Of a DNA stretch of 64,000 nucleotides, positions 1-64,000 are shown one piece after another; within the stretch, counting starts at the first letter, position 1, and every line of letters begins with the position of its first letter. A program made the translations under genes and the position numbers. The notes beneath the pieces were generated by a model. The model was not told where the DNA came from. It saw only the letters and a program-made list of their open reading frames with translations, and did not search any database. The stretch spans positions 62,001-126,000 of the forward strand of contig JAFANP010000053.1 of NCBI GenBank assembly GCA_019232625.1, read 5' to 3'. The stretch is from Alphaproteobacteria bacterium (lineage in GTDB: Bacteria; Pseudomonadota; Alphaproteobacteria; Sphingomonadales; Sphingomonadaceae).

Positions 1-577
1 TCACCAGATCGCGCGAGGGGAGCTTCAGCAGGTTTATGTTCCGGGTGATGATGCCGCGCAGGAGGCTGTACAAGCCGGCCAGCGGGAGGTTGCCCACCAG
101 ATATTGCAGCACCAGCCCGCGGGGAAAGGCGCGGACCAGGCACATCTGGTTGGGGATCCATTCGTCGAAGATCCGCTCGTTCCCGAATTCCGCGGCGATC
201 GTGTCCCAGGTGTGGAAGCGCTGGGTGAGGAAGTGGCCGATCGTCTCGTAGTCGGCCTCGATCATGGCCGCCGAGAAGCCGGTGATCCTGTGCGCGTAGG
301 AATCGGCGAGCTTCCGCCCCGGCGCGCGCCGGGTCATCCACTGGTCGCCGGCGGCATGGAGGAAGAGCGTCAGCTCGTCGGTGGTGAGCCGGCTGAGCTG
401 CTCGCTCAACGCCGCGCGCTCCGCCTGGATCTCCGCGAGGTCGGCGGAGAGCATGACCGGGATGCGGATGGTGACGCCGGTCTCGTACTTCAGAACGTGA
501 TTGTCGGACCGGTCGGCCGGGAGCACTTCCCGGCCGTTGACGATCATCGGCAGGTCGAACGTCAGATCATCCATCAT
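1..577 (-). CDS. luxC: LuxC-like acyl-CoA/acyl-protein reductase, N-terminal part (runs off window)
   Basis: The visible 192 residues match the start of the LuxC acyl-CoA reductase family. LuxC reduces a thioester-bound acyl group to a fatty aldehyde with NADPH. The conserved stretch running into the family's N-terminal reductase region (PNQMCLVRAFPRGLVLQYL, then GNLPLAGLYSLLRGI) is clear. The catalytic Cys would lie beyond position 1 and cannot be checked. Two adjacent ATGs at 577 and 574 are possible starts, and the gene overlaps the end of the LuxD-like gene by about 10 bases, which indicates translational coupling. The order luxE-luxD-luxC on this strand gives a full fatty-acid reductase set. 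Confidence 0.8.
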   Translation of the reverse strand, partial: MMDDLTFDLPMIVNGREVLPADRSDNHVLKYETGVTIRIPVMLSADLAEIQAERAALSEQLSRLTTDELTLFLHAAGDQWMTRRAPGRKLADSYAHRITGFSAAMIEADYETIGHFLTQRFHTWDTIAAEFGNERIFDEWIPNQMCLVRAFPRGLVLQYLVGNLPLAGLYSLLRGIITRNINLLKLPSRDLV

Positions 578-1448
578 ACATCTCGAGGTTGGCCCGGTCC
601 GCGAGGTCCATGCGCTGCGCCTCGGCGGCGGCGATGATCTGCGCGAAGGAGGGCTCGACGATCTTGTCCGGATCGGCGCCGGTGGCGCGAAGGCACTGGC
701 GAACCGCGCAGTTGAAATAGGCGGTCGCCAGCACCGGGTTGCGGTAAAGCTGGTGGGTCGCCGCCTGGATGGCGATCACCTCGACGGACCGGCCGCCGCG
801 GGCCGCCTGCGAGGCGACCTTCCTCACGTCTTCCATGTTGACCCAGGGGTCGTCGGTGCCGGCGATGAAGACGATGGGCCGCCGGCAGCGAAGCAGGTCG
901 GCCACGGTATCGGCGGGCTCGACCAGATCGTGCTCGATGCTGTCGTTGACGAACACCTTGTCGACCTCATAGCCCAGCACGAGGTTGCGGTCGGGAAATT
1001 CCTCGCCGCTGCGCACGATCCGGACGAGGTCGACGCCCATCACCTCGCGCAGAGTGTATTGAAGGTCAACGACCGGCGTGATGAGGACGACCGCGCGCCA
1101 ATCGTCGCGGCCCGCAAGCGCGCGCATGACCGCGCGCGACGAAAGGCTGATGCCCAGGACTACCGCCCCCGGGCAGAGATCGAGCACCGCCGCGGTGTCG
1201 ATCGCCAGCTCCGACAGGCGGAAGGCTTCGATGGAGCCGGTGCTCCGTCCGGGATGGTTGCGCGGGTCGAAGCGATAGACCCTGAGGCCGTTCAGAGTCA
1301 TGAGATAGGCGGTCGAGAACAGCCGCTCGGCGCTCATTCCGAACGGCGGCACGATGAGGACCGTGCCGCGTTCCTCGCCGGCCGGACGGTCGATCGTGAC
1401 GACCAGCTTGTCCGTGCCTAGGGTGAGGGTGAGCTCTTCGTCGTTCAT
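567..1448 (-). CDS. luxD: LuxD-like acyl transferase (alpha/beta hydrolase)
   Basis: This 293-residue protein resembles LuxD, the thioesterase that releases fatty acids from acyl-ACP or acyl-CoA for the fatty-acid reductase complex. The nucleophile elbow GISLSSR near residue 101 corresponds to the ASLS motif of LuxD. An acid-bearing FIAGTDDPW loop and a late His in ATHQLYRNP complete a plausible triad. An in-frame open frame continues upstream inside luxE, but the ATG at 1448 gives a normal LuxD N-terminus and sits 17 bases after the luxE stop. It is cytoplasmic, with no signal peptide. A generic alpha/beta hydrolase is the alternative, but the luxE and luxC neighbours make LuxD much more likely. 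Confidence 0.82.
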   Translation of the reverse strand: MNDEELTLTLGTDKLVVTIDRPAGEERGTVLIVPPFGMSAERLFSTAYLMTLNGLRVYRFDPRNHPGRSTGSIEAFRLSELAIDTAAVLDLCPGAVVLGISLSSRAVMRALAGRDDWRAVVLITPVVDLQYTLREVMGVDLVRIVRSGEEFPDRNLVLGYEVDKVFVNDSIEHDLVEPADTVADLLRCRRPIVFIAGTDDPWVNMEDVRKVASQAARGGRSVEVIAIQAATHQLYRNPVLATAYFNCAVRQCLRATGADPDKIVEPSFAQIIAAAEAQRMDLADRANLEMYDG

Positions 1449-1465
1449 CGTCCCGGTCCCGCCCG

Positions 1466-2617
1466 CTAGGCTCCGATGGTTTGCAGTTTGAGCGCGCAGC
1501 CCCGGGACTCGATCCGGTTCACCCTGCGCTCGAACACGACCACGTCGCCGGTTATCCCGCAGGGACATTGCTTGCGCTGGACGACGGTCCCGAAATCGTC
1601 GCTCAGTATGAACCCGGGATAGCTCAGCGGCGTCGGGTCCAGGAAGGAGAGCAGGCCGGGCTGGCCGCTGGGCATCGCCGCGAGCGTGCGCGGGTCGCGC
1701 GCGAGCACGGTGATCCACGGCGGGCTGTGCTTCGCCTTGAACGCGCACTCGAACAGCACGGTGTTCAGCTCGACCATGTTGTAGCTGTCCCGTATCGGCG
1801 CCGTGTCGGGAAAGCCGAACGCGGCGGCCAGCCGCTCGTCGAAGACCGTGCGGTCGATGATCTCGTTCTCGCGGCGCTTCCAGCCGCCGATCGCGATGAT
1901 CAGGGATTTCGGGCTCAGCCTGAGCGGGCCGCGCGCCTCCAGATATTTCGCCAGGTCGAGGAGCAGGGGCGGCGGGCCGACGATGTTCACACCCTCGTTC
2001 TCCGGAACGGCCGCGAGGTCGGCGACGATCTCCTTCATCGCCAGGACGTCCCTGCGAACATAGGATCGCGTGGTGTACAGGACGCCGACGCCGGCCATGA
2101 CATAGGAGACCCAGACGTTGGGGGCGTCCCGGGTCGCGGGCGTCAGGTCGAAGACCTGCCGGTCGAAGGTCTCGACGCCCAGCACCTCGCGCTTTCCGAT
2201 GGCGACCGACGCGAAGAACCGCTTGAGCGTCACATCGTCGCGAGGAACCACGGAGACCGTGCCCAGGGTTCCGCTGCTGGTGGTGAGGATGACCTCGTCC
2301 TGCCCGGAGCCGGTGCGGATCGCCTGGTCGCCGCGCTTGAAAAGGCCGGTCGACAGCAAGGGTATGGTCGCGAGATCGGCCGCGCTGCTCAGGCGGTGGC
2401 TTCCGAACCCCAGGCTCTCGCAATATCGATCATAGGCTGGATTGTGCTGCCGGTGATGATCGACCGCCTGGCGTGTAAACCTGAGCCTCAGCGCGTCGAT
2501 CGCATCGGCATCCTTGTTGCCCAGCTGGTAGATCTCGTCGGTGCCCAGGATCGTATCGAGGGGATCAATGTCTTCGATCACGCTTTCTTGGAGCGAGATC
2601 TCATGCAAGTCCGTCAT
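1466..2617 (-). CDS. luxE: LuxE-like acyl-protein synthetase
   Basis: This 383-residue protein belongs to the LuxE acyl-protein synthetase family, which activates a fatty acid with ATP and passes the acyl group to LuxC. The adenylate-forming signature TTSSGTLGT lies at residues 112-120, and a CPC pair near the C-terminus (RKQCPCGITGD) is visible. The ATG at 2617 overlaps the TGA of a possible 40-codon leader ORF and has no obvious Shine-Dalgarno sequence, so translation may be coupled or weak. It is the first enzyme gene of the leftward arm, downstream of the candidate precursor peptide and a hairpin. No luxAB is present, so the aldehyde or acyl product probably serves biosynthesis rather than light. 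Confidence 0.83.
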   Translation of the reverse strand: MTDLHEISLQESVIEDIDPLDTILGTDEIYQLGNKDADAIDALRLRFTRQAVDHHRQHNPAYDRYCESLGFGSHRLSSAADLATIPLLSTGLFKRGDQAIRTGSGQDEVILTTSSGTLGTVSVVPRDDVTLKRFFASVAIGKREVLGVETFDRQVFDLTPATRDAPNVWVSYVMAGVGVLYTTRSYVRRDVLAMKEIVADLAAVPENEGVNIVGPPPLLLDLAKYLEARGPLRLSPKSLIIAIGGWKRRENEIIDRTVFDERLAAAFGFPDTAPIRDSYNMVELNTVLFECAFKAKHSPPWITVLARDPRTLAAMPSGQPGLLSFLDPTPLSYPGFILSDDFGTVVQRKQCPCGITGDVVVFERRVNRIESRGCALKLQTIGA

Positions 2618-2736
2618 TTATCTGCAGACAAGCTGGTGCCCGACGACCGACGCCTCACGCGACTCGAACCGAGGGAGTATTGCAACGAGCCGTTGCAGGT
2701 GGAGACTGCGACATTCGGTCGAGCAGATCGTTCCAT
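2614..2736 (-). CDS. Possible 40-codon small ORF overlapping luxE start
   Basis: An ATG at 2736 opens a 40-residue frame (MERSARPNVAV...) whose TGA overlaps the luxE ATG as ATGA. It is rich in Ser and Arg and has one Cys at residue 14. Its ribosome-binding site is poor. The tight overlap could reflect translational coupling to luxE, or the frame may be chance in GC-rich DNA. I assign no function. It is unlike the acidic 45-residue peptide upstream except for the shared MER start. Confidence 0.2.
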   Translation of the reverse strand: MERSARPNVAVSTCNGSLQYSLGSSRVRRRSSGTSLSADK

Positions 2737-3119
2737 GCTGACTTAACCCACCCCGTCTCGGCCGCTGCCAACGACATGATCGTCGCATGACTCCCGGCCC
2801 GAATCAAGAATGCCTCGGGAAGGCCGGGAGATCGACCGAAGGATTTGCGGCGCGGGCCGCTTTTGGACCGGCTGTTGTCTGGAGAACGCGGCCGAGTCGC
2901 CGGACCGGGCGCGACTACCACAGGATTACCGCCAAGAGGGCGCGTGGCCCTGCAGCGCGTCTTGCAAGAGGCGCGGCGTGCGCTCGGCGCCGGATCGTGC
3001 GGGAGGGCCCGTCGCCGCTCCGGGAGGGGCCGGAGCGGGGGCTCTTCGCAGGATCCGCCTGCAGGGATGCTTGGCGCCTGATCGAACAGGGGCTGCGAAA
3101 ACGAGAACAGAATCAAAAT
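2737..3119. other. Stretch with no supported gene
   Basis: About 380 bases between the luxE leader and the hairpin downstream of the candidate precursor. The frames that are open here on both strands encode low-complexity Arg/Pro/Ala-rich products with no domain and no good ribosome-binding site. If the upstream hairpin is read through, this would be a long untranslated leader for luxEDC. Nothing else is supported. Confidence 0.5.
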
Positions 3120-3160
3120 CCGGCCGGTGACGCTACAATCATGTAGGCGTCACCAACCGG
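3120..3160 (-). terminator. Terminator or attenuator between precursor peptide and luxEDC
   Basis: GGTGACG and TACA arms (3126-3137) pair with TGTA and CGTCACC arms (3142-3154) around a four-base ATCA loop with one bulged base. An outer CCGG/CCGG pair extends the stem. Reading leftward, the stem is followed at once by a T-rich run (ATTTTGATT). It begins 35 bases after the precursor stop codon. A partial terminator here would give far more precursor transcript than enzyme transcript, as is common in RiPP operons. The function is inferred. Confidence 0.6.
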
Positions 3161-3194
3161 ACGATGAAGACCGGCATTCAAGCCAAAAGTCTTA

Positions 3195-3332
3195 TCAGCA
3201 TTCCTGCAGCAAGGCGGGAACGAACAGTTCTTCTTCCACAAGAACGAATTCGTTCTGCGTCGTCGCCACTTCGTTCGAAGCCGCTTCGCTGTCTTCGATT
3301 TTGATGCTGAGCTTGTCGTCCATTCTTTCCAT
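3195..3332 (-). CDS. Candidate RiPP precursor peptide, 45 residues, C-terminal Cys
   Basis: A 45-codon gene that begins MERMDDKLSI and ends LLQEC. It has a strong Shine-Dalgarno sequence (AAGGAG, eight bases before the ATG at 3332). It carries 12 acidic residues against 3 basic ones, an acidic polar first half, a Glu-Glu-Glu run at residues 33-35, a hydrophobic end and a single Cys as the very last residue. A sigma70-like promoter lies about 130 bases upstream and a hairpin just downstream. It opens the leftward arm of a locus with an E1/ThiF enzyme and two SagB-type oxidoreductases. This is what a leader-plus-core RiPP precursor looks like. Being the peptide substrate is inference. A small regulatory protein is the alternative. 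A second in-frame ATG at 3323 is possible. Confidence 0.6.
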   Translation of the reverse strand: MERMDDKLSIKIEDSEAASNEVATTQNEFVLVEEELFVPALLQEC

Positions 3333-3460
3333 AGTCTCCGCTCCTTACCATCCCGCTGGCGTGCGAGATCCCTCATCGGCATAAAAGCTCGGCCTTCGGC
3401 CGTTCTGGTCTACGAAAGTTCCGAACTCTTGAACGTGTGATCGCTGAGAACCCTACCCAG

Positions 3461-3489
3461 TCTTTACAACGAGTGCGCGCTGTGGTCAA
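3461..3489 (-). promoter_or_regulatory. Putative sigma70-type promoter for the precursor peptide
   Basis: Read leftward, TTGACC (3484-3489) and TAAAGA (3461-3466) are separated by exactly 17 bases and would start RNA near 3454, leaving a leader of about 120 bases that includes the hairpin CGGCCGAAGGCCG. The 3333-3598 gap is clearly less GC-rich than the rest of the window, as expected for a divergent control region. For the rightward operon only a TATAAC hexamer at 3562-3567 stands out, without a matching -35. Confidence 0.45.
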
Positions 3490-3598
3490 GTGGCGCAGGG
3501 GCAAAGCTATATGCTTGGTAAGGCCCAACTTTATGGCGGTCTAACAAACGGGCAATTGCAGTATAACATGCACTATTAAGTGGTTGGAGGGGCGAAGA

Positions 3599-5281
3599 GT
3601 GAGACATCCATGGGAAGACTCCTATCCTCAAGGACTCTCCTGGTCGTTGCCGATCCCTCCCGCCCCGCCATTACAAGACGCTCTTAAAACAGCGGCAGAC
3701 CGTTGGCCGGAAAGACATGCAATAGACTTCTATGACTATGAATTAACCTTCCGAGAACTGGACGACTTGGCGCGCAGAGCGGCTAAAGGTCTTCGCGACT
3801 TGGGAGTTGAAAGAGGCACGCATGTCGGTCTCCACCTGGAGAACACGCCTCACTTCATCATCTGCTTCTTCGGCGTGTTGTACGCGGGCGGCACAGTGGT
3901 CAATTTCAACCCGCAAGCCGGGTCCCATGAATTCGTCGGGCAGCTCGTGGACTCGCAAGTAAGACTGGTCGTCTCCGGCGACTGGCAGGGCGATTTCGCG
4001 ACGACCAAGAGGCTCGCCGCCGAGAATGGAGTCGGTCTCATAGGCTGCAGCCTGAGCGATTTCCTGCCCCCGGCGGCGGTGGCGGGGTTGATCGACAGGG
4101 CGCTGCGCGAATGGTCGTGCGGCGAGGCCGAACAACGCTTCGCCGACTTGATCGCGAACGACGGCGCGCTCGATGCCGCGGCGGGCGGGCAAAGCGAGAG
4201 CGACGTCGCGGTCCTTCAATATACGGGCGGGACCACCGGTGAACCGAAGGGGGCGATGCTGACGCACGCCAATTTCTTCGCCGTGCTTTACATGCTCCTT
4301 CTGTTTACTGGCGGCGGCTTCAACGAACGTCAGTACAAGATCCTGTGCGTCCTGCCGCTGTGGCACGTCTTCGGCCTGACCTTCATCCTGCTGAGGTCGG
4401 TGATGACGGGCACCGAGATGGTGCTGCACCTTCGGTTCGACGCCGGCCGGGTCCTGTCGGACATCTCACGCAAGAAGGTCACCGCCTTTTCGGGCGTCCC
4501 CGCCATGTATGCCGCGCTGGTCAATCATTCGAGGTTCCTGACGGAGGACCTGACCTCGGTGCTCAGCTGGACCTCGGGCGGCGCGCCGTTCCCGGCGGAG
4601 CTGAAGGCGCAGTTCGAGCAGCGGGCGCGCGTCGACATCTACGAAGGTTATGCGCTGACGGAAACGGCCGGCATCGCCGTCCAGGCGCTGACGCCCGACA
4701 AGCTCGGCACCTTCTGCGTCGGCCTGCCGGTCCCCAACACGCTCGTCGAGATCGTCGACATGGAGACCGGAACGAGGCTCCTGCCGCCCGGCGAGCATGG
4801 CGAGATCTGCATTTCGGGGCCCCAGGTGATGAAGGGCTATTGGAGGAGGCCGGACGAGAATGCCGCCGCCTTCGAAGGCGGGCGCTTCCATACCGGCGAC
4901 GTCGGCTTTCTCGACAAGAAGGGGTTCGTGACGGTGCTCGACCGGAAGAAGGACATGATCCTCGTCGGCGGGCATTGCATTTATCCGCGCAACGTCGAGC
5001 GGGTGCTGAACGAGCATCCGGCCGTCGAGGAGGCGGCGGTGGTCGGCGTACCCAATCCGGATTTCGGCGAGGTCGCCCATGCGTGCCTCGTGCTCCGGCC
5101 CGGGCACAATCCGCCGACCCAGAGGGAATTCTACGCCTTCCTCGCCGAGCGGCTCTCGACCCACGAGATCCCGTTGAAGTTCCAGTTCCTCGACGCTCTG
5201 CCGAGGACGGCTGCCGGGAAGGTGAAGAAGAGGGAGCTCTCCGCGAAGGATCGAGACGTGACGGCGGGACGCGCGGCCTAG
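3599..5281 (+). CDS. Acyl-CoA synthetase (AMP-forming)
   Basis: Adenylate-forming enzyme that would activate a carboxylic acid, probably a fatty acid, as an acyl-CoA. It shows the family motifs in order: the ATP loop YTGGTTGEPKGAML near residue 210, the GYALTETA motif, HTGDVGFLDKKG with the DRKKDMI hinge, and the C-terminal catalytic Lys in PRTAAGKVKKREL. The GTG at 3599 is chosen over an in-frame TTG at 3584 because GGAGGGG lies seven bases upstream; it gives 560 residues, normal for long-chain acyl-CoA synthetases. It is the first gene of the rightward arm. The first few hundred bases are less GC-rich than the rest, consistent with the nearby promoter or with acquisition. Confidence 0.85.
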   Translation: MRHPWEDSYPQGLSWSLPIPPAPPLQDALKTAADRWPERHAIDFYDYELTFRELDDLARRAAKGLRDLGVERGTHVGLHLENTPHFIICFFGVLYAGGTVVNFNPQAGSHEFVGQLVDSQVRLVVSGDWQGDFATTKRLAAENGVGLIGCSLSDFLPPAAVAGLIDRALREWSCGEAEQRFADLIANDGALDAAAGGQSESDVAVLQYTGGTTGEPKGAMLTHANFFAVLYMLLLFTGGGFNERQYKILCVLPLWHVFGLTFILLRSVMTGTEMVLHLRFDAGRVLSDISRKKVTAFSGVPAMYAALVNHSRFLTEDLTSVLSWTSGGAPFPAELKAQFEQRARVDIYEGYALTETAGIAVQALTPDKLGTFCVGLPVPNTLVEIVDMETGTRLLPPGEHGEICISGPQVMKGYWRRPDENAAAFEGGRFHTGDVGFLDKKGFVTVLDRKKDMILVGGHCIYPRNVERVLNEHPAVEEAAVVGVPNPDFGEVAHACLVLRPGHNPPTQREFYAFLAERLSTHEIPLKFQFLDALPRTAAGKVKKRELSAKDRDVTAGRAA

Positions 5282-5321
5282 CCGGCGCGACGACGGGAAG
5301 GCGGAGAGCGGTGACGAGGCA

Positions 5322-6986
5322 ATGAGTCGCAGCGGGGGGAATGGCTCGGTGAACGAATTCGACTACGTCGTGGTAGGCGCCGGCTCGGCCGGCTGCATAT
5401 TGGCGGCGCGGTTGAGCGAGGATCCGGCCAACAGCGTCCTGTTGCTGGAGGCGGGTCCGGCGGAAGAGAATTTCGCGATGCGTGCGCCCGCCTTGTTCTA
5501 CGTCCTCCAGCGCTCTCGCTTCGACTGGGCCTATCGCACGGAGCCGCAGGGCGCGGTCGACGCGCGGCGCATGTCCCTGCCGGCCGGCCGGGTGCTGGGC
5601 GGGTCGAGCGCGATCAACGCCGCGCTCTACGTGCGCGGGCACAGGTCCGATTATGACGACTGGCGGGACTCGGGCAATCCGGGCTGGGGCTGGGAGGACG
5701 TCCTGCCCTATTTCAAGAAGTCGGAGCGGCAGGCGCGCGGCGCCTCCGCCTGCCACGGCACCGACGGACCCATCCAGGTCGCGGACCAGAGCGAGGTCGC
5801 GCCCAGCACAGCCGCGTTCGCGAAGTCGGTTGCGGCCGTGTTCGGAGTGCCGATCGTCGACGATTTCAACGGCGGCGATTCGACCGGAGCGGGCTATTTC
5901 CAGGTTACCTGCCGCAACGGCCGGCGCTCGAGCGCCGCCTCGTTCATCCGCGAGGTGCGGACAAGGCCGAACCTCGAAGTGCGCACCGGCGCCGTCGCGA
6001 CCGGGATCGAGATCGGCGCGTCCCGCGCCACCGGGGTCCGGCTGCGGACCAAGGCGGGCGACGAGACCGTCAAGGCGCGGCGCGAGGTGATCCTGGCGGC
6101 GGGCGCCATCGGCTCGCCCCGCCTGTTGATGCTCTCCGGCATCGGACCCGCCGCGCATCTGCGCGAGGTCGGCATCGACGTCAGGCTCGATCTGCCCGGG
6201 GTCGGCCGGAATTTGCGCGACCATCTCGGCTATCCGCTGTCGTACGAGGCCGCCTCGGGCAGCGCGCCGCACTACAGCCTTCCCGCCTCGCTGCGCTGGA
6301 TCTTCAACTACATGGTGAGCGGCGGGGGAGGGCCGCTGGGGCGCTCCTACATGGAAGGCTGCGCCTTCGTGCGGACCGACCCGGGCCTGGAGCGGCCCGA
6401 CCTCCAGATCCACTTCGCGCCGTGGAGCAGCCTCGAGCCCAATCTGGACGAGAAGCGGGATCTGAAGCGCGGGCGCGGCTTCACCTTGTTCCCGACCCTC
6501 CTATACCCGCGGAGCACGGGCGAGATCCGCCTGGCCTCGCGCGATCCCCTCGCGCCGCCCCGCATCGATCCGCGCTATCTCTCCTGCGAGGAGGATCTGC
6601 GGGTGCTCGCCGAAGGGGCGAGGCTGGCGCGGCAGGTCGCCGGGACCGGGCCGCTGGCCGCCTGCGCGCTGCGCGAGGTCGCCCCCGGGCCGGGGGTCGC
6701 GAGCGGCGAGGCGCTCGCGGCGGACGTGCGCGCCAGGGCCAATTCCTTTTTCCATCCGGTCGGCACCTGCAAGATGGGGGTGGATCCGGGAGCGGTCGTC
6801 GATCCCGAGCTGCGCGTGCGCGGCATCGACGGCCTGCGCGTCGCCGACGCCTCGATCATGCCCGCCATTCCCGGCGGCAACACCAACGCGCCGACGATGA
6901 TGGTGGCGGAAAAGGCGGCCGATCTGGTGCTGGGAAAGACGGCCGCGCCGCGCCTCGTCCGAGTCAGGGAGGAGGCGCTTCGATGA
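5322..6986 (+). CDS. GMC-family FAD-dependent oxidoreductase (alcohol dehydrogenase-like)
   Basis: A 554-residue glucose-methanol-choline oxidoreductase. The FAD-binding fold opens with DYVVVGAGSAG near residue 13, followed by the signature GRVLGGSSAINAALYVRG and the second signature GAIGSPRLLMLSGIGP. The catalytic His lies in HPVGTCKMG and the second active-site Asn in GGNTNAPTM. Family members oxidise alcohols to aldehydes. A GTG at 5349 with a G-rich upstream stretch is an alternative start. The stop overlaps the next ATG (ATGA). With luxCDE opposite, it may adjust the alcohol/aldehyde state of a lipid intermediate; the substrate is unknown. Confidence 0.85.
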   Translation: MSRSGGNGSVNEFDYVVVGAGSAGCILAARLSEDPANSVLLLEAGPAEENFAMRAPALFYVLQRSRFDWAYRTEPQGAVDARRMSLPAGRVLGGSSAINAALYVRGHRSDYDDWRDSGNPGWGWEDVLPYFKKSERQARGASACHGTDGPIQVADQSEVAPSTAAFAKSVAAVFGVPIVDDFNGGDSTGAGYFQVTCRNGRRSSAASFIREVRTRPNLEVRTGAVATGIEIGASRATGVRLRTKAGDETVKARREVILAAGAIGSPRLLMLSGIGPAAHLREVGIDVRLDLPGVGRNLRDHLGYPLSYEAASGSAPHYSLPASLRWIFNYMVSGGGGPLGRSYMEGCAFVRTDPGLERPDLQIHFAPWSSLEPNLDEKRDLKRGRGFTLFPTLLYPRSTGEIRLASRDPLAPPRIDPRYLSCEEDLRVLAEGARLARQVAGTGPLAACALREVAPGPGVASGEALAADVRARANSFFHPVGTCKMGVDPGAVVDPELRVRGIDGLRVADASIMPAIPGGNTNAPTMMVAEKAADLVLGKTAAPRLVRVREEALR

Positions 6987-7990
6987 GCGACATGCTGCCT
7001 GCGCCTGGAAACCTGCACCGGTGGAGCGGTTACGAACCGTCCGATCCGAAGATCATCGCCCTTTATGCCAAGGGCAAGGCCCTGCAGTGGAATGCGGACG
7101 TGGATCTGGACTGGGACCAGCCCGTCGATCCCTCGTCTCCGCTGCACGCCGCCGCCTTTCCCTTGCTCGATTTGCCCATCTTCCAGCGCCTCGGCGCCGC
7201 GGATCTCGACCGGCTGACGGCGAAGCTCACCCGCCTCACGCTCTCGCAGATCATCCACGGCGAACAGGGCGCCCTCATGGTCGCCTCGCGACTGGTGAGC
7301 CTCGCTCCCGACTATGAAGCCAAGCTCTATGCGGCGACTCAGACCGTCGACGAGGCGCGGCACGTCGAGATATTCGGCCGCTACCTGAAGCGTTGCGGCG
7401 GGATCGTGCCGCTTGCGCCCGGCTTCGGCGCCTTCCTCGACAAGGTGATCGACGCCGATTCCTGGCTCAACATGATGATCGGCATGCAGATCATCGTCGA
7501 AGGCGCCGCTCTGTCGTCGTTCCACACCTATCGCCGACGGGCGCGCGAGCCGCTCCTGTCCAGCATCCTAGACCGAGTCATCCGCGACGAGGCGCGCCAT
7601 GTCGGCTTCGGATCGACCTATCTGCGCAATACGCTGGGAGACATGTCGGACGACGAGAGGGAGGGGCTCGCCGATTATGCCTACGACGCGGTGATGCTGT
7701 TCGCGCGCACGCGCCGCGAATCCTTCCGCCAGAGCGAGGTCTTCCTCAACGAGTTCGGCTTCACCCTGGACGAGGTCCTGCGCTCCGCCGCCGCGCGGCT
7801 CGAGAGCGGCGGGGCCGCGCTTGCCGATCCGGCCCGCGACGGGATCACCGAGTTCATCCTGCCGACGCTGACCCGGCTCGGCGTGCTCACCGACCGGGTG
7901 AAGGAAAAGTTCGCGAGCGCGCGCCTGCCGCCAATCATGGCGAGCAGCCTGCTCGACGAGCTCGACATGCTGACCGTGGCAAGCAGCTAG
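6983..7990 (+). CDS. Ferritin-like diiron oxygenase candidate
   Basis: A 335-residue helical protein with the four-helix diiron pattern: a first Glu in HGEQGA, a first E-x-x-H in DEARHVEIF, a third-helix Glu in IVEGAALSSFH and a second E-x-x-H in DEARHVGFG. This set of ligands is shared by ribonucleotide reductase R2-like, AurF-type N-oxygenase and aldehyde-deformylating oxygenase families; I cannot assign it to one by eye. Its start overlaps the GMC stop as ATGA, and FAAL follows nine bases later, so it is co-translated. A fatty aldehyde, an acyl carrier-bound chain or the peptide could be the substrate. Confidence 0.7.
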   Translation: MSDMLPAPGNLHRWSGYEPSDPKIIALYAKGKALQWNADVDLDWDQPVDPSSPLHAAAFPLLDLPIFQRLGAADLDRLTAKLTRLTLSQIIHGEQGALMVASRLVSLAPDYEAKLYAATQTVDEARHVEIFGRYLKRCGGIVPLAPGFGAFLDKVIDADSWLNMMIGMQIIVEGAALSSFHTYRRRAREPLLSSILDRVIRDEARHVGFGSTYLRNTLGDMSDDEREGLADYAYDAVMLFARTRRESFRQSEVFLNEFGFTLDEVLRSAAARLESGGAALADPARDGITEFILPTLTRLGVLTDRVKEKFASARLPPIMASSLLDELDMLTVASS

Positions 7991-7999
7991 GAGGATAGC

Positions 8000-10024
8000 G
8001 TGCGGTCACCGCGGACCTTGTTCGATCTCCTGCAGGGAAGGGCGTCCGACTCTCCCGAGAAGGGGTTCAGGTTCACGCGCGACGCCGCCGTCACGGACTC
8101 CCTCACCTTCGCCGGGCTGGACCGGGCCGCGCGGGCGATCGCGGCGGCCCTCGTCGAGGGCGGCGCCGCCCGGGGGGCGCCGGCCTTGCTTCTGTTCCCG
8201 CCGGGGCTGGATTTCGTCAAGGCGCTGTTCGGCTGCTTCTATGCCGGCGTGGCGGCGGTACCCGCCTATCCCCCCAATCCCGGCCGGATCAAGCGCAGCA
8301 TGGCGCGCCTCGGCGGGATCGTCCGGAGCTGCGCGCCCCGCATCGTCCTCTGCACCTCCGAGCTGCGCGGCACCGCGGACGCGATGGTTTCCCATGTGCC
8401 TGAGCTTCAGGACGCGACCTGGATAGAGATAGACGCGCTGCGAACGGATCCGGACGGTTGGCGCCCCTTGCCCCTGGCCCCCGACGACCTCGCGATCATC
8501 CAATATACTTCGGGTTCGACCGGCGAGCCGCGCGGGGTCATGGTCACGCACGGAAACATCCTGCACAACCAGCAGCTCATCGCGGAGGCGTTCGGCAGCC
8601 GGGAGGGCGCGGAAGTCGTGGTGTCGTGGCTCCCGGTCTATCACGACATGGGCCTGATCGGGACGACGATCCACCCCGTCTACCTCGGCGGCGAGTGCGT
8701 CATGCTGGCGCCGCTGGAATTCCTCCAGAGCCCGTACAAATGGCTTGCGGCGATTTCCAAGTTCGGCGGCACCATGGCCGGAGCGCCGAATTTCGCCTAC
8801 GATCTTTGCACGCGAAAGATATCCGACGAGCAGCTGTCCTCGCTGGACCTGTCCAGCTGGCGGGTGGCGTTCTGCGGCGCCGAGCCGGTCCACAAGGAGA
8901 CGCTCGAGCGTTTCGCGACGCGATTCTCGCAATGCGGCTTCCGGCGCTCCGCCTTCCTCCCCTGCTACGGCCTCGCCGAGGCGACGCTGATCGTCTCGGG
9001 CGCATCGCGGCCGGAAGGCTTCGTCGCGTCCGCGGTGGACGTCGCCGCCTATCGCGCCGCCCGGCTGACGGCGTCGCGGGGCGAGGGGCCGTCGGTCGTC
9101 GGATGCGGTCCCGCGGTCGGCGGTCAGCAGCTCCTCGTCGTGACGGACGGCGCGCCCAGGGCGCCGGGGGAGGTGGGCGAGATCTGGGTTCGCGGGGACA
9201 GCGTGGGCCGCGGCTATTTCAACGATCCCGCGCAATCGCGCGAGACGTTCGAGGCGAGGCTCGCGGACGGAAGCGGGCCGTTCCTCAGGACAGGCGACCT
9301 CGGCGCGCTCGACTCCGATGGCGAGCTCTACGTGGTGGGCCGGCTCAAGGATCTGTTGATCGTCCGCGGCCTCAATTATTATCCCCAGGACATCGAAAGG
9401 AGCCTCGAAGCGGCCCTGCCCGCCGCGAGGCAGGGCTGCTCCGTCGCCTTCGCCGTCGAGGAGGGCGATGGCGAGAGCCTCGGGGTGCTTCTGGAATACG
9501 ATCCCCGCGCAAGCCGCGTAGAGGTCGACTGGAACGCGGCGGTGGAGGCGGTGCGCACCGCCATTGCCGCGGACCATGACCTTGCCGTCCGGACGGTGCT
9601 GATCGCCGCCGCCGGGGAAGTGCCGAAGACGTCGAGCGGGAAGGTGCGACGCAATGAAACGCGGCGCCGGATACTCGCCGGCGAGGTAAAGTTGCATCAC
9701 CGGTGGGATTCCGCCGCGGCCGCTGCGCCGATTCCAAGTAAGCTCACCGGGCGTGGTGAGCAGGAGATAGCCGAATTCATCGCTTCATGGTTGTCCAGGG
9801 CGTTGGGGCGGGCGGTCGGCGTCGACGCGGTATTCGAAGAGGTCGGGCTTGACTCGCTCGATGCGGTGCGCCTCACTCAGGCGGTGGGGAGGGAGCTTGG
9901 CCGGGAACTCAGTCCGACTCTCGCGATGGATTTCCCGACTATCGGCCTGCTTGCGGGGCACTTGGCATCGTCTTTGCGCCGCGAGCTCGTGTCGATGATT
10001 CCGAACGATGGCGCAGGTGACTGA
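8000..10024 (+). CDS. Fatty-acyl-AMP ligase fused to an acyl carrier protein
   Basis: A 674-residue fusion. The first ~580 residues are an adenylate-forming ligase of the FAAL type: YTSGSTGEPRGVMVTHGN and the FAAL-like VSWLPVYHDMGLIG motif. The last ~80 residues are a carrier domain whose DSL motif (EEVGLDSLDAVRL) provides the Ser for the phosphopantetheine arm. FAALs load fatty acids as acyl-adenylates onto carriers without CoA. The GTG at 8000 follows a clear AGGAGG. It thus provides a tethered fatty acyl chain to the cluster, and its carrier could be a substrate for LuxD, the diiron protein or a condensing step not seen here. Confidence 0.87.
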   Translation: MRSPRTLFDLLQGRASDSPEKGFRFTRDAAVTDSLTFAGLDRAARAIAAALVEGGAARGAPALLLFPPGLDFVKALFGCFYAGVAAVPAYPPNPGRIKRSMARLGGIVRSCAPRIVLCTSELRGTADAMVSHVPELQDATWIEIDALRTDPDGWRPLPLAPDDLAIIQYTSGSTGEPRGVMVTHGNILHNQQLIAEAFGSREGAEVVVSWLPVYHDMGLIGTTIHPVYLGGECVMLAPLEFLQSPYKWLAAISKFGGTMAGAPNFAYDLCTRKISDEQLSSLDLSSWRVAFCGAEPVHKETLERFATRFSQCGFRRSAFLPCYGLAEATLIVSGASRPEGFVASAVDVAAYRAARLTASRGEGPSVVGCGPAVGGQQLLVVTDGAPRAPGEVGEIWVRGDSVGRGYFNDPAQSRETFEARLADGSGPFLRTGDLGALDSDGELYVVGRLKDLLIVRGLNYYPQDIERSLEAALPAARQGCSVAFAVEEGDGESLGVLLEYDPRASRVEVDWNAAVEAVRTAIAADHDLAVRTVLIAAAGEVPKTSSGKVRRNETRRRILAGEVKLHHRWDSAAAAAPIPSKLTGRGEQEIAEFIASWLSRALGRAVGVDAVFEEVGLDSLDAVRLTQAVGRELGRELSPTLAMDFPTIGLLAGHLASSLRRELVSMIPNDGAGD

Positions 10025-10025
10025 T

Positions 10026-11192
10026 ATGGCCGAGCCCGGCGATACTTCCGAACGCACGATCCAGCTCAGCCCCGCGGCGCGGATCGTTCCGCCCTCCTTC
10101 CTCTCCAACGACCAATGGGCGGTGGAGACCTATATCGGGCCCAAGCGATGGAAGGCCTCCGTGCCGGCGGTCATGTTGCTGCTCGCCTGCACCGAGGCCC
10201 AGTCCCGCGAGGCCGTGCTCGACCGGGTGGAAAGCCTGACGCTGGCGCCGCGCGACAATCTCGAGTCGCTTCTGGCGGACCTGGAGCGATGCGGGCTGGT
10301 GGTCGGCGCCTCGGAGGCGTCGCAGGCGAACGGCGAGGTGGCGGTCGGGCGCGAGATCCAGCAGACCTGGGCGCGGGCGAACTGGTCCGAAGCCGCGGAA
10401 TACCATCTCTCCACGCTCGACTATCCGTTTCCGGACTATTCCACGAACGGGCGCCAGATCGATACCGAGCGGATGCGGGGCTATATCGCCGAGGAGCAGG
10501 ATGAGGACCGGTACAAGCGGATAGACGCGGTCGACCGCATTGCGCTGCCGATACCCGACGCGTCGCTCCTCGACGTCCCGTTCGGCGCGGCGCTTCGCAA
10601 CTATGTCGATCCCGATCCTTCGAAGGACGCACCGGTCGTCGACGGCGACGTCGTCCGCAACCTGCTCGCCATGACCTTTTGCGAAGTGGGGCGGATAAAG
10701 GGCGGCCGGTGGGCGCGCGCGCCGATGGTGCGGCGCACCAGCCCGTCCGGCGGCGGGCGCCATCCTTCCGAGGCCTATCTGCTCGTGATCGACGTTCCCG
10801 GTCTCGCGCCCGGCTGGTACCATGTCGACGTCGCCCCCCCGCAGCTCTCGCTGATGCGGGAGGCGAGGTTCAGCGATTCCGAGCTGCGGGAGCTGTTCCC
10901 GCTCGGCTACGGACGGGCGCCGTTCGAGGTCAAATGCCTGGTCGCGCTGACGACGATCTTCGAGCGCAACATGTATCGCTATCGCGAGCCGCGGACGTTC
11001 CGGACGGTCCACATGGATATCGGCCACCTCGCGACCACCCTCGGCCTGGCCGCCGCCGCCGAAAGCATCATGAGCCACGTCGCTTATGCCGACGACGAGG
11101 CGGCGATCGAGCGCAGCCTCGGGCTGGACGGCCTGGACGAGGGGTACATGCTGACCGTGTCGCTCGGGGTTCCGGCGAAGGACGCAGGGTAG
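10026..11192 (+). CDS. SagB-type nitroreductase-like dehydrogenase, first copy
   Basis: A 388-residue protein. Residues 1-90 form a predicted helix-rich N-terminal domain, and the rest is a flavin-dependent nitroreductase-fold domain of the SagB/McbC thiazoline-oxazoline dehydrogenase type, recognisable by RRTSPSGGGRHPSEAYLL and the later PGLAPGWYHVD. Family members oxidise azoline rings in RiPPs, although related domains act on other substrates. The ATG at 10026 is chosen because AGGTGA lies just upstream; an in-frame ATG at 10008 would overlap FAAL and lacks a ribosome-binding site. No YcaO cyclodehydratase is nearby, so the usual SagB substrate is not obviously made here. Confidence 0.78.
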   Translation: MAEPGDTSERTIQLSPAARIVPPSFLSNDQWAVETYIGPKRWKASVPAVMLLLACTEAQSREAVLDRVESLTLAPRDNLESLLADLERCGLVVGASEASQANGEVAVGREIQQTWARANWSEAAEYHLSTLDYPFPDYSTNGRQIDTERMRGYIAEEQDEDRYKRIDAVDRIALPIPDASLLDVPFGAALRNYVDPDPSKDAPVVDGDVVRNLLAMTFCEVGRIKGGRWARAPMVRRTSPSGGGRHPSEAYLLVIDVPGLAPGWYHVDVAPPQLSLMREARFSDSELRELFPLGYGRAPFEVKCLVALTTIFERNMYRYREPRTFRTVHMDIGHLATTLGLAAAAESIMSHVAYADDEAAIERSLGLDGLDEGYMLTVSLGVPAKDAG

Positions 11193-11203
11193 ACGAGGGG
11201 GCG

Positions 11204-12283
11204 ATGGGAATGACCGGAATCGAGAATCGGGAAAACTGGTTGCCTCTTCTCAGCATCAGGCCGAGCTCCGGCCGCCAGATCGTCTTCAGCGACGCCCTCA
11301 ACCGAAGGCGCGCCGCCGTCGATTCGAACGTCCTGCTCGAGCATCTGGCGGCGCGCTATCGCGGCTCCCCCTCCGGCGACGGCAGCCGCAAGCTTGCCGA
11401 CAAGCTCGCCGAGCTCGGCTGGTTCCCGCCGGCCCCGGTCGAGGCGGGGGTCGTCGACCGTATCGCCCACTGGTGGAATCGCGGCTGGACCTCGTCGCTG
11501 CGCTATTACCTCTGGTCGAGGGGCCGGCCGCAGGTCGACGCGAAGGACAGCACGGGCGAAGTTCGCCGCGCCGTCATCACCGGATATCTGAACGAAAGCG
11601 AGGCGCCTGCGAGACCATCGTTCGACTCGCTTCCGGTGGTCGAGCTGCCCGAGCCGAGCCCGCTTCCGGAAGACGTGACGGTCGGGCAGGCGCTGATGGC
11701 GCGGCGGAGCGTTCGCGCCTACGCGCGCCACCCGGCGCCGGCGCAGGTGCTGTCCTCGGTCCTGTGGAACGGCCTCGCCAACGTGCGGCAGCGCCAGCAG
11801 CGCATCCCCAAGACGCCGATCGACTATCTGCGCTCCTACGGAATTGCCTTCGACCTCCACGTCGCCGTGTTCGACGTCGAGTCGATCGAGCCCGGGATCT
11901 ACCGGTACGACATGGTCGATCACCGGCTGCTCCGGCAGCGGGCCGGCGATTATCGCGAGGAGGTCACGTCGATCCTGGTCGGCATGCAGAGCCCGATGAC
12001 GGCGAGCTGGACCCTGGTGATATCGGCCGACATACCGCGCTATCAATGGCGCTACCGCCACGAGCATGCGCTCCGCAACCTGTATATCGGCTCGGGCCGG
12101 GTCGCCCAGCTCCTCATCCTGCTGGCCCAGGCCTACGGCTTCGGCAGCGTCCCCACCCCGGCGATGCACGATACGACCTGCTGCGAGCTGTTCGGGATGG
12201 ATCCGGCGAGCGAGGTCCCGCTCTACACGATCACGACCGGTCCGATCTCGAGCGCGCGCCTTCCCGAGGTGCAGCATGCCTAG
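11204..12283 (+). CDS. SagB-type nitroreductase-like protein, second copy
   Basis: A 359-residue protein with a poorly conserved first ~130 residues and a nitroreductase-fold second half beginning with the flavin phosphate-binding RRSVRAY. It lacks the PSGGGRHP motif of its neighbour and carries SYGIAFDLHVAV instead, so the two are paralogues that have diverged and may form a heterodimer or do successive oxidations. A CC pair (HDTTCCELFG) lies near the end. ATGs at 11204 and 11210 are both possible; the second has better spacing from GAGGGGG. Its end overlaps the ThiF-like start by eight bases. Confidence 0.72.
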   Translation: MGMTGIENRENWLPLLSIRPSSGRQIVFSDALNRRRAAVDSNVLLEHLAARYRGSPSGDGSRKLADKLAELGWFPPAPVEAGVVDRIAHWWNRGWTSSLRYYLWSRGRPQVDAKDSTGEVRRAVITGYLNESEAPARPSFDSLPVVELPEPSPLPEDVTVGQALMARRSVRAYARHPAPAQVLSSVLWNGLANVRQRQQRIPKTPIDYLRSYGIAFDLHVAVFDVESIEPGIYRYDMVDHRLLRQRAGDYREEVTSILVGMQSPMTASWTLVISADIPRYQWRYRHEHALRNLYIGSGRVAQLLILLAQAYGFGSVPTPAMHDTTCCELFGMDPASEVPLYTITTGPISSARLPEVQHA

Positions 12284-13400
12284 CGAGATATTGCGGCTGC
12301 AGTCGAGCTACTCCTACCTCCCCGTCGACGAGGACAGGCTGGCCGTCGTGTCGACGGTGCTTCAACGGCGGGTGACGCTGCGCGGGTCCCGGGACCGGGT
12401 GGCGCGCGCCCTCGATGCGCTGGCGGGCGGCGTCGATGCGGAGCGCGCCGCCGACGCGGTCGCCGAAGCGTCGGGCCTGAGGCGCGACGAGGCGGAGCGG
12501 CTTGTGGCGGAGCTGCAGCAGGCGGCGATCCTGGTGAAAAGGCGCGCCGAGAACGACGTGTCGTCGCTGGACGGCAAGTCGCTCTACGACAGGCAGATAC
12601 GCTTCCTGAGCCTGTTCGAATCGCCGGGGTCGTCCGGGATGGAGCTCAACCGCAGCCTCCAGGATCGCAAGGTCGTCATCCCCGGGGTCGGCGGAACGGG
12701 CGGGTGGATAGCGTTGATGTGCGCGCGGATCGGCATCCGCAACATCGTCGTGATCGACTGGGACGAAGTCGAGCTGAGCAACCTCCACCGCCAGATCCTG
12801 TACGAAAGATCCGATATCGGACGCTCGAAGGTCGAGGCGGCCTCGGGACGATTGTCGGGGATAGACGACGACGTCCAGGTGACCGGCCACAATCTGTTCA
12901 TCGAGCGAGCCGAGGATGTCGAGCCGCTCTTCCGCGGCGCGGACCTGGTGTTCAACGCCTTCCCGCCGTTCGACGGCAATTTCGCCGTCGGCGCCGCCGC
13001 GATCGCACGCGCCGCCCTGCAGGCCGGGGTACCGTGCCTGCAGAGCCCCGCCGCCCAATGCGTCGGACCGCTGACCATCCCGGGAAAGACCGCGTGCCAG
13101 CGCTGCGCGAGGGACGTGCTGGAGGCGAATTTCAGCTACGCGACCAAGGTCGTTCCGTCCCTCTATAACGCCGGTTTCGTGGGCGCGATCTCGCCGCGCC
13201 AGGCGATCACCAGCGGCCTCGCGGTCTGGGAGGCGGCGCGGTTCCTGTCGGGGATGGACCGGCCGCCGACGCTCGACGGGACGGTGCGGATCGACATAGC
13301 CGGCTATGCGAACCACGAGTTCATCCCGATCGCGCGGCGCTTGGATTGCGAGGAGTGCGCAAGCTACGCCGCGACCGGCGCGGATCAGATGCGGGCGTAA
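12276..13400 (+). CDS. E1/ThiF-like adenylating enzyme with N-terminal peptide-binding-like domain
   Basis: A 374-residue member of the ThiF/MoeB/E1 superfamily, which adenylates carboxylates, typically the C-terminus of a protein or peptide. Residues 1-100 resemble the winged-helix leader-binding region found in RiPP E1-like enzymes (inferred from size and position). The nucleotide fold has GVGGTGG, then VIDWDEVELSNLHRQ with the adenylation Asp and Arg, and SKVEA. Zinc-binding pairs CQRC and CEEC are present. MccB, PaaA of pantocin A and TOMM cyclodehydratase C-proteins are known relatives in peptide biosynthesis. It is co-translated with the SagB pair and is the strongest candidate to act on the 45-residue peptide. 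Confidence 0.82.
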   Translation: MPSEILRLQSSYSYLPVDEDRLAVVSTVLQRRVTLRGSRDRVARALDALAGGVDAERAADAVAEASGLRRDEAERLVAELQQAAILVKRRAENDVSSLDGKSLYDRQIRFLSLFESPGSSGMELNRSLQDRKVVIPGVGGTGGWIALMCARIGIRNIVVIDWDEVELSNLHRQILYERSDIGRSKVEAASGRLSGIDDDVQVTGHNLFIERAEDVEPLFRGADLVFNAFPPFDGNFAVGAAAIARAALQAGVPCLQSPAAQCVGPLTIPGKTACQRCARDVLEANFSYATKVVPSLYNAGFVGAISPRQAITSGLAVWEAARFLSGMDRPPTLDGTVRIDIAGYANHEFIPIARRLDCEECASYAATGADQMRA

Positions 13401-13468
13401 CGTGCTGCTTCGGGCGGGGCCTACGCCGGCGGGCGCGGGGCGCGGCGGGCGGAGTTGAGAGGGCGATC

Positions 13469-14851
13469 ATGGGCACCAAGTGCGAGTTCATGAGCGATGC
13501 GTGGCTTGCGATGGTCGAGGAGACCGCGAACGGCCTTCTCGCCCAGGCCGGCAAGCCCGCCGCCGCGAAGATCGACCTCACATTCGTCGAAATCTACGAA
13601 CGCGCTCCGCCCGAGGCGGCCGCCTGGGGCGAGCCGGCCTGGACGCTGCGGATCGAGCAGGGCCAGGCGCTCGTCACCCGAGGCGCGGCGCCGCGGCCGG
13701 ACCTGGCGCTGACGATAGGGTGGGACGATGCCGCCCGCGCCGCGCTGATCGTCGACGACCGCATACGCAAGGCGGACCAGACCCAGAGGATGATGGACGG
13801 CCGCATCTCGATCGCGGGCAATCCGGCCGGCGTGCCCGCGTCTCTCCTGGGGGCGCTACGCGGCAGGATCGCGCCGCGTACGGTCGTCACCACGACCGAT
13901 CTCGCCAATGCCTCGGGCGTTCCGATCCGCAGGACCGGGTGGGACCTCGCCGAGCTCCCCCAGCCGACCGACGACCCCGGGGAGGTGGTCGCGGACGTGC
14001 GGAAATGGGGCTACGGCATCCTGGCGAACGTCCTCTCCGACGAGGAGGTGGGCCGAATCCGCGACCGGCTGAAGGAGCAGGCGGAGCTCGAGATCGAGCA
14101 TGAGGTCGCCTGGCTCGGCAATGGCGGGCGCGGCGGCAACACCTGGCTCGGCGGCCTGCGCGGCGGCGAAACGGCGCCCTGGCAGGGCGTGCGGACGCTG
14201 GTCAACAAGGGGCGAGTCTTCATCGATCTCGCCATGCACCCGAAGATCCTCGCCTGCATGCGGGGCATCTTCAACTATATGGACTTCTACCTCGGGAGCA
14301 CGAACGGCCTCATCCTGCGCCGGAACGCCGAGGCGATGGTCGTGCATTGCGACCAGCAATACGTCCCCTGCACCACGCCGATCCCGTTCGCGGCCAACGT
14401 GATGGTGACGTTGAGCAACTTCACCGCGGAGAACGGCGCGACCCGCATGGTCCCGGGCTCGCACCGGGGCCCCGCCCCGCTCTGGACGCTCGACCCCAAG
14501 GTGATGGACAACGTCAATCCGGAGCCGATCGAGACGGTGCCGGCCACCTGCCCGGCGGGTTGCGCGATCTTCATCGACGGGCGCCTCTGGCACAGCTCCG
14601 GCGCGAGCAGCTCGGACGAGACCCGCTATTCCGTGACCACCTATTACACGCTGCCCTTCATCCGGCAGGCGGAGCTCTATCCGGTCAGCCTGCACGACGA
14701 CGTCTACGAATCGCTCTCGCGCGAGGAGCGCGCCATGTTCGGGTTCAAGAGCTACGGCGCCCTGGGCCGCATCGACGCCCGCGCGCAAGGCGGCCGCGGC
14801 AACGTCGACGCATCCTATCCCTATGTCCCGGAGCTGCGGCGCGGGACGTAG
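13469..14851 (+). CDS. SCP2-like domain fused to phytanoyl-CoA dioxygenase-family oxygenase
   Basis: A 460-residue fusion. Residues 1-130 resemble a sterol-carrier-protein-2 lipid-binding domain (TLRIEQGQALVTRG, ADQTQRMMDGRISIAG). Residues 150-460 are a PhyH-type Fe(II)/2-oxoglutarate oxygenase with the HxD metal motif in VVHCDQQY, the distal His in RLWHSSG, and the oxoglutarate-binding Arg in DETRYSV. The ATG at 13469 follows a GAGAGGG site; upstream residues of the longer frame look non-coding. The gene follows the ThiF-like gene by 68 bases. A ThiF-like enzyme paired with an Fe(II)/oxoglutarate oxygenase also occurs in pantocin A biosynthesis. Its substrate here, lipid or peptide, is unknown. 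Confidence 0.8.
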   Translation: MGTKCEFMSDAWLAMVEETANGLLAQAGKPAAAKIDLTFVEIYERAPPEAAAWGEPAWTLRIEQGQALVTRGAAPRPDLALTIGWDDAARAALIVDDRIRKADQTQRMMDGRISIAGNPAGVPASLLGALRGRIAPRTVVTTTDLANASGVPIRRTGWDLAELPQPTDDPGEVVADVRKWGYGILANVLSDEEVGRIRDRLKEQAELEIEHEVAWLGNGGRGGNTWLGGLRGGETAPWQGVRTLVNKGRVFIDLAMHPKILACMRGIFNYMDFYLGSTNGLILRRNAEAMVVHCDQQYVPCTTPIPFAANVMVTLSNFTAENGATRMVPGSHRGPAPLWTLDPKVMDNVNPEPIETVPATCPAGCAIFIDGRLWHSSGASSSDETRYSVTTYYTLPFIRQAELYPVSLHDDVYESLSREERAMFGFKSYGALGRIDARAQGGRGNVDASYPYVPELRRGT

Positions 14852-14904
14852 CGGTTCCGCCACGACGCCCGGCGTTTGGCGAGATCCTTTCACCCGCCTC
14901 GACT

Positions 14905-14918
14905 AATACGATGGTCTG
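14905..14918 (+). promoter_or_regulatory. Weak copy of the CATACC/TATG motif
   Basis: AATACGATGGTCTG matches a consensus-like CATACCATGGTATG at 11 of 14 positions and lies 88 bases before the epoxide hydrolase start. A CAGAAT follows after 24 bases, which is longer than the 17-18 seen at the strong sites. Low-confidence member. Confidence 0.3.
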
Positions 14919-15006
14919 ATTGTCGCACGGGTCACCCGACCCCAGAATTGCACCTGTCCGAGGAAATGGGCGGAGCCCGGTGCGCGCTCCCTTCGCGGAC
15001 GGGAGA

Positions 15007-16326
15007 ATGACGATGCCCGACACGAACGTGCATGTTGGCCGGCGCCAGTTCCTGGCGGCTTCCGCTCTGGCCGGAGCCGCGAGCCTGTTCCCGCCCGAGT
15101 CCGGCGCGCAAGGCCGAGCATCGCCCTTGGCGCCCCCGGGGCAGCCGGGGGGCGGCTCGGCGATCCGGCCGTTCCGTTATCGCGCCTCGGACTCGGAGCT
15201 GGCCGACCTCAAGCGGCGGATCAGGGCGACCAGATGGCCCGAGCGCGAGAACGATCCGACGCAGGGGGTCGGCCTCGAGACGATCCGGAAACTCGCCGAT
15301 TATTGGGCGAACCGGCACGACTGGCGCCGGGCCGAGGCGCAGATCAATTCCTATCCCAACTTCGTCACCGAGATCGACGGCGTCGATATCCATTTCGTCC
15401 ACGTCAAATCCAAGCATCCCAACGCGCTTCCGATCGTCGTTACCCATGGCTGGCCGGGATCGGTCGTCGAGCAACTGAAGATCATCGGCCCGCTCACCGA
15501 CCCCACGGCGCATGGCGGCACCGCGGCGGACGCGTTCGACGTCGTGATCCCGTCCCTCCCCGGCTACGGCTTTTCGGGCAAGCCGGCCGTCAACGGCTGG
15601 GACCCGCAGCGCATCGCGCGCGCCTGGGCGGTGCTGATGAGCCGCCTCGGCTACAGCCGCTACGTCGCCCAAGGCGGCGACTGGGGCAATGCGGTGACCG
15701 AGCAGATGGCGCTCCAGCGGCCGCCCGGCCTCGTCGCCATCCACACCAACATGCCGGCGACCGTCCCGGCCGAGATCGCGCCGCTGCTTCCCGGCGGCCC
15801 CGAGCCGGCCGGCCTCGACGCCGAGGAGAAGCATGCCTGGGACCAGCTCGTCGATTTCTACTCGAACGGCCTCGGCTATGCGCAGGAGATGTCGGGGCGG
15901 CCGCAGACGCTCTACGCGCTGGCGGATTCGCCGGTCGGCCTCGCCGCCTGGATCATCGACCATGACATTCGCAGCTACGACCTCATCGCCCGCGTCTTCG
16001 ACGGAGCGAGCGAGGGCCTGACCCGCGACGACATCCTCGACAACATCACGCTCTACTGGCTCACCAACACGGCGGTGTCCTCCGCCCGTCTCTACCGGGA
16101 GAGCAAGCTCGCCTTCTTCGCGCCCAAGGGCATCGCTCTGCCGACCGGAGTCAGCGCCTTCCGCGACGAGATCTACCAGGCGCCGGAAAGCTGGACCCGC
16201 AAGGCCTATCCGCACCTCGTCTTCTACCGTCGCCACGACAAGGGCACGCATTTCGCGGCCTGGGAGCAGCCCCAGGCCCTGACCGAGGACCTGCGCGAGA
16301 CATTCCGGTCCGTGCGCAAGGCCTAA
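15007..16326 (+). CDS. Exported epoxide hydrolase (EHN domain, alpha/beta hydrolase)
   Basis: A 439-residue protein resembling microsomal-type epoxide hydrolases, which open epoxides to diols. A twin-arginine signal (VGRRQFLAASALAGAASLF) sits at residues 9-27, so it is probably exported folded. An N-terminal EHN domain begins with FRYRASDSELADLKRRI. The oxyanion motif HGWPGS, the nucleophile Asp in GGDWGN and the C-terminal His in KGTHFAAWE are all present. ATGs at 15007 and 15013 are both possible starts. It starts a short operon with the next hydrolase, 19 bases downstream. Confidence 0.85.
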   Translation: MTMPDTNVHVGRRQFLAASALAGAASLFPPESGAQGRASPLAPPGQPGGGSAIRPFRYRASDSELADLKRRIRATRWPERENDPTQGVGLETIRKLADYWANRHDWRRAEAQINSYPNFVTEIDGVDIHFVHVKSKHPNALPIVVTHGWPGSVVEQLKIIGPLTDPTAHGGTAADAFDVVIPSLPGYGFSGKPAVNGWDPQRIARAWAVLMSRLGYSRYVAQGGDWGNAVTEQMALQRPPGLVAIHTNMPATVPAEIAPLLPGGPEPAGLDAEEKHAWDQLVDFYSNGLGYAQEMSGRPQTLYALADSPVGLAAWIIDHDIRSYDLIARVFDGASEGLTRDDILDNITLYWLTNTAVSSARLYRESKLAFFAPKGIALPTGVSAFRDEIYQAPESWTRKAYPHLVFYRRHDKGTHFAAWEQPQALTEDLRETFRSVRKA

Positions 16327-16345
16327 CCCGACCAGGAGAAAGACC

Positions 16346-17107
16346 ATGTTCCGCAAGCTTGTACTCGGGGCGGCGCTCGCCCTGACCGCCGCCGCCCCGG
16401 CTTCCGCCGCCACGCCGACGGAGAAGCCCGTCATCGTCCTCGTCCACGGCGCGTTCGCCGATGCGGCGAGCTGGCAGCGGGTGATCCCGATCCTGCAGCG
16501 CGACGGCTATGAGGTCACCGCGGTGGAGAACCCGCTTCAGTCGCTTGCGAGCGACGTCGAGTGGACGAAGCGCGTCGTCGACGCGCAGGCGAGGCCCGTC
16601 GTCCTCGTCGGCCATTCCTACGGCGGCGCGGTGATCACCGGCGCGGCCGCCGGCGACCCCAAGGTCAAGGCCTTGGTCTACGTCGCGGCCTTCGGGCCCG
16701 AGGCTGGCGAGCCGATCGGCGCGTTCGGGGAGAAATATCCGGTCAAGCTCGGCGCCGGCCTCAGGCCCGACACGGCCGGCTTCCTCTACATCGACCGAGG
16801 CCAGTTCCGCGAGCTGTTCGCGGCCGACCTGCCGGCGGCCGACGTCGCAGTGCTCGCCGCCTCGCAGAAGCCGGTGAAGGCCGACGTCTTCGGCGCCTCG
16901 GTGCCGCAGGCGGCGTGGAAGACCATCCCCTCCTGGTACATCGTCGCGACCGAGGACCATGCGATCAACCCGGACCTCGAGCGCTTCTACGCCAAGCGGA
17001 TGGGGGCGACGACCGTCGAGATCAAGTCGAGCCACGTGCCGTTCGTCTCGAACCCCGAAAAGGTCGCCCGGGTGATCGAGGAAGCGGCGCAGGCGGCGTC
17101 GCGGTAG
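16346..17107 (+). CDS. Secreted alpha/beta hydrolase (EstC-like)
   Basis: A 253-residue enzyme with a Sec signal peptide (cleavage after ASA near residue 21), so it acts in the periplasm. The motif LVHGAFADAASW, nucleophile Ser in GHSYGG and catalytic His in SSHVPF fit the salicylate esterase/hydroxynitrile lyase-like group of small hydrolases. The substrate is unknown. A good AGGAGA site lies upstream, and it is probably co-transcribed with the epoxide hydrolase. Confidence 0.82.
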   Translation: MFRKLVLGAALALTAAAPASAATPTEKPVIVLVHGAFADAASWQRVIPILQRDGYEVTAVENPLQSLASDVEWTKRVVDAQARPVVLVGHSYGGAVITGAAAGDPKVKALVYVAAFGPEAGEPIGAFGEKYPVKLGAGLRPDTAGFLYIDRGQFRELFAADLPAADVAVLAASQKPVKADVFGASVPQAAWKTIPSWYIVATEDHAINPDLERFYAKRMGATTVEIKSSHVPFVSNPEKVARVIEEAAQAASR

Positions 17108-17125
17108 AGCTCACTGTGTTTGGCT

Positions 17126-17247
17126 TGATCCGCTCATCCTGAGGAGGGACTGAGCCTGTCGAAGGCCCGTCTCGAAGGACCCGATCCGTGCGTCCTTCGA
17201 GACGCCGTTTCGACAGGCTCAACGGCTCCTCAGGATGAGCGGGATCA
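17126..17247. repeat. Nested imperfect palindrome, sphingomonad-type intergenic repeat
   Basis: The outer arms TGATCCGCTCATCCTGAGGA and its complement match with one base gained. Inner arms TGAGCCTGTCGAA/TTTCGACAGGCTCA and CGTCTCGAAGGAC/GTCCTTCGAGACG are also paired. The whole 122-bp element fills the gap between two hydrolase genes. Elements beginning like this recur in sphingomonad genomes and could act as a transcript-stabilising hairpin or terminator; that role is inference. Confidence 0.8.
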
Positions 17248-17292
17248 GTGCGTCAACGTAATTTCACAACGCCTTGGGTGGGAGAAGACGGC

Positions 17293-18279
17293 ATGGTCGA
17301 GAACATCGATCGGCGGCGCTTCCTGGGCGCGGCGGCGCTGACCGCTTTGGCGGCGCCGCTCGCTCCCGCCGCTTCCGGCATGCCCGGCTCCACCCTGAAG
17401 CGGGTCCAGGCCGGCCTGCTCGACGTCGCCTACGCCGGATGGGGCCCCGCCGCGGGTCCGCCGGTGATCCTGCTCCATGGCTGGCCTTACGACGTCCACG
17501 CCTTCGATGAGGTGGGGCCGATCCTCGCGGGCCAAGGATACAGGGTCGTCGCCCCCTACCTTCGAGGCTATGGCCCGACCCGGTTCCGCTCCCCCGACAC
17601 GATGCGCAACGGCCAGCCCGCGGCGCTCGCCGCGGACGTGATCGACCTCATGGATGCGCTTCGGATCCGGCGCGCCACGCTCGCCGGCTTCGACTGGGGC
17701 GCCCGCAGCGCCGACATCGTCGCGGCCCTCCGGCCGGAGCGGGTCGCGGGCCTCGTCGCGGTGAGCGGCTACCTGATCGGCAGCCAGGCCGCCGGCCGCA
17801 AGCCGCTTCCGCCCGAGGCCGAGCATCAATGGTGGTACCAATATTATTTCGCCACCGAGCGCGGCCGGCTCGGCTACGAGCAGGACCGCCGCGCCTTCAA
17901 CAAGCTCATCTGGAAGCTCGCCTCGCCCCGATGGGCCTTCGACGACGCGACGTTCGAGCGCTCGGCCGCCGCCTTCGACAATCCCGACCATGTCGCCATC
18001 GTCGTCCACAATTACCGCTGGCGCCTCGGCCTGGCCGAGGGCGAGCCCCGCTACGACGACCTCGAGCGCCGCCTCGCCGGCGCCCCGACGATCGCGGTGC
18101 CGACGATCACCCTGGAAGGCGACGCCAACGGCGCCCCCCATCCCGATCCCGCCGCTTATGCCGCGAAGTTCATAGGGCGGTACGAACATCGCACCATCGA
18201 AGGCGGGATCGGCCACAACCTGCCGAAGGAGGCCCCGGCGGCCTTCGCCAAGGCCGTGCTGGACGTGACGAAGCCTTAG
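17293..18279 (+). CDS. Exported alpha/beta hydrolase (epoxide hydrolase/dehalogenase-like)
   Basis: A 328-residue protein with a twin-arginine signal (DRRRFLGAAALTALAAP) near its start. The fold shows HGWPYDVHAF, the nucleophile Asp in FDWGARS and the His in GIGHNLPKE, which fits the epoxide hydrolase/haloalkane dehalogenase group. The ATG at 17293 has GGGAGAAG eight bases upstream; 15 more codons are open upstream but would run into the palindromic repeat. It is the third hydrolase in a row and the second with a Tat signal, which suggests periplasmic breakdown of a related set of compounds. Confidence 0.8.
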   Translation: MVENIDRRRFLGAAALTALAAPLAPAASGMPGSTLKRVQAGLLDVAYAGWGPAAGPPVILLHGWPYDVHAFDEVGPILAGQGYRVVAPYLRGYGPTRFRSPDTMRNGQPAALAADVIDLMDALRIRRATLAGFDWGARSADIVAALRPERVAGLVAVSGYLIGSQAAGRKPLPPEAEHQWWYQYYFATERGRLGYEQDRRAFNKLIWKLASPRWAFDDATFERSAAAFDNPDHVAIVVHNYRWRLGLAEGEPRYDDLERRLAGAPTIAVPTITLEGDANGAPHPDPAAYAAKFIGRYEHRTIEGGIGHNLPKEAPAAFAKAVLDVTKP

Positions 18280-18310
18280 AGGGCCTGGGCCTGGGGACGG
18301 TATCAGCCCT

Positions 18311-18424
18311 GGGGACAGTTACTTTTCCGAAGGCCCGTATCAGCTTTCCGCTGTCTTTCGGAAAAGTAACTGTCCCCAAACGCGGGAAAAGTAACTGTCC
18401 CCAAACGCGGGTCCCAAACGCGGG
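18311..18424. repeat. GGGGACAGTTACTTTTCC palindrome plus direct repeats
   Basis: Arms at 18311-18332 and 18355-18377 form a 22-bp stem with one extra T. The right arm is then repeated directly with its AAACGCGGG tail at 18385-18411 and partly again at 18412-18424. This AAAGTAACTGTCCCC sequence is known from repeats next to REP-associated transposases in many bacteria; no transposase is present here. It may double as a terminator for the hydrolase gene upstream. Confidence 0.75.
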
Positions 18425-18460
18425 TGTCGCCGAGCGCGGGTCGGGTCGAACGGTGTGGGA

Positions 18461-18545
18461 TCATCCCCGGCTTGATCCGGGATACATCTTCAATGTCCCG
18501 GAATCCGAGGAGAAAGGTGGAGGCCGGATCGAGTCCGGCATGACG
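18461..18545 (-). repeat. Dispersed intergenic repeat, copy A
   Basis: Read leftward, this begins GTCATGCCGGACTCGATCCG and shares its first ~35 bases with the element at 30312-30378, with a second GATCCCGGG-type arm further on. It lies between the convergent hydrolase and emrA-like genes. Together with the palindrome before it, it fills the 18280-18608 gap, where I see no gene. Confidence 0.65.
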
Positions 18546-18608
18546 AAACCCTTCACGCCGGCTCCAGTGCCCGATCGGCGTCGACGATCGTATCGAAGGC
18601 CTTCGGGG

Positions 18609-19808
18609 TCATGTCCTCGGCTCGGTGTCGATCGCCGCCTCGACCGACATGCCGGGCCGAAGCCGGGCCGTGAGCGGCTGGCCGGGATCGATCCGGATGC
18701 GCACTCCGATCCGCTGCGGCACCTTGATGAAATTGCCGGTTGCGTTGTCGGGACGGAGCACCGAGAATTCGGAGCCCGCCGCCGGCGATACCCTTTCCAC
18801 ATGCCCGGCGAAGCGGGCGCCGCCGAGGGCATCGACGGTGAAGGAGACCGGCTGGCCCTCGACGATCCGCCGCGTCTGGGCTTCCTTGAAGTTGGCGATC
18901 ACCCACCGTTCCTCGGGCACGAGCACGAGCAGGCTGGTGCCGTTGGTGACATATTGGCCGAGCCGGACGGCGACCTCGCCGACCCGCCCGTCCTCCGGCG
19001 CCCGGATGAGGCTGTGGTCGAGGTCTATCTGGGCCAGCCGGAGCTGGGCCCGCGCCGCCTCGACCTGGGCGACCAGAGCGGCACGATTGACCTCGACGCT
19101 TCGCACGTCCTGTCGTGCGATGTCGCCTCCGGCCAGCGACTGCTGGACGGCGGCCTGCGCCTGGCGAAGCGCGGCGAGGTCGCGGTCGCGGTCGTGGCGG
19201 GTCACCCAGCCTTTCTCGGCCAGCTCCTCGGTGCGGTTCATGTCGGCCTGGGCGCGCTCGAGCTGGGCGCGGGCGTTGGTGAGCTCGGCGCCGCGCGACT
19301 CCACGCCGGCGAGACGGGAGGCATGGGCCTGGTCGCTGTTGGCGAGGTCGGCGAGCCTTGCGTCGACCGCCGCCTCGGCCTGGGCGACGCGGGCGCGGTA
19401 GATGCTGTCGTCGATCCGGGCGAGTATCTCGCCGCGGCGGACGAGCTGATAGTCGCGCACCTTGACCTCGACGACATAGCCGCTGACCTGGGGCGCGATC
19501 ACCGTCGTGCGGCCGCGGACATAGGCATTGTCGGTCGAAGCCTCGCCGCCGAAGGGCGGCAGGCCCCAGGCGTAGAGCACGGCCAGCGCCGCCGCGGCGG
19601 CGACCGCGACGATCAGCAGCCAGCCGGCCGGGCGGCGCTTGGGCGGCGACCAGGTCGCGGGGGGAGGCGGGGCGACCGGCGCCGGCGCCTCGGGCGCGGC
19701 CGCTTCGGGCTCGGGCTCGGGGACGGGATCCGGGGCGGGCGGCCTGGCGATGACGGGCTCGGCCTCCTCGACGGGGCGTTCGGCTTCGATCGTTGCGACA
19801 TCGGTCAT
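18609..19808 (-). CDS. emrA: HlyD/EmrA-family membrane fusion protein
   Basis: A 399-residue periplasmic adaptor of a tripartite efflux pump. It has a Pro/Ala/Glu-rich cytoplasmic N-terminus (residues 10-65), one transmembrane helix (GWLLIVAVAAAAALAVLYAW), a biotinyl-lipoyl half-motif (TVIAPQVSGYVVEV), a long coiled-coil hairpin (residues 140-240) and the second half-motif SLIRAPEDGRVGEV. The start overlaps the EmrB-like stop as ATGA, so the two are co-translated. No TolC-type outer membrane gene lies beside it. The cargo is unknown. Confidence 0.88.
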   Translation of the reverse strand: MTDVATIEAERPVEEAEPVIARPPAPDPVPEPEPEAAAPEAPAPVAPPPPATWSPPKRRPAGWLLIVAVAAAAALAVLYAWGLPPFGGEASTDNAYVRGRTTVIAPQVSGYVVEVKVRDYQLVRRGEILARIDDSIYRARVAQAEAAVDARLADLANSDQAHASRLAGVESRGAELTNARAQLERAQADMNRTEELAEKGWVTRHDRDRDLAALRQAQAAVQQSLAGGDIARQDVRSVEVNRAALVAQVEAARAQLRLAQIDLDHSLIRAPEDGRVGEVAVRLGQYVTNGTSLLVLVPEERWVIANFKEAQTRRIVEGQPVSFTVDALGGARFAGHVERVSPAAGSEFSVLRPDNATGNFIKVPQRIGVRIRIDPGQPLTARLRPGMSVEAAIDTEPRT

Positions 19809-21451
19809 GACGACGTTCCTTGGGCGGCGGCTTGCCTGGCCCATTTGGCGTTGAGGAAGATCAGCCCGGCGACCAGGGCCGCGGTCGCGAGGGCGATCAG
19901 TGTGACGAACAGGAAGGTGTCGTCGTAGGCGAGCACGCCGGCCTCGCGATTGAGCGCCTGGGTCAGCTGGCCGGCGCCCTGAAGGCTGCGGCTCGCCGGG
20001 TCGGCCAGCGCGCCCGAGACGGCGCCCGCGCCGGCCTGGAGACGGTCGGCGAGGGCGACGTTCCCCGCATTCAGCTGCTCGGCCAGCGCCGCGGCATGGG
20101 CGCGGGCATGGGCGGTCTGATAGGTTCCGAGGAGGGCCGAGCCGGCGATCCCGCCGATATTCTGGCTCGTGCTGAACACCACCAGGACGCTGATCAGATG
20201 GTTGGGGCCGCGCAGCAGGACCTGGACGAACACGTAGAGGAAGGCCGCCGCGATGAACAAGGCGGTGCCGAAGCCGATCAGCGCCTGGCTGAGATAGAGC
20301 TGGCCGGGCCGGGTCAGGCTGGTGGCGTGGCTGTCGAGCCAGGCCGCGAGCGCGATGCAAAGGGTGGCGGCGAGAACGAGGTGGCGAAGCCGCTCCGGCT
20401 TCTGAGGATCGATCGCGAGGGCGATGACGATCGTGCCCAGCGCCATCGCGGCCACCACCAGTCCGAACAGCGATCGCAACTGGTCGTTGGTGAGCCCGCT
20501 CGAGGTGAGGAGGCCGACCGAGCCGTAGGTCTGCTCGGCGAGGGCCAGGCGGACCAAGACGGCGATGACGACGAAGCGGAGCATCAGGCCGCCGCTCAGC
20601 CAGTCGATCAGAAGCAGCGGCCGCTCGCGCGCCCGTTCGATCAGGATCGCGCCCGTCAGCAGGGGAATGGCCGCGGCGAGCATCCAGCCGAGCCACGGCG
20701 CGTCGAACCACCATTGCAGGCGCCCCTGGCTCAGCACGCCGGCGATCAGCAGATAGCCGGGGACCGCCAAGGCGATCGTGGCGAAGTCGAGCGGCTCGAA
20801 GACCCTGCTGCGCTCGCCCGGCGGGATCCGGACCAGGTTGATCAGGAGCAGGCTGACCAGGGCGACGGTGAGCTCGGTCAGGGCCAGTCCCCGCCAGGAG
20901 GAATGGGCCAGAAACTCGACCGGGACCATGCGCGCGAGCGGCGTTCCGAATTGCGGGATGACGATGGCGACGCCGAGGGCGTGCGGGCGGTGTTGCGGCG
21001 CGACGACCTGAAGCAGGTCGTAGATGGTGATGGCGATGAGGGCGGCCCCGGCGAGGCCGCTCGTGGCCCTCACCGCGGCCATTGCGGGGAAACCGGGCGC
21101 GGCCAGCTGGACCAGGGTCGCAAGCGCGTAAAGGGCGAGCAGGGCCTGGGTCACGGCGTGGAAGCCGAACTGGATCCGGGCCTTGACGAGCAGCAGGTTG
21201 GCGCTCGCGTTCATCCCGATGAAGACGGCCGGAAGCCAGGCCGCCTCGGCGCTGTAGAGACCGGCGCTGCCGGCGACGACGGAGCTGTTGACGTTGACCA
21301 GGGCGTTGCCGAACGTGGCGGCGATCCCGGAGAACAGGGCCGCGCCGAAATAGGCCGTCTTGCGCCAGGAAGGATGGCGCGGCGTGAACGGCCCGCCGGG
21401 GAAGAGCGGCCGCTCGTGGGGCTCAAACTGGTAGGCGACCGCCGCGCTCAT
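19805..21451 (-). CDS. emrB: EmrB/DHA2-type major facilitator efflux transporter
   Basis: A 548-residue inner membrane protein with about 14 hydrophobic segments, the number expected of DHA2 drug:proton antiporters. Residues 440-500 form a hydrophilic Ala/Gln-rich periplasmic stretch before the last helix, a common feature of the family when paired with an EmrA adaptor. It is nine bases downstream of the SDR gene and overlaps the adaptor gene, forming one three-gene leftward operon. Confidence 0.85.
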   Translation of the reverse strand: MSAAVAYQFEPHERPLFPGGPFTPRHPSWRKTAYFGAALFSGIAATFGNALVNVNSSVVAGSAGLYSAEAAWLPAVFIGMNASANLLLVKARIQFGFHAVTQALLALYALATLVQLAAPGFPAMAAVRATSGLAGAALIAITIYDLLQVVAPQHRPHALGVAIVIPQFGTPLARMVPVEFLAHSSWRGLALTELTVALVSLLLINLVRIPPGERSRVFEPLDFATIALAVPGYLLIAGVLSQGRLQWWFDAPWLGWMLAAAIPLLTGAILIERARERPLLLIDWLSGGLMLRFVVIAVLVRLALAEQTYGSVGLLTSSGLTNDQLRSLFGLVVAAMALGTIVIALAIDPQKPERLRHLVLAATLCIALAAWLDSHATSLTRPGQLYLSQALIGFGTALFIAAAFLYVFVQVLLRGPNHLISVLVVFSTSQNIGGIAGSALLGTYQTAHARAHAAALAEQLNAGNVALADRLQAGAGAVSGALADPASRSLQGAGQLTQALNREAGVLAYDDTFLFVTLIALATAALVAGLIFLNAKWARQAAAQGTSS

Positions 21452-21460
21452 GGCCGCCGC

Positions 21461-22261
21461 TCAGGCCGGAACGAGGCCGGCTTCGAGATAACGGGCGGCC
21501 GGCGAGCGCCCCGACAGGTTCGGCCCGAGCGCCCCGCGGGCGCTCTCGAAGGCTTGCCAGTCGGAGAGCGAGGGCAAGGACGGGATCGTCACGCCCTCGC
21601 CGGAGTCGAGGCCGGCCAGCGCGGCGTCGACCATGTCGCCGACCTCCATCACCTTGTCGGCGGGGACGGCGCCCAGATCGCGGCCGGACCGCTCCCATAT
21701 CTCGGTGCGGGTGATTCCGGGCAGGACGGCCTGCACGGTCACGCCGCGCGGCGCGAGCTCCGCCGCGAGGCCCTGCGAGAAGGTGAGCACGAACGCCTTG
21801 GAAGCGGCGTAGGTCGGCTCGAACCGCTCGGGGGCGAGCGACGTCACCGATCCGATGTTGACGATGATGCCCTTGCCGCGGCCGGCGAACGCATCGGCGG
21901 CCGCGCCGGCGAGGCGGGTCAGAGCGACGACGTTGAGCCGGAGGAGCGACTCGACCAGAGCCGGATCGGCGCCGACGAAGGCGGTCGGTCCGGCGATGCC
22001 GGCATTGTTGACCAGAAGCGAGATGGCGGGATCGGTGCGAAGCGCCGTCTCGACGCGCGCCAGGGCCTCGCCGTCGCCCAGGTCGGCCGGGAGGGTCTCG
22101 ACCGAGACTCCGTGGCGCGCCTCGAGCTCGGCGGCGGCGGCTTCGAGCCGCTTCGCGTCGCGGGCGACGAGGATGAGGTCGTAGCCGCGCCCGGCGAGCC
22201 GATCGGCATAGGTGGCGCCGATTCCGCTCGATGCGCCGGTAATGAGAGCCTTGTTCGCCAT
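21461..22261 (-). CDS. Short-chain dehydrogenase/reductase
   Basis: A 266-residue classical SDR with the NAD(P) motif TGASSGIG, the structural NNAG, an active-site Ser in NIGSVTS and the catalytic YAASK. It reduces or oxidises a carbonyl/alcohol of unknown identity. The ATG at 22261 is preferred over 22267 because AAAGGG is then properly spaced. It heads the operon with the EmrB/EmrA pair, hinting that the pump and enzyme deal with the same compound. Confidence 0.85.
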   Translation of the reverse strand: MANKALITGASSGIGATYADRLAGRGYDLILVARDAKRLEAAAAELEARHGVSVETLPADLGDGEALARVETALRTDPAISLLVNNAGIAGPTAFVGADPALVESLLRLNVVALTRLAGAAADAFAGRGKGIIVNIGSVTSLAPERFEPTYAASKAFVLTFSQGLAAELAPRGVTVQAVLPGITRTEIWERSGRDLGAVPADKVMEVGDMVDAALAGLDSGEGVTIPSLPSLSDWQAFESARGALGPNLSGRSPAARYLEAGLVPA

Positions 22262-22382
22262 CGCCATCCCTTTCGAAGCGGCGGACCGGGCCCGCGGAGG
22301 GGGCGGCTTGGGCTCCGGCCCGCCGGCACCCGCAGGACTGGGTGCGATGGGAGGAAGATGGAGGAGCGCGGCCCCGGCCGCC

Positions 22383-22420
22383 ATCAGACGAGGGGGCGGG
22401 CGGGCTCATATGTTGGTATG
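22383..22420 (-). promoter_or_regulatory. CATACCAACATATG operator plus -10-like TCTGAT, facing SDR-efflux operon
   Basis: The 14-bp motif (22407-22420) is followed leftward after 18 bases by TCTGAT (22383-22388), pointing at the SDR start 146 bases from the motif. The motif lies inside a larger perfect inverted repeat, GGCGGGCTCATA / TATGAGCCCGCC (22399-22428), around the loop TGTTGG. That repeat could also serve as the terminator of the hydrolase gene upstream. Confidence 0.6.
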
Positions 22421-22462
22421 AGCCCGCCGCCCGGGTCCCGAGCCACCGCTCCCTGCCTCGGC

Positions 22463-23341
22463 TCAGGCCTCGACCAGGCGGGATCTGGCTTGCGGCGAGG
22501 CGGGCTCGTCCTCGCCGCGGATGAACGCGAGCAGATCCGGGTTGATGACGTCCGCGTGGGTGGTCGCCATGCCGTGGGGAAACCCCTCGTAGGTCTTGAG
22601 CGTGCCTTTGCTGAGCAGCTTCACCGCCAAAGGCGCCGAATCGGCATAGGGCACCACCTGGTCGTCGTCGCCGTGCATCACCAGCACCGGCACCTCGATC
22701 GCTTTCAGATCGTCGGTGAAGTCGGTTTCCGAGAAGGCCTCGACGCAGTCGTAATGCGCCTTGACGCCGCCCATCATGCCTTGCCGCCACCAATTGCGGA
22801 TCACGCCCTCCGACACGCGCGCGCCCGGCCGGTTGAAGCCGTAAAAGGGGCCCGAGGCGATATCGAGGAAGGTCTGGGCCCGGTTGCCGGCCGTCCCGGC
22901 CCGGAAGCCGTCGAACACGTCGATCGGCAGTCCGCCGGGATTGGACTCCTTGCGGATCATCACCGGGGTCACGGCGCCGATCAACACCGCCTTGGCTACC
23001 CGGCCCGGCTTGGCACGGGCGACGTAACGGGCGACCTCGCCGCCGCCGGTCGAGTGGCCGACATGAATTGCGTTGCGAAGAGAGAGCGCCTCGACCAGCT
23101 CGGCGACGTCGGCCGCATAAGTGTCCATGTCGTTGCCGCTGTCGGTCTGGCTCGACCGGCCGTGGCCGCGGCGATCGTGGGCGACCACCCGAAAGCCCTC
23201 GCCGAGGAAGTACATCATCTGCGCATCCCAGTCGTCCGCGCTGAGCGGCCAGCCGTGATGGAAGACGATCGGCTGCGCGTCGCGCGGACCCCAGTCCTTG
23301 TAGAAGATCTCGGTCCCGTCTTTCGTTCTGATCGTCGGCAT
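22463..23341 (-). CDS. Alpha/beta hydrolase of the cofactor-free haloperoxidase/arylesterase type
   Basis: A 292-residue cytoplasmic enzyme. Key features are FHHGWPLSADDW, the nucleophile Ser in GHSTGGGE, an acid in MHGDDDQVVP and the His in GFPHGMATTH. These define the non-haem chloroperoxidase-like group, which act as esterases in vivo and as perhydrolases in vitro. It carries no signal peptide, unlike the hydrolases at 15-18 kb. AAAGGA precedes the ATG. Confidence 0.85.
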   Translation of the reverse strand: MPTIRTKDGTEIFYKDWGPRDAQPIVFHHGWPLSADDWDAQMMYFLGEGFRVVAHDRRGHGRSSQTDSGNDMDTYAADVAELVEALSLRNAIHVGHSTGGGEVARYVARAKPGRVAKAVLIGAVTPVMIRKESNPGGLPIDVFDGFRAGTAGNRAQTFLDIASGPFYGFNRPGARVSEGVIRNWWRQGMMGGVKAHYDCVEAFSETDFTDDLKAIEVPVLVMHGDDDQVVPYADSAPLAVKLLSKGTLKTYEGFPHGMATTHADVINPDLLAFIRGEDEPASPQARSRLVEA

Positions 23342-23669
23342 CGGGGTTCCTTTCTCAATCCTTCGCCAGGGCCTTTCGGATAGGCCTCGGCCGGCTCGTC
23401 GCCCTCGACGAGGTCGGCCCCCGCCTGTGCGAAGGCCTGGAAAGCGGCGACGGTTTCGAGGACGCCGTCTCGTTTCCCCCCTCCGTCTGGAGAGCAGAAG
23501 GTGAGGACGCGGACGGCTGGGTAGGAGGGGGCGGGGCCTGCCGTCCGCGTCCTCGAAGACCCGATTCTACAGACCGGGGCTCCGCCCGCCAGTGTACGTT
23601 GGTATGGGTCGGACGGGCGCTCTGGTGAGCGCTGGCCGAGAACGGCCGGATGTGAGACTATGCCGCCGC
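23342..23669. other. Intergenic region with a 15-bp inverted repeat
   Basis: No gene is supported across these 328 bases. GAGGACGCGGACGGC (23503-23517) and its exact complement (23540-23554) form a long stem around a 22-base loop. The part next to the hydrolase (about 23350-23480) reads on the minus strand like a short coding remnant (LETVAAFQAFAQAGADLVEG), but it has no start or ribosome-binding site. A CATACC motif lies at 23593-23606. Confidence 0.5.
23564..23606 (-). promoter_or_regulatory. CATACC/TATG motif copy between hydrolase and sigma factor genes
   Basis: TGTACGTTGGTATG (23593-23606; complement CATACCAACGTACA) lies 64 bases before the sigma factor ATG and 252 bases from the leftward hydrolase. 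A TAGAAT hexamer (23564-23569) lies leftward after 23 bases, so the orientation toward the hydrolase is more likely, but the spacing is unlike that at the strong sites. Confidence 0.4.
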
Positions 23670-24203
23670 ATGGAGGGAAAGGAGCAGGGCCGCGCCTGGC
23701 GTGCCGTGCTCGCCGAGGAGGCGGGACCGGTCCGCCGCTGGCTCACCCGCTACTTCAGACGCCGGGTTCGGGACGGGTCGGAAGTCGAGGATCTGGTGCA
23801 GGATGTCTTCGTGCGCATCGCCGCGAGGGACAGCCCGGAGCCCATCGAGAATCTCGGCGGCTATGTGATCAGGACCGCGTCGAGCGTCCTCGCGGATCGC
23901 GGCCGGCGCCGGGAGACTCGCCGCGCCGACCTCCATGTCGCCTTCGATTCCGACCTCCACGCCGATGAGGAAATCGATCCCGAGCGCGTCTTGAGCGGTA
24001 AAGAAGATTTGAATGCAGCGACCGCGGCTCTCCTGTCCCTGCCCGAACGCACACGCACGGTCTTCGTGCTACGGCGGCTGGAAGGCTACAGGCATCGCGA
24101 CATCGCCGCTCGTCTGGGCATCTCCGTCAGCGCGGTGGAGAAGCACATGGTGAAGGCGATCCGTCACCTCGCCGTCGAGATGGAGAAGCGCCGTGGTTCG
24201 TGA
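23670..24203 (+). CDS. FecI-type ECF RNA polymerase sigma factor
   Basis: A 177-residue ECF sigma factor. Region 2 (WRAVLAEEAGPVRRWLTRYFRRRV ... EVEDLVQDVFVRIA) occupies residues 9-55, and region 4 with its helix-turn-helix (LPERTRTVFVLRRLEGYRHRDIAARLGISVSAVEKH) the C-terminal third. The ATG at 23670 starts just before region 2; longer frames upstream lack support. It overlaps the FecR-like gene by 11 bases. In FecI systems the sigma factor is freed when a TonB receptor binds its ligand and then switches on that receptor gene, here the leftward gene ending at 26004. Confidence 0.85.
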   Translation: MEGKEQGRAWRAVLAEEAGPVRRWLTRYFRRRVRDGSEVEDLVQDVFVRIAARDSPEPIENLGGYVIRTASSVLADRGRRRETRRADLHVAFDSDLHADEEIDPERVLSGKEDLNAATAALLSLPERTRTVFVLRRLEGYRHRDIAARLGISVSAVEKHMVKAIRHLAVEMEKRRGS

Positions 24204-25203
24204 GGCGCTGACCCGCGACCGGCTCCTCGAGATGGAGCCCGACGAGGCGGCCGCCCTGTTCATCGCCCGGCGCGCCGAGGGGCTGACGGAAAGCGAGGGG
24301 GGGCTGCTCGCCGAATGGCTTGCCGCCGACCGGGCTCACGAGGCGGCGTTCGGCCGCGCCGGCCGCGCCTGGGGGGCCTTCGAGGATTGCGGCGACGACG
24401 AGATAATCGCCGCCATGCGCGAGCGGGCGGTCGCGCCGTCCCCGCGACGATGGCCCTCCTGGCGGAGAGCGGCCGCCGCGGCCGCGGCCCTGATCCTGCT
24501 CGCGTCGACGTTCCTGCTCGTGCCGGGCCTCTTCGAGCCGCCCGGCGGCCGGCAGGCCCCCGCTTCGGCCGTCCGCTATGCGACGGCGCGCGGGCAGGTG
24601 TCCGCGATCGCGCTCCCGGACGGAAGCCGAATGACCCTCGACTCGGACAGCGAGGCGGCCGGCCGCTTCGGCGCCGGCGAGCGGGAGGTCGCGTTGGCGC
24701 GGGGCCGCGCCTATTTCGACGTCAGGCCGGGCCGCTCGACGAAGTTCGAGGTCACGGCCGCCGGGCGCCGGGTCGTCGCCCTCGGGACGGGGTTCGAGGT
24801 CGACCTCGCCGGGAACGCGATCAAGGTCACCCTTGTGCACGGCGCGGTCACGGTGGGGCCGCTGGACCGGACCGTGCCGCCGGTCACGCTTCGGCCGGGG
24901 CAGCAATTCGTGGAGCGCGGCGGCGTCCGGACGATCGTCACCGTCGAGCGCGCCGCCGACGTCGCCGGGTGGCGCGGCGGCCTGATCGCCTTCGACGACG
25001 AGCCGCTCGGCGAAGCCGTCGCCGAGATCAACCGCTACTCGCGCGACCAGCTCGTGATCCGCGATCCCGCGGTCGCCGCGATGCGGATCTCCGGCCAGTT
25101 CCGCGCCGGCGAGGCGGAGCGCTTCGCCCGCACCCTCGCCGAGGTCCATCCGGTGCGGGTCGTCCGCCGCGGAAGCGAGCTCGAGATCGTCCCGACCGGC
25201 TGA
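24193..25203 (+). CDS. FecR-type transmembrane anti-sigma factor
   Basis: A 336-residue protein with a cytoplasmic DUF4880-like N-terminus (EAAALFIARRAEGLTESEGGLLAEWL), one transmembrane helix near residues 97-117, and a periplasmic FecR domain (TARGQVSAIALPDGSRMTLDS, GTGFEVDL). The C-terminus (GGLIAFDDEPLGEAVAEINRYS) is typical of FecR partners of STN receptors. It would hold the sigma factor and receive the signal from the receptor's STN domain. GTG start, overlapping the sigma gene. Confidence 0.87.
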   Translation: MVREALTRDRLLEMEPDEAAALFIARRAEGLTESEGGLLAEWLAADRAHEAAFGRAGRAWGAFEDCGDDEIIAAMRERAVAPSPRRWPSWRRAAAAAAALILLASTFLLVPGLFEPPGGRQAPASAVRYATARGQVSAIALPDGSRMTLDSDSEAAGRFGAGEREVALARGRAYFDVRPGRSTKFEVTAAGRRVVALGTGFEVDLAGNAIKVTLVHGAVTVGPLDRTVPPVTLRPGQQFVERGGVRTIVTVERAADVAGWRGGLIAFDDEPLGEAVAEINRYSRDQLVIRDPAVAAMRISGQFRAGEAERFARTLAEVHPVRVVRRGSELEIVPTG

Positions 25204-25273
25204 TTTGCGCCGGACCGGCGAGGGCGGTGCGGATTCGCGATTCCGCTGCGTCAAGGCTGTGGGGAGTGAAGAA

Positions 25274-26014
25274 ATGATCGCTGTTGCAAGCTCGCTCGTT
25301 ACAGCCGCCCGTCCCGCTCTGCTTCGGATGCCCGCGCCGGCCGGAATAGTTCGGGACCGGCCCGCGGCGGAGGCTCGGCCGGTCGTCCACCTCGTCGGCT
25401 TTTCCGACGATCTGCAGCGTCCGCTCACCTGTCTCCTGGCCTCGGCCGGGATCGACACGGAACTGCACTGGGACGTCCAGGCCTTCGCGGCCGCCGACCC
25501 GCGCGACGGGCCCTGCTGCCTCTTCGTCCACGCCAGGGTCCCGCCGGTCGGGCTGCTGGAATTCCTCCTCAGGGCGGCGACCCGGCGGCCGATCGTCGTC
25601 ACCGCCGAGAGGGCGGACGTCCGCACGGCCGTGCTCGCCATGAAGGCGGGCGCCGTGGACGTTCTCGAGACCCCCCTGGACGACCACGAGACCCTCGCCG
25701 CCTTTCGCGGCGCGATCGGCATCGACCGCGAGCGCCGGCGCGCCGAATCGATCCGCGCGTTCGTGGAGGAACGCTTCGCGACCCTGACCGGCCGCGAGAG
25801 GCAGGTGATGGCGCTGGTGACCGAGGGCCGGCTCAACAAGCAGGTGGCCGGCGAGCTCGGGCTCAGCGAGATCACCGTCAAGGTCCATCGCGGCTCGGTG
25901 ATGCGCAAGATGGGCGCGCGGACGCTGGCCGACCTCGTCCGGATGGCCGATGCGATCGAAGGGCTCGCGCAGGCGTCGGCGGCGCGGACAGTCGCCGGAT
26001 CGCTCAGAAACTAG
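25274..26014 (+). CDS. LuxR/FixJ-type regulator with a degenerate receiver domain
   Basis: A 246-residue protein. Its C-terminal HTH (LTGRERQVMALVTEGRLNKQVAGELGLSEITVKVHRG) is nearly the same as that of the FixJ-type gene at 29193. The receiver has lost the phosphorylation site: the acidic pair is replaced in VHLVGFSDD, the phospho-Asp position reads LFVHARVPP with His, and the conserved Lys reads ETPLDD. It should therefore act without phosphorylation. The ATG at 25274 follows GGGGAG. It sits between the anti-sigma gene and the convergent TonB receptor gene, overlapping the latter's end by 11 bases, an uncommon addition to a Fec locus. Confidence 0.82.
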   Translation: MIAVASSLVTAARPALLRMPAPAGIVRDRPAAEARPVVHLVGFSDDLQRPLTCLLASAGIDTELHWDVQAFAAADPRDGPCCLFVHARVPPVGLLEFLLRAATRRPIVVTAERADVRTAVLAMKAGAVDVLETPLDDHETLAAFRGAIGIDRERRRAESIRAFVEERFATLTGRERQVMALVTEGRLNKQVAGELGLSEITVKVHRGSVMRKMGARTLADLVRMADAIEGLAQASAARTVAGSLRN

Positions 26015-29000
26015 AGCTCAGCGTCAGCTCGACCCGGCGCTGGCGGGGATCGCCATAGGGGCTGAAGGACGTTTCGCGGAAATAGGCGCTTTCGCGCGGC
26101 GGGGCTGTATCGAGCAGGTTGACGATCCCGAAATCGACCTCCAGCTCGCGCGGCGAGCCCGCGCCGCCCAGGCGGAAGCGGCGCCTGGCGTAGAGATCGA
26201 CATAGGTCTGCGCCGGCACCCATTGCGATCCCTGCGCACGGATCACGGAGCTGTTGGTCAGGCCCGTATCCTCGAACGCCGTGAGCCGATAGCGACCGAA
26301 ATACTGGACGTTCGAGCCGAACGTCGTCGCCCCGACATTCCAGTCGAAGCCCCCGTTGGCGCGCCATTCCAGCGGCCCCGCCGCCCACCCGACATGCTCG
26401 ATGTCCCCTGCGAACAGGCGGTGCTCGACGTTGCGCAATTGCCAGGTGGCGGCGCCGTAGAGGCGAAGCCGCCCGCCGAGGAAGCGCAGCGGCCACTCGA
26501 CTCGGCCGTCGATCGTCTCCACCTCGCGGCCCTCGCCGTTCAGCCCGCGGCTGTCGAACCTTGTGATCCGACCGCCCGTATAGCCGAGCGCGCGGTCCTC
26601 GTCGCTCAGCGGCGCCCGGACGATCCGGTCGGGCCAGAACGCTTCGTGATCGAGAATGGTCTGGTCGCTGGGCTCATAGAAGTCATGGGTCCGGCGGATG
26701 CGCGAATAATCGAGGGACAGCCTTGGGCCCAGGTCGCCCAACGGCTCGACGATGGCTCCCAGGGACAGGGTGGCGGCGTGGGACGTGGTGAGATCGGCCG
26801 AGCCGCCGTCCAGATAGTCGACCAGCTGAACCCCGTCGAAGCCGGGAAAGCTGCCGCCGCGCTTCGGATCATGCGCGAAGATGAAGGAGAAGGGGTCCTC
26901 CCTGTCGATCAGGCTGGGCAGGGAAGGGGGCTGGTCGCCGGTGGCGTAGCTGCCGCGAAGGATAAGCCAGGACAAGGGCGAGACCTTCGCTCCGGCCGTG
27001 AAAGCGGTCCCGGAAAATCGCCGGCGAAGTCGCAGGCTGTCGTCGAGCGTGTCGGGATTGCGGGAAAAATCGACTCGCTCCTCGTCGTGGCGGAGGGCCA
27101 GCTGGATTTCGAGGTCCCTCACCGGCGCGAAGGCGCCGTCGCCGAACAGCCGCGAGCGCAGCTCGGCATAGACCGACCGGTTGGTCAGTCCGCGCGACGC
27201 CGTCTTCGACTCCGAGATGTCCGGCCCGATCGCACCGAAAAAGGTCGAGGAGGTGGAGCTCGGGATCGATTCCCGGCGGCGCTCCGCGAGCAGGGTCAAA
27301 GTCGCCGGACCGGCGGCGGTGTGGAACAGCGGCCCGGCCAGGCGCAAGGACTGCTCGTCGTAGCGGTTGCGCGCACGATCGCCGAAGAAGGCATTGTTGA
27401 AGCTGGAGGCGATCCCGGCCTGAAACTGCTTCCAATCGCCGAAAATGTCGAGTTGCCCGGTGTCGAAGAAACCGCTCCACTGGTGATTGAGCGTGGTGAG
27501 GTCCGACGCCTTCAGCCGTCCGAGCGTCGCCTCGGCGATGCCGCGCCAGCCGAAGGGCAGCGGAGCGATGAGCCCCGCCGTGTAGCGCGCGCTGTCGACC
27601 CGGGCTTGATGGATCAGATCCCGGTCGGGCAGCGGGAAGTAGACGAAGAGGGACTGGGCGAACGGGTTGGTCGGCGTGTCGGCGGACAGGAACTGGAAGG
27701 CCGAGGCCTCGTGCCGTTCGAAGCGGCCGCGGTTGCGAAGGAGCGTCACGTCGAGATAGGCTTCCCACCCCGCTCCGAAGCGATGGCGGAGGTTCGCGAT
27801 CAGCGCCTCGGTCTTCCCGTTCGCGCCGATATCGCCGATCCCCGTGCCGCGGCCGGGGCGAAGCTCGAACTGGCCCGAATGCGCGGTCAGCGCCGCGACG
27901 AGATCGGCCCGGGTGCCGCTGAAACCGGTCGGCAGGAAGCTGTGGTCGGAGCCGAGCGATCCGCCGCCATATTCGGGTTTGAAGACCAGCTCCTCCCCTT
28001 GCGCGCCGAACACGGTGATGGCGTCGAGCACCGGCTGGCGCTCGAAGAACAGATCCGGCGCCCGCGCCGCCGTCTCGATCCGGTCGCGGAACAGGAAGTT
28101 GCGTTGGCCGGTGAGCACCGGGTCGCCGCGGACGCGGGAGACGTAGAGCATGACGTCGGTGCGGCCGTGGTCCGGAGTGAAGCCTAGCCGGCCTTCGAGG
28201 GCAAGGCGGCCGGCATCTCCCCGCGTGCTGAGCCCGCCGGTGACGTGAAGCTCGGCGCCGCGATAGTCGCGCCGCAGGACGACGTTCACGACCCCGCCTA
28301 GCGCGCCGAAGCCGTATATGCCGCCGGCCGTGCCGGTCAGGGTCTCGATCCGCTCGATCGCGTGGAGCGGGACGGCATTGATGTCCGGCTGGTTGAACTC
28401 GAGCCCGCTGACCGGAATGGAGGGCAGGCGCCGGCCGTCGAGCAGGACGAGCGTGCCGCCGGGGCCGAGCCCGCGCAGGTCGATCTCGGAGCGCGTTTCC
28501 CCGCTGCCGCGAAGGACGACGGGCAGCACCTCGGTATTGCCCGTGACCCGGGTCGAGAAATATTGATCGACATCGTCCCGATGCGCGCTGACCACCTCTT
28601 CCCCGCGGTCGACGCGATATGGCTGGATGTCGTTCTCCCGCCGGCGGATATCGGCATTCTGGCTGCGGATGCCGGTGACGAGGATCTCGGGCACGTCGAG
28701 GTCCGCTTGCTCCCGAGGGGGTTGCCCGTGCTCGGGCCGGGCGCGGGGCCGGGACTGCGATGGAGCGACCGGGCTCCGCTCGATCAGCCACGCGCCCGAC
28801 GCGGAGCGCCTCGACGTCAGGCCGGTCCCCCTCAGCAGCTGCCGGAGCGCGGCTTCGGCGGTCAGCCTCCCCTGGATCGGACGCGAGCGAAGGCCCCGTA
28901 CCAGGCGCCGGTCGTAGAGCAGCTCGGCGCCGGTTTGACGGGTCAGGTCCTGAAGCGCCGAGGCCAGCGCGCCCGACTCGATGTTGATCGGGAAGGGGCG

Positions 29001-29075
29001 CGAGTCCGCCCGGGCTGGAGTGGCGAAAGCCAGCGCCAGCAAGGCCCACGGTCCAAAGGCGGTGCGTCCGGACAT
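26004..29075 (-). CDS. TonB-dependent outer membrane receptor with STN signalling domain
   Basis: A 1023-residue FecA-like receptor. It has a signal peptide (cleavage near ARA, residue 23), an STN domain at about residues 28-95 (INIESGALASALQDLTRQTG, YDRRLVRGLRS), a linker, a plug domain (ILVTGIRSQN; GLGPGGTLVLLDGRRLP; GFGALGGVVNVVLRRD) and a 22-strand barrel ending in the usual C-terminal Phe. It imports a ligand with TonB energy and signals to FecR. The ligand is unknown. The gene is convergent with the LuxR gene and divergent from the FixJ-type gene. Confidence 0.9.
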   Translation of the reverse strand: MSGRTAFGPWALLALAFATPARADSRPFPINIESGALASALQDLTRQTGAELLYDRRLVRGLRSRPIQGRLTAEAALRQLLRGTGLTSRRSASGAWLIERSPVAPSQSRPRARPEHGQPPREQADLDVPEILVTGIRSQNADIRRRENDIQPYRVDRGEEVVSAHRDDVDQYFSTRVTGNTEVLPVVLRGSGETRSEIDLRGLGPGGTLVLLDGRRLPSIPVSGLEFNQPDINAVPLHAIERIETLTGTAGGIYGFGALGGVVNVVLRRDYRGAELHVTGGLSTRGDAGRLALEGRLGFTPDHGRTDVMLYVSRVRGDPVLTGQRNFLFRDRIETAARAPDLFFERQPVLDAITVFGAQGEELVFKPEYGGGSLGSDHSFLPTGFSGTRADLVAALTAHSGQFELRPGRGTGIGDIGANGKTEALIANLRHRFGAGWEAYLDVTLLRNRGRFERHEASAFQFLSADTPTNPFAQSLFVYFPLPDRDLIHQARVDSARYTAGLIAPLPFGWRGIAEATLGRLKASDLTTLNHQWSGFFDTGQLDIFGDWKQFQAGIASSFNNAFFGDRARNRYDEQSLRLAGPLFHTAAGPATLTLLAERRRESIPSSTSSTFFGAIGPDISESKTASRGLTNRSVYAELRSRLFGDGAFAPVRDLEIQLALRHDEERVDFSRNPDTLDDSLRLRRRFSGTAFTAGAKVSPLSWLILRGSYATGDQPPSLPSLIDREDPFSFIFAHDPKRGGSFPGFDGVQLVDYLDGGSADLTTSHAATLSLGAIVEPLGDLGPRLSLDYSRIRRTHDFYEPSDQTILDHEAFWPDRIVRAPLSDEDRALGYTGGRITRFDSRGLNGEGREVETIDGRVEWPLRFLGGRLRLYGAATWQLRNVEHRLFAGDIEHVGWAAGPLEWRANGGFDWNVGATTFGSNVQYFGRYRLTAFEDTGLTNSSVIRAQGSQWVPAQTYVDLYARRRFRLGGAGSPRELEVDFGIVNLLDTAPPRESAYFRETSFSPYGDPRQRRVELTLSSSF

Positions 29076-29141
29076 GTCCGCGCTCCCCTGGCCAAGGCCC
29101 GGTCATAGCAGAAACCCCGCTATCGCCCTACGGACCCGGCT

Positions 29142-29155
29142 CATCCCATGGTATG
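29142..29155. promoter_or_regulatory. CATCCCATGGTATG motif between TonB receptor and fixJ-type gene
   Basis: The motif lies 38 bases before the FixJ-type start and 67 bases before the leftward receptor start. Toward the receptor a GATAGC follows after 17 bases, which is a weak -10. It could serve either gene or autoregulate the FixJ-type gene. The CCCATGGTATGGGG core is close to palindromic. Confidence 0.5.
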
Positions 29156-29192
29156 GGGTGATGAAGCCTTGCGATCGATTTAGGGGATTGCG

Positions 29193-29831
29193 ATGCCGAA
29201 CCCCGTCTCCGCCTCGGCCGATACGCCGATCGTCCACGTCGTCGACGACGATGCGCCGCTCGCCGCCGCCCTCGACAGCCTGTTCCGCTCGATCGGCCTT
29301 CAGACCCGGACCTACGGCTCGGCCCAGGCCTTTCTGGAGGCGAAGAAGCCGGACCTGCCAGGCTGCCTCGTGCTCGACGTCCGGCTGCCGGGCGTGAGCG
29401 GCCTCGACTTCCAGGCCCAGCTCGACGAAATGGGGATCGGATTGCCCGTCATATTGATGACCGGTCACGGCGACATCCCCATGTCGGTCCGCGGAATGAA
29501 GGCGGGCGCCGTGGACTTCCTCGCCAAGCCTTTCCGCGACCAGGACCTCCTCGACGCCGTCTCGATCGCGATCGAGCGCGACCGGGCGCGGCGCGCCGCC
29601 GCCGAGAGCGATGCGGACCTCCAGGCCCGGTACGAAACGCTGTCGCCCCGCGAGAGGCAGGTGATGGCGCTGGTGGTGGCCGGCAAGATGAACAAGCAGG
29701 TCGCCTGGGACCTCGAGCTCTCCGAGATCACGGTCAAGATCCACCGCGGTTCGGCAATGCGCAAGATGAAGGCCCGAACGCTTCCGGACCTCGTCCGGAT
29801 GGCCGGATCGCTCAAGATACCGGCCCAGTAA
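29193..29831 (+). CDS. FixJ-type two-component response regulator
   Basis: A 212-residue regulator with an intact receiver: acidic pair in HVVDDDAPL, phospho-Asp in LDVRLPG, Thr in MTGHGD and Lys in AKPFRD. The C-terminus is a NarL/FixJ HTH (LSPRERQVMALVVAGKMNKQ). FixJ, StyR and TodT relatives act with PAS-type kinases and bind partly palindromic sites. It is the only intact DNA-binding response regulator in the window, and therefore the best candidate reader of the CATACC/TATG motif, with the PAS kinase at 45.6 kb as a possible partner. That link is inferred. Confidence 0.9.
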   Translation: MPNPVSASADTPIVHVVDDDAPLAAALDSLFRSIGLQTRTYGSAQAFLEAKKPDLPGCLVLDVRLPGVSGLDFQAQLDEMGIGLPVILMTGHGDIPMSVRGMKAGAVDFLAKPFRDQDLLDAVSIAIERDRARRAAAESDADLQARYETLSPRERQVMALVVAGKMNKQVAWDLELSEITVKIHRGSAMRKMKARTLPDLVRMAGSLKIPAQ

Positions 29832-29840
29832 GCCCGCAAT

Positions 29841-29854
29841 CATCCGGATGTATG
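29841..29854 (+). promoter_or_regulatory. Weak CATACC/TATG motif copy before single-domain receiver
   Basis: CATCCGGATGTATG keeps the outer CAT and GTATG parts of the motif but not its centre. It lies 69 bases before the receiver start. No convincing -10 at the usual spacing. Confidence 0.25.
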
Positions 29855-29923
29855 ATACCGCCGGCAAGGTCCCGCCCTATATGCCCGGGCTGCCGACAGG
29901 GGCAGGTGAGCAGAGGACCCAGC

Positions 29924-30301
29924 GTGGCGTCGAAAGGTCTAATTTCCATCGTCGAGGACGACGAATCCCTGCGCCTTGCGCTGGAGGGGATGATGAGATG
30001 CGTCGGCTATTCGGCGAGCGGCTACCGATCCGCCGAGCAATTCCTCGACGATGACGCGGCGTCGGCCAGCGACTGCATCATCACCGACATCCAAATGCCC
30101 GGTCTCTCGGGAATCGAGCTGACCCAGCGGCTTCGAGCCCAGGGCCGATCGGTGCCGGTGATCATGATCACGGCGCGCACCGAGGCCGGGATCGAGCAGA
30201 AGGCACTGGCGAGCGGCGCCGCCTGCTTCTTGAGGAAGCCATTCGAGATGGATGCGCTGATCGCCTGCATCGAAGACGCACTTTCGCGCGGCGATGCCTA
30301 G
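29924..30301 (+). CDS. Single-domain response regulator (receiver only)
   Basis: A 125-residue receiver with SIVEDDES, phospho-Asp in ITDIQMPG, Thr in MITART and Lys in LRKPFE, and no output domain. GTG at 29924 is preferred because AGAGGA lies seven bases upstream; an earlier in-frame ATG at 29852 would add a non-homologous tail. Such FixJ-like single receivers often act as phosphate sinks or relay partners. It is very similar in layout to the receiver at 45174 next to the PAS kinase. Confidence 0.83.
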   Translation: MASKGLISIVEDDESLRLALEGMMRCVGYSASGYRSAEQFLDDDAASASDCIITDIQMPGLSGIELTQRLRAQGRSVPVIMITARTEAGIEQKALASGAACFLRKPFEMDALIACIEDALSRGDA

Positions 30302-30311
30302 CCGCCCCCCC

Positions 30312-30378
30312 GGTCATGCCGGGCTTGATCCGGCATCCACCTTCTCCTCGATCGGGGGAAGGAAAATGGATCCCGGAA
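30312..30378 (+). repeat. Dispersed intergenic repeat, copy B
   Basis: GTCATGCCGGGCTTGATCCG and the following ATCCACCTTCTCCTCG match the repeat at 18461-18545 read leftward, and a GATCCCGG arm closes the element. It lies in the 262-base gap before the acyl-CoA dehydrogenase gene. Similar elements are scattered in sphingomonad genomes. Confidence 0.65.
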
Positions 30379-30468
30379 CCGGTCCGGAACGGCGACTGAA
30401 GCCCCCGCTATCGGCGCGACTTCCGGCGCCCGCTCGCGCGGCAATTAAGACCCTTGGCCTCGTTCTTT

Positions 30469-30506
30469 CATACCTAGAGATAAGGCGCCGGACCCCTTCG
30501 TAGAAT
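30469..30506 (+). promoter_or_regulatory. CATACC motif plus TAGAAT, promoter of the acyl-CoA operon
   Basis: CATACCTAGAGATA (30469-30482) is followed after 18 bases by TAGAAT (30501-30506), placing the motif near -37 of a start site about 50 bases before the acyl-CoA dehydrogenase ATG. The same motif, spacing and -10 are seen before the zinc alcohol dehydrogenase and other genes, in each case facing the gene. Confidence 0.6.
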
Positions 30507-30563
30507 TTCACCGCCGCCTCCGTCCGCCCAAATTCAGGGCGAGATTCAGACGGAGCCACGGAC

Positions 30564-31769
30564 ATGTACGCAAGCGCCAACGTCATCGCCCATCCCCATG
30601 CGGAACTTCCGGTCCCGAACGGCGACTTCTACGACATCAAGGGCATGCTGACCGGCGACGAGCGTGCGATCCTCGAGAAGGTCCGCACCTTCAACGACAC
30701 CAAGGTCGCTCCGATCATCAACGATTACTGGGTGCGCGACGCCTTTCCGTTCGAGCTGATCGAGCCGCTGAAGACGCTCGACATAGGCCGTCTCGGCATC
30801 GCGCGCGGCGGAAGGCCGCTCCTCACCGGCCTGATGGCCATGGAATTCATGCGCACCGATCCCAGCTTCGCGACCTTCTACGGCGTCCATACCGGCCTCG
30901 CCATGGGCTCGATCGCCCTGCTCGGTTCCGACGAGCAGAAGGCGAAATGGCTGCCGCCGATGGAGCGGTTCGAGATCATCGGATGCTTCGGCCTGACCGA
31001 GCCCCTGGTCGGCTCCGGCACCGGCGGCGGCCTTCTCACCACCGCCAAGCGCGACGGCGACAGCTGGATCCTCAACGGCGAGAAGAAGTGGATCGGCAAC
31101 GCCACCTGGTGCGACATCTCGATCATCTGGGCGCGCGACGTCGACGACAACCAGGTCAAGGGCTTCATCGTCGAGAACAAGACGACGCCGGGCTTCAGGG
31201 TCGAGAAGATCGAGAACAAGATGGCCCTGAAGGTCGTCCAGAACGGCCACATCATCATGGAGAATTGCCGGGTTCCGGAGGCCAACCGCCTGCAGAACGC
31301 CAACACCTTCCGCGACACCGCTCTGGTGCTTCGCGAGACGCGCTCCGGCGTCGGCTGGGCTGCGACCGGGATCCAGATGGGCGCCTTCGAGCTGGCGGTC
31401 AGATATGCGCAGACGCGCCTGCAGTTCGGCAAGCCGATCGGGGCGTTCCAGATGATGCAGGACCTGATCGCGAGGATGCTCGCCAACCTCACCGCGTCCC
31501 AGGCGATGATGTACCGGCTGGCCGAAATCGAGGAAGCCGGCAAGCTCACCGACCAGGAGGCCTCGCTCGCCAAGGCGTTCACCACGCAGCGGATGCGCGA
31601 GACCGTCGCCTGGGCGCGGGAGCTGCACGGCGCCAACGGGATCCTCGTCGACAGCAATATCGGCCGGCTCTTCGCGGATGCCGAGGCGATCTACTCCTAC
31701 GAAGGCACCTTCCAGATGCAGAATCTGATCGTGGCCAAGGCCGCGACCGGACTCAGCGCCTTCGTCTGA
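30564..31769 (+). CDS. Acyl-CoA dehydrogenase (glutaryl-CoA dehydrogenase-like)
   Basis: A 401-residue flavin enzyme that would introduce the alpha-beta double bond into an acyl-CoA. It shows CFGLTEPLVGSGTGG, the middle-domain LNGEKKWIGNATWCD and the catalytic Glu at about 380 in YEGTFQMQNL; the latter arrangement and overall sequence resemble glutaryl-CoA dehydrogenases. First gene of a seven-gene operon of CoA-thioester enzymes. A GGAG precedes the ATG. The actual acyl substrate is unknown, and decarboxylation is not proven. Confidence 0.85.
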   Translation: MYASANVIAHPHAELPVPNGDFYDIKGMLTGDERAILEKVRTFNDTKVAPIINDYWVRDAFPFELIEPLKTLDIGRLGIARGGRPLLTGLMAMEFMRTDPSFATFYGVHTGLAMGSIALLGSDEQKAKWLPPMERFEIIGCFGLTEPLVGSGTGGGLLTTAKRDGDSWILNGEKKWIGNATWCDISIIWARDVDDNQVKGFIVENKTTPGFRVEKIENKMALKVVQNGHIIMENCRVPEANRLQNANTFRDTALVLRETRSGVGWAATGIQMGAFELAVRYAQTRLQFGKPIGAFQMMQDLIARMLANLTASQAMMYRLAEIEEAGKLTDQEASLAKAFTTQRMRETVAWARELHGANGILVDSNIGRLFADAEAIYSYEGTFQMQNLIVAKAATGLSAFV

Positions 31770-31804
31770 CGGCCGCGACCCCAATCAAATCAGGAGATAC
31801 TCTC

Positions 31805-32623
31805 ATGGCTTCCTCGAGCGCCGCTCCCGCGGCCGAAAAGACCCAGCCGCCCGCCTTTCGTAATGTGATCTACGACAAGGAGGACGGGGTCGCCTACGTG
31901 ACGTTCAATCGTCCCGCGGTGCTCAACGCGCTGAACGCGGCCACCGTGGCCGAGCTTCGCGCCGCCCTCGAGGATGCGCGCGACGACCCCGCGATCCTCG
32001 GCGTCGTCCTCACCGGCGCCGGCGACCGGGCCTTCGCCGCCGGCGCCGACATCGCCGAGCTTGCCGAGGCGTCGGCGGTCGAGGCCGAAAGGTCGAGCCG
32101 GACGACGCAGGAGACTCTCGGCCTGCTCGAGAATCTCGGCAAGCCGGTGGTCGCCGCCGTGAACGGCTTCGCGCTCGGCGGCGGCTGCGAAGCGGCGCTC
32201 GCCTGCACGATCCGGATCGCCTCCCCCAATGCGCGGTTCGGCCTGCCCGAGGTCAAGCTCGGTGTGCTTCCCGGCGGCGGCGGCACCCAGCGGCTGCCCC
32301 GGCTGATCGGCAAGGGCCGCGCCCTGCAGCTCATCCTGACGGGGGGAATGATCGGCGCCGAGGAAGCGTACCGGATCGGCCTGGTCAACGAGGTCGTCGC
32401 TCCGAACGTCCTGAACGCTCGGGCGGAAGAGATCCTGCACGAGATCGCCGCCAATGCGCCGATCGCCGTCGGCTACGCCCTCAAGGCGGTGAACAGCGAG
32501 AGCAAGGCCGACGGCCTCGCGCTCGAGGCCTCCTATTTCGGGCTGCTCGCCGGGACCGAGGACAAAGCGGAAGGCACCTCGGCCTTCCTCGCCAAGCGGG
32601 CGCCGCGGTTCCGCGGGCGCTGA
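31805..32623 (+). CDS. Enoyl-CoA hydratase/isomerase family protein, first copy
   Basis: A 272-residue crotonase-fold enzyme that would hydrate the product of the dehydrogenase. The oxyanion-hole segments AGDRAFAAGADIAEL and NGFALGGGCE are intact, as is the active-site segment PEVKLGVLPGGGGTQRL with the two Glu positions of typical hydratases. The ATG at 31805 follows AGGAG. The first 20 residues (SSSAAPAAEK) are a variable tail. Confidence 0.87.
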   Translation: MASSSAAPAAEKTQPPAFRNVIYDKEDGVAYVTFNRPAVLNALNAATVAELRAALEDARDDPAILGVVLTGAGDRAFAAGADIAELAEASAVEAERSSRTTQETLGLLENLGKPVVAAVNGFALGGGCEAALACTIRIASPNARFGLPEVKLGVLPGGGGTQRLPRLIGKGRALQLILTGGMIGAEEAYRIGLVNEVVAPNVLNARAEEILHEIAANAPIAVGYALKAVNSESKADGLALEASYFGLLAGTEDKAEGTSAFLAKRAPRFRGR

Positions 32624-32647
32624 CCCCGAGATCCAAGGAGAATTCGA

Positions 32648-33877
32648 ATGACCAACGACAACATCTTTTCCGGCCTCAAGGTCGTCGAGATATCGAGCTT
32701 CATCGCCGGCCCCGGCGCCGCCGTCATCCTCTCCGACTTCGGAGCCGAGGTGATCAAGGTCGAGCCGCCCTCCGGCGACAGTTGGCGGCTCGGCAACCGC
32801 CTCCCCATCGAGCCGATCGCCGACGAGCCCTATCAGTGGCATCTCTCCAACCGCAACAAGCGCAGCATCACCCTCGACCTCAAGGCGGCGAGCGCGCACC
32901 AGGTGCTCCTGGAGCTCGTCGCCTGGGCCGACGTTCTGATCGTCAACACCCCCCATCACGCGCGCAAACGCCTCGGGCTCGAATATGAGGATCTGAAGGC
33001 GCTCAACCCGCGCCTGATCTACGCCGACCTCACCGGCTTCGGCGAGAAGGGTCCGGACGCCGACCTGCCGGGCTTCGACCTCACCGCTTATTGGGCGCGC
33101 AGCGGCCTCCTGTATCTGGCGCGGGACGACGGCGCCCCGCCGACCTGGCCGGTGAGCGGCGCCGGCGACAATGCGACCGCCGTCACGCTCTATGCGGCGA
33201 TCGCGACCGCGCTCTACCGCCGCGAGAAGACCGGCCTCGGCTCGTCCGTCACGACCTCGCTGCTCGCGTCGGGCGTCTGGGCGACGAGCGTCATGGTCGG
33301 CGGCGCTCTGGCCGGCGCGGTTCAGCCGCCGATGCACGACCGGGCCAACCCCGCAAACGGCGGCGCCAACGTCTACCGCTCGGCCGATGGCATCTGGTTC
33401 GTGCTCGTCGTCCAGCTCAACAAGGTGGTCGACCTCGCCAAGGCGATCGGCCGCACCGACCTGTTGACCGATCCGCGCTTCGCCGACCCCGCCAAGCGGG
33501 CGGCGAACCGGCCGCAGCTGATCGCGATCCTCGACGAGATATTCGCCTCCGAGCCCATGGCCTATTGGTCCGACCTGCTCGGCAAGGCCAACATCACGGT
33601 GGGGGTGGTGAGCTCACCCGAGGATGTCGCCAGCGACCCGCAGCTGATCGCGAACGACATCGTCGTCCCGCTCGAAGGCGCCGGCGCGCTGACCTCGACG
33701 ATCAGCAGCCCGTTCCAGGTGCACGGCGTCGCCAAGGTGCCGGCCCGGCGCGGGCCGGGGCTGGGCGAGCATACCGAGGAGATACTCGGCGAACTCGGCT
33801 TCGACGCGTCGAGCATCGAGAGCCTGCGCGAAAGCGGCGCCATTCCCGGCGCCGTGGAAGAGGCGCTGGTGGCCTGA
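32648..33877 (+). CDS. Class III CoA-transferase (CaiB/BaiF family)
   Basis: A 409-residue family III CoA-transferase that moves CoA between carboxylic acids through an aspartyl thioester. The N-terminal KVVEISSFIAGPGAAVILSDFGAEVIKVEPP and the catalytic Asp segment near residue 150 (PGFDLTAYWARSGL) are typical. It can activate the operon's substrate without ATP. It has an AAGGAG site and lies 24 bases after the hydratase. Confidence 0.88.
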   Translation: MTNDNIFSGLKVVEISSFIAGPGAAVILSDFGAEVIKVEPPSGDSWRLGNRLPIEPIADEPYQWHLSNRNKRSITLDLKAASAHQVLLELVAWADVLIVNTPHHARKRLGLEYEDLKALNPRLIYADLTGFGEKGPDADLPGFDLTAYWARSGLLYLARDDGAPPTWPVSGAGDNATAVTLYAAIATALYRREKTGLGSSVTTSLLASGVWATSVMVGGALAGAVQPPMHDRANPANGGANVYRSADGIWFVLVVQLNKVVDLAKAIGRTDLLTDPRFADPAKRAANRPQLIAILDEIFASEPMAYWSDLLGKANITVGVVSSPEDVASDPQLIANDIVVPLEGAGALTSTISSPFQVHGVAKVPARRGPGLGEHTEEILGELGFDASSIESLRESGAIPGAVEEALVA

Positions 33878-33905
33878 CGGCGCGCATCCAACAGGGAAAC
33901 GGATC

Positions 33906-34673
33906 ATGGACGACATCAATACCGAGCTTTCGGACGGCGTGCTTCGGGTCGAGCTCAATCGCCCCGCTCGGAAGAACGCCATGACGGGCAGCATGTACGA
34001 CCGCCTCGCCGAGATACTCGACGAGGCCGACGGAAACGATGCGGTCCGCGTCGTGCTCTGGCACGGCGCCGGGGATTCCTTCACGGCCGGAAACGACGTC
34101 GAGGACTTCCTGAAGAACCCCCCCGGCAAGAGCGGCTCGCCGCAGGGCCGCCTCACCGACGCCTTCATCCGCTTCGGCAAGCCGATCGTGGCCGCGGTGC
34201 ACGGGGCCGCGGTGGGCGGCGGAACGACGATGCTGACTCACTGCGACATCGTCTATGCGGGCGAGAGCGCCAAGTTCCGCCTTCCGTTCGTCGACCTCGC
34301 TTTGGTTCCGGAGTTCGGCTCCAGCTACTCGATCCCGGCGCGCGCGGGCTATCTGCGCGCGGCGGAGCTGTTCCTGCTCGCCGAGCCGTTCGGGCCGCAG
34401 CGCGCGGCCGAGCTCGGACTGGTGACCCGGGTCGTTCCGGAGCCGGAGCTGCTCGCGACGGCCCGCGCCACGGCGGCCAGGCTCGCGGCGAAGCCGGCCG
34501 GCGCGCTCCGCGCCTCAAAGCGACTGCTGAAAGCCGCCGGGCTGGCCCCGGTCCGCGAGGCGACGCAAGCCGAAGGCAGGGAGTTCACCGCGCGGGTCGT
34601 GGGCGCGGAAGCCAAAGAGGCTTTCTCGGCCTTCCTGGAGAAGCGCCCGCCGAACTTCACCAAAGCGGCGTGA
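33906..34673 (+). CDS. Enoyl-CoA hydratase/isomerase family protein, second copy
   Basis: A 255-residue crotonase-fold protein with oxyanion segments HGAGDSFTAGNDVEDF and HGAAVGGGTTMLTHCD. The usual first catalytic Glu position reads in the segment FVDLALVPEFGSSYSIP, so it is likely an isomerase or a hydratase variant rather than a copy of the first enzyme. It is shorter at the N-terminus and its end overlaps the region of the next small gene. Confidence 0.83.
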   Translation: MDDINTELSDGVLRVELNRPARKNAMTGSMYDRLAEILDEADGNDAVRVVLWHGAGDSFTAGNDVEDFLKNPPGKSGSPQGRLTDAFIRFGKPIVAAVHGAAVGGGTTMLTHCDIVYAGESAKFRLPFVDLALVPEFGSSYSIPARAGYLRAAELFLLAEPFGPQRAAELGLVTRVVPEPELLATARATAARLAAKPAGALRASKRLLKAAGLAPVREATQAEGREFTARVVGAEAKEAFSAFLEKRPPNFTKAA

Positions 34674-34678
34674 TCGTC

Positions 34679-34978
34679 ATGAGCACCGACCGTCAGACAG
34701 CCCTCGCGGATTTCAGGCGCACGATCAAATGGATCGCCGTTGCTGGCGTGCTGATGGTGATCGGCGCGCTGCTCTACCTGCGGCTGTTCATCCCGCTCAA
34801 CGCGACCATCGTCGTCGCGACCACGGGCGGCGTCTTCTTCTCGGTGCTGCTGGGATGCGGACTCTTCGCAGCGGCCTTCTTCAGCGACAAAAGCGGCCTC
34901 GACCAGCAGGTTGCGGACGCCGCCAAGCGCGATGGATTCACCCGCGACCGCGGACATTCACCGGAGAAAAGCTCATGA
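34679..34978 (+). CDS. Small two-helix membrane protein
   Basis: A 99-residue protein with two hydrophobic segments (WIAVAGVLMVIGALLYLRLFI and ATGGVFFSVLLGCGLFAAAFF) and a polar C-terminus. I recognise no family. ATG at 34679 is preferred; an in-frame GTG at 34670 overlaps the stop of the hydratase. Its end overlaps the next gene as ATGA, so it belongs to the acyl-CoA operon, perhaps as a membrane partner. Confidence 0.7.
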   Translation: MSTDRQTALADFRRTIKWIAVAGVLMVIGALLYLRLFIPLNATIVVATTGGVFFSVLLGCGLFAAAFFSDKSGLDQQVADAAKRDGFTRDRGHSPEKSS

Positions 34979-35916
34979 CCCTCCAGCAGACCCTCACGGC
35001 CGAAATCGCTTCGACGCCGACGGCGCGACTGTTCGTCCTCGAGATCAACGCCGGCAAGATCCACGTCCTCAACGCCGACGGCTCCGCCAAGACGACCATC
35101 GTCGAGAATTGCCGCAACCCGGACGGGATCGCGGTCGATGCGGAGGCCGGTCATATCTACTGGACCAACATGGGCGTTCCGAGCCGCAATGACGGCTCGA
35201 TCGAGCGCGCCGATCTCGACGGCGGCAACCGGGTCACGATCGTCCCGCCGGGCGCGACCTTCACGCCCAAGCAGATGCAGATCGAGAAGGGCAGCGGCAA
35301 GATCTACTGGTCGGACCGCGAGGGCATGCGCGTCATGCGCGCCAATCTCGACGGCTCCGACATCGAGACTCTGATCCAGACCGGCGACGCCGAGACGCGT
35401 CCGGGTCCGGACGCCGACCATTGGTGCGTCGGCATCGCCGTCGATCCCGCGGGCGGCCGTTTCTACTGGACCCAGAAGGGCCCCGACAACGGCGAGAGCG
35501 GCCGGCTGTGCCGCGCCCCGATCGACTTCCGCCCGGGCGAGGATGCCGCCACCCGCACCGACATCGAGATCCTCTTCTATCCGCTGCCCGAGCCCATCGA
35601 TCTCGACATCGATCAGGAGAATAGGCGGCTCTACTGGACGGACCGCGGCAATCCGCCGCGGGGCAACAGCGTCAGCCGCACCGGCCTCGACGCCGAGCCC
35701 GGCAAGGCCGGCCCGCCGGAGATCGTCGTGACGGACCTGATGGAGGCGATCGGCCTCGCGCTCGACGTGCCGGGCGACCGGATGTTCGTCACCGACCTCA
35801 CCGGCTCGATCTACACCGCCCGTCTCGACGGGTCGAACCGCCGCCCCCTCGCCATGGCGCAGGGCAACCTCACCGGCATCGCCTACGCCGAAATCCCAAC
35901 GGAGAATGGATCATGA
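34975..35916 (+). CDS. YWTD-repeat beta-propeller protein
   Basis: A 313-residue protein built of repeats of the LDL-receptor class B/YWTD type: HIYWTNMG, KIYWSDREG, RFYWTQKG and RLYWTDRG, each preceded by a GIAVD or DLDID strand. This predicts a six-bladed propeller. It has no signal peptide, so it is probably cytoplasmic. Related six-bladed propellers include SMP-30-like lactonases, but no metal-binding set is obvious. It overlaps its neighbours on both sides (ATGA), so its role is tied to the acyl-CoA pathway; hydrolysis of a lactone intermediate is a guess. Confidence 0.75.
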   Translation: MTLQQTLTAEIASTPTARLFVLEINAGKIHVLNADGSAKTTIVENCRNPDGIAVDAEAGHIYWTNMGVPSRNDGSIERADLDGGNRVTIVPPGATFTPKQMQIEKGSGKIYWSDREGMRVMRANLDGSDIETLIQTGDAETRPGPDADHWCVGIAVDPAGGRFYWTQKGPDNGESGRLCRAPIDFRPGEDAATRTDIEILFYPLPEPIDLDIDQENRRLYWTDRGNPPRGNSVSRTGLDAEPGKAGPPEIVVTDLMEAIGLALDVPGDRMFVTDLTGSIYTARLDGSNRRPLAMAQGNLTGIAYAEIPTENGS

Positions 35917-36878
35917 CCTACGACCGGGACATCAAACGCATCGCCATCGTCGGCACCGGCGTGATCGGCGCCAGCTGGGCGGCCCAGTTCCTCGCCAAGG
36001 GCTATGACGTGGTCGCGACCGACCCGGCGCCCGGCGCGGAAGCGAGACTGCGGGACTTCGTCGCCAAGGCGTGGCCGGCGCTCGACCGCCTCGGCCTCGC
36101 CCCCGGCGCCTCGCAGGCGCGGCTGAGCTTCACGCCAGATCTCGGCGAGGCGCTGGCCGGCGCCGACTTCGTCCAGGAGAACGGGCCCGAGCGGCTGGAG
36201 TTCAAGCAGACCCTCTACGGCCAGATCGACTCCATGCTGCCGGCGGACGTGATCGTCGCCTCCAGCTCCTCGGGCCTGCCGATGAGCGAGATCCAGAAGG
36301 GCGCGACCGCGCATCCGGAGCGCTGCATCATCGGCCATCCGTTCAATCCGCCGCATCTGATGCCGCTGGTCGAGCTGGTCGGCGGCAAGCTGACCTCGAG
36401 CGAGGCCATCGATCGCGCCGACATCTTCTACACCGCGATCGGCAAGAAGACGGTACGCATCAACAAGGAGCTGCCCGGTCATGTCGCCAACCGGCTCCAG
36501 TCGGCACTGGCGCGCGAGGTCTATTATCTGGTCGCGACCGACGTGCTGAGCGCCACCGACGTCGATGCGGCTTTGTCGTACGGCCCCGGGCTGCGCTGGG
36601 GCCTGATGGGCAACATGATGATCAACCACCTGGCCGGAGGGCCCGGCGGCATCGAGCACTTCCTCGAGCAGTTCGCGGGCCCGATTCAGGCCGGCTGGAA
36701 GGCGCTCGGCACACCGGAACTCACCCCCGAGGTGCAGCGCAAGCTGATCGACGGCGTCCATGCCGAAACGGGCGCGCGCACCATCGCCGAACTGGAGGCG
36801 GAGCGGGACGAGCTCCTGCTCGGCCTGCTGAAGCTGCGCGCCGGCCAGGACGCGAGCCGGCCCCGGCTGGCCGGCTAA
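35913..36878 (+). CDS. 3-hydroxyacyl-CoA dehydrogenase family protein (L-carnitine dehydrogenase-like)
   Basis: A 321-residue NAD-dependent dehydrogenase. The Rossmann motif IAIVGTGVIGASWAAQFLAKG opens the protein, the catalytic His lies in IGHPFNPPHLMPLVE, and NRLQSAL marks the C-terminal dimer domain. The long GAEARLRDF-rich linker and overall length are closer to L-carnitine dehydrogenases than to FadB-type enzymes. It would oxidise the 3-hydroxy intermediate made by the hydratases. With a CaiB-like transferase and crotonases nearby, a carnitine-like or branched substrate is possible. No thiolase is present. Confidence 0.82.
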   Translation: MTYDRDIKRIAIVGTGVIGASWAAQFLAKGYDVVATDPAPGAEARLRDFVAKAWPALDRLGLAPGASQARLSFTPDLGEALAGADFVQENGPERLEFKQTLYGQIDSMLPADVIVASSSSGLPMSEIQKGATAHPERCIIGHPFNPPHLMPLVELVGGKLTSSEAIDRADIFYTAIGKKTVRINKELPGHVANRLQSALAREVYYLVATDVLSATDVDAALSYGPGLRWGLMGNMMINHLAGGPGGIEHFLEQFAGPIQAGWKALGTPELTPEVQRKLIDGVHAETGARTIAELEAERDELLLGLLKLRAGQDASRPRLAG

Positions 36879-36883
36879 GCGAG

Positions 36884-38152
36884 ATGTCCGCCGTTCCGCG
36901 CGTCGTCATCGTGGGCGCCGGCTTCGGCGGCATCGAGGCGGCGCGCGCCCTGCGCAAGGCGCCCGTCGACGTGACGATCCTCGACCGCCGCAACTTCCAC
37001 CTCTTCCAGCCCTTGCTCTACCAGGTGGCGACGGCCGCGCTCTCGGCGGGCGACATCGCCTGGCCGGTCCGGTCGATATTCCGGCGGCAGCGCAACGCGC
37101 GGGTGCTGCTGGCGGAGGTGACCGGCGTCGATAGGGCGGCCCGGCGGCTGCGAGTCGAGGGAGGGGCGGCCGTTCCCTACGACCATCTCGTGCTCGCGAC
37201 GGGCGCGCGGCATTCCTATTTCGGCCATGACGAATGGAGCGACGCCGCGCCGGGTCTCAAGGGCATAGACGACGCGATGCTGCTGCGCGGACGGCTTCTT
37301 GCCGCTTTCGAGCGCGCCGAGCTTGCCGAGGACCCGGCCGAGCAGCGCCGGCTCATGACGATCGTGATCGTCGGCGGCGGCCCGACCGGAGTGGAGCTGG
37401 CCGGCGCCGTGGCCGAGCTCGCCCACAACTCGCTTTCCGGGGAGTTCCGAGCGATCGATCCGCGCGAAGCCCGGATCGTCCTCGTCGAGACCGGGCCGCG
37501 GCTGCTAGGCGCTTATCCGGAGCCTTTGTCGGATGTCGCCCGCCGCTCGCTCGAGAAGATGCAGGTGGAGGTGCGCACCGACACGGCCGTCACCGCCGCC
37601 GATGCGGGCGGAGTCACGATCGGCGACGGCAAGCGGATCGAGGCGGCGACGCTTGCCTGGGCGGCGGGCGTGGCGGCGTCGCCCGCGGCGCGCTGGCTGG
37701 GGGCGCCGCACGATCATGCCGGACGGGTCGAGGTCGCGCCTGATCTCTCAGTCCCGGGCCATCCGGAGATTTGCGTCGTCGGCGACACCGCGGCCGTCGC
37801 CCGGGCGGACGGGCGACCGGTTCCCGGGATCGCGCCGGCGGCCAAGCAGATGGGCCGATATGCCGGCCGGCGGATCGCCGCGCAGGTCGCCGGCCGACCG
37901 GCGCCGGCGCCCTTCGTCTACCGCCACCACGGCGATCTTGCGACGATCGGCCGAATGTCGGCGGTCGTGTCGCTGGGGCCGGTGCGTCTCACCGGCCTCA
38001 TCGGCTGGCTGTTCTGGTCGGCCATCCACATCTGGTTCCTGATCGGCTTCCGGAGCCGGATCGTCGTCGCGATGGACTGGGCCTGGAGCTATCTGACCTT
38101 CCAGCGCGGCGCCCGCCTGATCCCCGAGCGCCGCGGCCGGGAAGCGCCATGA
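36884..38152 (+). CDS. Type II NADH dehydrogenase-like flavoprotein
   Basis: A 422-residue FAD/NAD(P) oxidoreductase with two Rossmann motifs (VVIVGAGFGGIEAARAL near the start and IVIVGGGPTGVELAGA near residue 165) and the FAD-binding VVGDTAAV. A membrane-associating C-terminus (LTGLIGWLFWSAIHIWFLIGF) fits NDH-2, which passes electrons from NADH to quinone without proton pumping. It follows the acyl-CoA operon by five bases, so NADH from the hydroxyacyl step could be reoxidised here. It overlaps the OmpA-like gene as ATGA. Confidence 0.85.
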   Translation: MSAVPRVVIVGAGFGGIEAARALRKAPVDVTILDRRNFHLFQPLLYQVATAALSAGDIAWPVRSIFRRQRNARVLLAEVTGVDRAARRLRVEGGAAVPYDHLVLATGARHSYFGHDEWSDAAPGLKGIDDAMLLRGRLLAAFERAELAEDPAEQRRLMTIVIVGGGPTGVELAGAVAELAHNSLSGEFRAIDPREARIVLVETGPRLLGAYPEPLSDVARRSLEKMQVEVRTDTAVTAADAGGVTIGDGKRIEAATLAWAAGVAASPAARWLGAPHDHAGRVEVAPDLSVPGHPEICVVGDTAAVARADGRPVPGIAPAAKQMGRYAGRRIAAQVAGRPAPAPFVYRHHGDLATIGRMSAVVSLGPVRLTGLIGWLFWSAIHIWFLIGFRSRIVVAMDWAWSYLTFQRGARLIPERRGREAP

Positions 38153-38748
38153 CCCGGCTCATTCGGAAGTTCCGGCCGCGAGCCGGCACGATCATCCTGG
38201 CCTTGCTGGCGGCCGCCGGTTTGACCGAGCTCGGCCTTCAGGCGTCGAAGGCGCCCGACGCGCCCTCGCCCGGATACCGGTTTACCGGCGACGTCACGAC
38301 GGACAGCGTCGTGTCGCTCGGTCGCGGGTGGACGATGGTCGCCCCCGAGGGAACCGTCGCCAGGGACATCGTCGACTGGATGGCCTCGGGGAGCGAGGGT
38401 GAGCGCTATTTCGAGGCGGGCGGGCGCCAGTTCGTCGGCAATTCGACCGAACTGGCCCCCGATGCGTGGAATCGGATCGACCGGTTCGTCGTCATGCTTC
38501 GGACCAATCGCGACGTCCGGGCGCGGATCGTCGGATTTTCGGACGCGAGCGCAAACGCCGCGAAGGACAAGCGGCTTTCCGAGGCGCGGGCGCGCGCGGT
38601 GATGATCGAGCTCGTCGCGCACGGTATCGCTCGAAAGCGCCTGAGCTTCGAAGGCCGCGGCTCCGCCGATCCGATCGCCGACAATTCCATAGCCGCCGGG
38701 CGAGAGCGCAACCGCCGCGTCGCGATCATCCTTTCGCGGCGCCGATAA
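38149..38748 (+). CDS. OmpA-like peptidoglycan-associated protein
   Basis: A 199-residue protein with one N-terminal membrane anchor (IILALLAAAGLTELGLQ) and a C-terminal OmpA domain: the FVVMLRTNRDVRARIVGFSD strand-helix and the peptidoglycan-contact segment LSEARARAVMIELVAHGIARKRLSFEGRGSADPI. It would sit in the periplasm attached to the inner membrane. It is co-translated with its neighbours. Confidence 0.78.
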   Translation: MTRLIRKFRPRAGTIILALLAAAGLTELGLQASKAPDAPSPGYRFTGDVTTDSVVSLGRGWTMVAPEGTVARDIVDWMASGSEGERYFEAGGRQFVGNSTELAPDAWNRIDRFVVMLRTNRDVRARIVGFSDASANAAKDKRLSEARARAVMIELVAHGIARKRLSFEGRGSADPIADNSIAAGRERNRRVAIILSRRR

Positions 38749-39461
38749 TGTCCGGCGCCGCGATAGCTCTCGCGATCGCCGCGGCAGCGCCGCAGGCCGC
38801 CGAGCCTCTCCCGTCCCCTGAGCCGGCGGAGTCGGCGCCGCCGCCCGTGGCGGTCCCGCCCGCCCGAACCGAAAGGCCGGCCGCGAGCCGATGGTACGGC
38901 CGCGTGGGCGGCGTCGCCGCCCTCTACCATCCCGGCGCTCGGGTCGCGTTGGGCGGCCGAAGCGTGCCGGACTCGTCGGTCGACGTCACCACCGACTACA
39001 CCCTGGTCTTCGACATCGGCTACGACGTCGGCGACCGTCTGTCCGCGCAGCTGACCTTCGGCGTTCCGCCGCGGCCTTCCGTCACCGGTACGCGGGCGAT
39101 CGCCCCACTCGGCGCCCTGGGCGAGGTCCGTTACGGGCCGGTAATCTTGACCGGCCTCTATCGCCTGCCGCGGCTCGGGCCGGTGCGGCCCTATGCCGGG
39201 CTGGGCGGCGCCTATGTCGTGGTCTTCAAGGCCTATGACGGGTCGATCGCCGACCTCAAGGTCCACAACGACTGGGGCTTCGTCCTCCAGGCGGGAGCCG
39301 AGGTCCCGGTCGGCCGCCGGATCGCCCTGTTCGCCGACGTCAAGCGGTTATGGCTGAGCGTCGGCGCCGACGGGACGGTCGCCGGCGACGTTCCGGTCGA
39401 CGCCCGGGTCAGGCTCGATCCCACGCTCGTCTCGGCCGGCCTAAAGGTCCGCTTCCGGTGA
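38748..39461 (+). CDS. OmpW-like outer membrane beta-barrel protein
   Basis: A 237-residue protein with a signal-like N-terminus, a Pro-rich linker (residues 20-45) and about eight alternating amphipathic strands typical of the OmpW/AlkL family (TLVFDIGYDVGDRLSAQLTFGVPPRP; YRLPRLGPVRPYAGLGGAY; VRLDPTLVSAGLKVRF). AlkL-type members move hydrophobic compounds across the outer membrane. That suits a location between an acyl-CoA operon and an acyl-CoA synthetase. The start overlaps the previous stop as TAATG. Confidence 0.78.
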   Translation: MSGAAIALAIAAAAPQAAEPLPSPEPAESAPPPVAVPPARTERPAASRWYGRVGGVAALYHPGARVALGGRSVPDSSVDVTTDYTLVFDIGYDVGDRLSAQLTFGVPPRPSVTGTRAIAPLGALGEVRYGPVILTGLYRLPRLGPVRPYAGLGGAYVVVFKAYDGSIADLKVHNDWGFVLQAGAEVPVGRRIALFADVKRLWLSVGADGTVAGDVPVDARVRLDPTLVSAGLKVRFR

Positions 39462-41085
39462 CGGCGCCCCCTTATCCGCTGCTCCTGAAGCAGCTCTGGC
39501 ACACGCCGCTCGCGCAGGCGCCGGATCAGGAGATCGTCTATCGGGACGTGAAGCGCCTGACCTTCCGCGAATTGCGGGAGCGCGTCGGCCGGCTGGCTTC
39601 CGGCCTTGCGGACCTCGGAATAGGGGTCGGGGACGTCGTCGGCGTGCTCGATTGGGACAGCCACCGGTTCCTGGAAGCCTATTTCGCGGTTCCGATGATG
39701 GGCGCCATTCTCCACACGGTGAACGTCCGGCTGACGCCCGAGCAGATCGCCTACACGATCGACCAGGGCGGCGCCTCGGTCCTTCTCGTCAACGACGACT
39801 TCGTCCCGATGCTCGAGCAGATCAGGGACCGGCTACCCAAGGTGACCCGGCTGGTCCTGATGTCGGACCGGGAGCCGCCGCGGCCCGGCTGGCTCGCCTT
39901 CGCCGGGGAGTATGAGAGCCTTCTGCTCGGCGCCGCGCCGGACTACCGCTTCGCCGACCTGGACGAGAACGCGCCGGCGACGCTCTTCTTCACGACGGGG
40001 ACGACCGGGCCGCCCAAGGGCGTTTCCTTCAGCCACCGGCAACTGGTGCTCCACTCGCTGGCCGAGCTGGCCTTTTTCGGGATGGCCGCGCGGCAGGGCC
40101 GCTTCTCCCGCGACGACGTCTACATGCCGCTCACGCCGATGTTCCATGCCCATGCCTGGGGAATGCCGTGGACCGCCACGCTCGCGGGCGCCAAGCAGGT
40201 CTATCCGGGCCGCTACGATCCCGCCTTCATCCTGAAGCTGATCAAGACGGAGGGAGTGACCTTCACGCACGGCGTGCCGACTCTCCTGCAGATGCTGGTC
40301 GACGCCGCGATCGCCGCGAAGGTCGATCTCGCCGGCCTGAAGATGGTGGTTGGGGGATCGGAGCTGCCGCATGCCCTGGTCAGGCGCGCGCTCGCCTTGG
40401 GGGCCGACGTCTTCTCGGGCTACGGCATGTCGGAAAGCGCGCCGATGCTCACACTGGCGCAGGTCAAATCAGCCGATCTCGACGGCGATCCCGAGTTCCA
40501 GGCGGACGTCCGCACCCGCGCCGGGCTGGCCGCCCCCCTGGTCGATATTCGGGTCGTCGACCGGGACCTGACCCGGTGCCTCCTGACGGGACGACGCGCG
40601 GGGAGATCGTCGCGCGGGCGCCGTGGCTGACCCCGGCCTATGTCGGCAATGCCGAGGCTTCCGAGCGGTTGTGGGCCGGCGGCTACCTGCATACGGGCGA
40701 CGTCGGCGTGATGAGGCCGGACGGCTATCTTCGGGTGGTGGACCGCATCAAGGACGTCATCAAGAGCGGCGGCGAATGGGTATCGTCGGCCGAGATCGAG
40801 GACCTGATCGGGCAATGCGAAGGCGTGCGCGAGGCCGCCGTCATCGCGGTCAAGGACGACAAATGGGGCGAGCGTCCTCTGGCGCTCGTCGTCCGGGACG
40901 GCGAGGCGGACGGAGAACCGACCGACGTCGCCATAAAGGACCGTCTCAAAGCCGTCGCAAGCGCCGGAGGGCTCCCCAAGTTCGCAGTGCCGGACAGGAT
41001 CCTGTTCGTGGACAGGCTGCCGAGGACGAGCGTTGGGAAGTTCGACAAGAAAGCGCTTCGCGACCACTACGGCGACGCCGGCTAA
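39458..41085 (+). pseudogene. Acyl-CoA synthetase split by a single-base frameshift
   Basis: The first part (GTG at 39458) carries the ATP loop FFTTGTTGPPKGVSF and SGYGMSESA and reads well to about residue 373; it then runs into a stop at 40630. The rest of the protein (RGEIVARAPWLTPAYVGN, HTGDVGVMRPDGYLRVVDRIKDVIKSGGEW, and the catalytic Lys in PRTSVGKFDKKAL) continues in another frame to 41085. One missing base at about 40571-40577 (GACCCGGTGCC) explains both halves. Intact it would be a ~540-residue medium/long-chain acyl-CoA synthetase. A sequencing error cannot be excluded; otherwise it is a recent pseudogene, since no other damage is visible. Confidence 0.85.
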
Positions 41086-41096
41086 TCCATGGTATA
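41083..41096 (+). promoter_or_regulatory. CATACC/TATG motif copy upstream of cyoABCD
   Basis: TAATCCATGGTATA matches the copy at 29142 in 11 of 14 bases and lies 57 bases before the cyoA start, overlapping the stop of the broken synthetase. No -10 at the typical spacing is obvious. Confidence 0.4.
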
Positions 41097-41153
41097 ATTG
41101 CCCTCGAGGCGTTCGCTCCGGCATTCCGGCGACGGCAGGGGAGGCATCCGATC

Positions 41154-42014
41154 GTGCCAGGATCCACAACCGGGCTTCGACGACGGGCAGGCAAAGCCGG
41201 CGCCGCCATGCTCGCGGCGCTCCTTAGCGGCTGCACGGGCATACTCGATCCGGTCGGCCCGATCGGCGCCCAGGAAAAGCAGCTGCTGCTCAACTCGACG
41301 GCGATCATGCTGGTGATCGTCATCCCGGTGATGATCGCGACTCCCGCCTTCGCCTGGTGGTTTCGCCGCGGCAACGACAGGGCCACCTACCGCCCGGACT
41401 GGGAATATTCGGGCGCTATCGAGATGGTCGTGTGGTCGATCCCCGCGCTCGTCGTCATGCTGCTCGGCGGGATCGCCTGGATCGGCAGCCACGCGCTCGA
41501 GCCGAGCCGGCCGCTCCGGTCGGCCGTTCAGCCGGTCAGGATCGACGTCGTCTCGCTCGACTGGAAATGGCTGTTCATCTACCCCGACTTGGGGATCGCC
41601 ACGGTCAACCGTCTCGTCGTGCCGGCCGGCACTCCGGTCAGCTTCCGGCTGACGTCCGACACGGTGTGGAACGCCTTCTTCGTGCCGAAGATGGGGACGA
41701 TGATCTACACGATGCCGCGGATGACGACGCGCCTCAGCCTGCAGGCGGACCGGCCGGGCCTCTATGACGGCCGGTCCGCCCATTTCAGCGGCGACGGCTT
41801 CTCCGGCATGGGATTCAAGGTCCACGCCGTCCCGCCCCAGCGCTTCGCCGGCTGGGTACGGTCCGCACGCGGCCAGGGGCAGGTGCTCGACGGCCGCGGC
41901 TACGCCGAGCTTTCGAAGCCGAGCAGCTACGTGAAGCCGGTCACCTACGGGACGGTGACGCCGGGGCTGTTCGAGGCCGTCGTGGCGAACCGGGCGGCGG
42001 GACCGGTAGGATGA
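41154..42014 (+). CDS. cyoA: Cytochrome bo-type quinol oxidase subunit II
   Basis: A 286-residue lipoprotein-like subunit. A signal with the lipobox LLSGCTG sets Cys near residue 24, two transmembrane segments follow, then a cupredoxin domain. It has [16 protein letters not shown] and [19 protein letters not shown], lacks the CuA ligands of cytochrome c oxidases, and so matches quinol oxidases. GTG at 41154 has AGGGGAGG upstream. It is the first gene of cyoABCD. Confidence 0.9.
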
Positions 42015-44023
42015 ACTTCGTCGGAAAGCTGACATGGGATTCGATCCCCTTCGATCAGCCGATCCCGCTCATGACCTCGATCGTGATCATCCTCGGCCTG
42101 GGCGCGATCCTGGCCTGGGTCACGCTCAAGGGCCACGTGCCCTATCTTTGGAGGGAGTGGATCACCTCCACCGACCACAAGCGCATCGGCGTCATGTACT
42201 GCATCCTCGCCTTCCTGATGCTGATCCGCGGCTTCGCCGACGCGATCATGATGCGGGCCCAGCAGGCGGTCGCCGTCGGCCAGTCGCAGGGCTATCTTCC
42301 GCCCGAGCATTACAACCAGATCTTCTCGGCTCACGGGACGATCATGATCTTCTTCATGGCGATGACCTTCCTCATCGGCATGATGAATTTCGTCCTTCCG
42401 CTTCAGCTGGGCGTCCGAGACGTGGCGTTTCCGACCATGAACTCGGTGAGCTTCTGGCTGACGGCCTCGGCCGTGCTCCTGGTCAACGTCAGCCTCGTCG
42501 TCGGCGAGTTCGCGCGCACCGGATGGCTCGGCTTCCCGCCGCTCAGCGAGAAGGCCTTCTCCCCCGGCGTCGGAGTCGATTATTACCTGGTGTCGCTCCA
42601 GATATCCGGGATCGGCACGCTGCTGACCGGGATCAACTTCGTCACCACCATCCTCAAGATCCGAGCTCCGGGCATGAGCTACATGCGCATGCCCGTCTTC
42701 TGCTGGACGTCGCTGGCGGCCAACCTCCTGATCATCGCCTCGTTCCCGGTGCTGACCGCGACCCTGGGGCTGCTGATGCTCGACCGCTACCTCGGCTTCC
42801 ACTTCTTCACCAACGACGGCGGCGGCAACTCGATGCTGTACGTGAACCTCATCTGGATCTGGGGGCATCCCGAGGTCTACATCCTCGCCCTCCCGTCGTT
42901 CGGGATATTCTCCGAGATCTTCGCGACATTCTCAGGGAAGCCGCTCTTCGGCTACCGTTCGATGGTCTATGCGACGCTCGCCATCTGCATCCTCTCCTTC
43001 ACCGTATGGCTGCATCACTTCTTCACCATGGGGGCGGGCGCCGACGTCAACGCCATATTCGGGATCGCAAGCATGCTGATCGCCATCCCGACCGGCGTGA
43101 AGATCTTCAACTGGCTGTTCACGATGTACGGAGGACGGGTCCGCTTCTCCGTGCCCATGCACTGGGCGCTCGGCTTCGTCGTCACCTTCGTGACCGGCGG
43201 AATGACGGGGGTGCTGCTGGCCAGCCCGCCGATCAACTTCGTCGTTCACAACAGCCTGTTCCTGATCGCCCATTTCCACCACGTCATCATCGGGGCGGTC
43301 GTCTTCGGCCTGATGGCCGGCTACAATTACTGGTTCCCCAAAGCCTTCGGCTTCACGCTGGACGAACGGCTCGGCAAGGCCTCCTTCTGGTGCTGGTTCG
43401 CCGGCTTCTATCTCGCCTTCCTGCCGCTCTACATCCTGGGCCTGATGGGTGCCACGCGGCGCATGCAGCATTATGACGATCCGAGCTGGCAACCGCTGAT
43501 GGTCGTCGCGCTGGTCGGCGCGATCCTGATCCTCGCCGGGATCGTCCTGACCGGGGTCCAGCTCTACGTATCGATCCGGACCCGCGATCGGCGCCGCGAC
43601 CTCACCGGCGACCCGTGGGACGGCCGGACGCTCGAATGGGCGACCTTGTCGCCGCCGCCCCATTTCAACTTCGCGGTGCTTCCGGACGTGCATGGCGAGG
43701 AAGCCTATTGGAGCCTCAAGCAACGCGCCCTCCAGCGGGGCCGGATCTCGGACGAGCCCGAATATCAGCCGATCGAGATGCCGCTCAACTCGCCCACCGG
43801 CGTGATCTGCGCCTTCTTCGCGACGCTCTGCGGGTTCGCGATCATCTGGTACATCTGGTGGCTTGCGATCCTCGGGCTGGTCGGCGCCTTCGTCATCTTC
43901 GTGTGGTATGCCTGGCGCGACGAGCATGAACACGTGATCCCTGTCGAGGAAGTGCAGCGCCTCGAGCGCGAGCGCCGCCGGATCCGCACCGAGCTTCTCC
44001 ACACTTTGAGCCAGTCGACATGA
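42011..44023 (+). CDS. cyoB: Cytochrome bo-type quinol oxidase subunit I
   Basis: A 670-residue haem-copper oxidase subunit with about 15 transmembrane segments. It contains the low-spin haem His in [12 protein letters not shown], the copper site [15 protein letters not shown] with His and cross-linked Tyr, the HH pair in WLHHFFTMG, and the high- and low-spin haem ligands in [11 protein letters not shown]. It reduces oxygen to water while pumping protons. ATGA overlap with cyoA and cyoC. Confidence 0.95.
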
Positions 44024-44661
44024 GCACATCGCAAGCCGCCGTCATCGGCCTGACCCACCGCGCGTCCGAGGATACGGGCCACGGCCACCGCGGGCCGGAA
44101 TCGAAGAGCATCGTCGTCCCCTACGGCTTCTGGCTGTTCGTCCTCTCGGACATCGTGCTCTTCTCGGCCCTGTTCGCGACCTATGCCTCGCTCGCCCACG
44201 CGACCGACGGCGGCCCGACGAGCCGGGAGCTGTTCAGCCGCCCGACGGCCGGGGTGGAAACCCTTGCCCTGCTTCTCTCGAGCTTCGTCTGCGGCCTCGC
44301 CATGATCGCGGCGAGGCATCGGAACCTGGCCTGGACCCAGATCTGGCTGCTCGTCACCGGTCTGCTCGGCTTTGCGTTCCTCGCGATCGAGCTTCGCGAA
44401 TTCGCCTCGCTGATCGCCGACGGCGCGCCGCCGCAGCGAAGCGCCTTCCTCTCATCCTTCTTCACCCTGGTCGGCTGCCATGGCGCGCACGTGACCTGCG
44501 GCCTGCTGTGGATCGGGACGATGATGGCGCAAATCCTGGCCAAGGGCTTCCAGCCGCACATCATGCGGCGCCTGCTCTGCCTCAGCATCTTCTGGCATGC
44601 CCTCGACATCGTCTGGGTGGCCATCTTCACGCTCGTCTATCTCGTTGGGACCCTGCCATGA
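44020..44661 (+). CDS. cyoC: Cytochrome bo-type quinol oxidase subunit III
   Basis: A 213-residue membrane protein with five hydrophobic segments and the family features [22 protein letters not shown] and [19 protein letters not shown]. Overlaps cyoB and cyoD by four bases each. It contributes to assembly and stability of the oxidase. Confidence 0.93.
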
Positions 44662-45044
44662 CCGAGCAAGACCGCCAGCGCCCGGACGTCGCCCCGGGCG
44701 AGCCCCACGACAGCCTGATGAGCGAGACGATCAGCTACGTCGTGGGACTGGGCTTCGCTCTGATCCTGACCGGCCTTTCCTTCTGGGTCGCCTCCACGCC
44801 GCTCCTCTGGGGCCCGGGAGTCGCGACCGGACTGGTCGTCCTCGCCATCGCCCAGATGGGCGTGCATCTGGTCTTCTTCCTCCACATCACCAGCGGGCCG
44901 GACAATGCCAACAACGTCCTGGCGCTCGCCTTCGGAGTGCTGATCGTCTTCCTGGTGATGATCGGAACGATTTGGATCATGGGCCATATGAACGCCAACA
45001 TGGGCGTGGGCGCGGACCTCATGAACCTGCAGATGCAGCATTGA
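44658..45044 (+). CDS. cyoD: Cytochrome bo-type quinol oxidase subunit IV
   Basis: A 128-residue membrane protein with three hydrophobic segments, including ISYVVGLGFALILTGLSFW and AQMGVHLVFFLHI, as in CyoD. The C-terminal Met-rich tail (GHMNANMGVGADLMNLQMQH) is longer than in Escherichia coli. Last gene of the oxidase operon. Confidence 0.9.
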   Translation: MTEQDRQRPDVAPGEPHDSLMSETISYVVGLGFALILTGLSFWVASTPLLWGPGVATGLVVLAIAQMGVHLVFFLHITSGPDNANNVLALAFGVLIVFLVMIGTIWIMGHMNANMGVGADLMNLQMQH

Positions 45045-45097
45045 GGATTGATCCAGGATGTCGCCGGACCCCGTCCTCATATGCAAGCATGGCCCGA

Positions 45098-45111
45098 CAT
45101 GCGCACGTATG
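45098..45111 (+). promoter_or_regulatory. Weak CATACC/TATG motif copy before the receiver/kinase pair
   Basis: CATGCGCACGTATG keeps the outer CAT and GTATG arms but not the centre. It lies 62 bases before the receiver start. No -10 at the usual spacing; a weak or chance match. Confidence 0.25.
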
Positions 45112-45173
45112 ATTTGGCGGCGTCCCGCGACCTGCGACAAGCCGACTGACTTGCGAATGCAGAACAGAGGTTT

Positions 45174-45542
45174 GTGCCGTTGCCGGATAAGCTCGTCTCG
45201 GTCGTCGACGACGACGAATCCCTTCGAGAGGCGATCGTCGGCCTGTTGCGCTCGATGGACTATGACGCGCGCGGATTCGGGTCGGCGGAGGCGTTTCTCG
45301 CCGAGCGGGACGGCGGATGGTCATGCGTGATCAGCGACGTGCAGCTGCCCGGCCTGAGCGGCTTCGACATGGTCCGCCGGATGCGCGAGCTCGGCCGCGG
45401 CGTGCCGGCGATCATGATCACGGCCCGGGCGGGCGACGCGCTGGAAGCCGAGGCCGACGCGGCCGGCGCCTTCTGCGTGCTTCGCAAGCCGTTCGAGAGC
45501 TCGGCGCTGCTCGATTGCGTGGAGCGCGCGCTCGGCGCATGA
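45174..45542 (+). CDS. Single-domain response regulator
   Basis: A 122-residue receiver with SVVDDDES, phospho-Asp in ISDVQLPG, Thr in MITARA and Lys in LRKPFE; no output domain. GTG at 45174 with ACAGAGG upstream. It is a close relative of the receiver at 29924 and lies 28 bases before the PAS kinase, whose phosphate it probably takes. Having two near-identical lone receivers and one FixJ-type regulator in the window suggests a branched relay. Confidence 0.85.
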   Translation: MPLPDKLVSVVDDDESLREAIVGLLRSMDYDARGFGSAEAFLAERDGGWSCVISDVQLPGLSGFDMVRRMRELGRGVPAIMITARAGDALEAEADAAGAFCVLRKPFESSALLDCVERALGA

Positions 45543-45570
45543 TGCCCTCCTGCTAGGTCGGGGGTAAGCG

Positions 45571-48500
45571 ATGGCCGATGCGGATTGGGCCGGCGGCCCC
45601 GAGATCCTGGACCTGGTCCACGACAGCATCATCGTGCGGGAGATGGACGGCACCGTCGCGCAATGGAATGCGGCCGCCGAGGTGCAATATGGCTGGAGCC
45701 GGGCGGAGGCGGTCGGCCGCAAGCTCTGCGACTTCCTGCCCAGCGGCGGCAACGGGCTGGCCGAAAGGATCGAGGCCGAGCTGCTCGTCGACGGCCGCTG
45801 GGAAGGCGAGCTTTCCCGCCGCGACCGCGCCGGCCGGGAGCTGCGCATCGACGTCCGCTGGTCGATCCGGCCAGGGCCGGACGGCCGGCCGGGCCAGATC
45901 ATCGAGACGGGCCGCGACGTTACCGAGCAGCGCGCCAACGAGGCGGCCGCCCGGCTCGGCGAATATCGCTTCCGGAACCTCTTCGAGGCCGTCGCCGTCG
46001 CGTTCCTGGAGATCGACTTCAAGCCGGTCGCGCCGCTGCTGCTGCCCCTTCGCCACCCCGGCATCCCGGACCTGCAGGCCTATCTGCTCGAGCGGCCGAG
46101 CCTGGTCCGCGAGATGATGGCCGCGGCGCGGATCCTCAACGTCAATGCGAGGGCGGTGGAGCTGTTCGGCGCGGCGAGCAAGGACGAGATCATTGGCAAG
46201 GGAACGGAGCGCTATTGGCCCGACGAGGGCATTCCGGTGTTCGTCGGGTCGCTGATCGCCATGTTCGACAAGAAGCCCGGCCTGGTCAGCGAAACGGTCG
46301 TCCGCGACCTGCAGGGCAACCCGCTCGACGTGCTGTTCACGGTCGCCTGGTCCCCCGAGAGCCGCCAAGAGGGCGTGTTGCTGATCGGCCTGATCGACGT
46401 CGGCGACCGCAAGCGGGCGTTCGAGGCGCTCGAGCGGAGCGAGCGGCGCTATCGCAGCCTGTTCACCCAGATGCCGATCGCCTTGTGGGAAGTCGAGCCC
46501 ACGAAAATGCGGGCCTTCTTCGACGAGCTCGGGCAGGCCGGCGTCACGGACTTCGAGCGATGGCTGGAGGATCACCCCGACAAGTTCGCGGAGGCTCGGG
46601 CCACTTTGACGGTGACGGAGGCGAACGACAAGGCGCTCGAACTGTTCGGAGCCGCCGATCGCGACAGCCTGCTCGCGCTGATTCCGATGCTCTGGCCCAG
46701 CCCCAGGGGCCTGGCCGAGTCGGACGCGTCGCGGCGCGGGCACGCACGCAGCTACACCTCCGAGACGACGATCCGCACGTTCGACGGGCGGACCAAGGAC
46801 GTCCTGTTCAGCGTCGCCTACACCGACCCGGCGGATCCGAACTGTACGAGCCTCGTCGGCGCCATCGACGTCACCGAGCAGAAGCGCGCGGTCGCCGGTC
46901 TGGCGCGGAGCGAGCTCAAATACCGCACGCTCTTCAACCAGACGCCGATCGCCCTTTGGCAGTTCAACGCCCAGGCGGCGCGGCCGCAGGTCGTCGCGGC
47001 GATCAGGAGCGGGATCACCGACGTCGACTCCTGGCTCGCGGCGAATCCGGATTTCTTCCCCGCAATCATCGACAAGATCGAGGTCACGGAGATCAACGAT
47101 GCCGCGCTGGCCTTGTTCGGGACGACCGACCGCGAGGCGCTGCGGTCGAAGATCATCTCGCATTCGCTCCACGCCCGCGACTTCCTGCTCGCTTCCATCG
47201 GGCGCGCCCAAGGCGACCGGAGCTACGGCGCCGAAACCCAGATCCGGACCCTGGACGGCCGGCTGGTCGATGTTCTGGGCCAGGTCTTCTTCCCGGACCC
47301 GGCCGACGCCGCGGAAGGCAAGACCCTGGTCGGCGCGATCGACATCACCGAGCGGAAGCGCGCGACCGCTGGCCTGGCCCAGAGCGAGCTCAAATATCGC
47401 AACCTCTTCCACCACATGCCGATCGCCCTGTGCCAGCTCGACGTGTCCGACCTGGTGCGGATCTTCGCCGAGCTGAAACGCGAAGGCGTGACCGACCTCG
47501 ACGCCTATATGGATTCCCATCCGGACTTCCTCGGCCAGATGCTCGAAATCATGCGGGTCGAGCAGGTCAACGAGAATATGGCAGCCCTGCACGGGCGCGG
47601 CGATCCTGCCGAGTTCATCGGCCCGATCTCCCGTTTCTGGCGGGGCAGCGAGGACACGGTGCGGCGCTCCCTCGCCGCGCGCTTCGCGGGCGCCGATTCA
47701 CACTCCGAAGAAACGCGCGTCAGCGGCTTGAACGGCGATGCGATCGACGTCTTCTTCACCAGCGCCTTTCCGGCCGCGCTGAGCGACATGGGGGTGGGCC
47801 TCGTCGGAATGATCGACATTCGCGACCGCCTCGAGGCCGAGCGCATGCTCCAGCAGGTCCAGGCCGATTTCGCCCATGCCGGCCGGGTCGCCACCCTGGG
47901 CGAGCTCACCGCCTCGATCGCCCACGAGGTCAACCAGCCGCTGGCCGCGATCGCCACCAACGGCGAAGCGAGCCTGCGCTGGCTGGATCGCGCCCAGCCC
48001 GACGTCGAGGAGGCGCGCAAGCTCGCCGCCCGCATGGTCGCCGACGCCCGCCGCGCCGCGGAGGTGATCAGGCACATACGCGGGATGGCGACGCGCCAGT
48101 CGGCGGGACGCGAGCCGGTCTCGGTCAACGACGTGGTCTCAGAATCCCTCGGCTTCCTTCAGCGGGATCTTCAGGCCAAGGGCGTCCAGGTTGAGTTCGA
48201 TCCCGCCGCCGGACTGCCGCCGGTCGAGGCGGACCGCACCCAGCTTCAGCAGGTCCTGGTCAACCTCGCGGTCAATGCCGAGCAGGCAATGGCCCAGCAT
48301 GAGGTCGCGGACAGGCGACTGACCGTCCGCACCGGCCTCGCCGAAGACGGCTGCGTGCGCGTCGATGTGGAGGACAGCGGGCCGGGGATTCCGGAGAAGC
48401 TGGCCGCGCGCCTGTTCGACAGCTTCGTCACCACCAAGCCGAACGGGCTCGGGATCGGCCTTTCGATCTGCCGCTCGATCATCGAGGCTCATGGCGGACG

Positions 48501-48609
48501 GATCCGTGTCGCCAAGGGCGAGGTCGGCGCGCGCTTCACCTTCACCCTGCCTGCGGCGGAGGTTCCCCCTCTCCCCAGGGGGAAGAGGGGGCTCGACGGT
48601 CGAGATTAG
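45571..48609 (+). CDS. Histidine kinase with five tandem PAS domains
   Basis: A 1012-residue soluble sensor kinase. PAS 1 (residues 1-125) is canonical; four further PAS units (about 135-285, 290-435, 440-585 and 590-745) are copies of one template, each with an RSLF/RNLF-xx-MPIALW start and a TDxxxWLxxxPDF helix. The phospho-acceptor His is residue 785 in SIAHEVNQPLAA, and the ATPase domain has the N box (NLAVNAEQA), DSGPGIP and GLGIGLSICRSI. The first PAS lacks a clear haem or flavin signature, so the signal is unknown. The last ~15 residues are encoded by a CT-rich intergenic repeat. Its DNA-binding partner is not adjacent. Confidence 0.9.
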   Translation: MADADWAGGPEILDLVHDSIIVREMDGTVAQWNAAAEVQYGWSRAEAVGRKLCDFLPSGGNGLAERIEAELLVDGRWEGELSRRDRAGRELRIDVRWSIRPGPDGRPGQIIETGRDVTEQRANEAAARLGEYRFRNLFEAVAVAFLEIDFKPVAPLLLPLRHPGIPDLQAYLLERPSLVREMMAAARILNVNARAVELFGAASKDEIIGKGTERYWPDEGIPVFVGSLIAMFDKKPGLVSETVVRDLQGNPLDVLFTVAWSPESRQEGVLLIGLIDVGDRKRAFEALERSERRYRSLFTQMPIALWEVEPTKMRAFFDELGQAGVTDFERWLEDHPDKFAEARATLTVTEANDKALELFGAADRDSLLALIPMLWPSPRGLAESDASRRGHARSYTSETTIRTFDGRTKDVLFSVAYTDPADPNCTSLVGAIDVTEQKRAVAGLARSELKYRTLFNQTPIALWQFNAQAARPQVVAAIRSGITDVDSWLAANPDFFPAIIDKIEVTEINDAALALFGTTDREALRSKIISHSLHARDFLLASIGRAQGDRSYGAETQIRTLDGRLVDVLGQVFFPDPADAAEGKTLVGAIDITERKRATAGLAQSELKYRNLFHHMPIALCQLDVSDLVRIFAELKREGVTDLDAYMDSHPDFLGQMLEIMRVEQVNENMAALHGRGDPAEFIGPISRFWRGSEDTVRRSLAARFAGADSHSEETRVSGLNGDAIDVFFTSAFPAALSDMGVGLVGMIDIRDRLEAERMLQQVQADFAHAGRVATLGELTASIAHEVNQPLAAIATNGEASLRWLDRAQPDVEEARKLAARMVADARRAAEVIRHIRGMATRQSAGREPVSVNDVVSESLGFLQRDLQAKGVQVEFDPAAGLPPVEADRTQLQQVLVNLAVNAEQAMAQHEVADRRLTVRTGLAEDGCVRVDVEDSGPGIPEKLAARLFDSFVTTKPNGLGIGLSICRSIIEAHGGRIRVAKGEVGARFTFTLPAAEVPPLPRGKRGLDGRD

Positions 48610-48670
48610 CGGCAGACGCCGTACCCCCTCTCCCTACCCTCTCCCCGCCGCCGGGGAGAGGGAGTCGAAG

Positions 48671-49099
48671 TCAGACGATGTTGAACTCGACGTCGATATT
48701 GCCGCTTGTGGCCTTGGAATAGGGGCAGGTCTGGTGCGCCGCCTCGATCAGCTCGCGGGCGAGCGCATCGTCGATGCCGGGGATGCTGACGTCCATCCGG
48801 GCCGCGAGGGAGAAGCCGTCGTCGCCGAGGCGCAGGTCGACCTCGGCGTCGATCTCCGTCTCGCTCGGAAGCTCGATCTTCCGCTGCCGTGCGACATGGG
48901 CGAGCGCGCCTTCGAAGCAGGCGGACCAGCCGGCGGCGAAGAGCTGCTCCGGGTTGGTGCCGTTGCCCGGCGTGCCCGGCGTGTTGAGCTTGACGTCGAG
49001 CCGGCCGTCGTCGGTGCGGGAGCGGCCGTCGCGGCCGCCCACCGTGTGGGCCCGGGCGGTGTAGAGAACCTTGTCTCTGGCGAGGGTATCCGTGGTCAT
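48671..49099 (-). CDS. ohr: Organic hydroperoxide resistance protein (Ohr/OsmC family)
   Basis: A 142-residue peroxidase reducing organic and lipid hydroperoxides. The two reactive Cys lie in WSACFEGAL (with the Glu typical of Ohr) and HQTCPYSKAT; VLYTARAHTVGGRDGRS is the usual N-terminus. The ATG at 49099 follows AGGAGACTGAA. The intergenic stretch between it and the kinase holds a CT/AG-rich repeat. Confidence 0.9.
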   Translation of the reverse strand: MTTDTLARDKVLYTARAHTVGGRDGRSRTDDGRLDVKLNTPGTPGNGTNPEQLFAAGWSACFEGALAHVARQRKIELPSETEIDAEVDLRLGDDGFSLAARMDVSIPGIDDALARELIEAAHQTCPYSKATSGNIDVEFNIV

Positions 49100-49209
49100 T
49101 TCAGTCTCCTGGGTGGGGGTGGTACGCAAACTGGGCAGGACCGGGGGCGCGGTCATGCCGGTTCGAGGAAGGGGCAGTCCCTGGCCGCCGTCGTCGCGGA
49201 GGATGCTCC

Positions 49210-49926
49210 TCAGACGAGACGGGGATTGGAGATGTCGATCGACACCATGAGCAGGTCGTCTGCGGGCCGGTTGTCGGGGCCGCGGACGAAGGCGCGGCGG
49301 CGGCTCGGCAGGAGGATCCCGCCGGCGTCGACATAGTCGCCGGTCAGCTGCGCCGCCGCGAAGCCGCCGGCGACGTCCACGCGGTAATCGTGGCGGCGGA
49401 GCATGAGGTCCGGGCCGAAATAGAAATCCTGCTGGCGGCTGTGCGTGGCGATCCGGCCGGGGAAGGAAGCGCGCAGCACGCGCCATTCCTCCTCGCCCTC
49501 CGTCCACGGCTCCAGCTCGAGGAGCCCGACCCCGTCCTCCGCCAGCAGGAAGGGCGTGTTGAGATAGGTCCACATCGCATAGCCGTTGAACCAGGCGCGG
49601 TGCAGCGGCCCCCAGGCGGTGCCGAGCGAGTGGCCCGCGAACAGGGAAGGGGGATCCCGGCTTTCGGCGACCAGGCTGCCGTCGAGCTTCTCGACCGCGA
49701 TCCGCTCGGGCGTGAAGTCGGTCCGCTGGTCGGCGGCGCCGAACGGCGCGACCGAGGCGCGTTCCTCGTGAAGCCAGGCGGTCATGCGGCGCGCCGTCCG
49801 ATCGGTGGCGAGCCCCTTGAGCGGGAACAGGCCCCCGACGGTGACGATGTCCGCCTCGATCCGGGTGAACGCCTTCCGCGCCTCCAGCCCGCCATGGGCG
49901 GCGATGATGTCGTCGAGCAGGGCCAT
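49210..49926 (-). CDS. Conserved hypothetical protein
   Basis: A 238-residue soluble protein. I recognise no catalytic motif. It starts ALLDDIIAAHGGLEARKAF, as in LolA-like or lipocalin-like beta proteins annotated from the same opening in actinobacteria and proteobacteria, and has many aromatic and charged residues. It lies two bases after the alcohol dehydrogenase gene, so the two are probably co-translated and may act on one substrate. Confidence 0.7.
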   Translation of the reverse strand: MALLDDIIAAHGGLEARKAFTRIEADIVTVGGLFPLKGLATDRTARRMTAWLHEERASVAPFGAADQRTDFTPERIAVEKLDGSLVAESRDPPSLFAGHSLGTAWGPLHRAWFNGYAMWTYLNTPFLLAEDGVGLLELEPWTEGEEEWRVLRASFPGRIATHSRQQDFYFGPDLMLRRHDYRVDVAGGFAAAQLTGDYVDAGGILLPSRRRAFVRGPDNRPADDLLMVSIDISNPRLV

Positions 49927-49928
49927 GG

Positions 49929-50990
49929 TCAGTCCATCGCCAGGACGACGCGGAACCTCGCCTTGCCGGACATCATCCGCGCATAGGCCTCGGCGGCGCG
50001 CTCGAGCGGATAGGTCTCGTTCACCGAGGCGACGCCGGTCAGGACGCTGAAGCGCAGGGTCGCGTCGCCGGTGGCGAAATCGCCGGTAGTCGCGCCTTCG
50101 AGGTGCCGGTTGCCGAAGATGAGATCGGTATCCTGCACCTGCGTCGGCTGCGCTCCGACGCCGAGGACGATCGTGGTGCCTCGCGGCCTCAACCCCTTGA
50201 AGGTCGCGCCGGCATTGCCGCCGGAGGTGGTGATGAGGATCGTCATGGCGCCGCCGAGCTTCTGCAACTCAGCCACCGGATCCTGGGCTTCGCTGTCGAT
50301 ATAGTGGTGAGCGCCGAGCCTGGCCGCCAGCTCCGCCTTGTCCGGGCCGCGGGCGATCGCCGCGACCTCGAATCCCATGTGGCGCGCATATTGGACTGCA
50401 AGATGCCCGAGGCCGCCTATGCCGACGACCGCGACGAGGTCGCCGGCCAGGGCCGATGCGTTTCGTAGCGCGCTGAAGGTGGTGAGGCCGGCGCAGAGCA
50501 ACGGGGCCGCGTCGGCGGAATCGAGCTCGTCCGGAACCGACACGAGACCGCTCGCGGGGGTGATCATCGATTCGGCATAGCCGCCGTCATGGTGGAGGCC
50601 GGTGAAGGTGTGGTTCTCGCAGTAAGCGAGATTCCCCTCGCGGCAGAGACGACAATATCCGCAATGGCCGGCGAGAAAGCCGACCCCGACCCTCTGGCCG
50701 GTCTCCCAACCTCTCACTCCGAGGCCGATCGCCTCGATCCGGCCGACCGCCTCGTGGCCGGGGACGCGCGGAAAATCGATCGGGTAGACGCCTTCGACGG
50801 TAAGGGAATCGCTGTGGCAGACGCCACACGCCTCGACCCGGATGCGGACCTCCCCAAGGCCGGGCTCGCGCACCGGCTTGTCGACGAGTTCGAGACGGCC
50901 GGGCGCAGTCGCCTGGACGGCGCGGTAGGTACGTATCGCCTCCGCCGGGATGGCGGTGATCAGGCTAGCCTCGGAAATGTCGCTCGCCAT
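49929..50990 (-). CDS. Zinc-dependent alcohol dehydrogenase
   Basis: A 353-residue medium-chain dehydrogenase. The catalytic zinc Cys in CGVCHSD, GHEAVGRIE and the four structural-zinc Cys (HCGYCRLCREGNLAYC) are present, and the NAD motif VVGIGGLGHLAVQYAR follows. It oxidises an alcohol to an aldehyde or the reverse. It is divergent from the small gene at 51243; both have CATACC/TATG motifs. Confidence 0.9.
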   Translation of the reverse strand: MASDISEASLITAIPAEAIRTYRAVQATAPGRLELVDKPVREPGLGEVRIRVEACGVCHSDSLTVEGVYPIDFPRVPGHEAVGRIEAIGLGVRGWETGQRVGVGFLAGHCGYCRLCREGNLAYCENHTFTGLHHDGGYAESMITPASGLVSVPDELDSADAAPLLCAGLTTFSALRNASALAGDLVAVVGIGGLGHLAVQYARHMGFEVAAIARGPDKAELAARLGAHHYIDSEAQDPVAELQKLGGAMTILITTSGGNAGATFKGLRPRGTTIVLGVGAQPTQVQDTDLIFGNRHLEGATTGDFATGDATLRFSVLTGVASVNETYPLERAAEAYARMMSGKARFRVVLAMD

Positions 50991-51062
50991 ACGCCGGCTC
51001 CTTCGCGGTGGAGAGATTGCACTCTCGTCCGATCGAGATGGGGCGGCGAGCGGCGGCTCACC

Positions 51063-51099
51063 ATTCTACGAGCGGTGGCGCGGACCATACTTTGGTATG
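51063..51099 (-). promoter_or_regulatory. CATACC/TATG operator plus TAGAAT, promoter of alcohol dehydrogenase
   Basis: CATACTTTGGTATG (51086-51099) is a perfect 5-bp inverted repeat with a 4-base centre. Leftward, TAGAAT (51063-51068) follows after 17 bases and faces the dehydrogenase ATG, 96 bases from the motif. One of the clearest copies. Confidence 0.65.
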
Positions 51100-51147
51100 A
51101 GGCTGCTCCGGCCGATTTGGCGGCGCGGCGTATGGGCCCGGGCCCGT

Positions 51148-51184
51148 AATACCTTGATATGACCGAAGCTTCCGAGCGGACGAT
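51148..51184 (+). promoter_or_regulatory. CATACC/TATG operator plus GACGAT, promoter of small gene pair
   Basis: AATACCTTGATATG (51148-51161) is followed after 17 bases by GACGAT (51179-51184), facing the 51243 gene. The core ATACCTTGATATG is identical to the one at 58370, which precedes a paralogue of the same gene. Confidence 0.6.
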
Positions 51185-51242
51185 TCACTTTCGGCAAGGG
51201 CGGGCGCATCTCCGAGGGCACAGGAATTCAGGAGTGCCCAAG

Positions 51243-51416
51243 ATGCGTGCCGTGCTCATCATTCCAACCGCGATCATCGCCCCGCTCGCGCTTTTCTCCG
51301 CGTTCCGGATGGTCACCGGAGATCCTTCGAGCGCCGTCTCGCTCGGCCTGCTGATGCTGCTCACCCTGGGAGCGCTGCTTCACGCCAGGCCCGGCCGCGT
51401 GCTCGGGAGGATATGA
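51243..51416 (+). CDS. Small hydrophobic protein, paralogue of 58461 gene
   Basis: A 57-residue protein with two hydrophobic segments (AVLIIPTAIIAPLALFSAF and AVSLGLLMLLTLGALL) and no known family. It resembles the 59-residue product at 58461 (shared FSAxR-x-x-TGD-x-x-SA pattern). AGGAG lies eight bases before the ATG. It overlaps the next gene as ATGATG. Confidence 0.7.
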   Translation: MRAVLIIPTAIIAPLALFSAFRMVTGDPSSAVSLGLLMLLTLGALLHARPGRVLGRI

Positions 51417-51634
51417 TGAAGACGATCGGCAAGCCGAGGCCCCCCAACGCCCGGGCGCTGAGGCTCGGCGCCTTCATCGGTGCAGCTCTCCTGCTCGGCT
51501 TGGTCGCCGTCGCGCAGCTGACCGGGATGACGGGCGCCGCGCTCGCCGCGAGCATCGTGGGGCTGCTCTACTTCACGGCCGCCGTGGCGTGGCTCGCGCC
51601 GAGCGTCGACAGCCATCGCACCCTGTGCGGATGA
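51413..51634 (+). CDS. Small two-helix membrane protein
   Basis: A 73-residue protein with two hydrophobic segments (LGAFIGAALLLGLVAVAQL and ALAASIVGLLYFTAAVAWL). Co-translated with the preceding small gene (ATGA overlap). I recognise no family. Confidence 0.65.
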   Translation: MMKTIGKPRPPNARALRLGAFIGAALLLGLVAVAQLTGMTGAALAASIVGLLYFTAAVAWLAPSVDSHRTLCG

Positions 51635-51675
51635 ACAGCTTCGGCCGCTTCCCGATGTCCCCCGGAAGTGCGCCA

Positions 51676-51712
51676 GGCGGGCCGGTCTCCTCATCCCCAA
51701 GATCGGCCCGCC
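51676..51712. repeat. GC-rich hairpin
   Basis: GGCGGGCCG (51676-51684) and CGGCCCGCC (51704-51712) can pair around a 19-base loop. It lacks a T-rich tail. It may end the small-gene transcript or stabilise the next one. Confidence 0.45.
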
Positions 51713-51736
51713 ACCCCGACATGAAGGACCTTGACC

Positions 51737-52123
51737 ATGACCGATTGTCGCTCGCGGACTGAAGCGATTCGTGCGGAATCGGGAGCGGCCGCGCGCCGCC
51801 CGGCTTCCATCACCGGCTTCGGCCAGGATGAGGCGCGCGCCTTCTGGCGCGGCATGCGGGACGGTCCCCATTCGCTGCGTGGAGGCCTGCTCGCGAGCTG
51901 GCTCGAGGACCTTTTCCGGATCGCCCCAAGGCCGCCCATCGCCGATCCGCGGCTGGAGAGCATCCGCCGGCTGACGGTCGCCTTGCGTCACGGCCTCCGG
52001 CGAGAGGGCGCGATCGAATTGGAGCGGGCGCGCGACGAAGGCGTGAGCGAACGGCAGATCGCCGCGATCCTCTTCCGCCTCCGCGCGGCCGGGACGGCAA
52101 CCCGCGGCGGCCGGGCCGCGTAA
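51737..52123 (+). CDS. Hypothetical protein, helical
   Basis: A 128-residue protein of unknown family. Its second half (RLTVALRHGLRREGAIELERARDEGVSERQIAAILFRLR) is helical and could include a helix-turn-helix, but no signature is clear. AAGGA precedes the ATG at 51737. It is followed by the next gene after 12 bases. Confidence 0.55.
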   Translation: MTDCRSRTEAIRAESGAAARRPASITGFGQDEARAFWRGMRDGPHSLRGGLLASWLEDLFRIAPRPPIADPRLESIRRLTVALRHGLRREGAIELERARDEGVSERQIAAILFRLRAAGTATRGGRAA

Positions 52124-52135
52124 GAGGAGGCGGCG

Positions 52136-52642
52136 GTGGATCCCAACCATGTTTCCGCTTTCGCCGGAGTCCTCGGCGCGGCGGTGGGCGGCCTGACCTC
52201 GTTCGGAACGACCTGGATCGCCCAGGAGGCGCAGTTCCGCCAGCAGCAGCGCGAGACCGCCCGCAGGCAGCGCGAGGCCCTGTTCGTCAAGTTCATGAAC
52301 GAGGCCGGGCGGCTCTATGCGGACGCCCTCAGCCACGAAAAGGACGACATCGCCGATATCGTGCAGCTCTACGCGATCGTCGCCCACCTGCGCATGGTCT
52401 CGGGACAGGCGATCGTCGGCGCCGCCGAGCGAGTCGTCCATGCCATCGTCGAGGCCTACCAGGCCCCGAACCGCGCGCTTCACGAGATCGGCGACCTCGC
52501 CGGGAGCGAAGGGATGATCGCGTTCCGGGAGCTCGGCCTGGTCTTCCGGGCCGAGCTGGCCGAGTTCGGGCTTCCGTCCTCGACGCCGGCTGACCATCGA
52601 AGCGCCCCTATACCAACGTATGGTCGCGCCGACCGGACGTAG
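52136..52642 (+). CDS. Hypothetical membrane-anchored protein
   Basis: A 168-residue protein with an N-terminal hydrophobic segment (VSAFAGVLGAAVGGLTSFGTTWIA) followed by a Gln/Arg-rich helix (QFRQQQRETARRQREALF), a layout seen in small inner membrane proteins with a cytoplasmic coiled coil. I recognise no family name. GTG with AGAGGAGG upstream. Its last codons overlap a CATACC/TATG motif for the next gene. Confidence 0.65.
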   Translation: MDPNHVSAFAGVLGAAVGGLTSFGTTWIAQEAQFRQQQRETARRQREALFVKFMNEAGRLYADALSHEKDDIADIVQLYAIVAHLRMVSGQAIVGAAERVVHAIVEAYQAPNRALHEIGDLAGSEGMIAFRELGLVFRAELAEFGLPSSTPADHRSAPIPTYGRADRT

Positions 52643-52645
52643 GAT
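52609..52645 (+). promoter_or_regulatory. CATACC/TATG operator plus TAGGAT, promoter of isochorismatase-like gene
   Basis: TATACCAACGTATG (52609-52622) is followed after 17 bases by TAGGAT (52640-52645). It faces the gene at 52740 and sits inside the 3' end of the previous gene, whose TAG stop is part of the -10. Confidence 0.6.
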
Positions 52646-52739
52646 GGCGAGCCGCGAGCGCAGGCGGCATCTCTTGGGCAACGGCGAGCCACCTTCGCGG
52701 ACGCCTTCGTCTCGTGCCACCCTCCCGACGGAGAAAGAC

Positions 52740-53399
52740 ATGCCTGCCAATGCAAAGCCCGCTGCCGGCCGCAGCCTGCTGTCGCCGACCGACCACACGC
52801 TCATCCTGATCGACCATCAGTCGCAGATGGCGTTCGCCACCCATTCGCAGGACATCGTGGCGCTTCGCACGAACACGGCCGTGGTCGCCAATGCGGCGGC
52901 GGGGTTCGGCGTGTCGACGATCGTGACCTCGGTGGCCGAGAAGACCTTCTCGGGCCCCGTGTTCGACGAGATCAAGAAAGCCTTTCCCAACAAGGAGATC
53001 ATCGACCGGACGAGCATGAACGCCTGGGAGGATCCCAACATCATCGACCGGGTCAATGCGATCGGCAAGAAAAGGATCGTCCTCGCCGGCCTGTGGACCT
53101 CGGTCTGCATCGTCGACCCGGCTCTCTCCGCGCTCGATCAGGGCTTCGAGGTCTATGTGATCTCCGATGCGAGCGGCGACGTCTCCGCGGAAGCGCATGA
53201 GCGCGCCATTCAGCGCATGATCCAGGCCGGCGCCAGGCCGATGACCTCGATCCAGTATCTGCTCGAGCTTCAGCGCGACTGGGCGCGGGGGGAGACCTAC
53301 GGCCTCACCACCGGCATCGCGAAGGACTTCGGCGGCGGCTACGGCCTCGGAATCATCTACGCGAACCAGATGTTCGGTGCCCAGGAGGGCGCGCACTGA
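52740..53399 (+). CDS. Isochorismatase-family cysteine hydrolase
   Basis: A 219-residue hydrolase. The catalytic Asp (LILIDHQSQMAF), a Lys further on (VLAGLWTSVCI region) and the nucleophilic Cys in LWTSVCIVD with the preceding cis-peptide are typical of isochorismatase-like hydrolases, including nicotinamidases and YcaC-like enzymes. The C-terminal third matches the YcaC-type layout. GGAGAAAG precedes the ATG at 52740. Substrate unknown. Confidence 0.85.
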   Translation: MPANAKPAAGRSLLSPTDHTLILIDHQSQMAFATHSQDIVALRTNTAVVANAAAGFGVSTIVTSVAEKTFSGPVFDEIKKAFPNKEIIDRTSMNAWEDPNIIDRVNAIGKKRIVLAGLWTSVCIVDPALSALDQGFEVYVISDASGDVSAEAHERAIQRMIQAGARPMTSIQYLLELQRDWARGETYGLTTGIAKDFGGGYGLGIIYANQMFGAQEGAH

Positions 53400-53449
53400 T
53401 CAGGCCGGCCGGCTCGCGCCGGGCCCGCAGTCAGGCTGAGGAGGCTCGC

Positions 53450-53710
53450 ATGAAGCCCTATCTCATCTCGCTGGGCGCGGGGATTCTCGTGGGCATCGTC
53501 TACAGCCTGCTCGGAGTCCGCTCGCCCGCGCCGCCCACCATCGCCCTGATCGGCCTGCTCGGCATCCTGCTCGGCGAGCAGGCGCTGCCGATCGCGAAAC
53601 GCCTGTTCCGCAGCGAACCGGTGCTCGCCTACGTCAAGACCGACTGCGCCGAGCATGTGTTGGGCCCGCAGGCGCGGGCCAAGCCGCGGGAGGCTTGCCG
53701 TGACGCGTGA
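53450..53710 (+). CDS. XapX-domain membrane protein
   Basis: An 86-residue protein with two hydrophobic segments. The opening (YLISLGAGILVGIVYSLLGVRSPAPPTIALIGLLGILLGEQ) is the XapX (DUF1427) domain found in small bacterial membrane proteins of unknown role. GAGGAGG before the ATG. The end overlaps the amidohydrolase gene by 11 bases. Confidence 0.83.
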   Translation: MKPYLISLGAGILVGIVYSLLGVRSPAPPTIALIGLLGILLGEQALPIAKRLFRSEPVLAYVKTDCAEHVLGPQARAKPREACRDA

Positions 53711-55553
53711 CCTCGTCCTGACCAACGCCCGGATCGCGACCCTCGACCGCTCCAATCCCGAAGCCGAGGCGCTTGCGATCCGCGACGGTCGTTTTCTCGC
53801 GGTCGGGAGCGAGGCGGAGGTCCGCCGACGGGCCGCGCCGGACTCGGCCGAGATCGACGCCGGCGGCCGACGGGTCATCCCCGGCCTCATCGACAGCCAC
53901 ACCCATGTCGTCCGCGGCGGCCTCAGCTACAATCTCGAGCTTCGATGGGACGGGGTGCGCTCGCTCGCCGACGCGATGCGCATGCTCAAGGACCAGGCGG
54001 CGCGGACTCCGGCGCCGCAATGGGTGCGGGTCGTCGGCGGCTTCACCGCCCACCAGTTCGCCGAGAAGAGGCTCCCGACCCTCGACGAGATCAACCGGGC
54101 CGCGCCGGACACGCCCGTCTTCATTCTCCACCTCTACGATCGCGCTTTGCTCAACGGCGCGGCTCTGCGGGCGGTCGGCTATACCAAGGAGACGCCCGAT
54201 CCGGTCGGCGGCGAGATCGTCCGCGACCGGCACGGCAACCCCACCGGCCTGCTCCTCGCCAACCCGAATGCGGGCATCCTCTACGGCACTCTCGCCAAGG
54301 GGCCGAAGCTGCCGTTCGACTATCAGCGCAACTCGACGCTCCACTTCATGCGCGAGCTCAACCGGCTCGGGGTGACCAGCGTCATCGACGCCGGCGGCGG
54401 CGCCCAGGCCTATCCGGACGATTATGCGGTGGTCGAGGACCTCCATCGCAGCGGCGAGCTGACCCTCCGATTCGCGGTCAACATCTTCACCCAGAAGCCC
54501 GGCGACGAGCTTGCCGACTTCACCCAGGTGTTCGACAAGCTTCGCCCGGGGCAGGGAGACGATTTCTACCGGCCCAACGGGGCGGGCGAGATGCTGGTCT
54601 ACAGCGCCGCCGACTTCGAGGACTTCCGCGTCTTGCGGCCGGAGATGCCCGCCAGGATGGAAGGCGATCTCGAACCCGTGGTCCGGCTCCTCGCCGAAGG
54701 CCGCTGGCCGTGGCGGCTTCACGCCACCTACAACGAGACCATCACGCGCGCCCTCGACGTCTTCGAGAAGGTGAACAGCGACGTCCCGTTCGACGGCCTC
54801 CACTGGCTCATCGACCATGCCGAGACGATCGACGAACGCAACATCGACCGGATCGCCGCCTTGGGCGGGGGCATCGCGATCCAGCACCGGATGGCCTATC
54901 AGGGCGAATATTTCGTCGAGCGCTACGGCGAGCGCGCCGCCGAGACGACTCCGCCGGTCAGGCGGATGCTCGAGGCGGGCGTGCCGGTCGGGGCGGGCAC
55001 CGACGCCACAAGGGTCGCGAGCTACAATCCCTGGGTCAGCCTCTCCTGGCTGGTCACCGGCAAGACGGTAAGCGGCCTGCGTCTCTATCCCGGGGCCAAC
55101 CGCCTCGATCGCGAGACCGCGCTCCGCCTCTGGACCGAGTCGAACAGCTGGTTCTCGACCGAGACGGGAAGGAAGGGACAGATCAAGGCCGGCCAGCTGG
55201 CCGATCTCGCCGTCCTGTCGTCGGACTATTTTTCGGTGCCGGAGGACGATATCAAGAACCTCACTTCGGTCCTGACCATCCTCGGCGGCAAGGCGGTCCA
55301 TGGCGACGCGGAGTTCCGCGGCCAGGCGCCGCCGCCGCCCCCGCCCATGCCCGACTGGTCGCCGGTCCGGCATCACGGAGGCTATCGGAATGAGCCGGTC
55401 GCGGCGCCCGCGGTCGCGGACTACGGTTGCGCGAGCGCCTGTTCCGTCCACGGCCACGCCCACGCCCACGCCGGCGCCTGGGCCTCTCGAGTCCCGGCGT
55501 CCAACACGAAGGCCTTCTGGGGTGCGCTCGGCTGCTCCTGCTGGGCCTTCTGA
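53700..55553 (+). CDS. YtcJ-like amidohydrolase with a Cys/His-rich tail
   Basis: A 617-residue metal-dependent hydrolase. The metal HxH lies in DSHTHVVRGG, later His in LHATYNE and LIDHAET and an Asp in GAGTDATR match the amidohydrolase-3/YtcJ set. The GTG at 53700 gives a usual family start (LVLTNARIATLD). Beyond the normal end is a Pro-rich linker and a ~60-residue tail rich in Cys and His (YGCASACSVHGHAHAHAG; GCSCWAF). Many homologues carry similar tails; a metal-binding role is inferred. It overlaps DoxX by one base. Confidence 0.83.
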   Translation: MTRDLVLTNARIATLDRSNPEAEALAIRDGRFLAVGSEAEVRRRAAPDSAEIDAGGRRVIPGLIDSHTHVVRGGLSYNLELRWDGVRSLADAMRMLKDQAARTPAPQWVRVVGGFTAHQFAEKRLPTLDEINRAAPDTPVFILHLYDRALLNGAALRAVGYTKETPDPVGGEIVRDRHGNPTGLLLANPNAGILYGTLAKGPKLPFDYQRNSTLHFMRELNRLGVTSVIDAGGGAQAYPDDYAVVEDLHRSGELTLRFAVNIFTQKPGDELADFTQVFDKLRPGQGDDFYRPNGAGEMLVYSAADFEDFRVLRPEMPARMEGDLEPVVRLLAEGRWPWRLHATYNETITRALDVFEKVNSDVPFDGLHWLIDHAETIDERNIDRIAALGGGIAIQHRMAYQGEYFVERYGERAAETTPPVRRMLEAGVPVGAGTDATRVASYNPWVSLSWLVTGKTVSGLRLYPGANRLDRETALRLWTESNSWFSTETGRKGQIKAGQLADLAVLSSDYFSVPEDDIKNLTSVLTILGGKAVHGDAEFRGQAPPPPPPMPDWSPVRHHGGYRNEPVAAPAVADYGCASACSVHGHAHAHAGAWASRVPASNTKAFWGALGCSCWAF

Positions 55554-55966
55554 TGACCCGCTCCACCGCGCCCGCCTTCGTCTCGAACACCCTTGCGTCT
55601 CCCACGGTGAGCGTGGCGGCGCGTCTGGCGCTGGCATCCCCTTTCGCGATCAGCGGTGTCCTCAAGCTGCTCGATTTCGGCGGCGCCACCGCCGAGGTGC
55701 GAGGTCTCGGCCTCGCCAGCCCGGCCTTCGTCGCCGGTGCCGTCGTGGCGACCCAGATCCTCGGCTCGATGCTTTTCCTCAGCCGCCGCTTCCGCTGGCT
55801 CGGCGCCGGACTCCTTTCCGGCTTTACCGTCTTCGCGACTTTGCTCGCCCACGCCTTCTGGCAATCCGAGGGCGTCGAGCGCGCCCATCAGGTGGCGACC
55901 TTCCTCGAACATGGGGCGATCGTCGGGGGGCTGGTCCTCGCCGCGCATCTCGCCGAGAGGCCATGA
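55553..55966 (+). CDS. DoxX-family membrane protein
   Basis: A 137-residue protein with four hydrophobic segments and the DoxX opening LALASPFAISGVLKLLDFGG. Members are found with thiosulfate oxidation or redox-stress genes. Start ATG overlaps the amidohydrolase stop (TGATG). It is followed by the porin gene. Confidence 0.8.
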   Translation: MTRSTAPAFVSNTLASPTVSVAARLALASPFAISGVLKLLDFGGATAEVRGLGLASPAFVAGAVVATQILGSMLFLSRRFRWLGAGLLSGFTVFATLLAHAFWQSEGVERAHQVATFLEHGAIVGGLVLAAHLAERP

Positions 55967-55973
55967 TGTGGAC

Positions 55974-57356
55974 ATGCGGCGTCTCCTGATCGCCGCCGCC
56001 TCGGTCTCGATCTCCGTCGGCGCGGCGGCACAGCAGGCGCAGCCTCCGGAGCTTTCGACCCGCCGCTACGACGAGGACTGGTCCTATCTGCGCGACGCGG
56101 CGGCACGCACGGGCGCCTGGTGGGAGCCGATCAAATACCAGGCGCTCGGCGAGGATGCCTATGTCGGCGCGGGACTCGAGGTCCGGATCCGCCGCGAGCG
56201 GGTCCGCGGCGACGTCTGGGGCTCGGCGGACGCCCCGGACGACGATCGCCTTTTCCTTCGCGCCCTGCCCTATGTCGATCTCCACGTCGGCGCGCTGCGT
56301 CTCTTCACCCAGCTCGCCGCAGCCCAGGCGATCGGAGTCGATCCTGCCCCGGGGCCGCCCGACCAGACCGGCCTCGACCTGCTTCAGGGGTTCGCCGAAG
56401 CGCGGCTGCCGCTTCGGCGCGGCGGCAGCGTGACCTTGCGGGCCGGGCGGCAGCTGGTCGGCTATGGCAGCGAGCGTCTCGTCGGGCTGCGCTACGGGGC
56501 GAACGTGCCTCTGCCCTTCGACGGGGCGGCGGCGATGGTCCGGACCGGAAACTGGCGCCTCGACGCCTTCTACTTGCGGCCGGTGCGGACGGGGCCGGGA
56601 AGCTTCAACGATTCCTCCTCGGCAGCCCGTCGGCTGTGGGGCGCCTACGCCACCCTAAGGCGACCGCTCGGCCTGCCGGGCGGGATCGACGTCTATTATC
56701 TCGGCTATTCGAATGCCCGATCGGCCTTCGACCAGGGCGGAGGCCGGGAGCGGCGCCATACTTTGGGCGCGCGGCTCTCCGGCGAGCGGCGGGGCTGGTC
56801 GTGGAACTGGGAAGGCATGTACCAATTCGGCCGCTTTGCCGGCGCCGACATCGCGGCCTGGTCGCTCGCGACCGAGACGGCCTACCGCCTCGACGGCCTG
56901 CCCCTTCACCCGCGGCTTAGGCTTCGGGCCGACATCGCCAGCGGCGACCGCGACAAGGACAAGCCCGCGCTCCAGACTTTCAACGCCATGTTCCCCAAGG
57001 CGAAATATTTCGGCGAGCTGTCTCTGGTCGGCCCCTACAATCTGATGAACCTCAATCCCGACCTCGGCCTCGATCTCGGTCGAGGGGTCGCTCTGGGGCT
57101 GTCGGGCAACTTCTACTGGCGCCAGAGCCGCGACGACGGGGTCTACGACGTCCCGGGCCACCTCGTCCGCGCCTCGGGCAACTCACGCGCGAGATATGTC
57201 GGTACGCAGCTCGAGCTCGTCCTCGATTGGCAGGTCGACGCTCATCTCGAGCTGCTCGCATCCTGCTCGAGGATGAGCGCCGGCCGCTTCATCCGCGAAA
57301 CCGGGACGGACGAGGCGATCGCGCTGGTCGGGCTTGAAGCCACCTGGCGGTTTTGA
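55974..57356 (+). CDS. Alginate-export-family outer membrane porin
   Basis: A 460-residue protein with a signal peptide (cleavage near GAAAQ, residue 18) and the alternating strands of an 18-strand barrel, starting YDEDWSYLRD, with RAGRQLVGYGSERLVGLRYGANVP and a C-terminal Phe (GLEATWRF). It matches the alginate_exp family, which includes nutrient channels of proteobacteria. ATG at 55974 chosen; GTG at 55968 is possible. Last gene of the 53450-57356 run. Confidence 0.82.
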   Translation: MRRLLIAAASVSISVGAAAQQAQPPELSTRRYDEDWSYLRDAAARTGAWWEPIKYQALGEDAYVGAGLEVRIRRERVRGDVWGSADAPDDDRLFLRALPYVDLHVGALRLFTQLAAAQAIGVDPAPGPPDQTGLDLLQGFAEARLPLRRGGSVTLRAGRQLVGYGSERLVGLRYGANVPLPFDGAAAMVRTGNWRLDAFYLRPVRTGPGSFNDSSSAARRLWGAYATLRRPLGLPGGIDVYYLGYSNARSAFDQGGGRERRHTLGARLSGERRGWSWNWEGMYQFGRFAGADIAAWSLATETAYRLDGLPLHPRLRLRADIASGDRDKDKPALQTFNAMFPKAKYFGELSLVGPYNLMNLNPDLGLDLGRGVALGLSGNFYWRQSRDDGVYDVPGHLVRASGNSRARYVGTQLELVLDWQVDAHLELLASCSRMSAGRFIRETGTDEAIALVGLEATWRF

Positions 57357-57397
57357 GGGACGGCCCACGATCGACCTCCCTCATCCGCGCGAACGAT

Positions 57398-58078
57398 TCA
57401 TCCCGCTTCCGCCGGAACGTCGCGTGCGAGGGCGATCGTCGGGATCAACGTCCCGGCCGCGGCCACCAGCAAGGGGAGGGCGGTCCCGACGGCGAGCACG
57501 AGCAGGGCGCCGGCAAAGGCTCCCACCATGATTGCGGAGATGGAGAGGAAGCGTCGGCCGAGATTGGGTCCGTCGCCGCCCGCCCATCGCGAGTCGGCGG
57601 CCACCCCGGTGATGGTCACCGTCAGCACGGTCGTGGTCAGATCGGGGATCTTGAGCTGGCGCACGGTCGCATTGCGAAGCCCCATGGCGGCGCCGGTCAG
57701 CCCGATCATGGCGATGAGGGAGGCCTCCGACCTTCCCGCAACCAGGCCCGTCGTGGCGGCGCCGGCGAGGAGGGCCGCCTCGACGCTGGCGACGACAAGC
57801 AGCCACTTCCTCCGGCGCTGCCCTATCGCCCGGAAAAGCCGGCCTCCGGCGGCGGCGCCGGCGAGGAAGGCGAGGAGAGCCGCGGTGCAGTAATGCCAGC
57901 TGAACCCCGGCGCCCCCGCGACGGCGAAGCCGAGGAACACGATATTGCCCGTCATGTTCGCCGTGAACACCCGGCCGAGACCGAGCACGCTGACCGCGTC
58001 GACCAGCCCCGTCGTCGCGGAGATGAGCACGAGCAGCGGAACCATCCCGTCGCGGCGGGTCGCTCTGCCTTGGGTCAT
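57398..58078 (-). CDS. DUF1275 (YoaK-like) membrane protein
   Basis: A 226-residue protein with six or more hydrophobic segments. The opening LISATTGLVDAVSVLGLGRVFTANMTGNIVFLGFAVAG is the hallmark of DUF1275, a family of unknown function. ATG at 58078 is preferred because GAGGA lies upstream; ATG at 58144 would add a non-homologous tail. The gene converges with the porin gene. Confidence 0.85.
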   Translation of the reverse strand: MTQGRATRRDGMVPLLVLISATTGLVDAVSVLGLGRVFTANMTGNIVFLGFAVAGAPGFSWHYCTAALLAFLAGAAAGGRLFRAIGQRRRKWLLVVASVEAALLAGAATTGLVAGRSEASLIAMIGLTGAAMGLRNATVRQLKIPDLTTTVLTVTITGVAADSRWAGGDGPNLGRRFLSISAIMVGAFAGALLVLAVGTALPLLVAAAGTLIPTIALARDVPAEAG

Positions 58079-58185
58079 GCGGAAAGGGTCCTCGCTCCGC
58101 GTCCGCACCGGAAATAGGACCGCGCCCGTCGCAGGGACAATCATCCGAAGGTGCTAGGCGGTCTCGACGTGGGAACCGTCCGCCT

Positions 58186-58340
58186 TTGTTAAGTCCTCCC
58201 GTGCCTTTGCAGGGAGGGGACCGGGCGGAGCCTGGTGGCGGAACCTTGCCGACTTCGAAGAACCCCTCCACCGCGCTTCCGGCGGTTCCCCTCCCCCGAA
58301 AAATGCGGGGGAGGAACGAGGAGGGAATGACCCCGACCCA
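58186..58340. repeat. CCTCCC/GGGAGG intergenic repeat
   Basis: A run of short inverted repeats: CCTCCCGTGCCTTTGCAGGGAGGGG, ACCGCGCTTCCGGCGGTTCCCC and CCTCCCCCGAAAAATGCGGGGGAGG. The last is a good hairpin with an AT-rich loop. It fills the 58079-58460 gap together with the CATACC motif; no gene is seen in it. It may be the terminator for the small downstream genes of either strand or a remnant mobile repeat. Confidence 0.55.
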
Positions 58341-58369
58341 GGCCGACCGCCGTTCCGGCTTAGCCGGAT

Positions 58370-58406
58370 CATACCTTGATATGGCCGGCCCTTCCGCAGG
58401 GACAAT
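58370..58406 (+). promoter_or_regulatory. CATACCTTGATATG operator plus GACAAT, promoter of 58461 operon
   Basis: The motif (58370-58383) is followed after 17 bases by GACAAT (58401-58406), facing the small gene at 58461 78 bases away. It is the closest copy to the consensus in the + orientation. Confidence 0.65.
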
Positions 58407-58460
58407 TCAAACGCCTCCTCCCAAGGCGCACCTGTGGCATGAACCTCAGGGAGGCCCGAC

Positions 58461-58640
58461 ATGCGCGGCTTGCTCATTCTTTCCTTCGTCGCGATGCTCG
58501 CCGCGGCTTTCTTCTCGGCGGTCCGGTCGGCGACCGGCGACGCGCTGAGCGCGGCCCTCGTCGAGCTGATGCTGTTCATCACCCTGGCCGGGTCCTTCTC
58601 CCGCCTCGAGGGCGGGGCGCACCCCGCGGGCCGGCCATGA
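58461..58640 (+). CDS. Small hydrophobic protein, paralogue of 51243 gene
   Basis: A 59-residue protein (MRGLLILSFVAMLAAAFFSA opening, then TGDALSA and a second hydrophobic segment). GGAGG lies eight bases before the ATG. It resembles the 57-residue product at 51243 in length, spacing and the FSAxR-x-x-TGD pattern, and both follow the same operator. No family recognised. It overlaps the OsmC gene as ATGA. Confidence 0.7.
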   Translation: MRGLLILSFVAMLAAAFFSAVRSATGDALSAALVELMLFITLAGSFSRLEGGAHPAGRP

Positions 58641-59092
58641 GCCCGGTCGCCGACCCCCATGCCGTCGTCGTCGAGGATACCGGCGAGGGCGCCTACCAGG
58701 TCGAGGTGCGCGCCGACGGAATCCGCTTCCTCGCCGACGAGCCGGCCGCTTCGGGCGGCCTCGGCAGCGGCCCCGCGCCCTACCAGCTGCTCGGCGCGGC
58801 GTTGGGCGCCTGCACCGTCATCACCCTCAAGCTTTATGCCGAGCGCAAGGGGATGGCCCTCGATCGCGTACGGGCGACGGTCCGCCACGAGCGGGATCCC
58901 CGGACCCGCGCCGAAACCTTCCACCGCGAGATCCGCCTCGGCGGCGACCTCAGCGACTCCGAGCGGGCGAAGCTGATGGAGATCGCCGAGCGCTGCCCGG
59001 TCCACAACACGCTCAGCACGGGCGCGAAGATCGAGACGCTGGCGGCCGACGACCGTACCCAGGCGGCGATCCTGGCGCTTCAGGCGGCGTGA
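58637..59092 (+). CDS. OsmC-family protein
   Basis: A 151-residue protein of the OsmC/Ohr superfamily, closer to YhfA-like members than to Ohr: the first Cys lies in GAALGACTVITLK, the second in IAERCPVHNTL. They reduce hydroperoxides. Co-translated with the small hydrophobic gene and next to the Dps gene, so a stress operon. Confidence 0.85.
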   Translation: MSPVADPHAVVVEDTGEGAYQVEVRADGIRFLADEPAASGGLGSGPAPYQLLGAALGACTVITLKLYAERKGMALDRVRATVRHERDPRTRAETFHREIRLGGDLSDSERAKLMEIAERCPVHNTLSTGAKIETLAADDRTQAAILALQAA

Positions 59093-59097
59093 CGGCC

Positions 59098-59565
59098 ATG
59101 GTCGCCGTGCCCTTCGACGGCAATGCGGTGACGGCGATCGCCGACGCGCTGAACCGTCTGCTCGCCGACGGCTTCGCCCTCTATCTGAAGACGAAGAACT
59201 TCCACTGGCACATGACCGGGCCGCATTTCCGCGACTATCACCTCCTGCTCGACGAGCAGGCGGCCCAGATCCTCGCGACGACCGATCCGCTCGCCGAGCG
59301 GGTCCGCAAGCTCGGCGCGACGACGCTTCGCTCGATCGGCGAGATCGGCCGCTTGCAGCGCATCGCCGACAACGACGTCGAGCAAGTGCCCGCAGCGGCG
59401 ATGCTCGCCGAGCTCCGCGACGACAACCGCGTCCTTGCCGCCGAGATGCGCCTGGCCCACGAAGCCTGCGCGGCCCGGGGCGATGTCGCCTCGACCAGCC
59501 TTTTGGAGCAATGGATCGACGAAGCCGAACGCCGCGCCTGGTTTCTCGCCGCCGCGGCGGACTAG
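59098..59565 (+). CDS. dps: Dps/ferritin-like DNA-binding stress protein
   Basis: A 155-residue protein with the Dps ferroxidase-site residues KNFHWHMTGPHFRDYHLLLDEQ and the helix LGATTLRSIGEI. It stores iron and protects DNA. A GTG at 59089 that overlaps the OsmC stop is an alternative start; ATG at 59098 is used here. Confidence 0.88.
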   Translation: MVAVPFDGNAVTAIADALNRLLADGFALYLKTKNFHWHMTGPHFRDYHLLLDEQAAQILATTDPLAERVRKLGATTLRSIGEIGRLQRIADNDVEQVPAAAMLAELRDDNRVLAAEMRLAHEACAARGDVASTSLLEQWIDEAERRAWFLAAAAD

Positions 59566-59595
59566 CGCGGCGATTCGCCCACTCGGGAGCCTCTC

Positions 59596-60207
59596 GTGCA
59601 GATAGCGGTGCTGACATTCGACGGCTTCAACGAGATCGACTCGTTCGTCGCGTTCACGATCCTGAACCGTCTGAAGCCGAAAGGTTGGCGGGCCTTCATC
59701 ACCTCGCCGACCGCGGAGATCGCCTCGATGAACGGAGTGGTCGTCCGGCGCCAGCGACCGCTCGAATTCGTCGCCGAGGCGGACGCGGTGCTGATCGGAA
59801 GCGGGACCAGGACCTTGGAAATGTCCGCCGACCCGGAATTGCTCTCGCGCCTGACGCTCGATTCCGCGCGCCAGCTGATCGGCGCGCAATGTTCCGGAAC
59901 CCTCCTCCTGGCGAAGCTCGGCCTGATCGGCGACGTGCCGGCCTGCACGGATCTGAGGACCAGGCCCTGGGTGATCGAAGCCGGCGTGGAGGTCCTGGAC
60001 GCGCCCTTCGTCGCGAACGGCAATGTCGCCACGGCGGGCGGCTGCCTCGCCTCGCAATATCTCGCGGCCTGGACGATCGCCCGCCTCGCCAGCCGCAACG
60101 ATGCCGAGGAGGCCCTGCGCACCGTCGCGCCCGTCGGCGAGATCGACGCCTTCGTCGAACGCGCGCTCGCCACGGTGTCGCCCTTCCTGCCGCCGGGAGG
60201 CTGGTGA
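59596..60207 (+). CDS. DJ-1/PfpI-family protein
   Basis: A 203-residue protein of the DJ-1/PfpI superfamily. The nucleophilic Cys in IGAQCSGTLLLAKLG and the opening IAVLTFDGFNEIDSF are clear. Its last six bases, including the TGA, overlap the 3' end of a tRNA gene on the other strand. GTG start. Function within the family is uncertain (chaperone, deglycase or other). Confidence 0.83.
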   Translation: MQIAVLTFDGFNEIDSFVAFTILNRLKPKGWRAFITSPTAEIASMNGVVVRRQRPLEFVAEADAVLIGSGTRTLEMSADPELLSRLTLDSARQLIGAQCSGTLLLAKLGLIGDVPACTDLRTRPWVIEAGVEVLDAPFVANGNVATAGGCLASQYLAAWTIARLASRNDAEEALRTVAPVGEIDAFVERALATVSPFLPPGGW

Positions 60208-60277
60208 CCCCTACGGGACTCGAACCCGTGTTTTCGCCGTGAGAGGGCGACGTCCTAGACCGCTAGACGAAGGGGCC
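60202..60277 (-). tRNA. tRNA-Glu (anticodon CUC)
   Basis: A 76-base cloverleaf with encoded CCA. The acceptor arms GGCCCCT and AGGGGTC pair, the anticodon loop CTCTCAC carries CTC, and the T arm reads CGGGTTCGAGTCCCG. The 3' end overlaps the stop codon of the DJ-1 gene on the opposite strand. Confidence 0.95.
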
Positions 60278-60489
60278 TTCGTGCGGGAAGGCGCGCATAT
60301 CGGGGGAGCGGGCTTTCCTGTCAAGCGCGCCACGGCGGGGCGGGCGCGGCCCCCTGAAGGTTCGGGCGCCCAGGAGCAAAGGGGTGGAAGCCGGGTCGAG
60401 GTCCCGATCCTTGCGACGGCGCCCGTTCCCGGCCCCGGCCGAAGCGCGCGGCGCTTCAACCTCGGGCGATCAGGCTCTAGGGACGGTCC

Positions 60490-61074
60490 ATGTGCAACGA
60501 TTATCGGATGCGGGTCGAGCTCGGCATGATCCGCGAGGAATTCAGCCAGCTGCGGATCCCGCTCCGCTTCCCCGAGGGCATGCCCAATCTCGAGCCGCGG
60601 GACGACGTCCGGATCACCGACCGGGCGCCGATCGTGCGCTGGCAGGAGGAGGGGGCGGAGCTCGTCCAGCGGCGCTGGAGCTGGCCCGGCGCGGGCGGCA
60701 AGCCGGTCTACAATTTCCGCTCGGACGGCCGCGAATTCGGCTCCGGCCGCTGCCTGATCGTCACCGACGGCTTCTACGAGTTCACCGCCCCGCCGGCGCC
60801 GCGGCCGGACAAGCGCAAGGACAAGTGGCTCTTCACCCTGGCCGGGGAGCCGTGGTTCTGCATCGCCGGGCTGTGGCGCTCGGCGCCCGACGTGGGCGAG
60901 GCCTTCACCATGCTGACGACGCCGCCGGGACCGGACGTCGCCCCCTTCCACAACCGCCAGGTGGCGGTGCTGACCCGCGACAAATGGGCGGACTGGCTGA
61001 GCGGCGCCCGTCCCGCCCCCGAGCTGATCGGCATGTGCCCGGGCGGAACCCTCAAGGTCGAGCGCGCCGGCTAG
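60490..61074 (+). CDS. SRAP-family (YedK/HMCES) DNA-crosslinking protein
   Basis: A 194-residue protein with the catalytic Cys2 (MCNDYR), which crosslinks to abasic sites in single-stranded DNA. The Asn in VYNFRSD, Glu in DGFYEF and His in PFHNRQ match the family positions, although the flanking residues are less usual. It lies alone between the tRNA gene and apaG. Confidence 0.85.
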   Translation: MCNDYRMRVELGMIREEFSQLRIPLRFPEGMPNLEPRDDVRITDRAPIVRWQEEGAELVQRRWSWPGAGGKPVYNFRSDGREFGSGRCLIVTDGFYEFTAPPAPRPDKRKDKWLFTLAGEPWFCIAGLWRSAPDVGEAFTMLTTPPGPDVAPFHNRQVAVLTRDKWADWLSGARPAPELIGMCPGGTLKVERAG

Positions 61075-61144
61075 CCGGCCACCTCGCCGCCGCACGCGCC
61101 GCGGGCGGTTGACGCCCGGCGCCTATGGGTGGAGTTAAGCGCCT

Positions 61145-61543
61145 GTGAAAAATCTCTTTCCCCACAGCGCCACGACGGGCGACGTGACGGTGCGGGTCTC
61201 CGTCTCCTTCCTGCCCGAGCAGTCCGAGCCGGCGCGGGGACGCTGGTTCTGGGCCTATCACGTGCGGATCGAGAATGGCGGCGCGCGCAGCGTCCAGCTC
61301 GTCTCGCGGGAATGGCGGATCAGCGACGGCCGCGGCGGCCGCCACGACGTCAAGGGCGAAGGCGTGGTCGGCGAGCAGCCGATCATCGAGCCGGGCGGAT
61401 CGTTCGACTATGTCTCGGGTTGTCCGCTGACCACCCCCACCGGATCGATGGAGGGCCTCTACAGGATGGTCGGAGAGGACGGCCGCACCTTCGACGCGGA
61501 GATCCCCCGCTTTCCGCTGATCGCGCCCGCGGTCGCGACCTGA
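61145..61543 (+). CDS. apaG: ApaG-domain protein
   Basis: A 132-residue ApaG protein (Co2+/Mg2+ efflux-associated family). It shows VRVSVSFLPEQSEP, WFWAYHVRIENGG, the GQPI-like EQPIIEPGGSFDYVSGCPL and TPTGSMEGLYRM motifs. GTG start at 61145. The fold is an Ig-like beta sandwich; the exact function is unknown. Confidence 0.92.
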   Translation: MKNLFPHSATTGDVTVRVSVSFLPEQSEPARGRWFWAYHVRIENGGARSVQLVSREWRISDGRGGRHDVKGEGVVGEQPIIEPGGSFDYVSGCPLTTPTGSMEGLYRMVGEDGRTFDAEIPRFPLIAPAVAT

Positions 61544-61555
61544 ATGGAGATGACG

Positions 61556-62488
61556 ATGCGTGCGCTTCCCCTGTTGCTCCTGATCGTCGCGGGACCGGCC
61601 GCCGCGGCGCCCGCGCGGCCGGCGCCCGCCGCGCCGACCGCCCCCCCGCCCGGGTCGCGGGCGATGACCTGCCCGGTCGGCGGCGCGAGCTTCCAATATC
61701 CGGTCCCCGCCCGTCCCGGCCCGACGGTGGGGGAGAGGCCCGACGGCAAGCCCTACGGCCCGGCCCTGCCCCTGCCGCTGCCCGAATGCCCCGACAACGG
61801 GCTGGTGATGTACAAGGATTATACGCCGGACGAAGCGGCCAAGCTCGCGCCGCTGGTCGGCTCGGAGGCCTATCAGGCGCTCCGCAAGGAGGATGTCTCC
61901 TACTACCGCGCCTATTGGCTGATGAAGCGGATGGGGCTGGGTCCGGAGGATTATCTCTGGGTGCTCCTCCAGGCGAGCTGGCAGGCGGACGACCGGCCCG
62001 AGCTGCGCAAGCGCTACCTTGCCGAGCTGGCCGAGGAATCGGGGCGGGCGACGGCGCGGCCGGCGGACCTGAACTGGATCGGCATGGAGGGCCGCGCCGT
62101 CAACGCGCTGCGCGAGCTCGGCCGCTTCGACGAGGCGGCGGCGCGGATCGAGAAGGTGCCGCTCAAGAGCCTCGACGTCGCCGCGCCCGCCGCCGAGGAT
62201 CGCGGCGCAGCGGCGCAGCAGGCGCGGGTGAAGCGCGCCTGGCTGCATTATTTCCAGCAGATGCAGACGGTGCTCGCCCGAAAGGATTCGTCGCTCGAGC
62301 CGTTCGAGCTGCTGCCGCGCGCCGTCGCCTACGGGCGCTGCCTCGACGCCGCCGCGGCGCTGCAGCCGGTCCAGAAGGCGTTTTGCGACGCCGAGCAGGG
62401 GGGCATCGAGCAGTTCCGAATCGTCCGCGCCAAGGAAGCGCAGGAGCTCGAGGCGCTGCGCCGGTCGCGCGAGGAGAGCGGCCGCTGA
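61556..62488 (+). CDS. Hypothetical secreted protein
   Basis: A 310-residue protein with a signal peptide (RALPLLLLIVAGPAAAAP) and a Pro/Ala-rich linker, then a helical domain with CPVGGASFQYPVP and KDYTPDEAAKLAPLVG. I recognise no family. ATG at 61556 follows GGAG; upstream ATGs at 61544 and 61550 overlap the apaG stop. It converges with the next gene. Confidence 0.75.
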   Translation: MRALPLLLLIVAGPAAAAPARPAPAAPTAPPPGSRAMTCPVGGASFQYPVPARPGPTVGERPDGKPYGPALPLPLPECPDNGLVMYKDYTPDEAAKLAPLVGSEAYQALRKEDVSYYRAYWLMKRMGLGPEDYLWVLLQASWQADDRPELRKRYLAELAEESGRATARPADLNWIGMEGRAVNALRELGRFDEAAARIEKVPLKSLDVAAPAAEDRGAAAQQARVKRAWLHYFQQMQTVLARKDSSLEPFELLPRAVAYGRCLDAAAALQPVQKAFCDAEQGGIEQFRIVRAKEAQELEALRRSREESGR

Positions 62489-62494
62489 AGCGGT

Positions 62495-63454
62495 TCAACC
62501 GTCGGCGAGAAAAGCGAGCAGCCGGCTCGTCGCCGCGACCATCCGCCCTTCGTCGAGCCGCGCCGCCGGGTCGTTCCAGCCGATCGAGGCCGCGAGCCAG
62601 GTGCCGTCCTTGCGGCGCAGGAGGAAGCTGAGGTTGAGCACGCCGCCCTCCGACCCGCCCTTGTAGCCGACATAGTCGTAGCCGCGCCCGAGGTCGGGCA
62701 GGCCGGGGTTGATGGCGAGGAGGGCGAGCGCGGTCGCGTCGCCGCTGCGGCGCAGCCAGTCGAGGGTGCGGACGACGTCGGCGGTCGAGGCGAACCACTC
62801 GACGCTGTCGATCGAGGCCGGCGGACCGGCGAACAGCTTCGGGTCGACGCTCTCCAGGCTTCGCCCCCCTATCTCGGCGAGAAGAGCGCGGCGCCCCGCC
62901 TCTCCGGCCGCCGCCCATCGCCCCCGCAACGCCGGATCGCCCGCCTTGAGGAGGAAGGCCTCGCGGGTGGAGAGGAAGGGGCGGAGCCGCCCGGGCGCGC
63001 GGACGCCGAGCCGGGGCAGCAGGGCCTCCACCTTCTCGCGTCCGACCAGCGCCAGCAGGGTGTCGGCCGCGCTGTTGTCGCTCTGCGAGATCATCAGGGC
63101 GGCGAGGCTGTGGAGGGTGAGCGGAGAGCCGCTGGGCCAGGACTGGAGGAAGCCGGAGGGCAGGGACCGCCGCGTCAGCGGCACGACGTCGGTCCAGCGG
63201 CGCTCGCCCGTCTTCACTTCGCGGACCAGCTCGGCGAGGATGAAGAGCTTGAAGGTCGAGCCGACGGCGAGCGGCCGGTCCGGCGCGCGTGCGGCCAGCG
63301 CCTCCGGCTCGCCCCGCCCCAGCCGGGCCGCGAACACCGACACCTCTCCGGGGAGGCCGGCGAGCGCGCCGAGAGCCTCGTCGAGCCCCTCCGCCTTGGC
63401 CTGGGCGGCGCCGAGCAGGACGAGGAGGGCCAGCAGGAGGCGCAGGACGCCCAT
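62495..63454 (-). CDS. Class A beta-lactamase-like serine hydrolase
   Basis: A 319-residue exported enzyme with signal peptide (MGVLRLLLALLVLLGAAQA). The SxxK motif is STFK (GSTFKLF), the SDN motif is in SQSDNSAAD and the third motif reads KGG (YKGGSEGG) instead of KTG. The omega-loop Glu of class A beta-lactamases is not evident, so this may be a broader beta-lactamase2-family hydrolase or peptidase. Confidence 0.78.
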   Translation of the reverse strand: MGVLRLLLALLVLLGAAQAKAEGLDEALGALAGLPGEVSVFAARLGRGEPEALAARAPDRPLAVGSTFKLFILAELVREVKTGERRWTDVVPLTRRSLPSGFLQSWPSGSPLTLHSLAALMISQSDNSAADTLLALVGREKVEALLPRLGVRAPGRLRPFLSTREAFLLKAGDPALRGRWAAAGEAGRRALLAEIGGRSLESVDPKLFAGPPASIDSVEWFASTADVVRTLDWLRRSGDATALALLAINPGLPDLGRGYDYVGYKGGSEGGVLNLSFLLRRKDGTWLAASIGWNDPAARLDEGRMVAATSRLLAFLADG

Positions 63455-63486
63455 GCGCCCGGGACCGGCGGCGCGGACCCGGCGGC

Positions 63487-64000
63487 TCACTCGGGCGCGG
63501 CGAGCCCGTCGCCGGCAAGGTCGAGATACTCGACCCGCGCCTTGGGCGTGCGCTGCTGCATGTGGCTTCCCGTCTCGGGCCCGTAGCCGGCCGTGTAGGT
63601 GTATCGCTCGACCCGGTAGGAATCGAGCGCATTGCCGTTGCCCGGCGTATAGAGGCGGCCCTGGATCGACTGGAGCAGGGGCCCCGCCCAGGAGGTGTCG
63701 CCGTCGTGCCGGAGCACCTTGAGCTCCCCGACCTTCCCCTCGCGGGTCACCCAGAAGCCGACGTCGATCCACTTGTCGTCGAAATTGCCGGCGACGCGCC
63801 GGGTCTCGGAGAAGGAGCCGCTCGTCGCCAGCCGGGTGACGTGGGAGCCGATCTCCATCGTGTAGCCCGCATTGGTGACGTTGGTCTCGGGGTCCAGCTC
63901 CCGCACCGTCATCTCGAAGGGCGGCGCATAGATGAGGACGGGCCGGTTGATCTTGAGGCCGGAAAGCTCCCGCATCAGCAGCGCGGCCTGCTCCTTGTCG
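63487..64000 (-). CDS. TonB-C-terminus-like periplasmic protein, C-terminal part (runs off window)
   Basis: At least 170 residues, entering from the window edge. The segment DVGFWVTREGKVGELKVLRHDGDTSWAGPLLQSIQGRLYTPG resembles TonB C-terminal domain proteins found in sphingomonads. The N-terminus and any signal or TPR repeats lie beyond the window. It is 32 bases upstream of the beta-lactamase-like gene on the same strand. Confidence 0.65.
   Translation of the reverse strand, partial: DKEQAALLMRELSGLKINRPVLIYAPPFEMTVRELDPETNVTNAGYTMEIGSHVTRLATSGSFSETRRVAGNFDDKWIDVGFWVTREGKVGELKVLRHDGDTSWAGPLLQSIQGRLYTPGNGNALDSYRVERYTYTAGYGPETGSHMQQRTPKARVEYLDLAGDGLAAPE

Follow-up and report, generated by a model that had tools for sequence, protein, structure and literature searches.

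A short precursor gene, a ThiF-like adenylyltransferase gene and two genes for SagB-type flavoenzymes make up what is fairly well supported as a rare RiPP module, located in the window analysed here, a 64,000-nucleotide stretch of an alphaproteobacterial contig (JAFANP010000053.1, positions 62,001 to 126,000). Our tentative reading of the surrounding genes is that of a hybrid cluster, in which the RiPP module is joined to a fatty-acid module and the outcome is a lipidated peptide product; we place its chances slightly short of even. Such a gene set points to a modified peptide of a kind not yet described, which may carry a lipid. The literature searched held no description of such a cluster, and the available part of one account of RiPPs describes no such cluster of SagB and ThiF (PMC12710340).

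Two gene arms diverge from one control region, and the listed genes are present with their key motifs intact (Table 1). The preliminary description had placed luxE, luxD and luxC on one arm and the genes from the ligase to PhyH on the other, and this arrangement was found as described. Of the SCP2-PhyH fusion that it also named, the PhyH half was recognized and the SCP2 half is unproven, because Pfam gave no match to it at E≤1. The cluster extends further than had been stated, since the control region contains a precursor gene and further genes flank the cluster on both sides. LuxC leaves the window, but the contig contains the entire gene (519 aa, L006:3018-4577; the window position is the L006 position minus 4000). 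From the diiron gene through ThiF, adjacent genes overlap or are at most 11 bases apart, the GMC and diiron genes overlap by 4 bases, and the SagB1-SagB2-ThiF triad stands within one tight run with the GMC, diiron and FAAL-ACP genes. Spacings from the PhyH gene through the epoxide hydrolase and the two alpha/beta hydrolases are 68, 19 and 140 bases, and these three hydrolase genes possibly form the end of the plus arm. A promoter scan returned 0 sites, terminator-like sites numbered 2 against 1.1 expected, Rfam gave no match in positions 1-16000, and a DNA similarity search covering a portion of the window identified no plasmid as a close relative.

Table 1. Predicted features of the cluster, in window coordinates.
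Predicted feature	Position	Strand	Evidence
LuxC acyl-CoA reductase	1..577, continues left of window	-	PF05893 195.3 bits; 7xc6_A E=2e-65
LuxD acyl transferase	567..1448	-	PF02273 59.4 bits; 1THT E=1e-15
LuxE acyl-protein synthetase	1466..2617	-	PF04443 192.7 bits; 7xc6_E E=3e-49, tail Cys aligned
Proposed RiPP precursor gene, 45 aa, MERMDDKLSIKIEDSEAASNEVATTQNEFVLVEEELFVPALLQEC	3195..3332	-	RBS, coding signal, Thermus match
Acyl-CoA ligase (AMP-binding)	3584..5281	+	PF00501 294.2 bits
GMC oxidoreductase	5322..6986	+	PF00732, PF05199
AurF-family diiron protein	6983..7990	+	PF11583 54.8 bits, cut-off 29.6; two ExxH motifs
FAAL with C-terminal acyl carrier domain	8000..10024	+	FAAL models, PP-binding; GLDS at residue 616
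SagB1, SagB-type flavoenzyme, RRE-like N-terminus	10008..11192	+	TIGR03605 64.5 bits; Thermus relative 39%
SagB2, SagB-type flavoenzyme	11204..12283	+	PF00881 45.8 bits; TIGR03605 55.7 bits; Thermus relative 39-40%
ThiF-like (PaaA/MccB-type) adenylyltransferase	12276..13400	+	PF00899 132.6 bits; Thermus relative 39-41%
PhyH-type Fe(II) oxygenase	13490..14851	+	PF05721 74.5 bits; HxD at residue 286
Epoxide hydrolase	14920..16326	+	Pfam
Two alpha/beta hydrolases	16346-17107, 17248-18279	+	Pfam

The gene at 3195-3332 is proposed to encode the RiPP precursor. This putative coding gene lies inside the control region 577 bases upstream of luxE, with which it shares a strand, is present as a single copy in the genome, has a ribosome-binding site (TAAGGAGCGG) and encodes a peptide that ends in NEFVLVEEELFVPALLQEC. 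Its GC3-GC2 coding signal is the best of the control region, with 5 of the 6 top windows in its register (653 open windows, 2618-3583; register taken from the printed index). A related peptide is encoded on the Thermus thermophilus plasmid pTHTHE1601, and the two peptides are reciprocal best matches among 420 and 208 short ORFs; their similarity is modest, in that 147 and 190 of 20000 shuffles reach the same level. They have the motif E.V..E.E.F..AL.Q.C in common. The window peptide has EEE where the Thermus peptide has E-L-E, so that a Glu-Glu pair is not conserved, and the Thermus peptide continues for five residues beyond the Cys and has no Pro at the position of Pro39.

Among solved structures, the ThiF protein, which contains two CxxC motifs, is nearest to the peptide-modifying enzymes PaaA and MccB, with ThiF and MoeB more distant, and PaaA is its nearest solved relative by single sequence. 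A housekeeping MoeB/ThiF role was rejected on this ground. SagB enzymes are best known as azoline dehydrogenases working after YcaO; no YcaO family match was found among the cluster proteins given to Pfam. At 64.5 and 55.7 bits, both SagB proteins fall short of the 78.4-bit cut-off of NCBI's curated SagB model (TIGR03605), and the Lys of the McbC sequence FKYRYRGYR is replaced by Arg in SagB1 of both the window and Thermus and by Arg or Leu in SagB2. Profile comparison with the RRE gave 46% for SagB1 versus <0.5% for seven controls, a weak 14% for ThiF that is still above those controls, and 2% for SagB2, in which the sign is absent. The low-confidence model of SagB1 has three strands followed by three helices in residues 31-94, and a poor single-sequence model of ThiF (mean pLDDT 37) places helices at 39-50, 55-66 and 70-96.

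Outside the window, the triad is known from one further locus. On pTHTHE1601, SagB1, SagB2 and ThiF occur in the same order with 39-41% identity, a 52-codon gene for the related peptide stands directly upstream, and a MATE exporter and a DUF885-like protein are encoded next. None of the genes annotated in the Thermus stretches examined is a lux, FAAL, YcaO, NRPS or carrier gene. The peptide gene expected under a RiPP reading is represented by the short gene and by its Thermus counterpart in another phylum, and these two loci are the only ones in which the triad was found. ThiF searches matched 2 of 118 genomes of relatives at E≤1e-20 (its own genome and G021, which has no SagB match on its 11.5 kb contig), 1 of 397 in the family at E≤1e-35 (its own) and 13 of 398 in the phylum at E≤1e-22. 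Within the phylum, matches that include the N-terminus came from its own genome and G909 alone, the latter with a pair of ThiF-like genes on a 5.2 kb contig that gave no match to SagB. In the phylum of a Streptomyces genome the search returned 0 of 296 at E≤1e-30, an empty answer that carries no weight. A SagB1 profile matched 4 of 385 genomes of the class at E≤1e-15, its own and three at ≤78 bits, and none of the stretches fetched for these three contains a ThiF match. The genome draws for relatives, family, phylum and class overlap. A contig scan with two short peptide patterns found 5 actinobacterial SagB loci, 0 of 5 with a second cluster match within 20 kb, which does not prove absence, and a scan of viral contigs gave 2 weak matches.

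The SagB and ThiF proteins might alternatively tailor carrier-bound NRPS or acyl intermediates, the small gene then being an unrelated short protein or a regulatory leader. Such a role would suit the first rank that Foldseek gives BmdC, a SagB-like oxidase bound to an NRPS module, for the low-confidence SagB1 model, as well as the modest resemblance of the peptide to its Thermus counterpart and the absence of any NCBIfam family match for the 45 residues. We nevertheless consider it improbable, given that the Thermus stretches keep the triad and the peptide gene with no annotated NRPS, FAAL or carrier gene and that the closest solved relatives of the ThiF protein modify peptides.

LuxC, LuxD and LuxE together constitute a fatty acid reductase set whose activity is predicted from homology and from key residues: the LuxC Cys, the LuxE tail Cys and the LuxD Ser, Asp and His all align, and we take these to be catalytic. 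No luxAB was present among the proteins tested. If LuxCDE supplied a fatty aldehyde and the diiron protein deformylated it, alkanes or some other free lipid would be the product of the lipid arm. The diiron protein resembles aldehyde decarbonylases weakly (best E=3e-4 among PDB sequences; 23.2 bits in Pfam, below cut-off), no Pfam family other than AurF exceeds its cut-off, and the ThiF and SagB proteins would be left unexplained; we judge this outcome highly improbable, and alkane synthesis was set aside because the AurF model was over cut-off and the decarbonylase model under it. AurF-like relatives occur in 18 of 117 other genomes, and the 2 of those 18 neighbourhoods that were read contained no other cluster match. 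LuxE occurs with FAAL/ACP or LuxC and without the triad in Priestia and Ponticoccus, and the triad was absent from 5 of 5 LuxE neighbourhoods fetched from relatives.

The two arms, which the preliminary description had joined in one system, therefore do occur apart to some extent: the Thermus triad has no annotated lux or FAAL gene in the stretches examined, and the LuxE loci named above lack the triad. Because the modules are found apart elsewhere, they appear to be separable modules combined here, and the notion of one class is only partly supported. The supported part of that lipid and peptide reading is its RiPP module, favoured by the peptide gene, the Thermus triad and the proximity of ThiF to PaaA and MccB.

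To the left of the window lie genes for an O-methyltransferase, an S9 peptidase, a free carrier protein and an NRPS with a TubC docking domain and three condensation, two adenylation and two carrier domains, for which no thioesterase was found. A FAAL with a carrier domain and an NRPS thus occupy one region, and the NRPS is possibly another customer of FAAL-ACP. FAALs usually start polyketides and non-ribosomal peptides, and the available part of the review stating this mentions no LuxE, LuxC or aldehyde (PMC11837247). Two pathways could accordingly be intermingled, with FAAL-ACP, the acyl-CoA ligase, the diiron protein, PhyH and LuxCDE serving an NRPS lipopeptide of a fatty acyl group and two residues, perhaps reduced to an aldehyde by LuxC/LuxE, and with the ThiF, SagB and precursor genes being those of a separate RiPP that landed inside the operon. 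The domain make-up of the NRPS, the usual employment of FAALs and the solitary triad of Thermus would fit this division, but the triad is apparently cotranscribed with the diiron and FAAL genes, the precursor shares the lux strand and the NRPS lies beyond a convergent gene pair; we regard two pathways as rather unlikely. Comparably doubtful is a three-way hybrid, in which a ribosomal peptide, remodelled by ThiF and the SagB pair without YcaO to give an unusual core or building block, would be joined to a FAAL-started acyl chain through the NRPS terminal condensation domain or a LuxCDE-derived aldehyde. A single product of the lipid, NRPS and peptide genes is something we infer.

For the lipidated peptide of the hybrid cluster, the reactions and their order may be envisaged as follows. 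The 45-aa precursor would be bound via the RRE-like N-terminal domains of its enzymes, and the ThiF enzyme would adenylate a carboxylate in its acidic C-terminal half, most likely that of conserved Glu33 or Glu35. The activated Glu could be attacked by the thiol of conserved Cys45, giving a thiolactone, or by the backbone; in the available part of PMC12250964, GrcB makes a Glu-Cys thiolactone toward a Cys on the C-terminal side, and PaaA has its activated Glu attacked by the backbone. The two SagB-type flavoenzymes would then dehydrogenate the resulting ring or residue. A fatty acid loaded by FAAL-ACP might be oxidised by the AurF-like diiron protein and PhyH and could be reduced by LuxCDE to the aldehyde, and the product would be lipidated, with the S9 peptidase on the left as a candidate protease.

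Pantocin A (PaaP, PaaA, PaaB, PaaC) resembles this system in its ThiF-like adenylyltransferase, its Fe(II) oxygenase gene and its short precursor, part of which is acidic (PMC12250964, section 3.2). It differs in that the part of that account available mentions neither a SagB pair nor lipid or NRPS genes, and in that EEE in the window and E.E in Thermus share no Glu-Glu pair. GRC-type RiPPs (GrcA, GrcB) likewise employ a ThiF-like enzyme, and a Glu-Cys thiolactone would suit the conserved Glu and Cys (PMC12250964); however, the window Cys lies 10-12 residues past the conserved Glu as against 4 in GrcA, and SagB, FAAL and Lux genes are not mentioned in the available portion. Thiazole/oxazole-modified peptides (McbBCD, SagBCD) share SagB-type flavoenzymes and an E1-like protein, whereas in the window no YcaO was seen, ThiF is PaaA/MccB-like, the SagB proteins fall below the curated cut-off and the McbC Lys is replaced. 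Nostolysamides, which are acylated lanthipeptides, resemble the proposed product in bearing a fatty group on a ribosomal peptide, but they use a lanthipeptide synthetase according to the available part of PMC13060382, and none was present among the proteins tested here.

The ThiF-like RiPP reactions named in the available portions of the literature are a handful, comprising those of microcin C, pantocin A, grc, enterofaecin and indolylamide. A module of ThiF, double SagB and peptide common to a proteobacterium and Thermus would add a new logic to those of RiPP biosynthesis. We know of no natural product whose biosynthesis combines RiPP, NRPS and Lux-type fatty acid reductase machinery. The cluster resembles bacterial luminescence systems in having LuxC, LuxD and LuxE with aligned key residues and differs from them in its E-D-C order and in its location next to the peptide and FAAL genes. 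Should the lipid arm act on the peptide module, LuxCDE would be serving something besides light production.

The enzymes named in the preliminary description were found at the positions it had given in the window (62001-126000 of contig C58; genome 3.6 Mb). The PhyH protein keeps its HxD motif, and the SCP2 domain to which it was said to be fused was unrecognised. Genes from the GMC oxidase to ThiF on the plus arm form a single tight run (spacings of -4, 9, -17, 11, and -8 bases), and LuxE, LuxD, and LuxC on the minus arm are spaced by 17 and -11. The alignments of LuxC and LuxE with the chains of known structure in 7xc6 span the greater part of each protein, and LuxD aligns with 1THT. The diiron protein is an AurF-family member, scoring 54.8 bits against a cut-off of 29.6, and a GLDS motif is present in the carrier domain of the FAAL.

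The control region between the arms (2618-3583) contains a candidate precursor gene, which encodes MERMDDKLSIKIEDSEAASNEVATTQNEFVLVEEELFVPALLQEC. In a GC3-GC2 scan of all frames of this region, with strand and register taken from the printed index, five of the top six windows among 653 open 138-base windows shared the register of this gene. A genome search at E<=10 gave a single copy of the gene, whose product had no match in NCBIfam. The gene is separated from luxE by 577 bases and could have a transcript of its own, a point against the two arms being one system. Terminator-like hairpins flank it on its own strand (3390-3402 before, 2812-2824 after), a count of two against 1.1 expected, which is within chance.

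Precursor gene and genes flanking the cluster; L002 and L006 are examined DNA stretches, and unprefixed positions are those of the window
Feature	Position	Strand	Remarks
Precursor gene, 45 codons	3195-3332	-	control region; ribosome-binding site TAAGGAGCGG ahead
O-methyltransferase	left of LuxC	-	
NRPS, 2657 aa	L002:7583-15556, left of window	+	TubC docking domain
Free carrier protein, 97 aa	L002:15697-15990, left of window	+	
S9 prolyl-oligopeptidase-type hydrolase	L006:50-1897, left of window	+	
HlyD-type and MFS proteins	18609-21451, right of cluster	-	could be an exporter

A relative of the SagB1-SagB2-ThiF triad came from plasmid records, of which nine matched ThiF, 20 matched SagB1, and two were common to these full lists. 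In the Nonomuraea record, present in both, the matches are 4.5 Mb apart. On plasmid pTHTHE1601 of Thermus thermophilus SG0.5JP17-16, the three genes are adjacent and ordered as in the window (39-41% identity, 79-96% of query covered), followed by a MATE exporter and a protein whose similarity to DUF885 is weak and under the cut-off. Immediately upstream, across the record origin, a gene of 52 codons whose ribosome-binding site is AAGGAGGTG encodes MFEERQDVRLVDNNRGAIVEAEVSLVEGDELVIQELEPFDLALVQGCGDIAQ. The window and Thermus peptides are reciprocal best matches among 420 and 208 short ORFs, with a score of 38 versus 29 and 30 for the runners-up; 147/20000 and 190/20000 shuffles reached this score. 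From Glu28 to Cys45, 9 of 18 residues are identical (E.V..E.E.F..AL.Q.C).

A profile of the two ThiF proteins searched against PDB sequences matched MccB (E=4e-29) and PaaA (9e-26), then ThiF (3e-21) and MoeB (2e-20); with the window sequence alone, PaaA ranks first. SagB1 (64.5 bits) and SagB2 (55.7 bits) both fall under the curated SagB cut-off of 78.4, and Foldseek grouped the SagB1 model with BmdC, ThcOx, and McbC. The Lys of the McbC motif FKYRYRGYR, which we take to be important in that enzyme, is replaced by Arg in both SagB1 proteins and by Arg or Leu in SagB2. In a structure model (mean pLDDT 47.5), the SagB1 N-terminus consists of three strands and three helices, the usual RRE plan. 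When profiles were compared with those of 13 PqqD segments, SagB1 reached 46%, ThiF 14%, and SagB2 2%, with each of seven control pieces below 0.5%. We regard an RRE as likely in SagB1; one in ThiF or SagB2 is unproven.

ThiF-like RiPP enzymes such as PaaA, GrcB, EnfB, and IndF adenylate a carboxylate that is then taken by a nucleophile, GrcB forming a Glu-Cys thiolactone, whereas MccB acts on a C-terminal Asn (PMC12250964, PMC12150305). Because Glu33, Glu35, and Cys45 are conserved, a Glu-Cys thiolactone or Glu-derived ring on the precursor would be the most direct guess; flavin-dependent dehydrogenations would follow, and the lipid genes would attach or provide an acyl group or one derived from an aldehyde. 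We infer every step of this chemistry. We rate the cluster as a variant among RiPPs of the ThiF-like type. A bolder reading, which we hold to be less likely, is a hybrid pathway joining ribosomal peptide, NRPS, and FAAL/LuxCDE lipid machinery.

Whether the arms act as one system can be judged from both sides. The precursor lies on the lux strand and its presumed enzymes in the lipid operon of the opposite arm, which favors one system; the Thermus triad argues against it, as lipid genes are not annotated near it in the stretches examined (no lux, FAAL, NRPS, or YcaO in 15 and 12 kb; incomplete gene table). In Priestia, LuxE has FAAL and a carrier protein as neighbors, and in Ponticoccus it is accompanied by LuxC, an AMP ligase, and a carrier protein. 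Of 117 other relatives, five carry LuxE-type genes; three of these five neighborhoods contain LuxC, and none has a ThiF or SagB match. The modules are separable. Since they are found apart elsewhere, the earlier proposal is weakened in part as a single class and stands as a single cluster. On the Priestia megaterium plasmid (stretch L024:5783-11715), FAAL, FAD oxidoreductase, carrier protein, LuxE, iron-sulfur scaffold, and cysteine desulfurase genes lie in a row.

By motifs, the NRPS left of the window has the order C-A-T-C-A-T-C, with neither a family match nor a motif for a thioesterase. At what we take to be the GrsA positions, its second adenylation domain reads, by eye, DFWNIGMVHK, presumably a threonine code. 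The S9 protein resembles the lasso isopeptidase and Dpp5 models, both below cut-off.

The triad is rare within the samples searched: among 397 genomes of the family it occurred in its own genome only, and class, phylum, and Streptomyces-phylum draws (partly overlapping samples, strict cut-offs) yielded no further one. No description of the cluster was found in searches of open-access papers.

Partial relatives were also seen. In a genome of the same genus, translations read by eye place a ThiF-like protein beside a membrane protein that carries an HExxH motif (L045:8608-11116) and a MacB-like permease gene farther left (L045:4695-5978). Another genome, G909, has two full-length ThiF-like genes side by side (L043:2637-4974) and no SagB match on the 5.2 kb contig. 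In G351, a SagB pair precedes apparent oxygenase and ABC exporter genes, by eye (L044:361-4834). On an Anoxybacillus amylolyticus plasmid, an IS630-type gene splits a SagB pair, with a third SagB-like fragment (L021:7533-13506), and a 39-codon ORF lies just upstream of the first SagB, behind AAAGGAGGTG.
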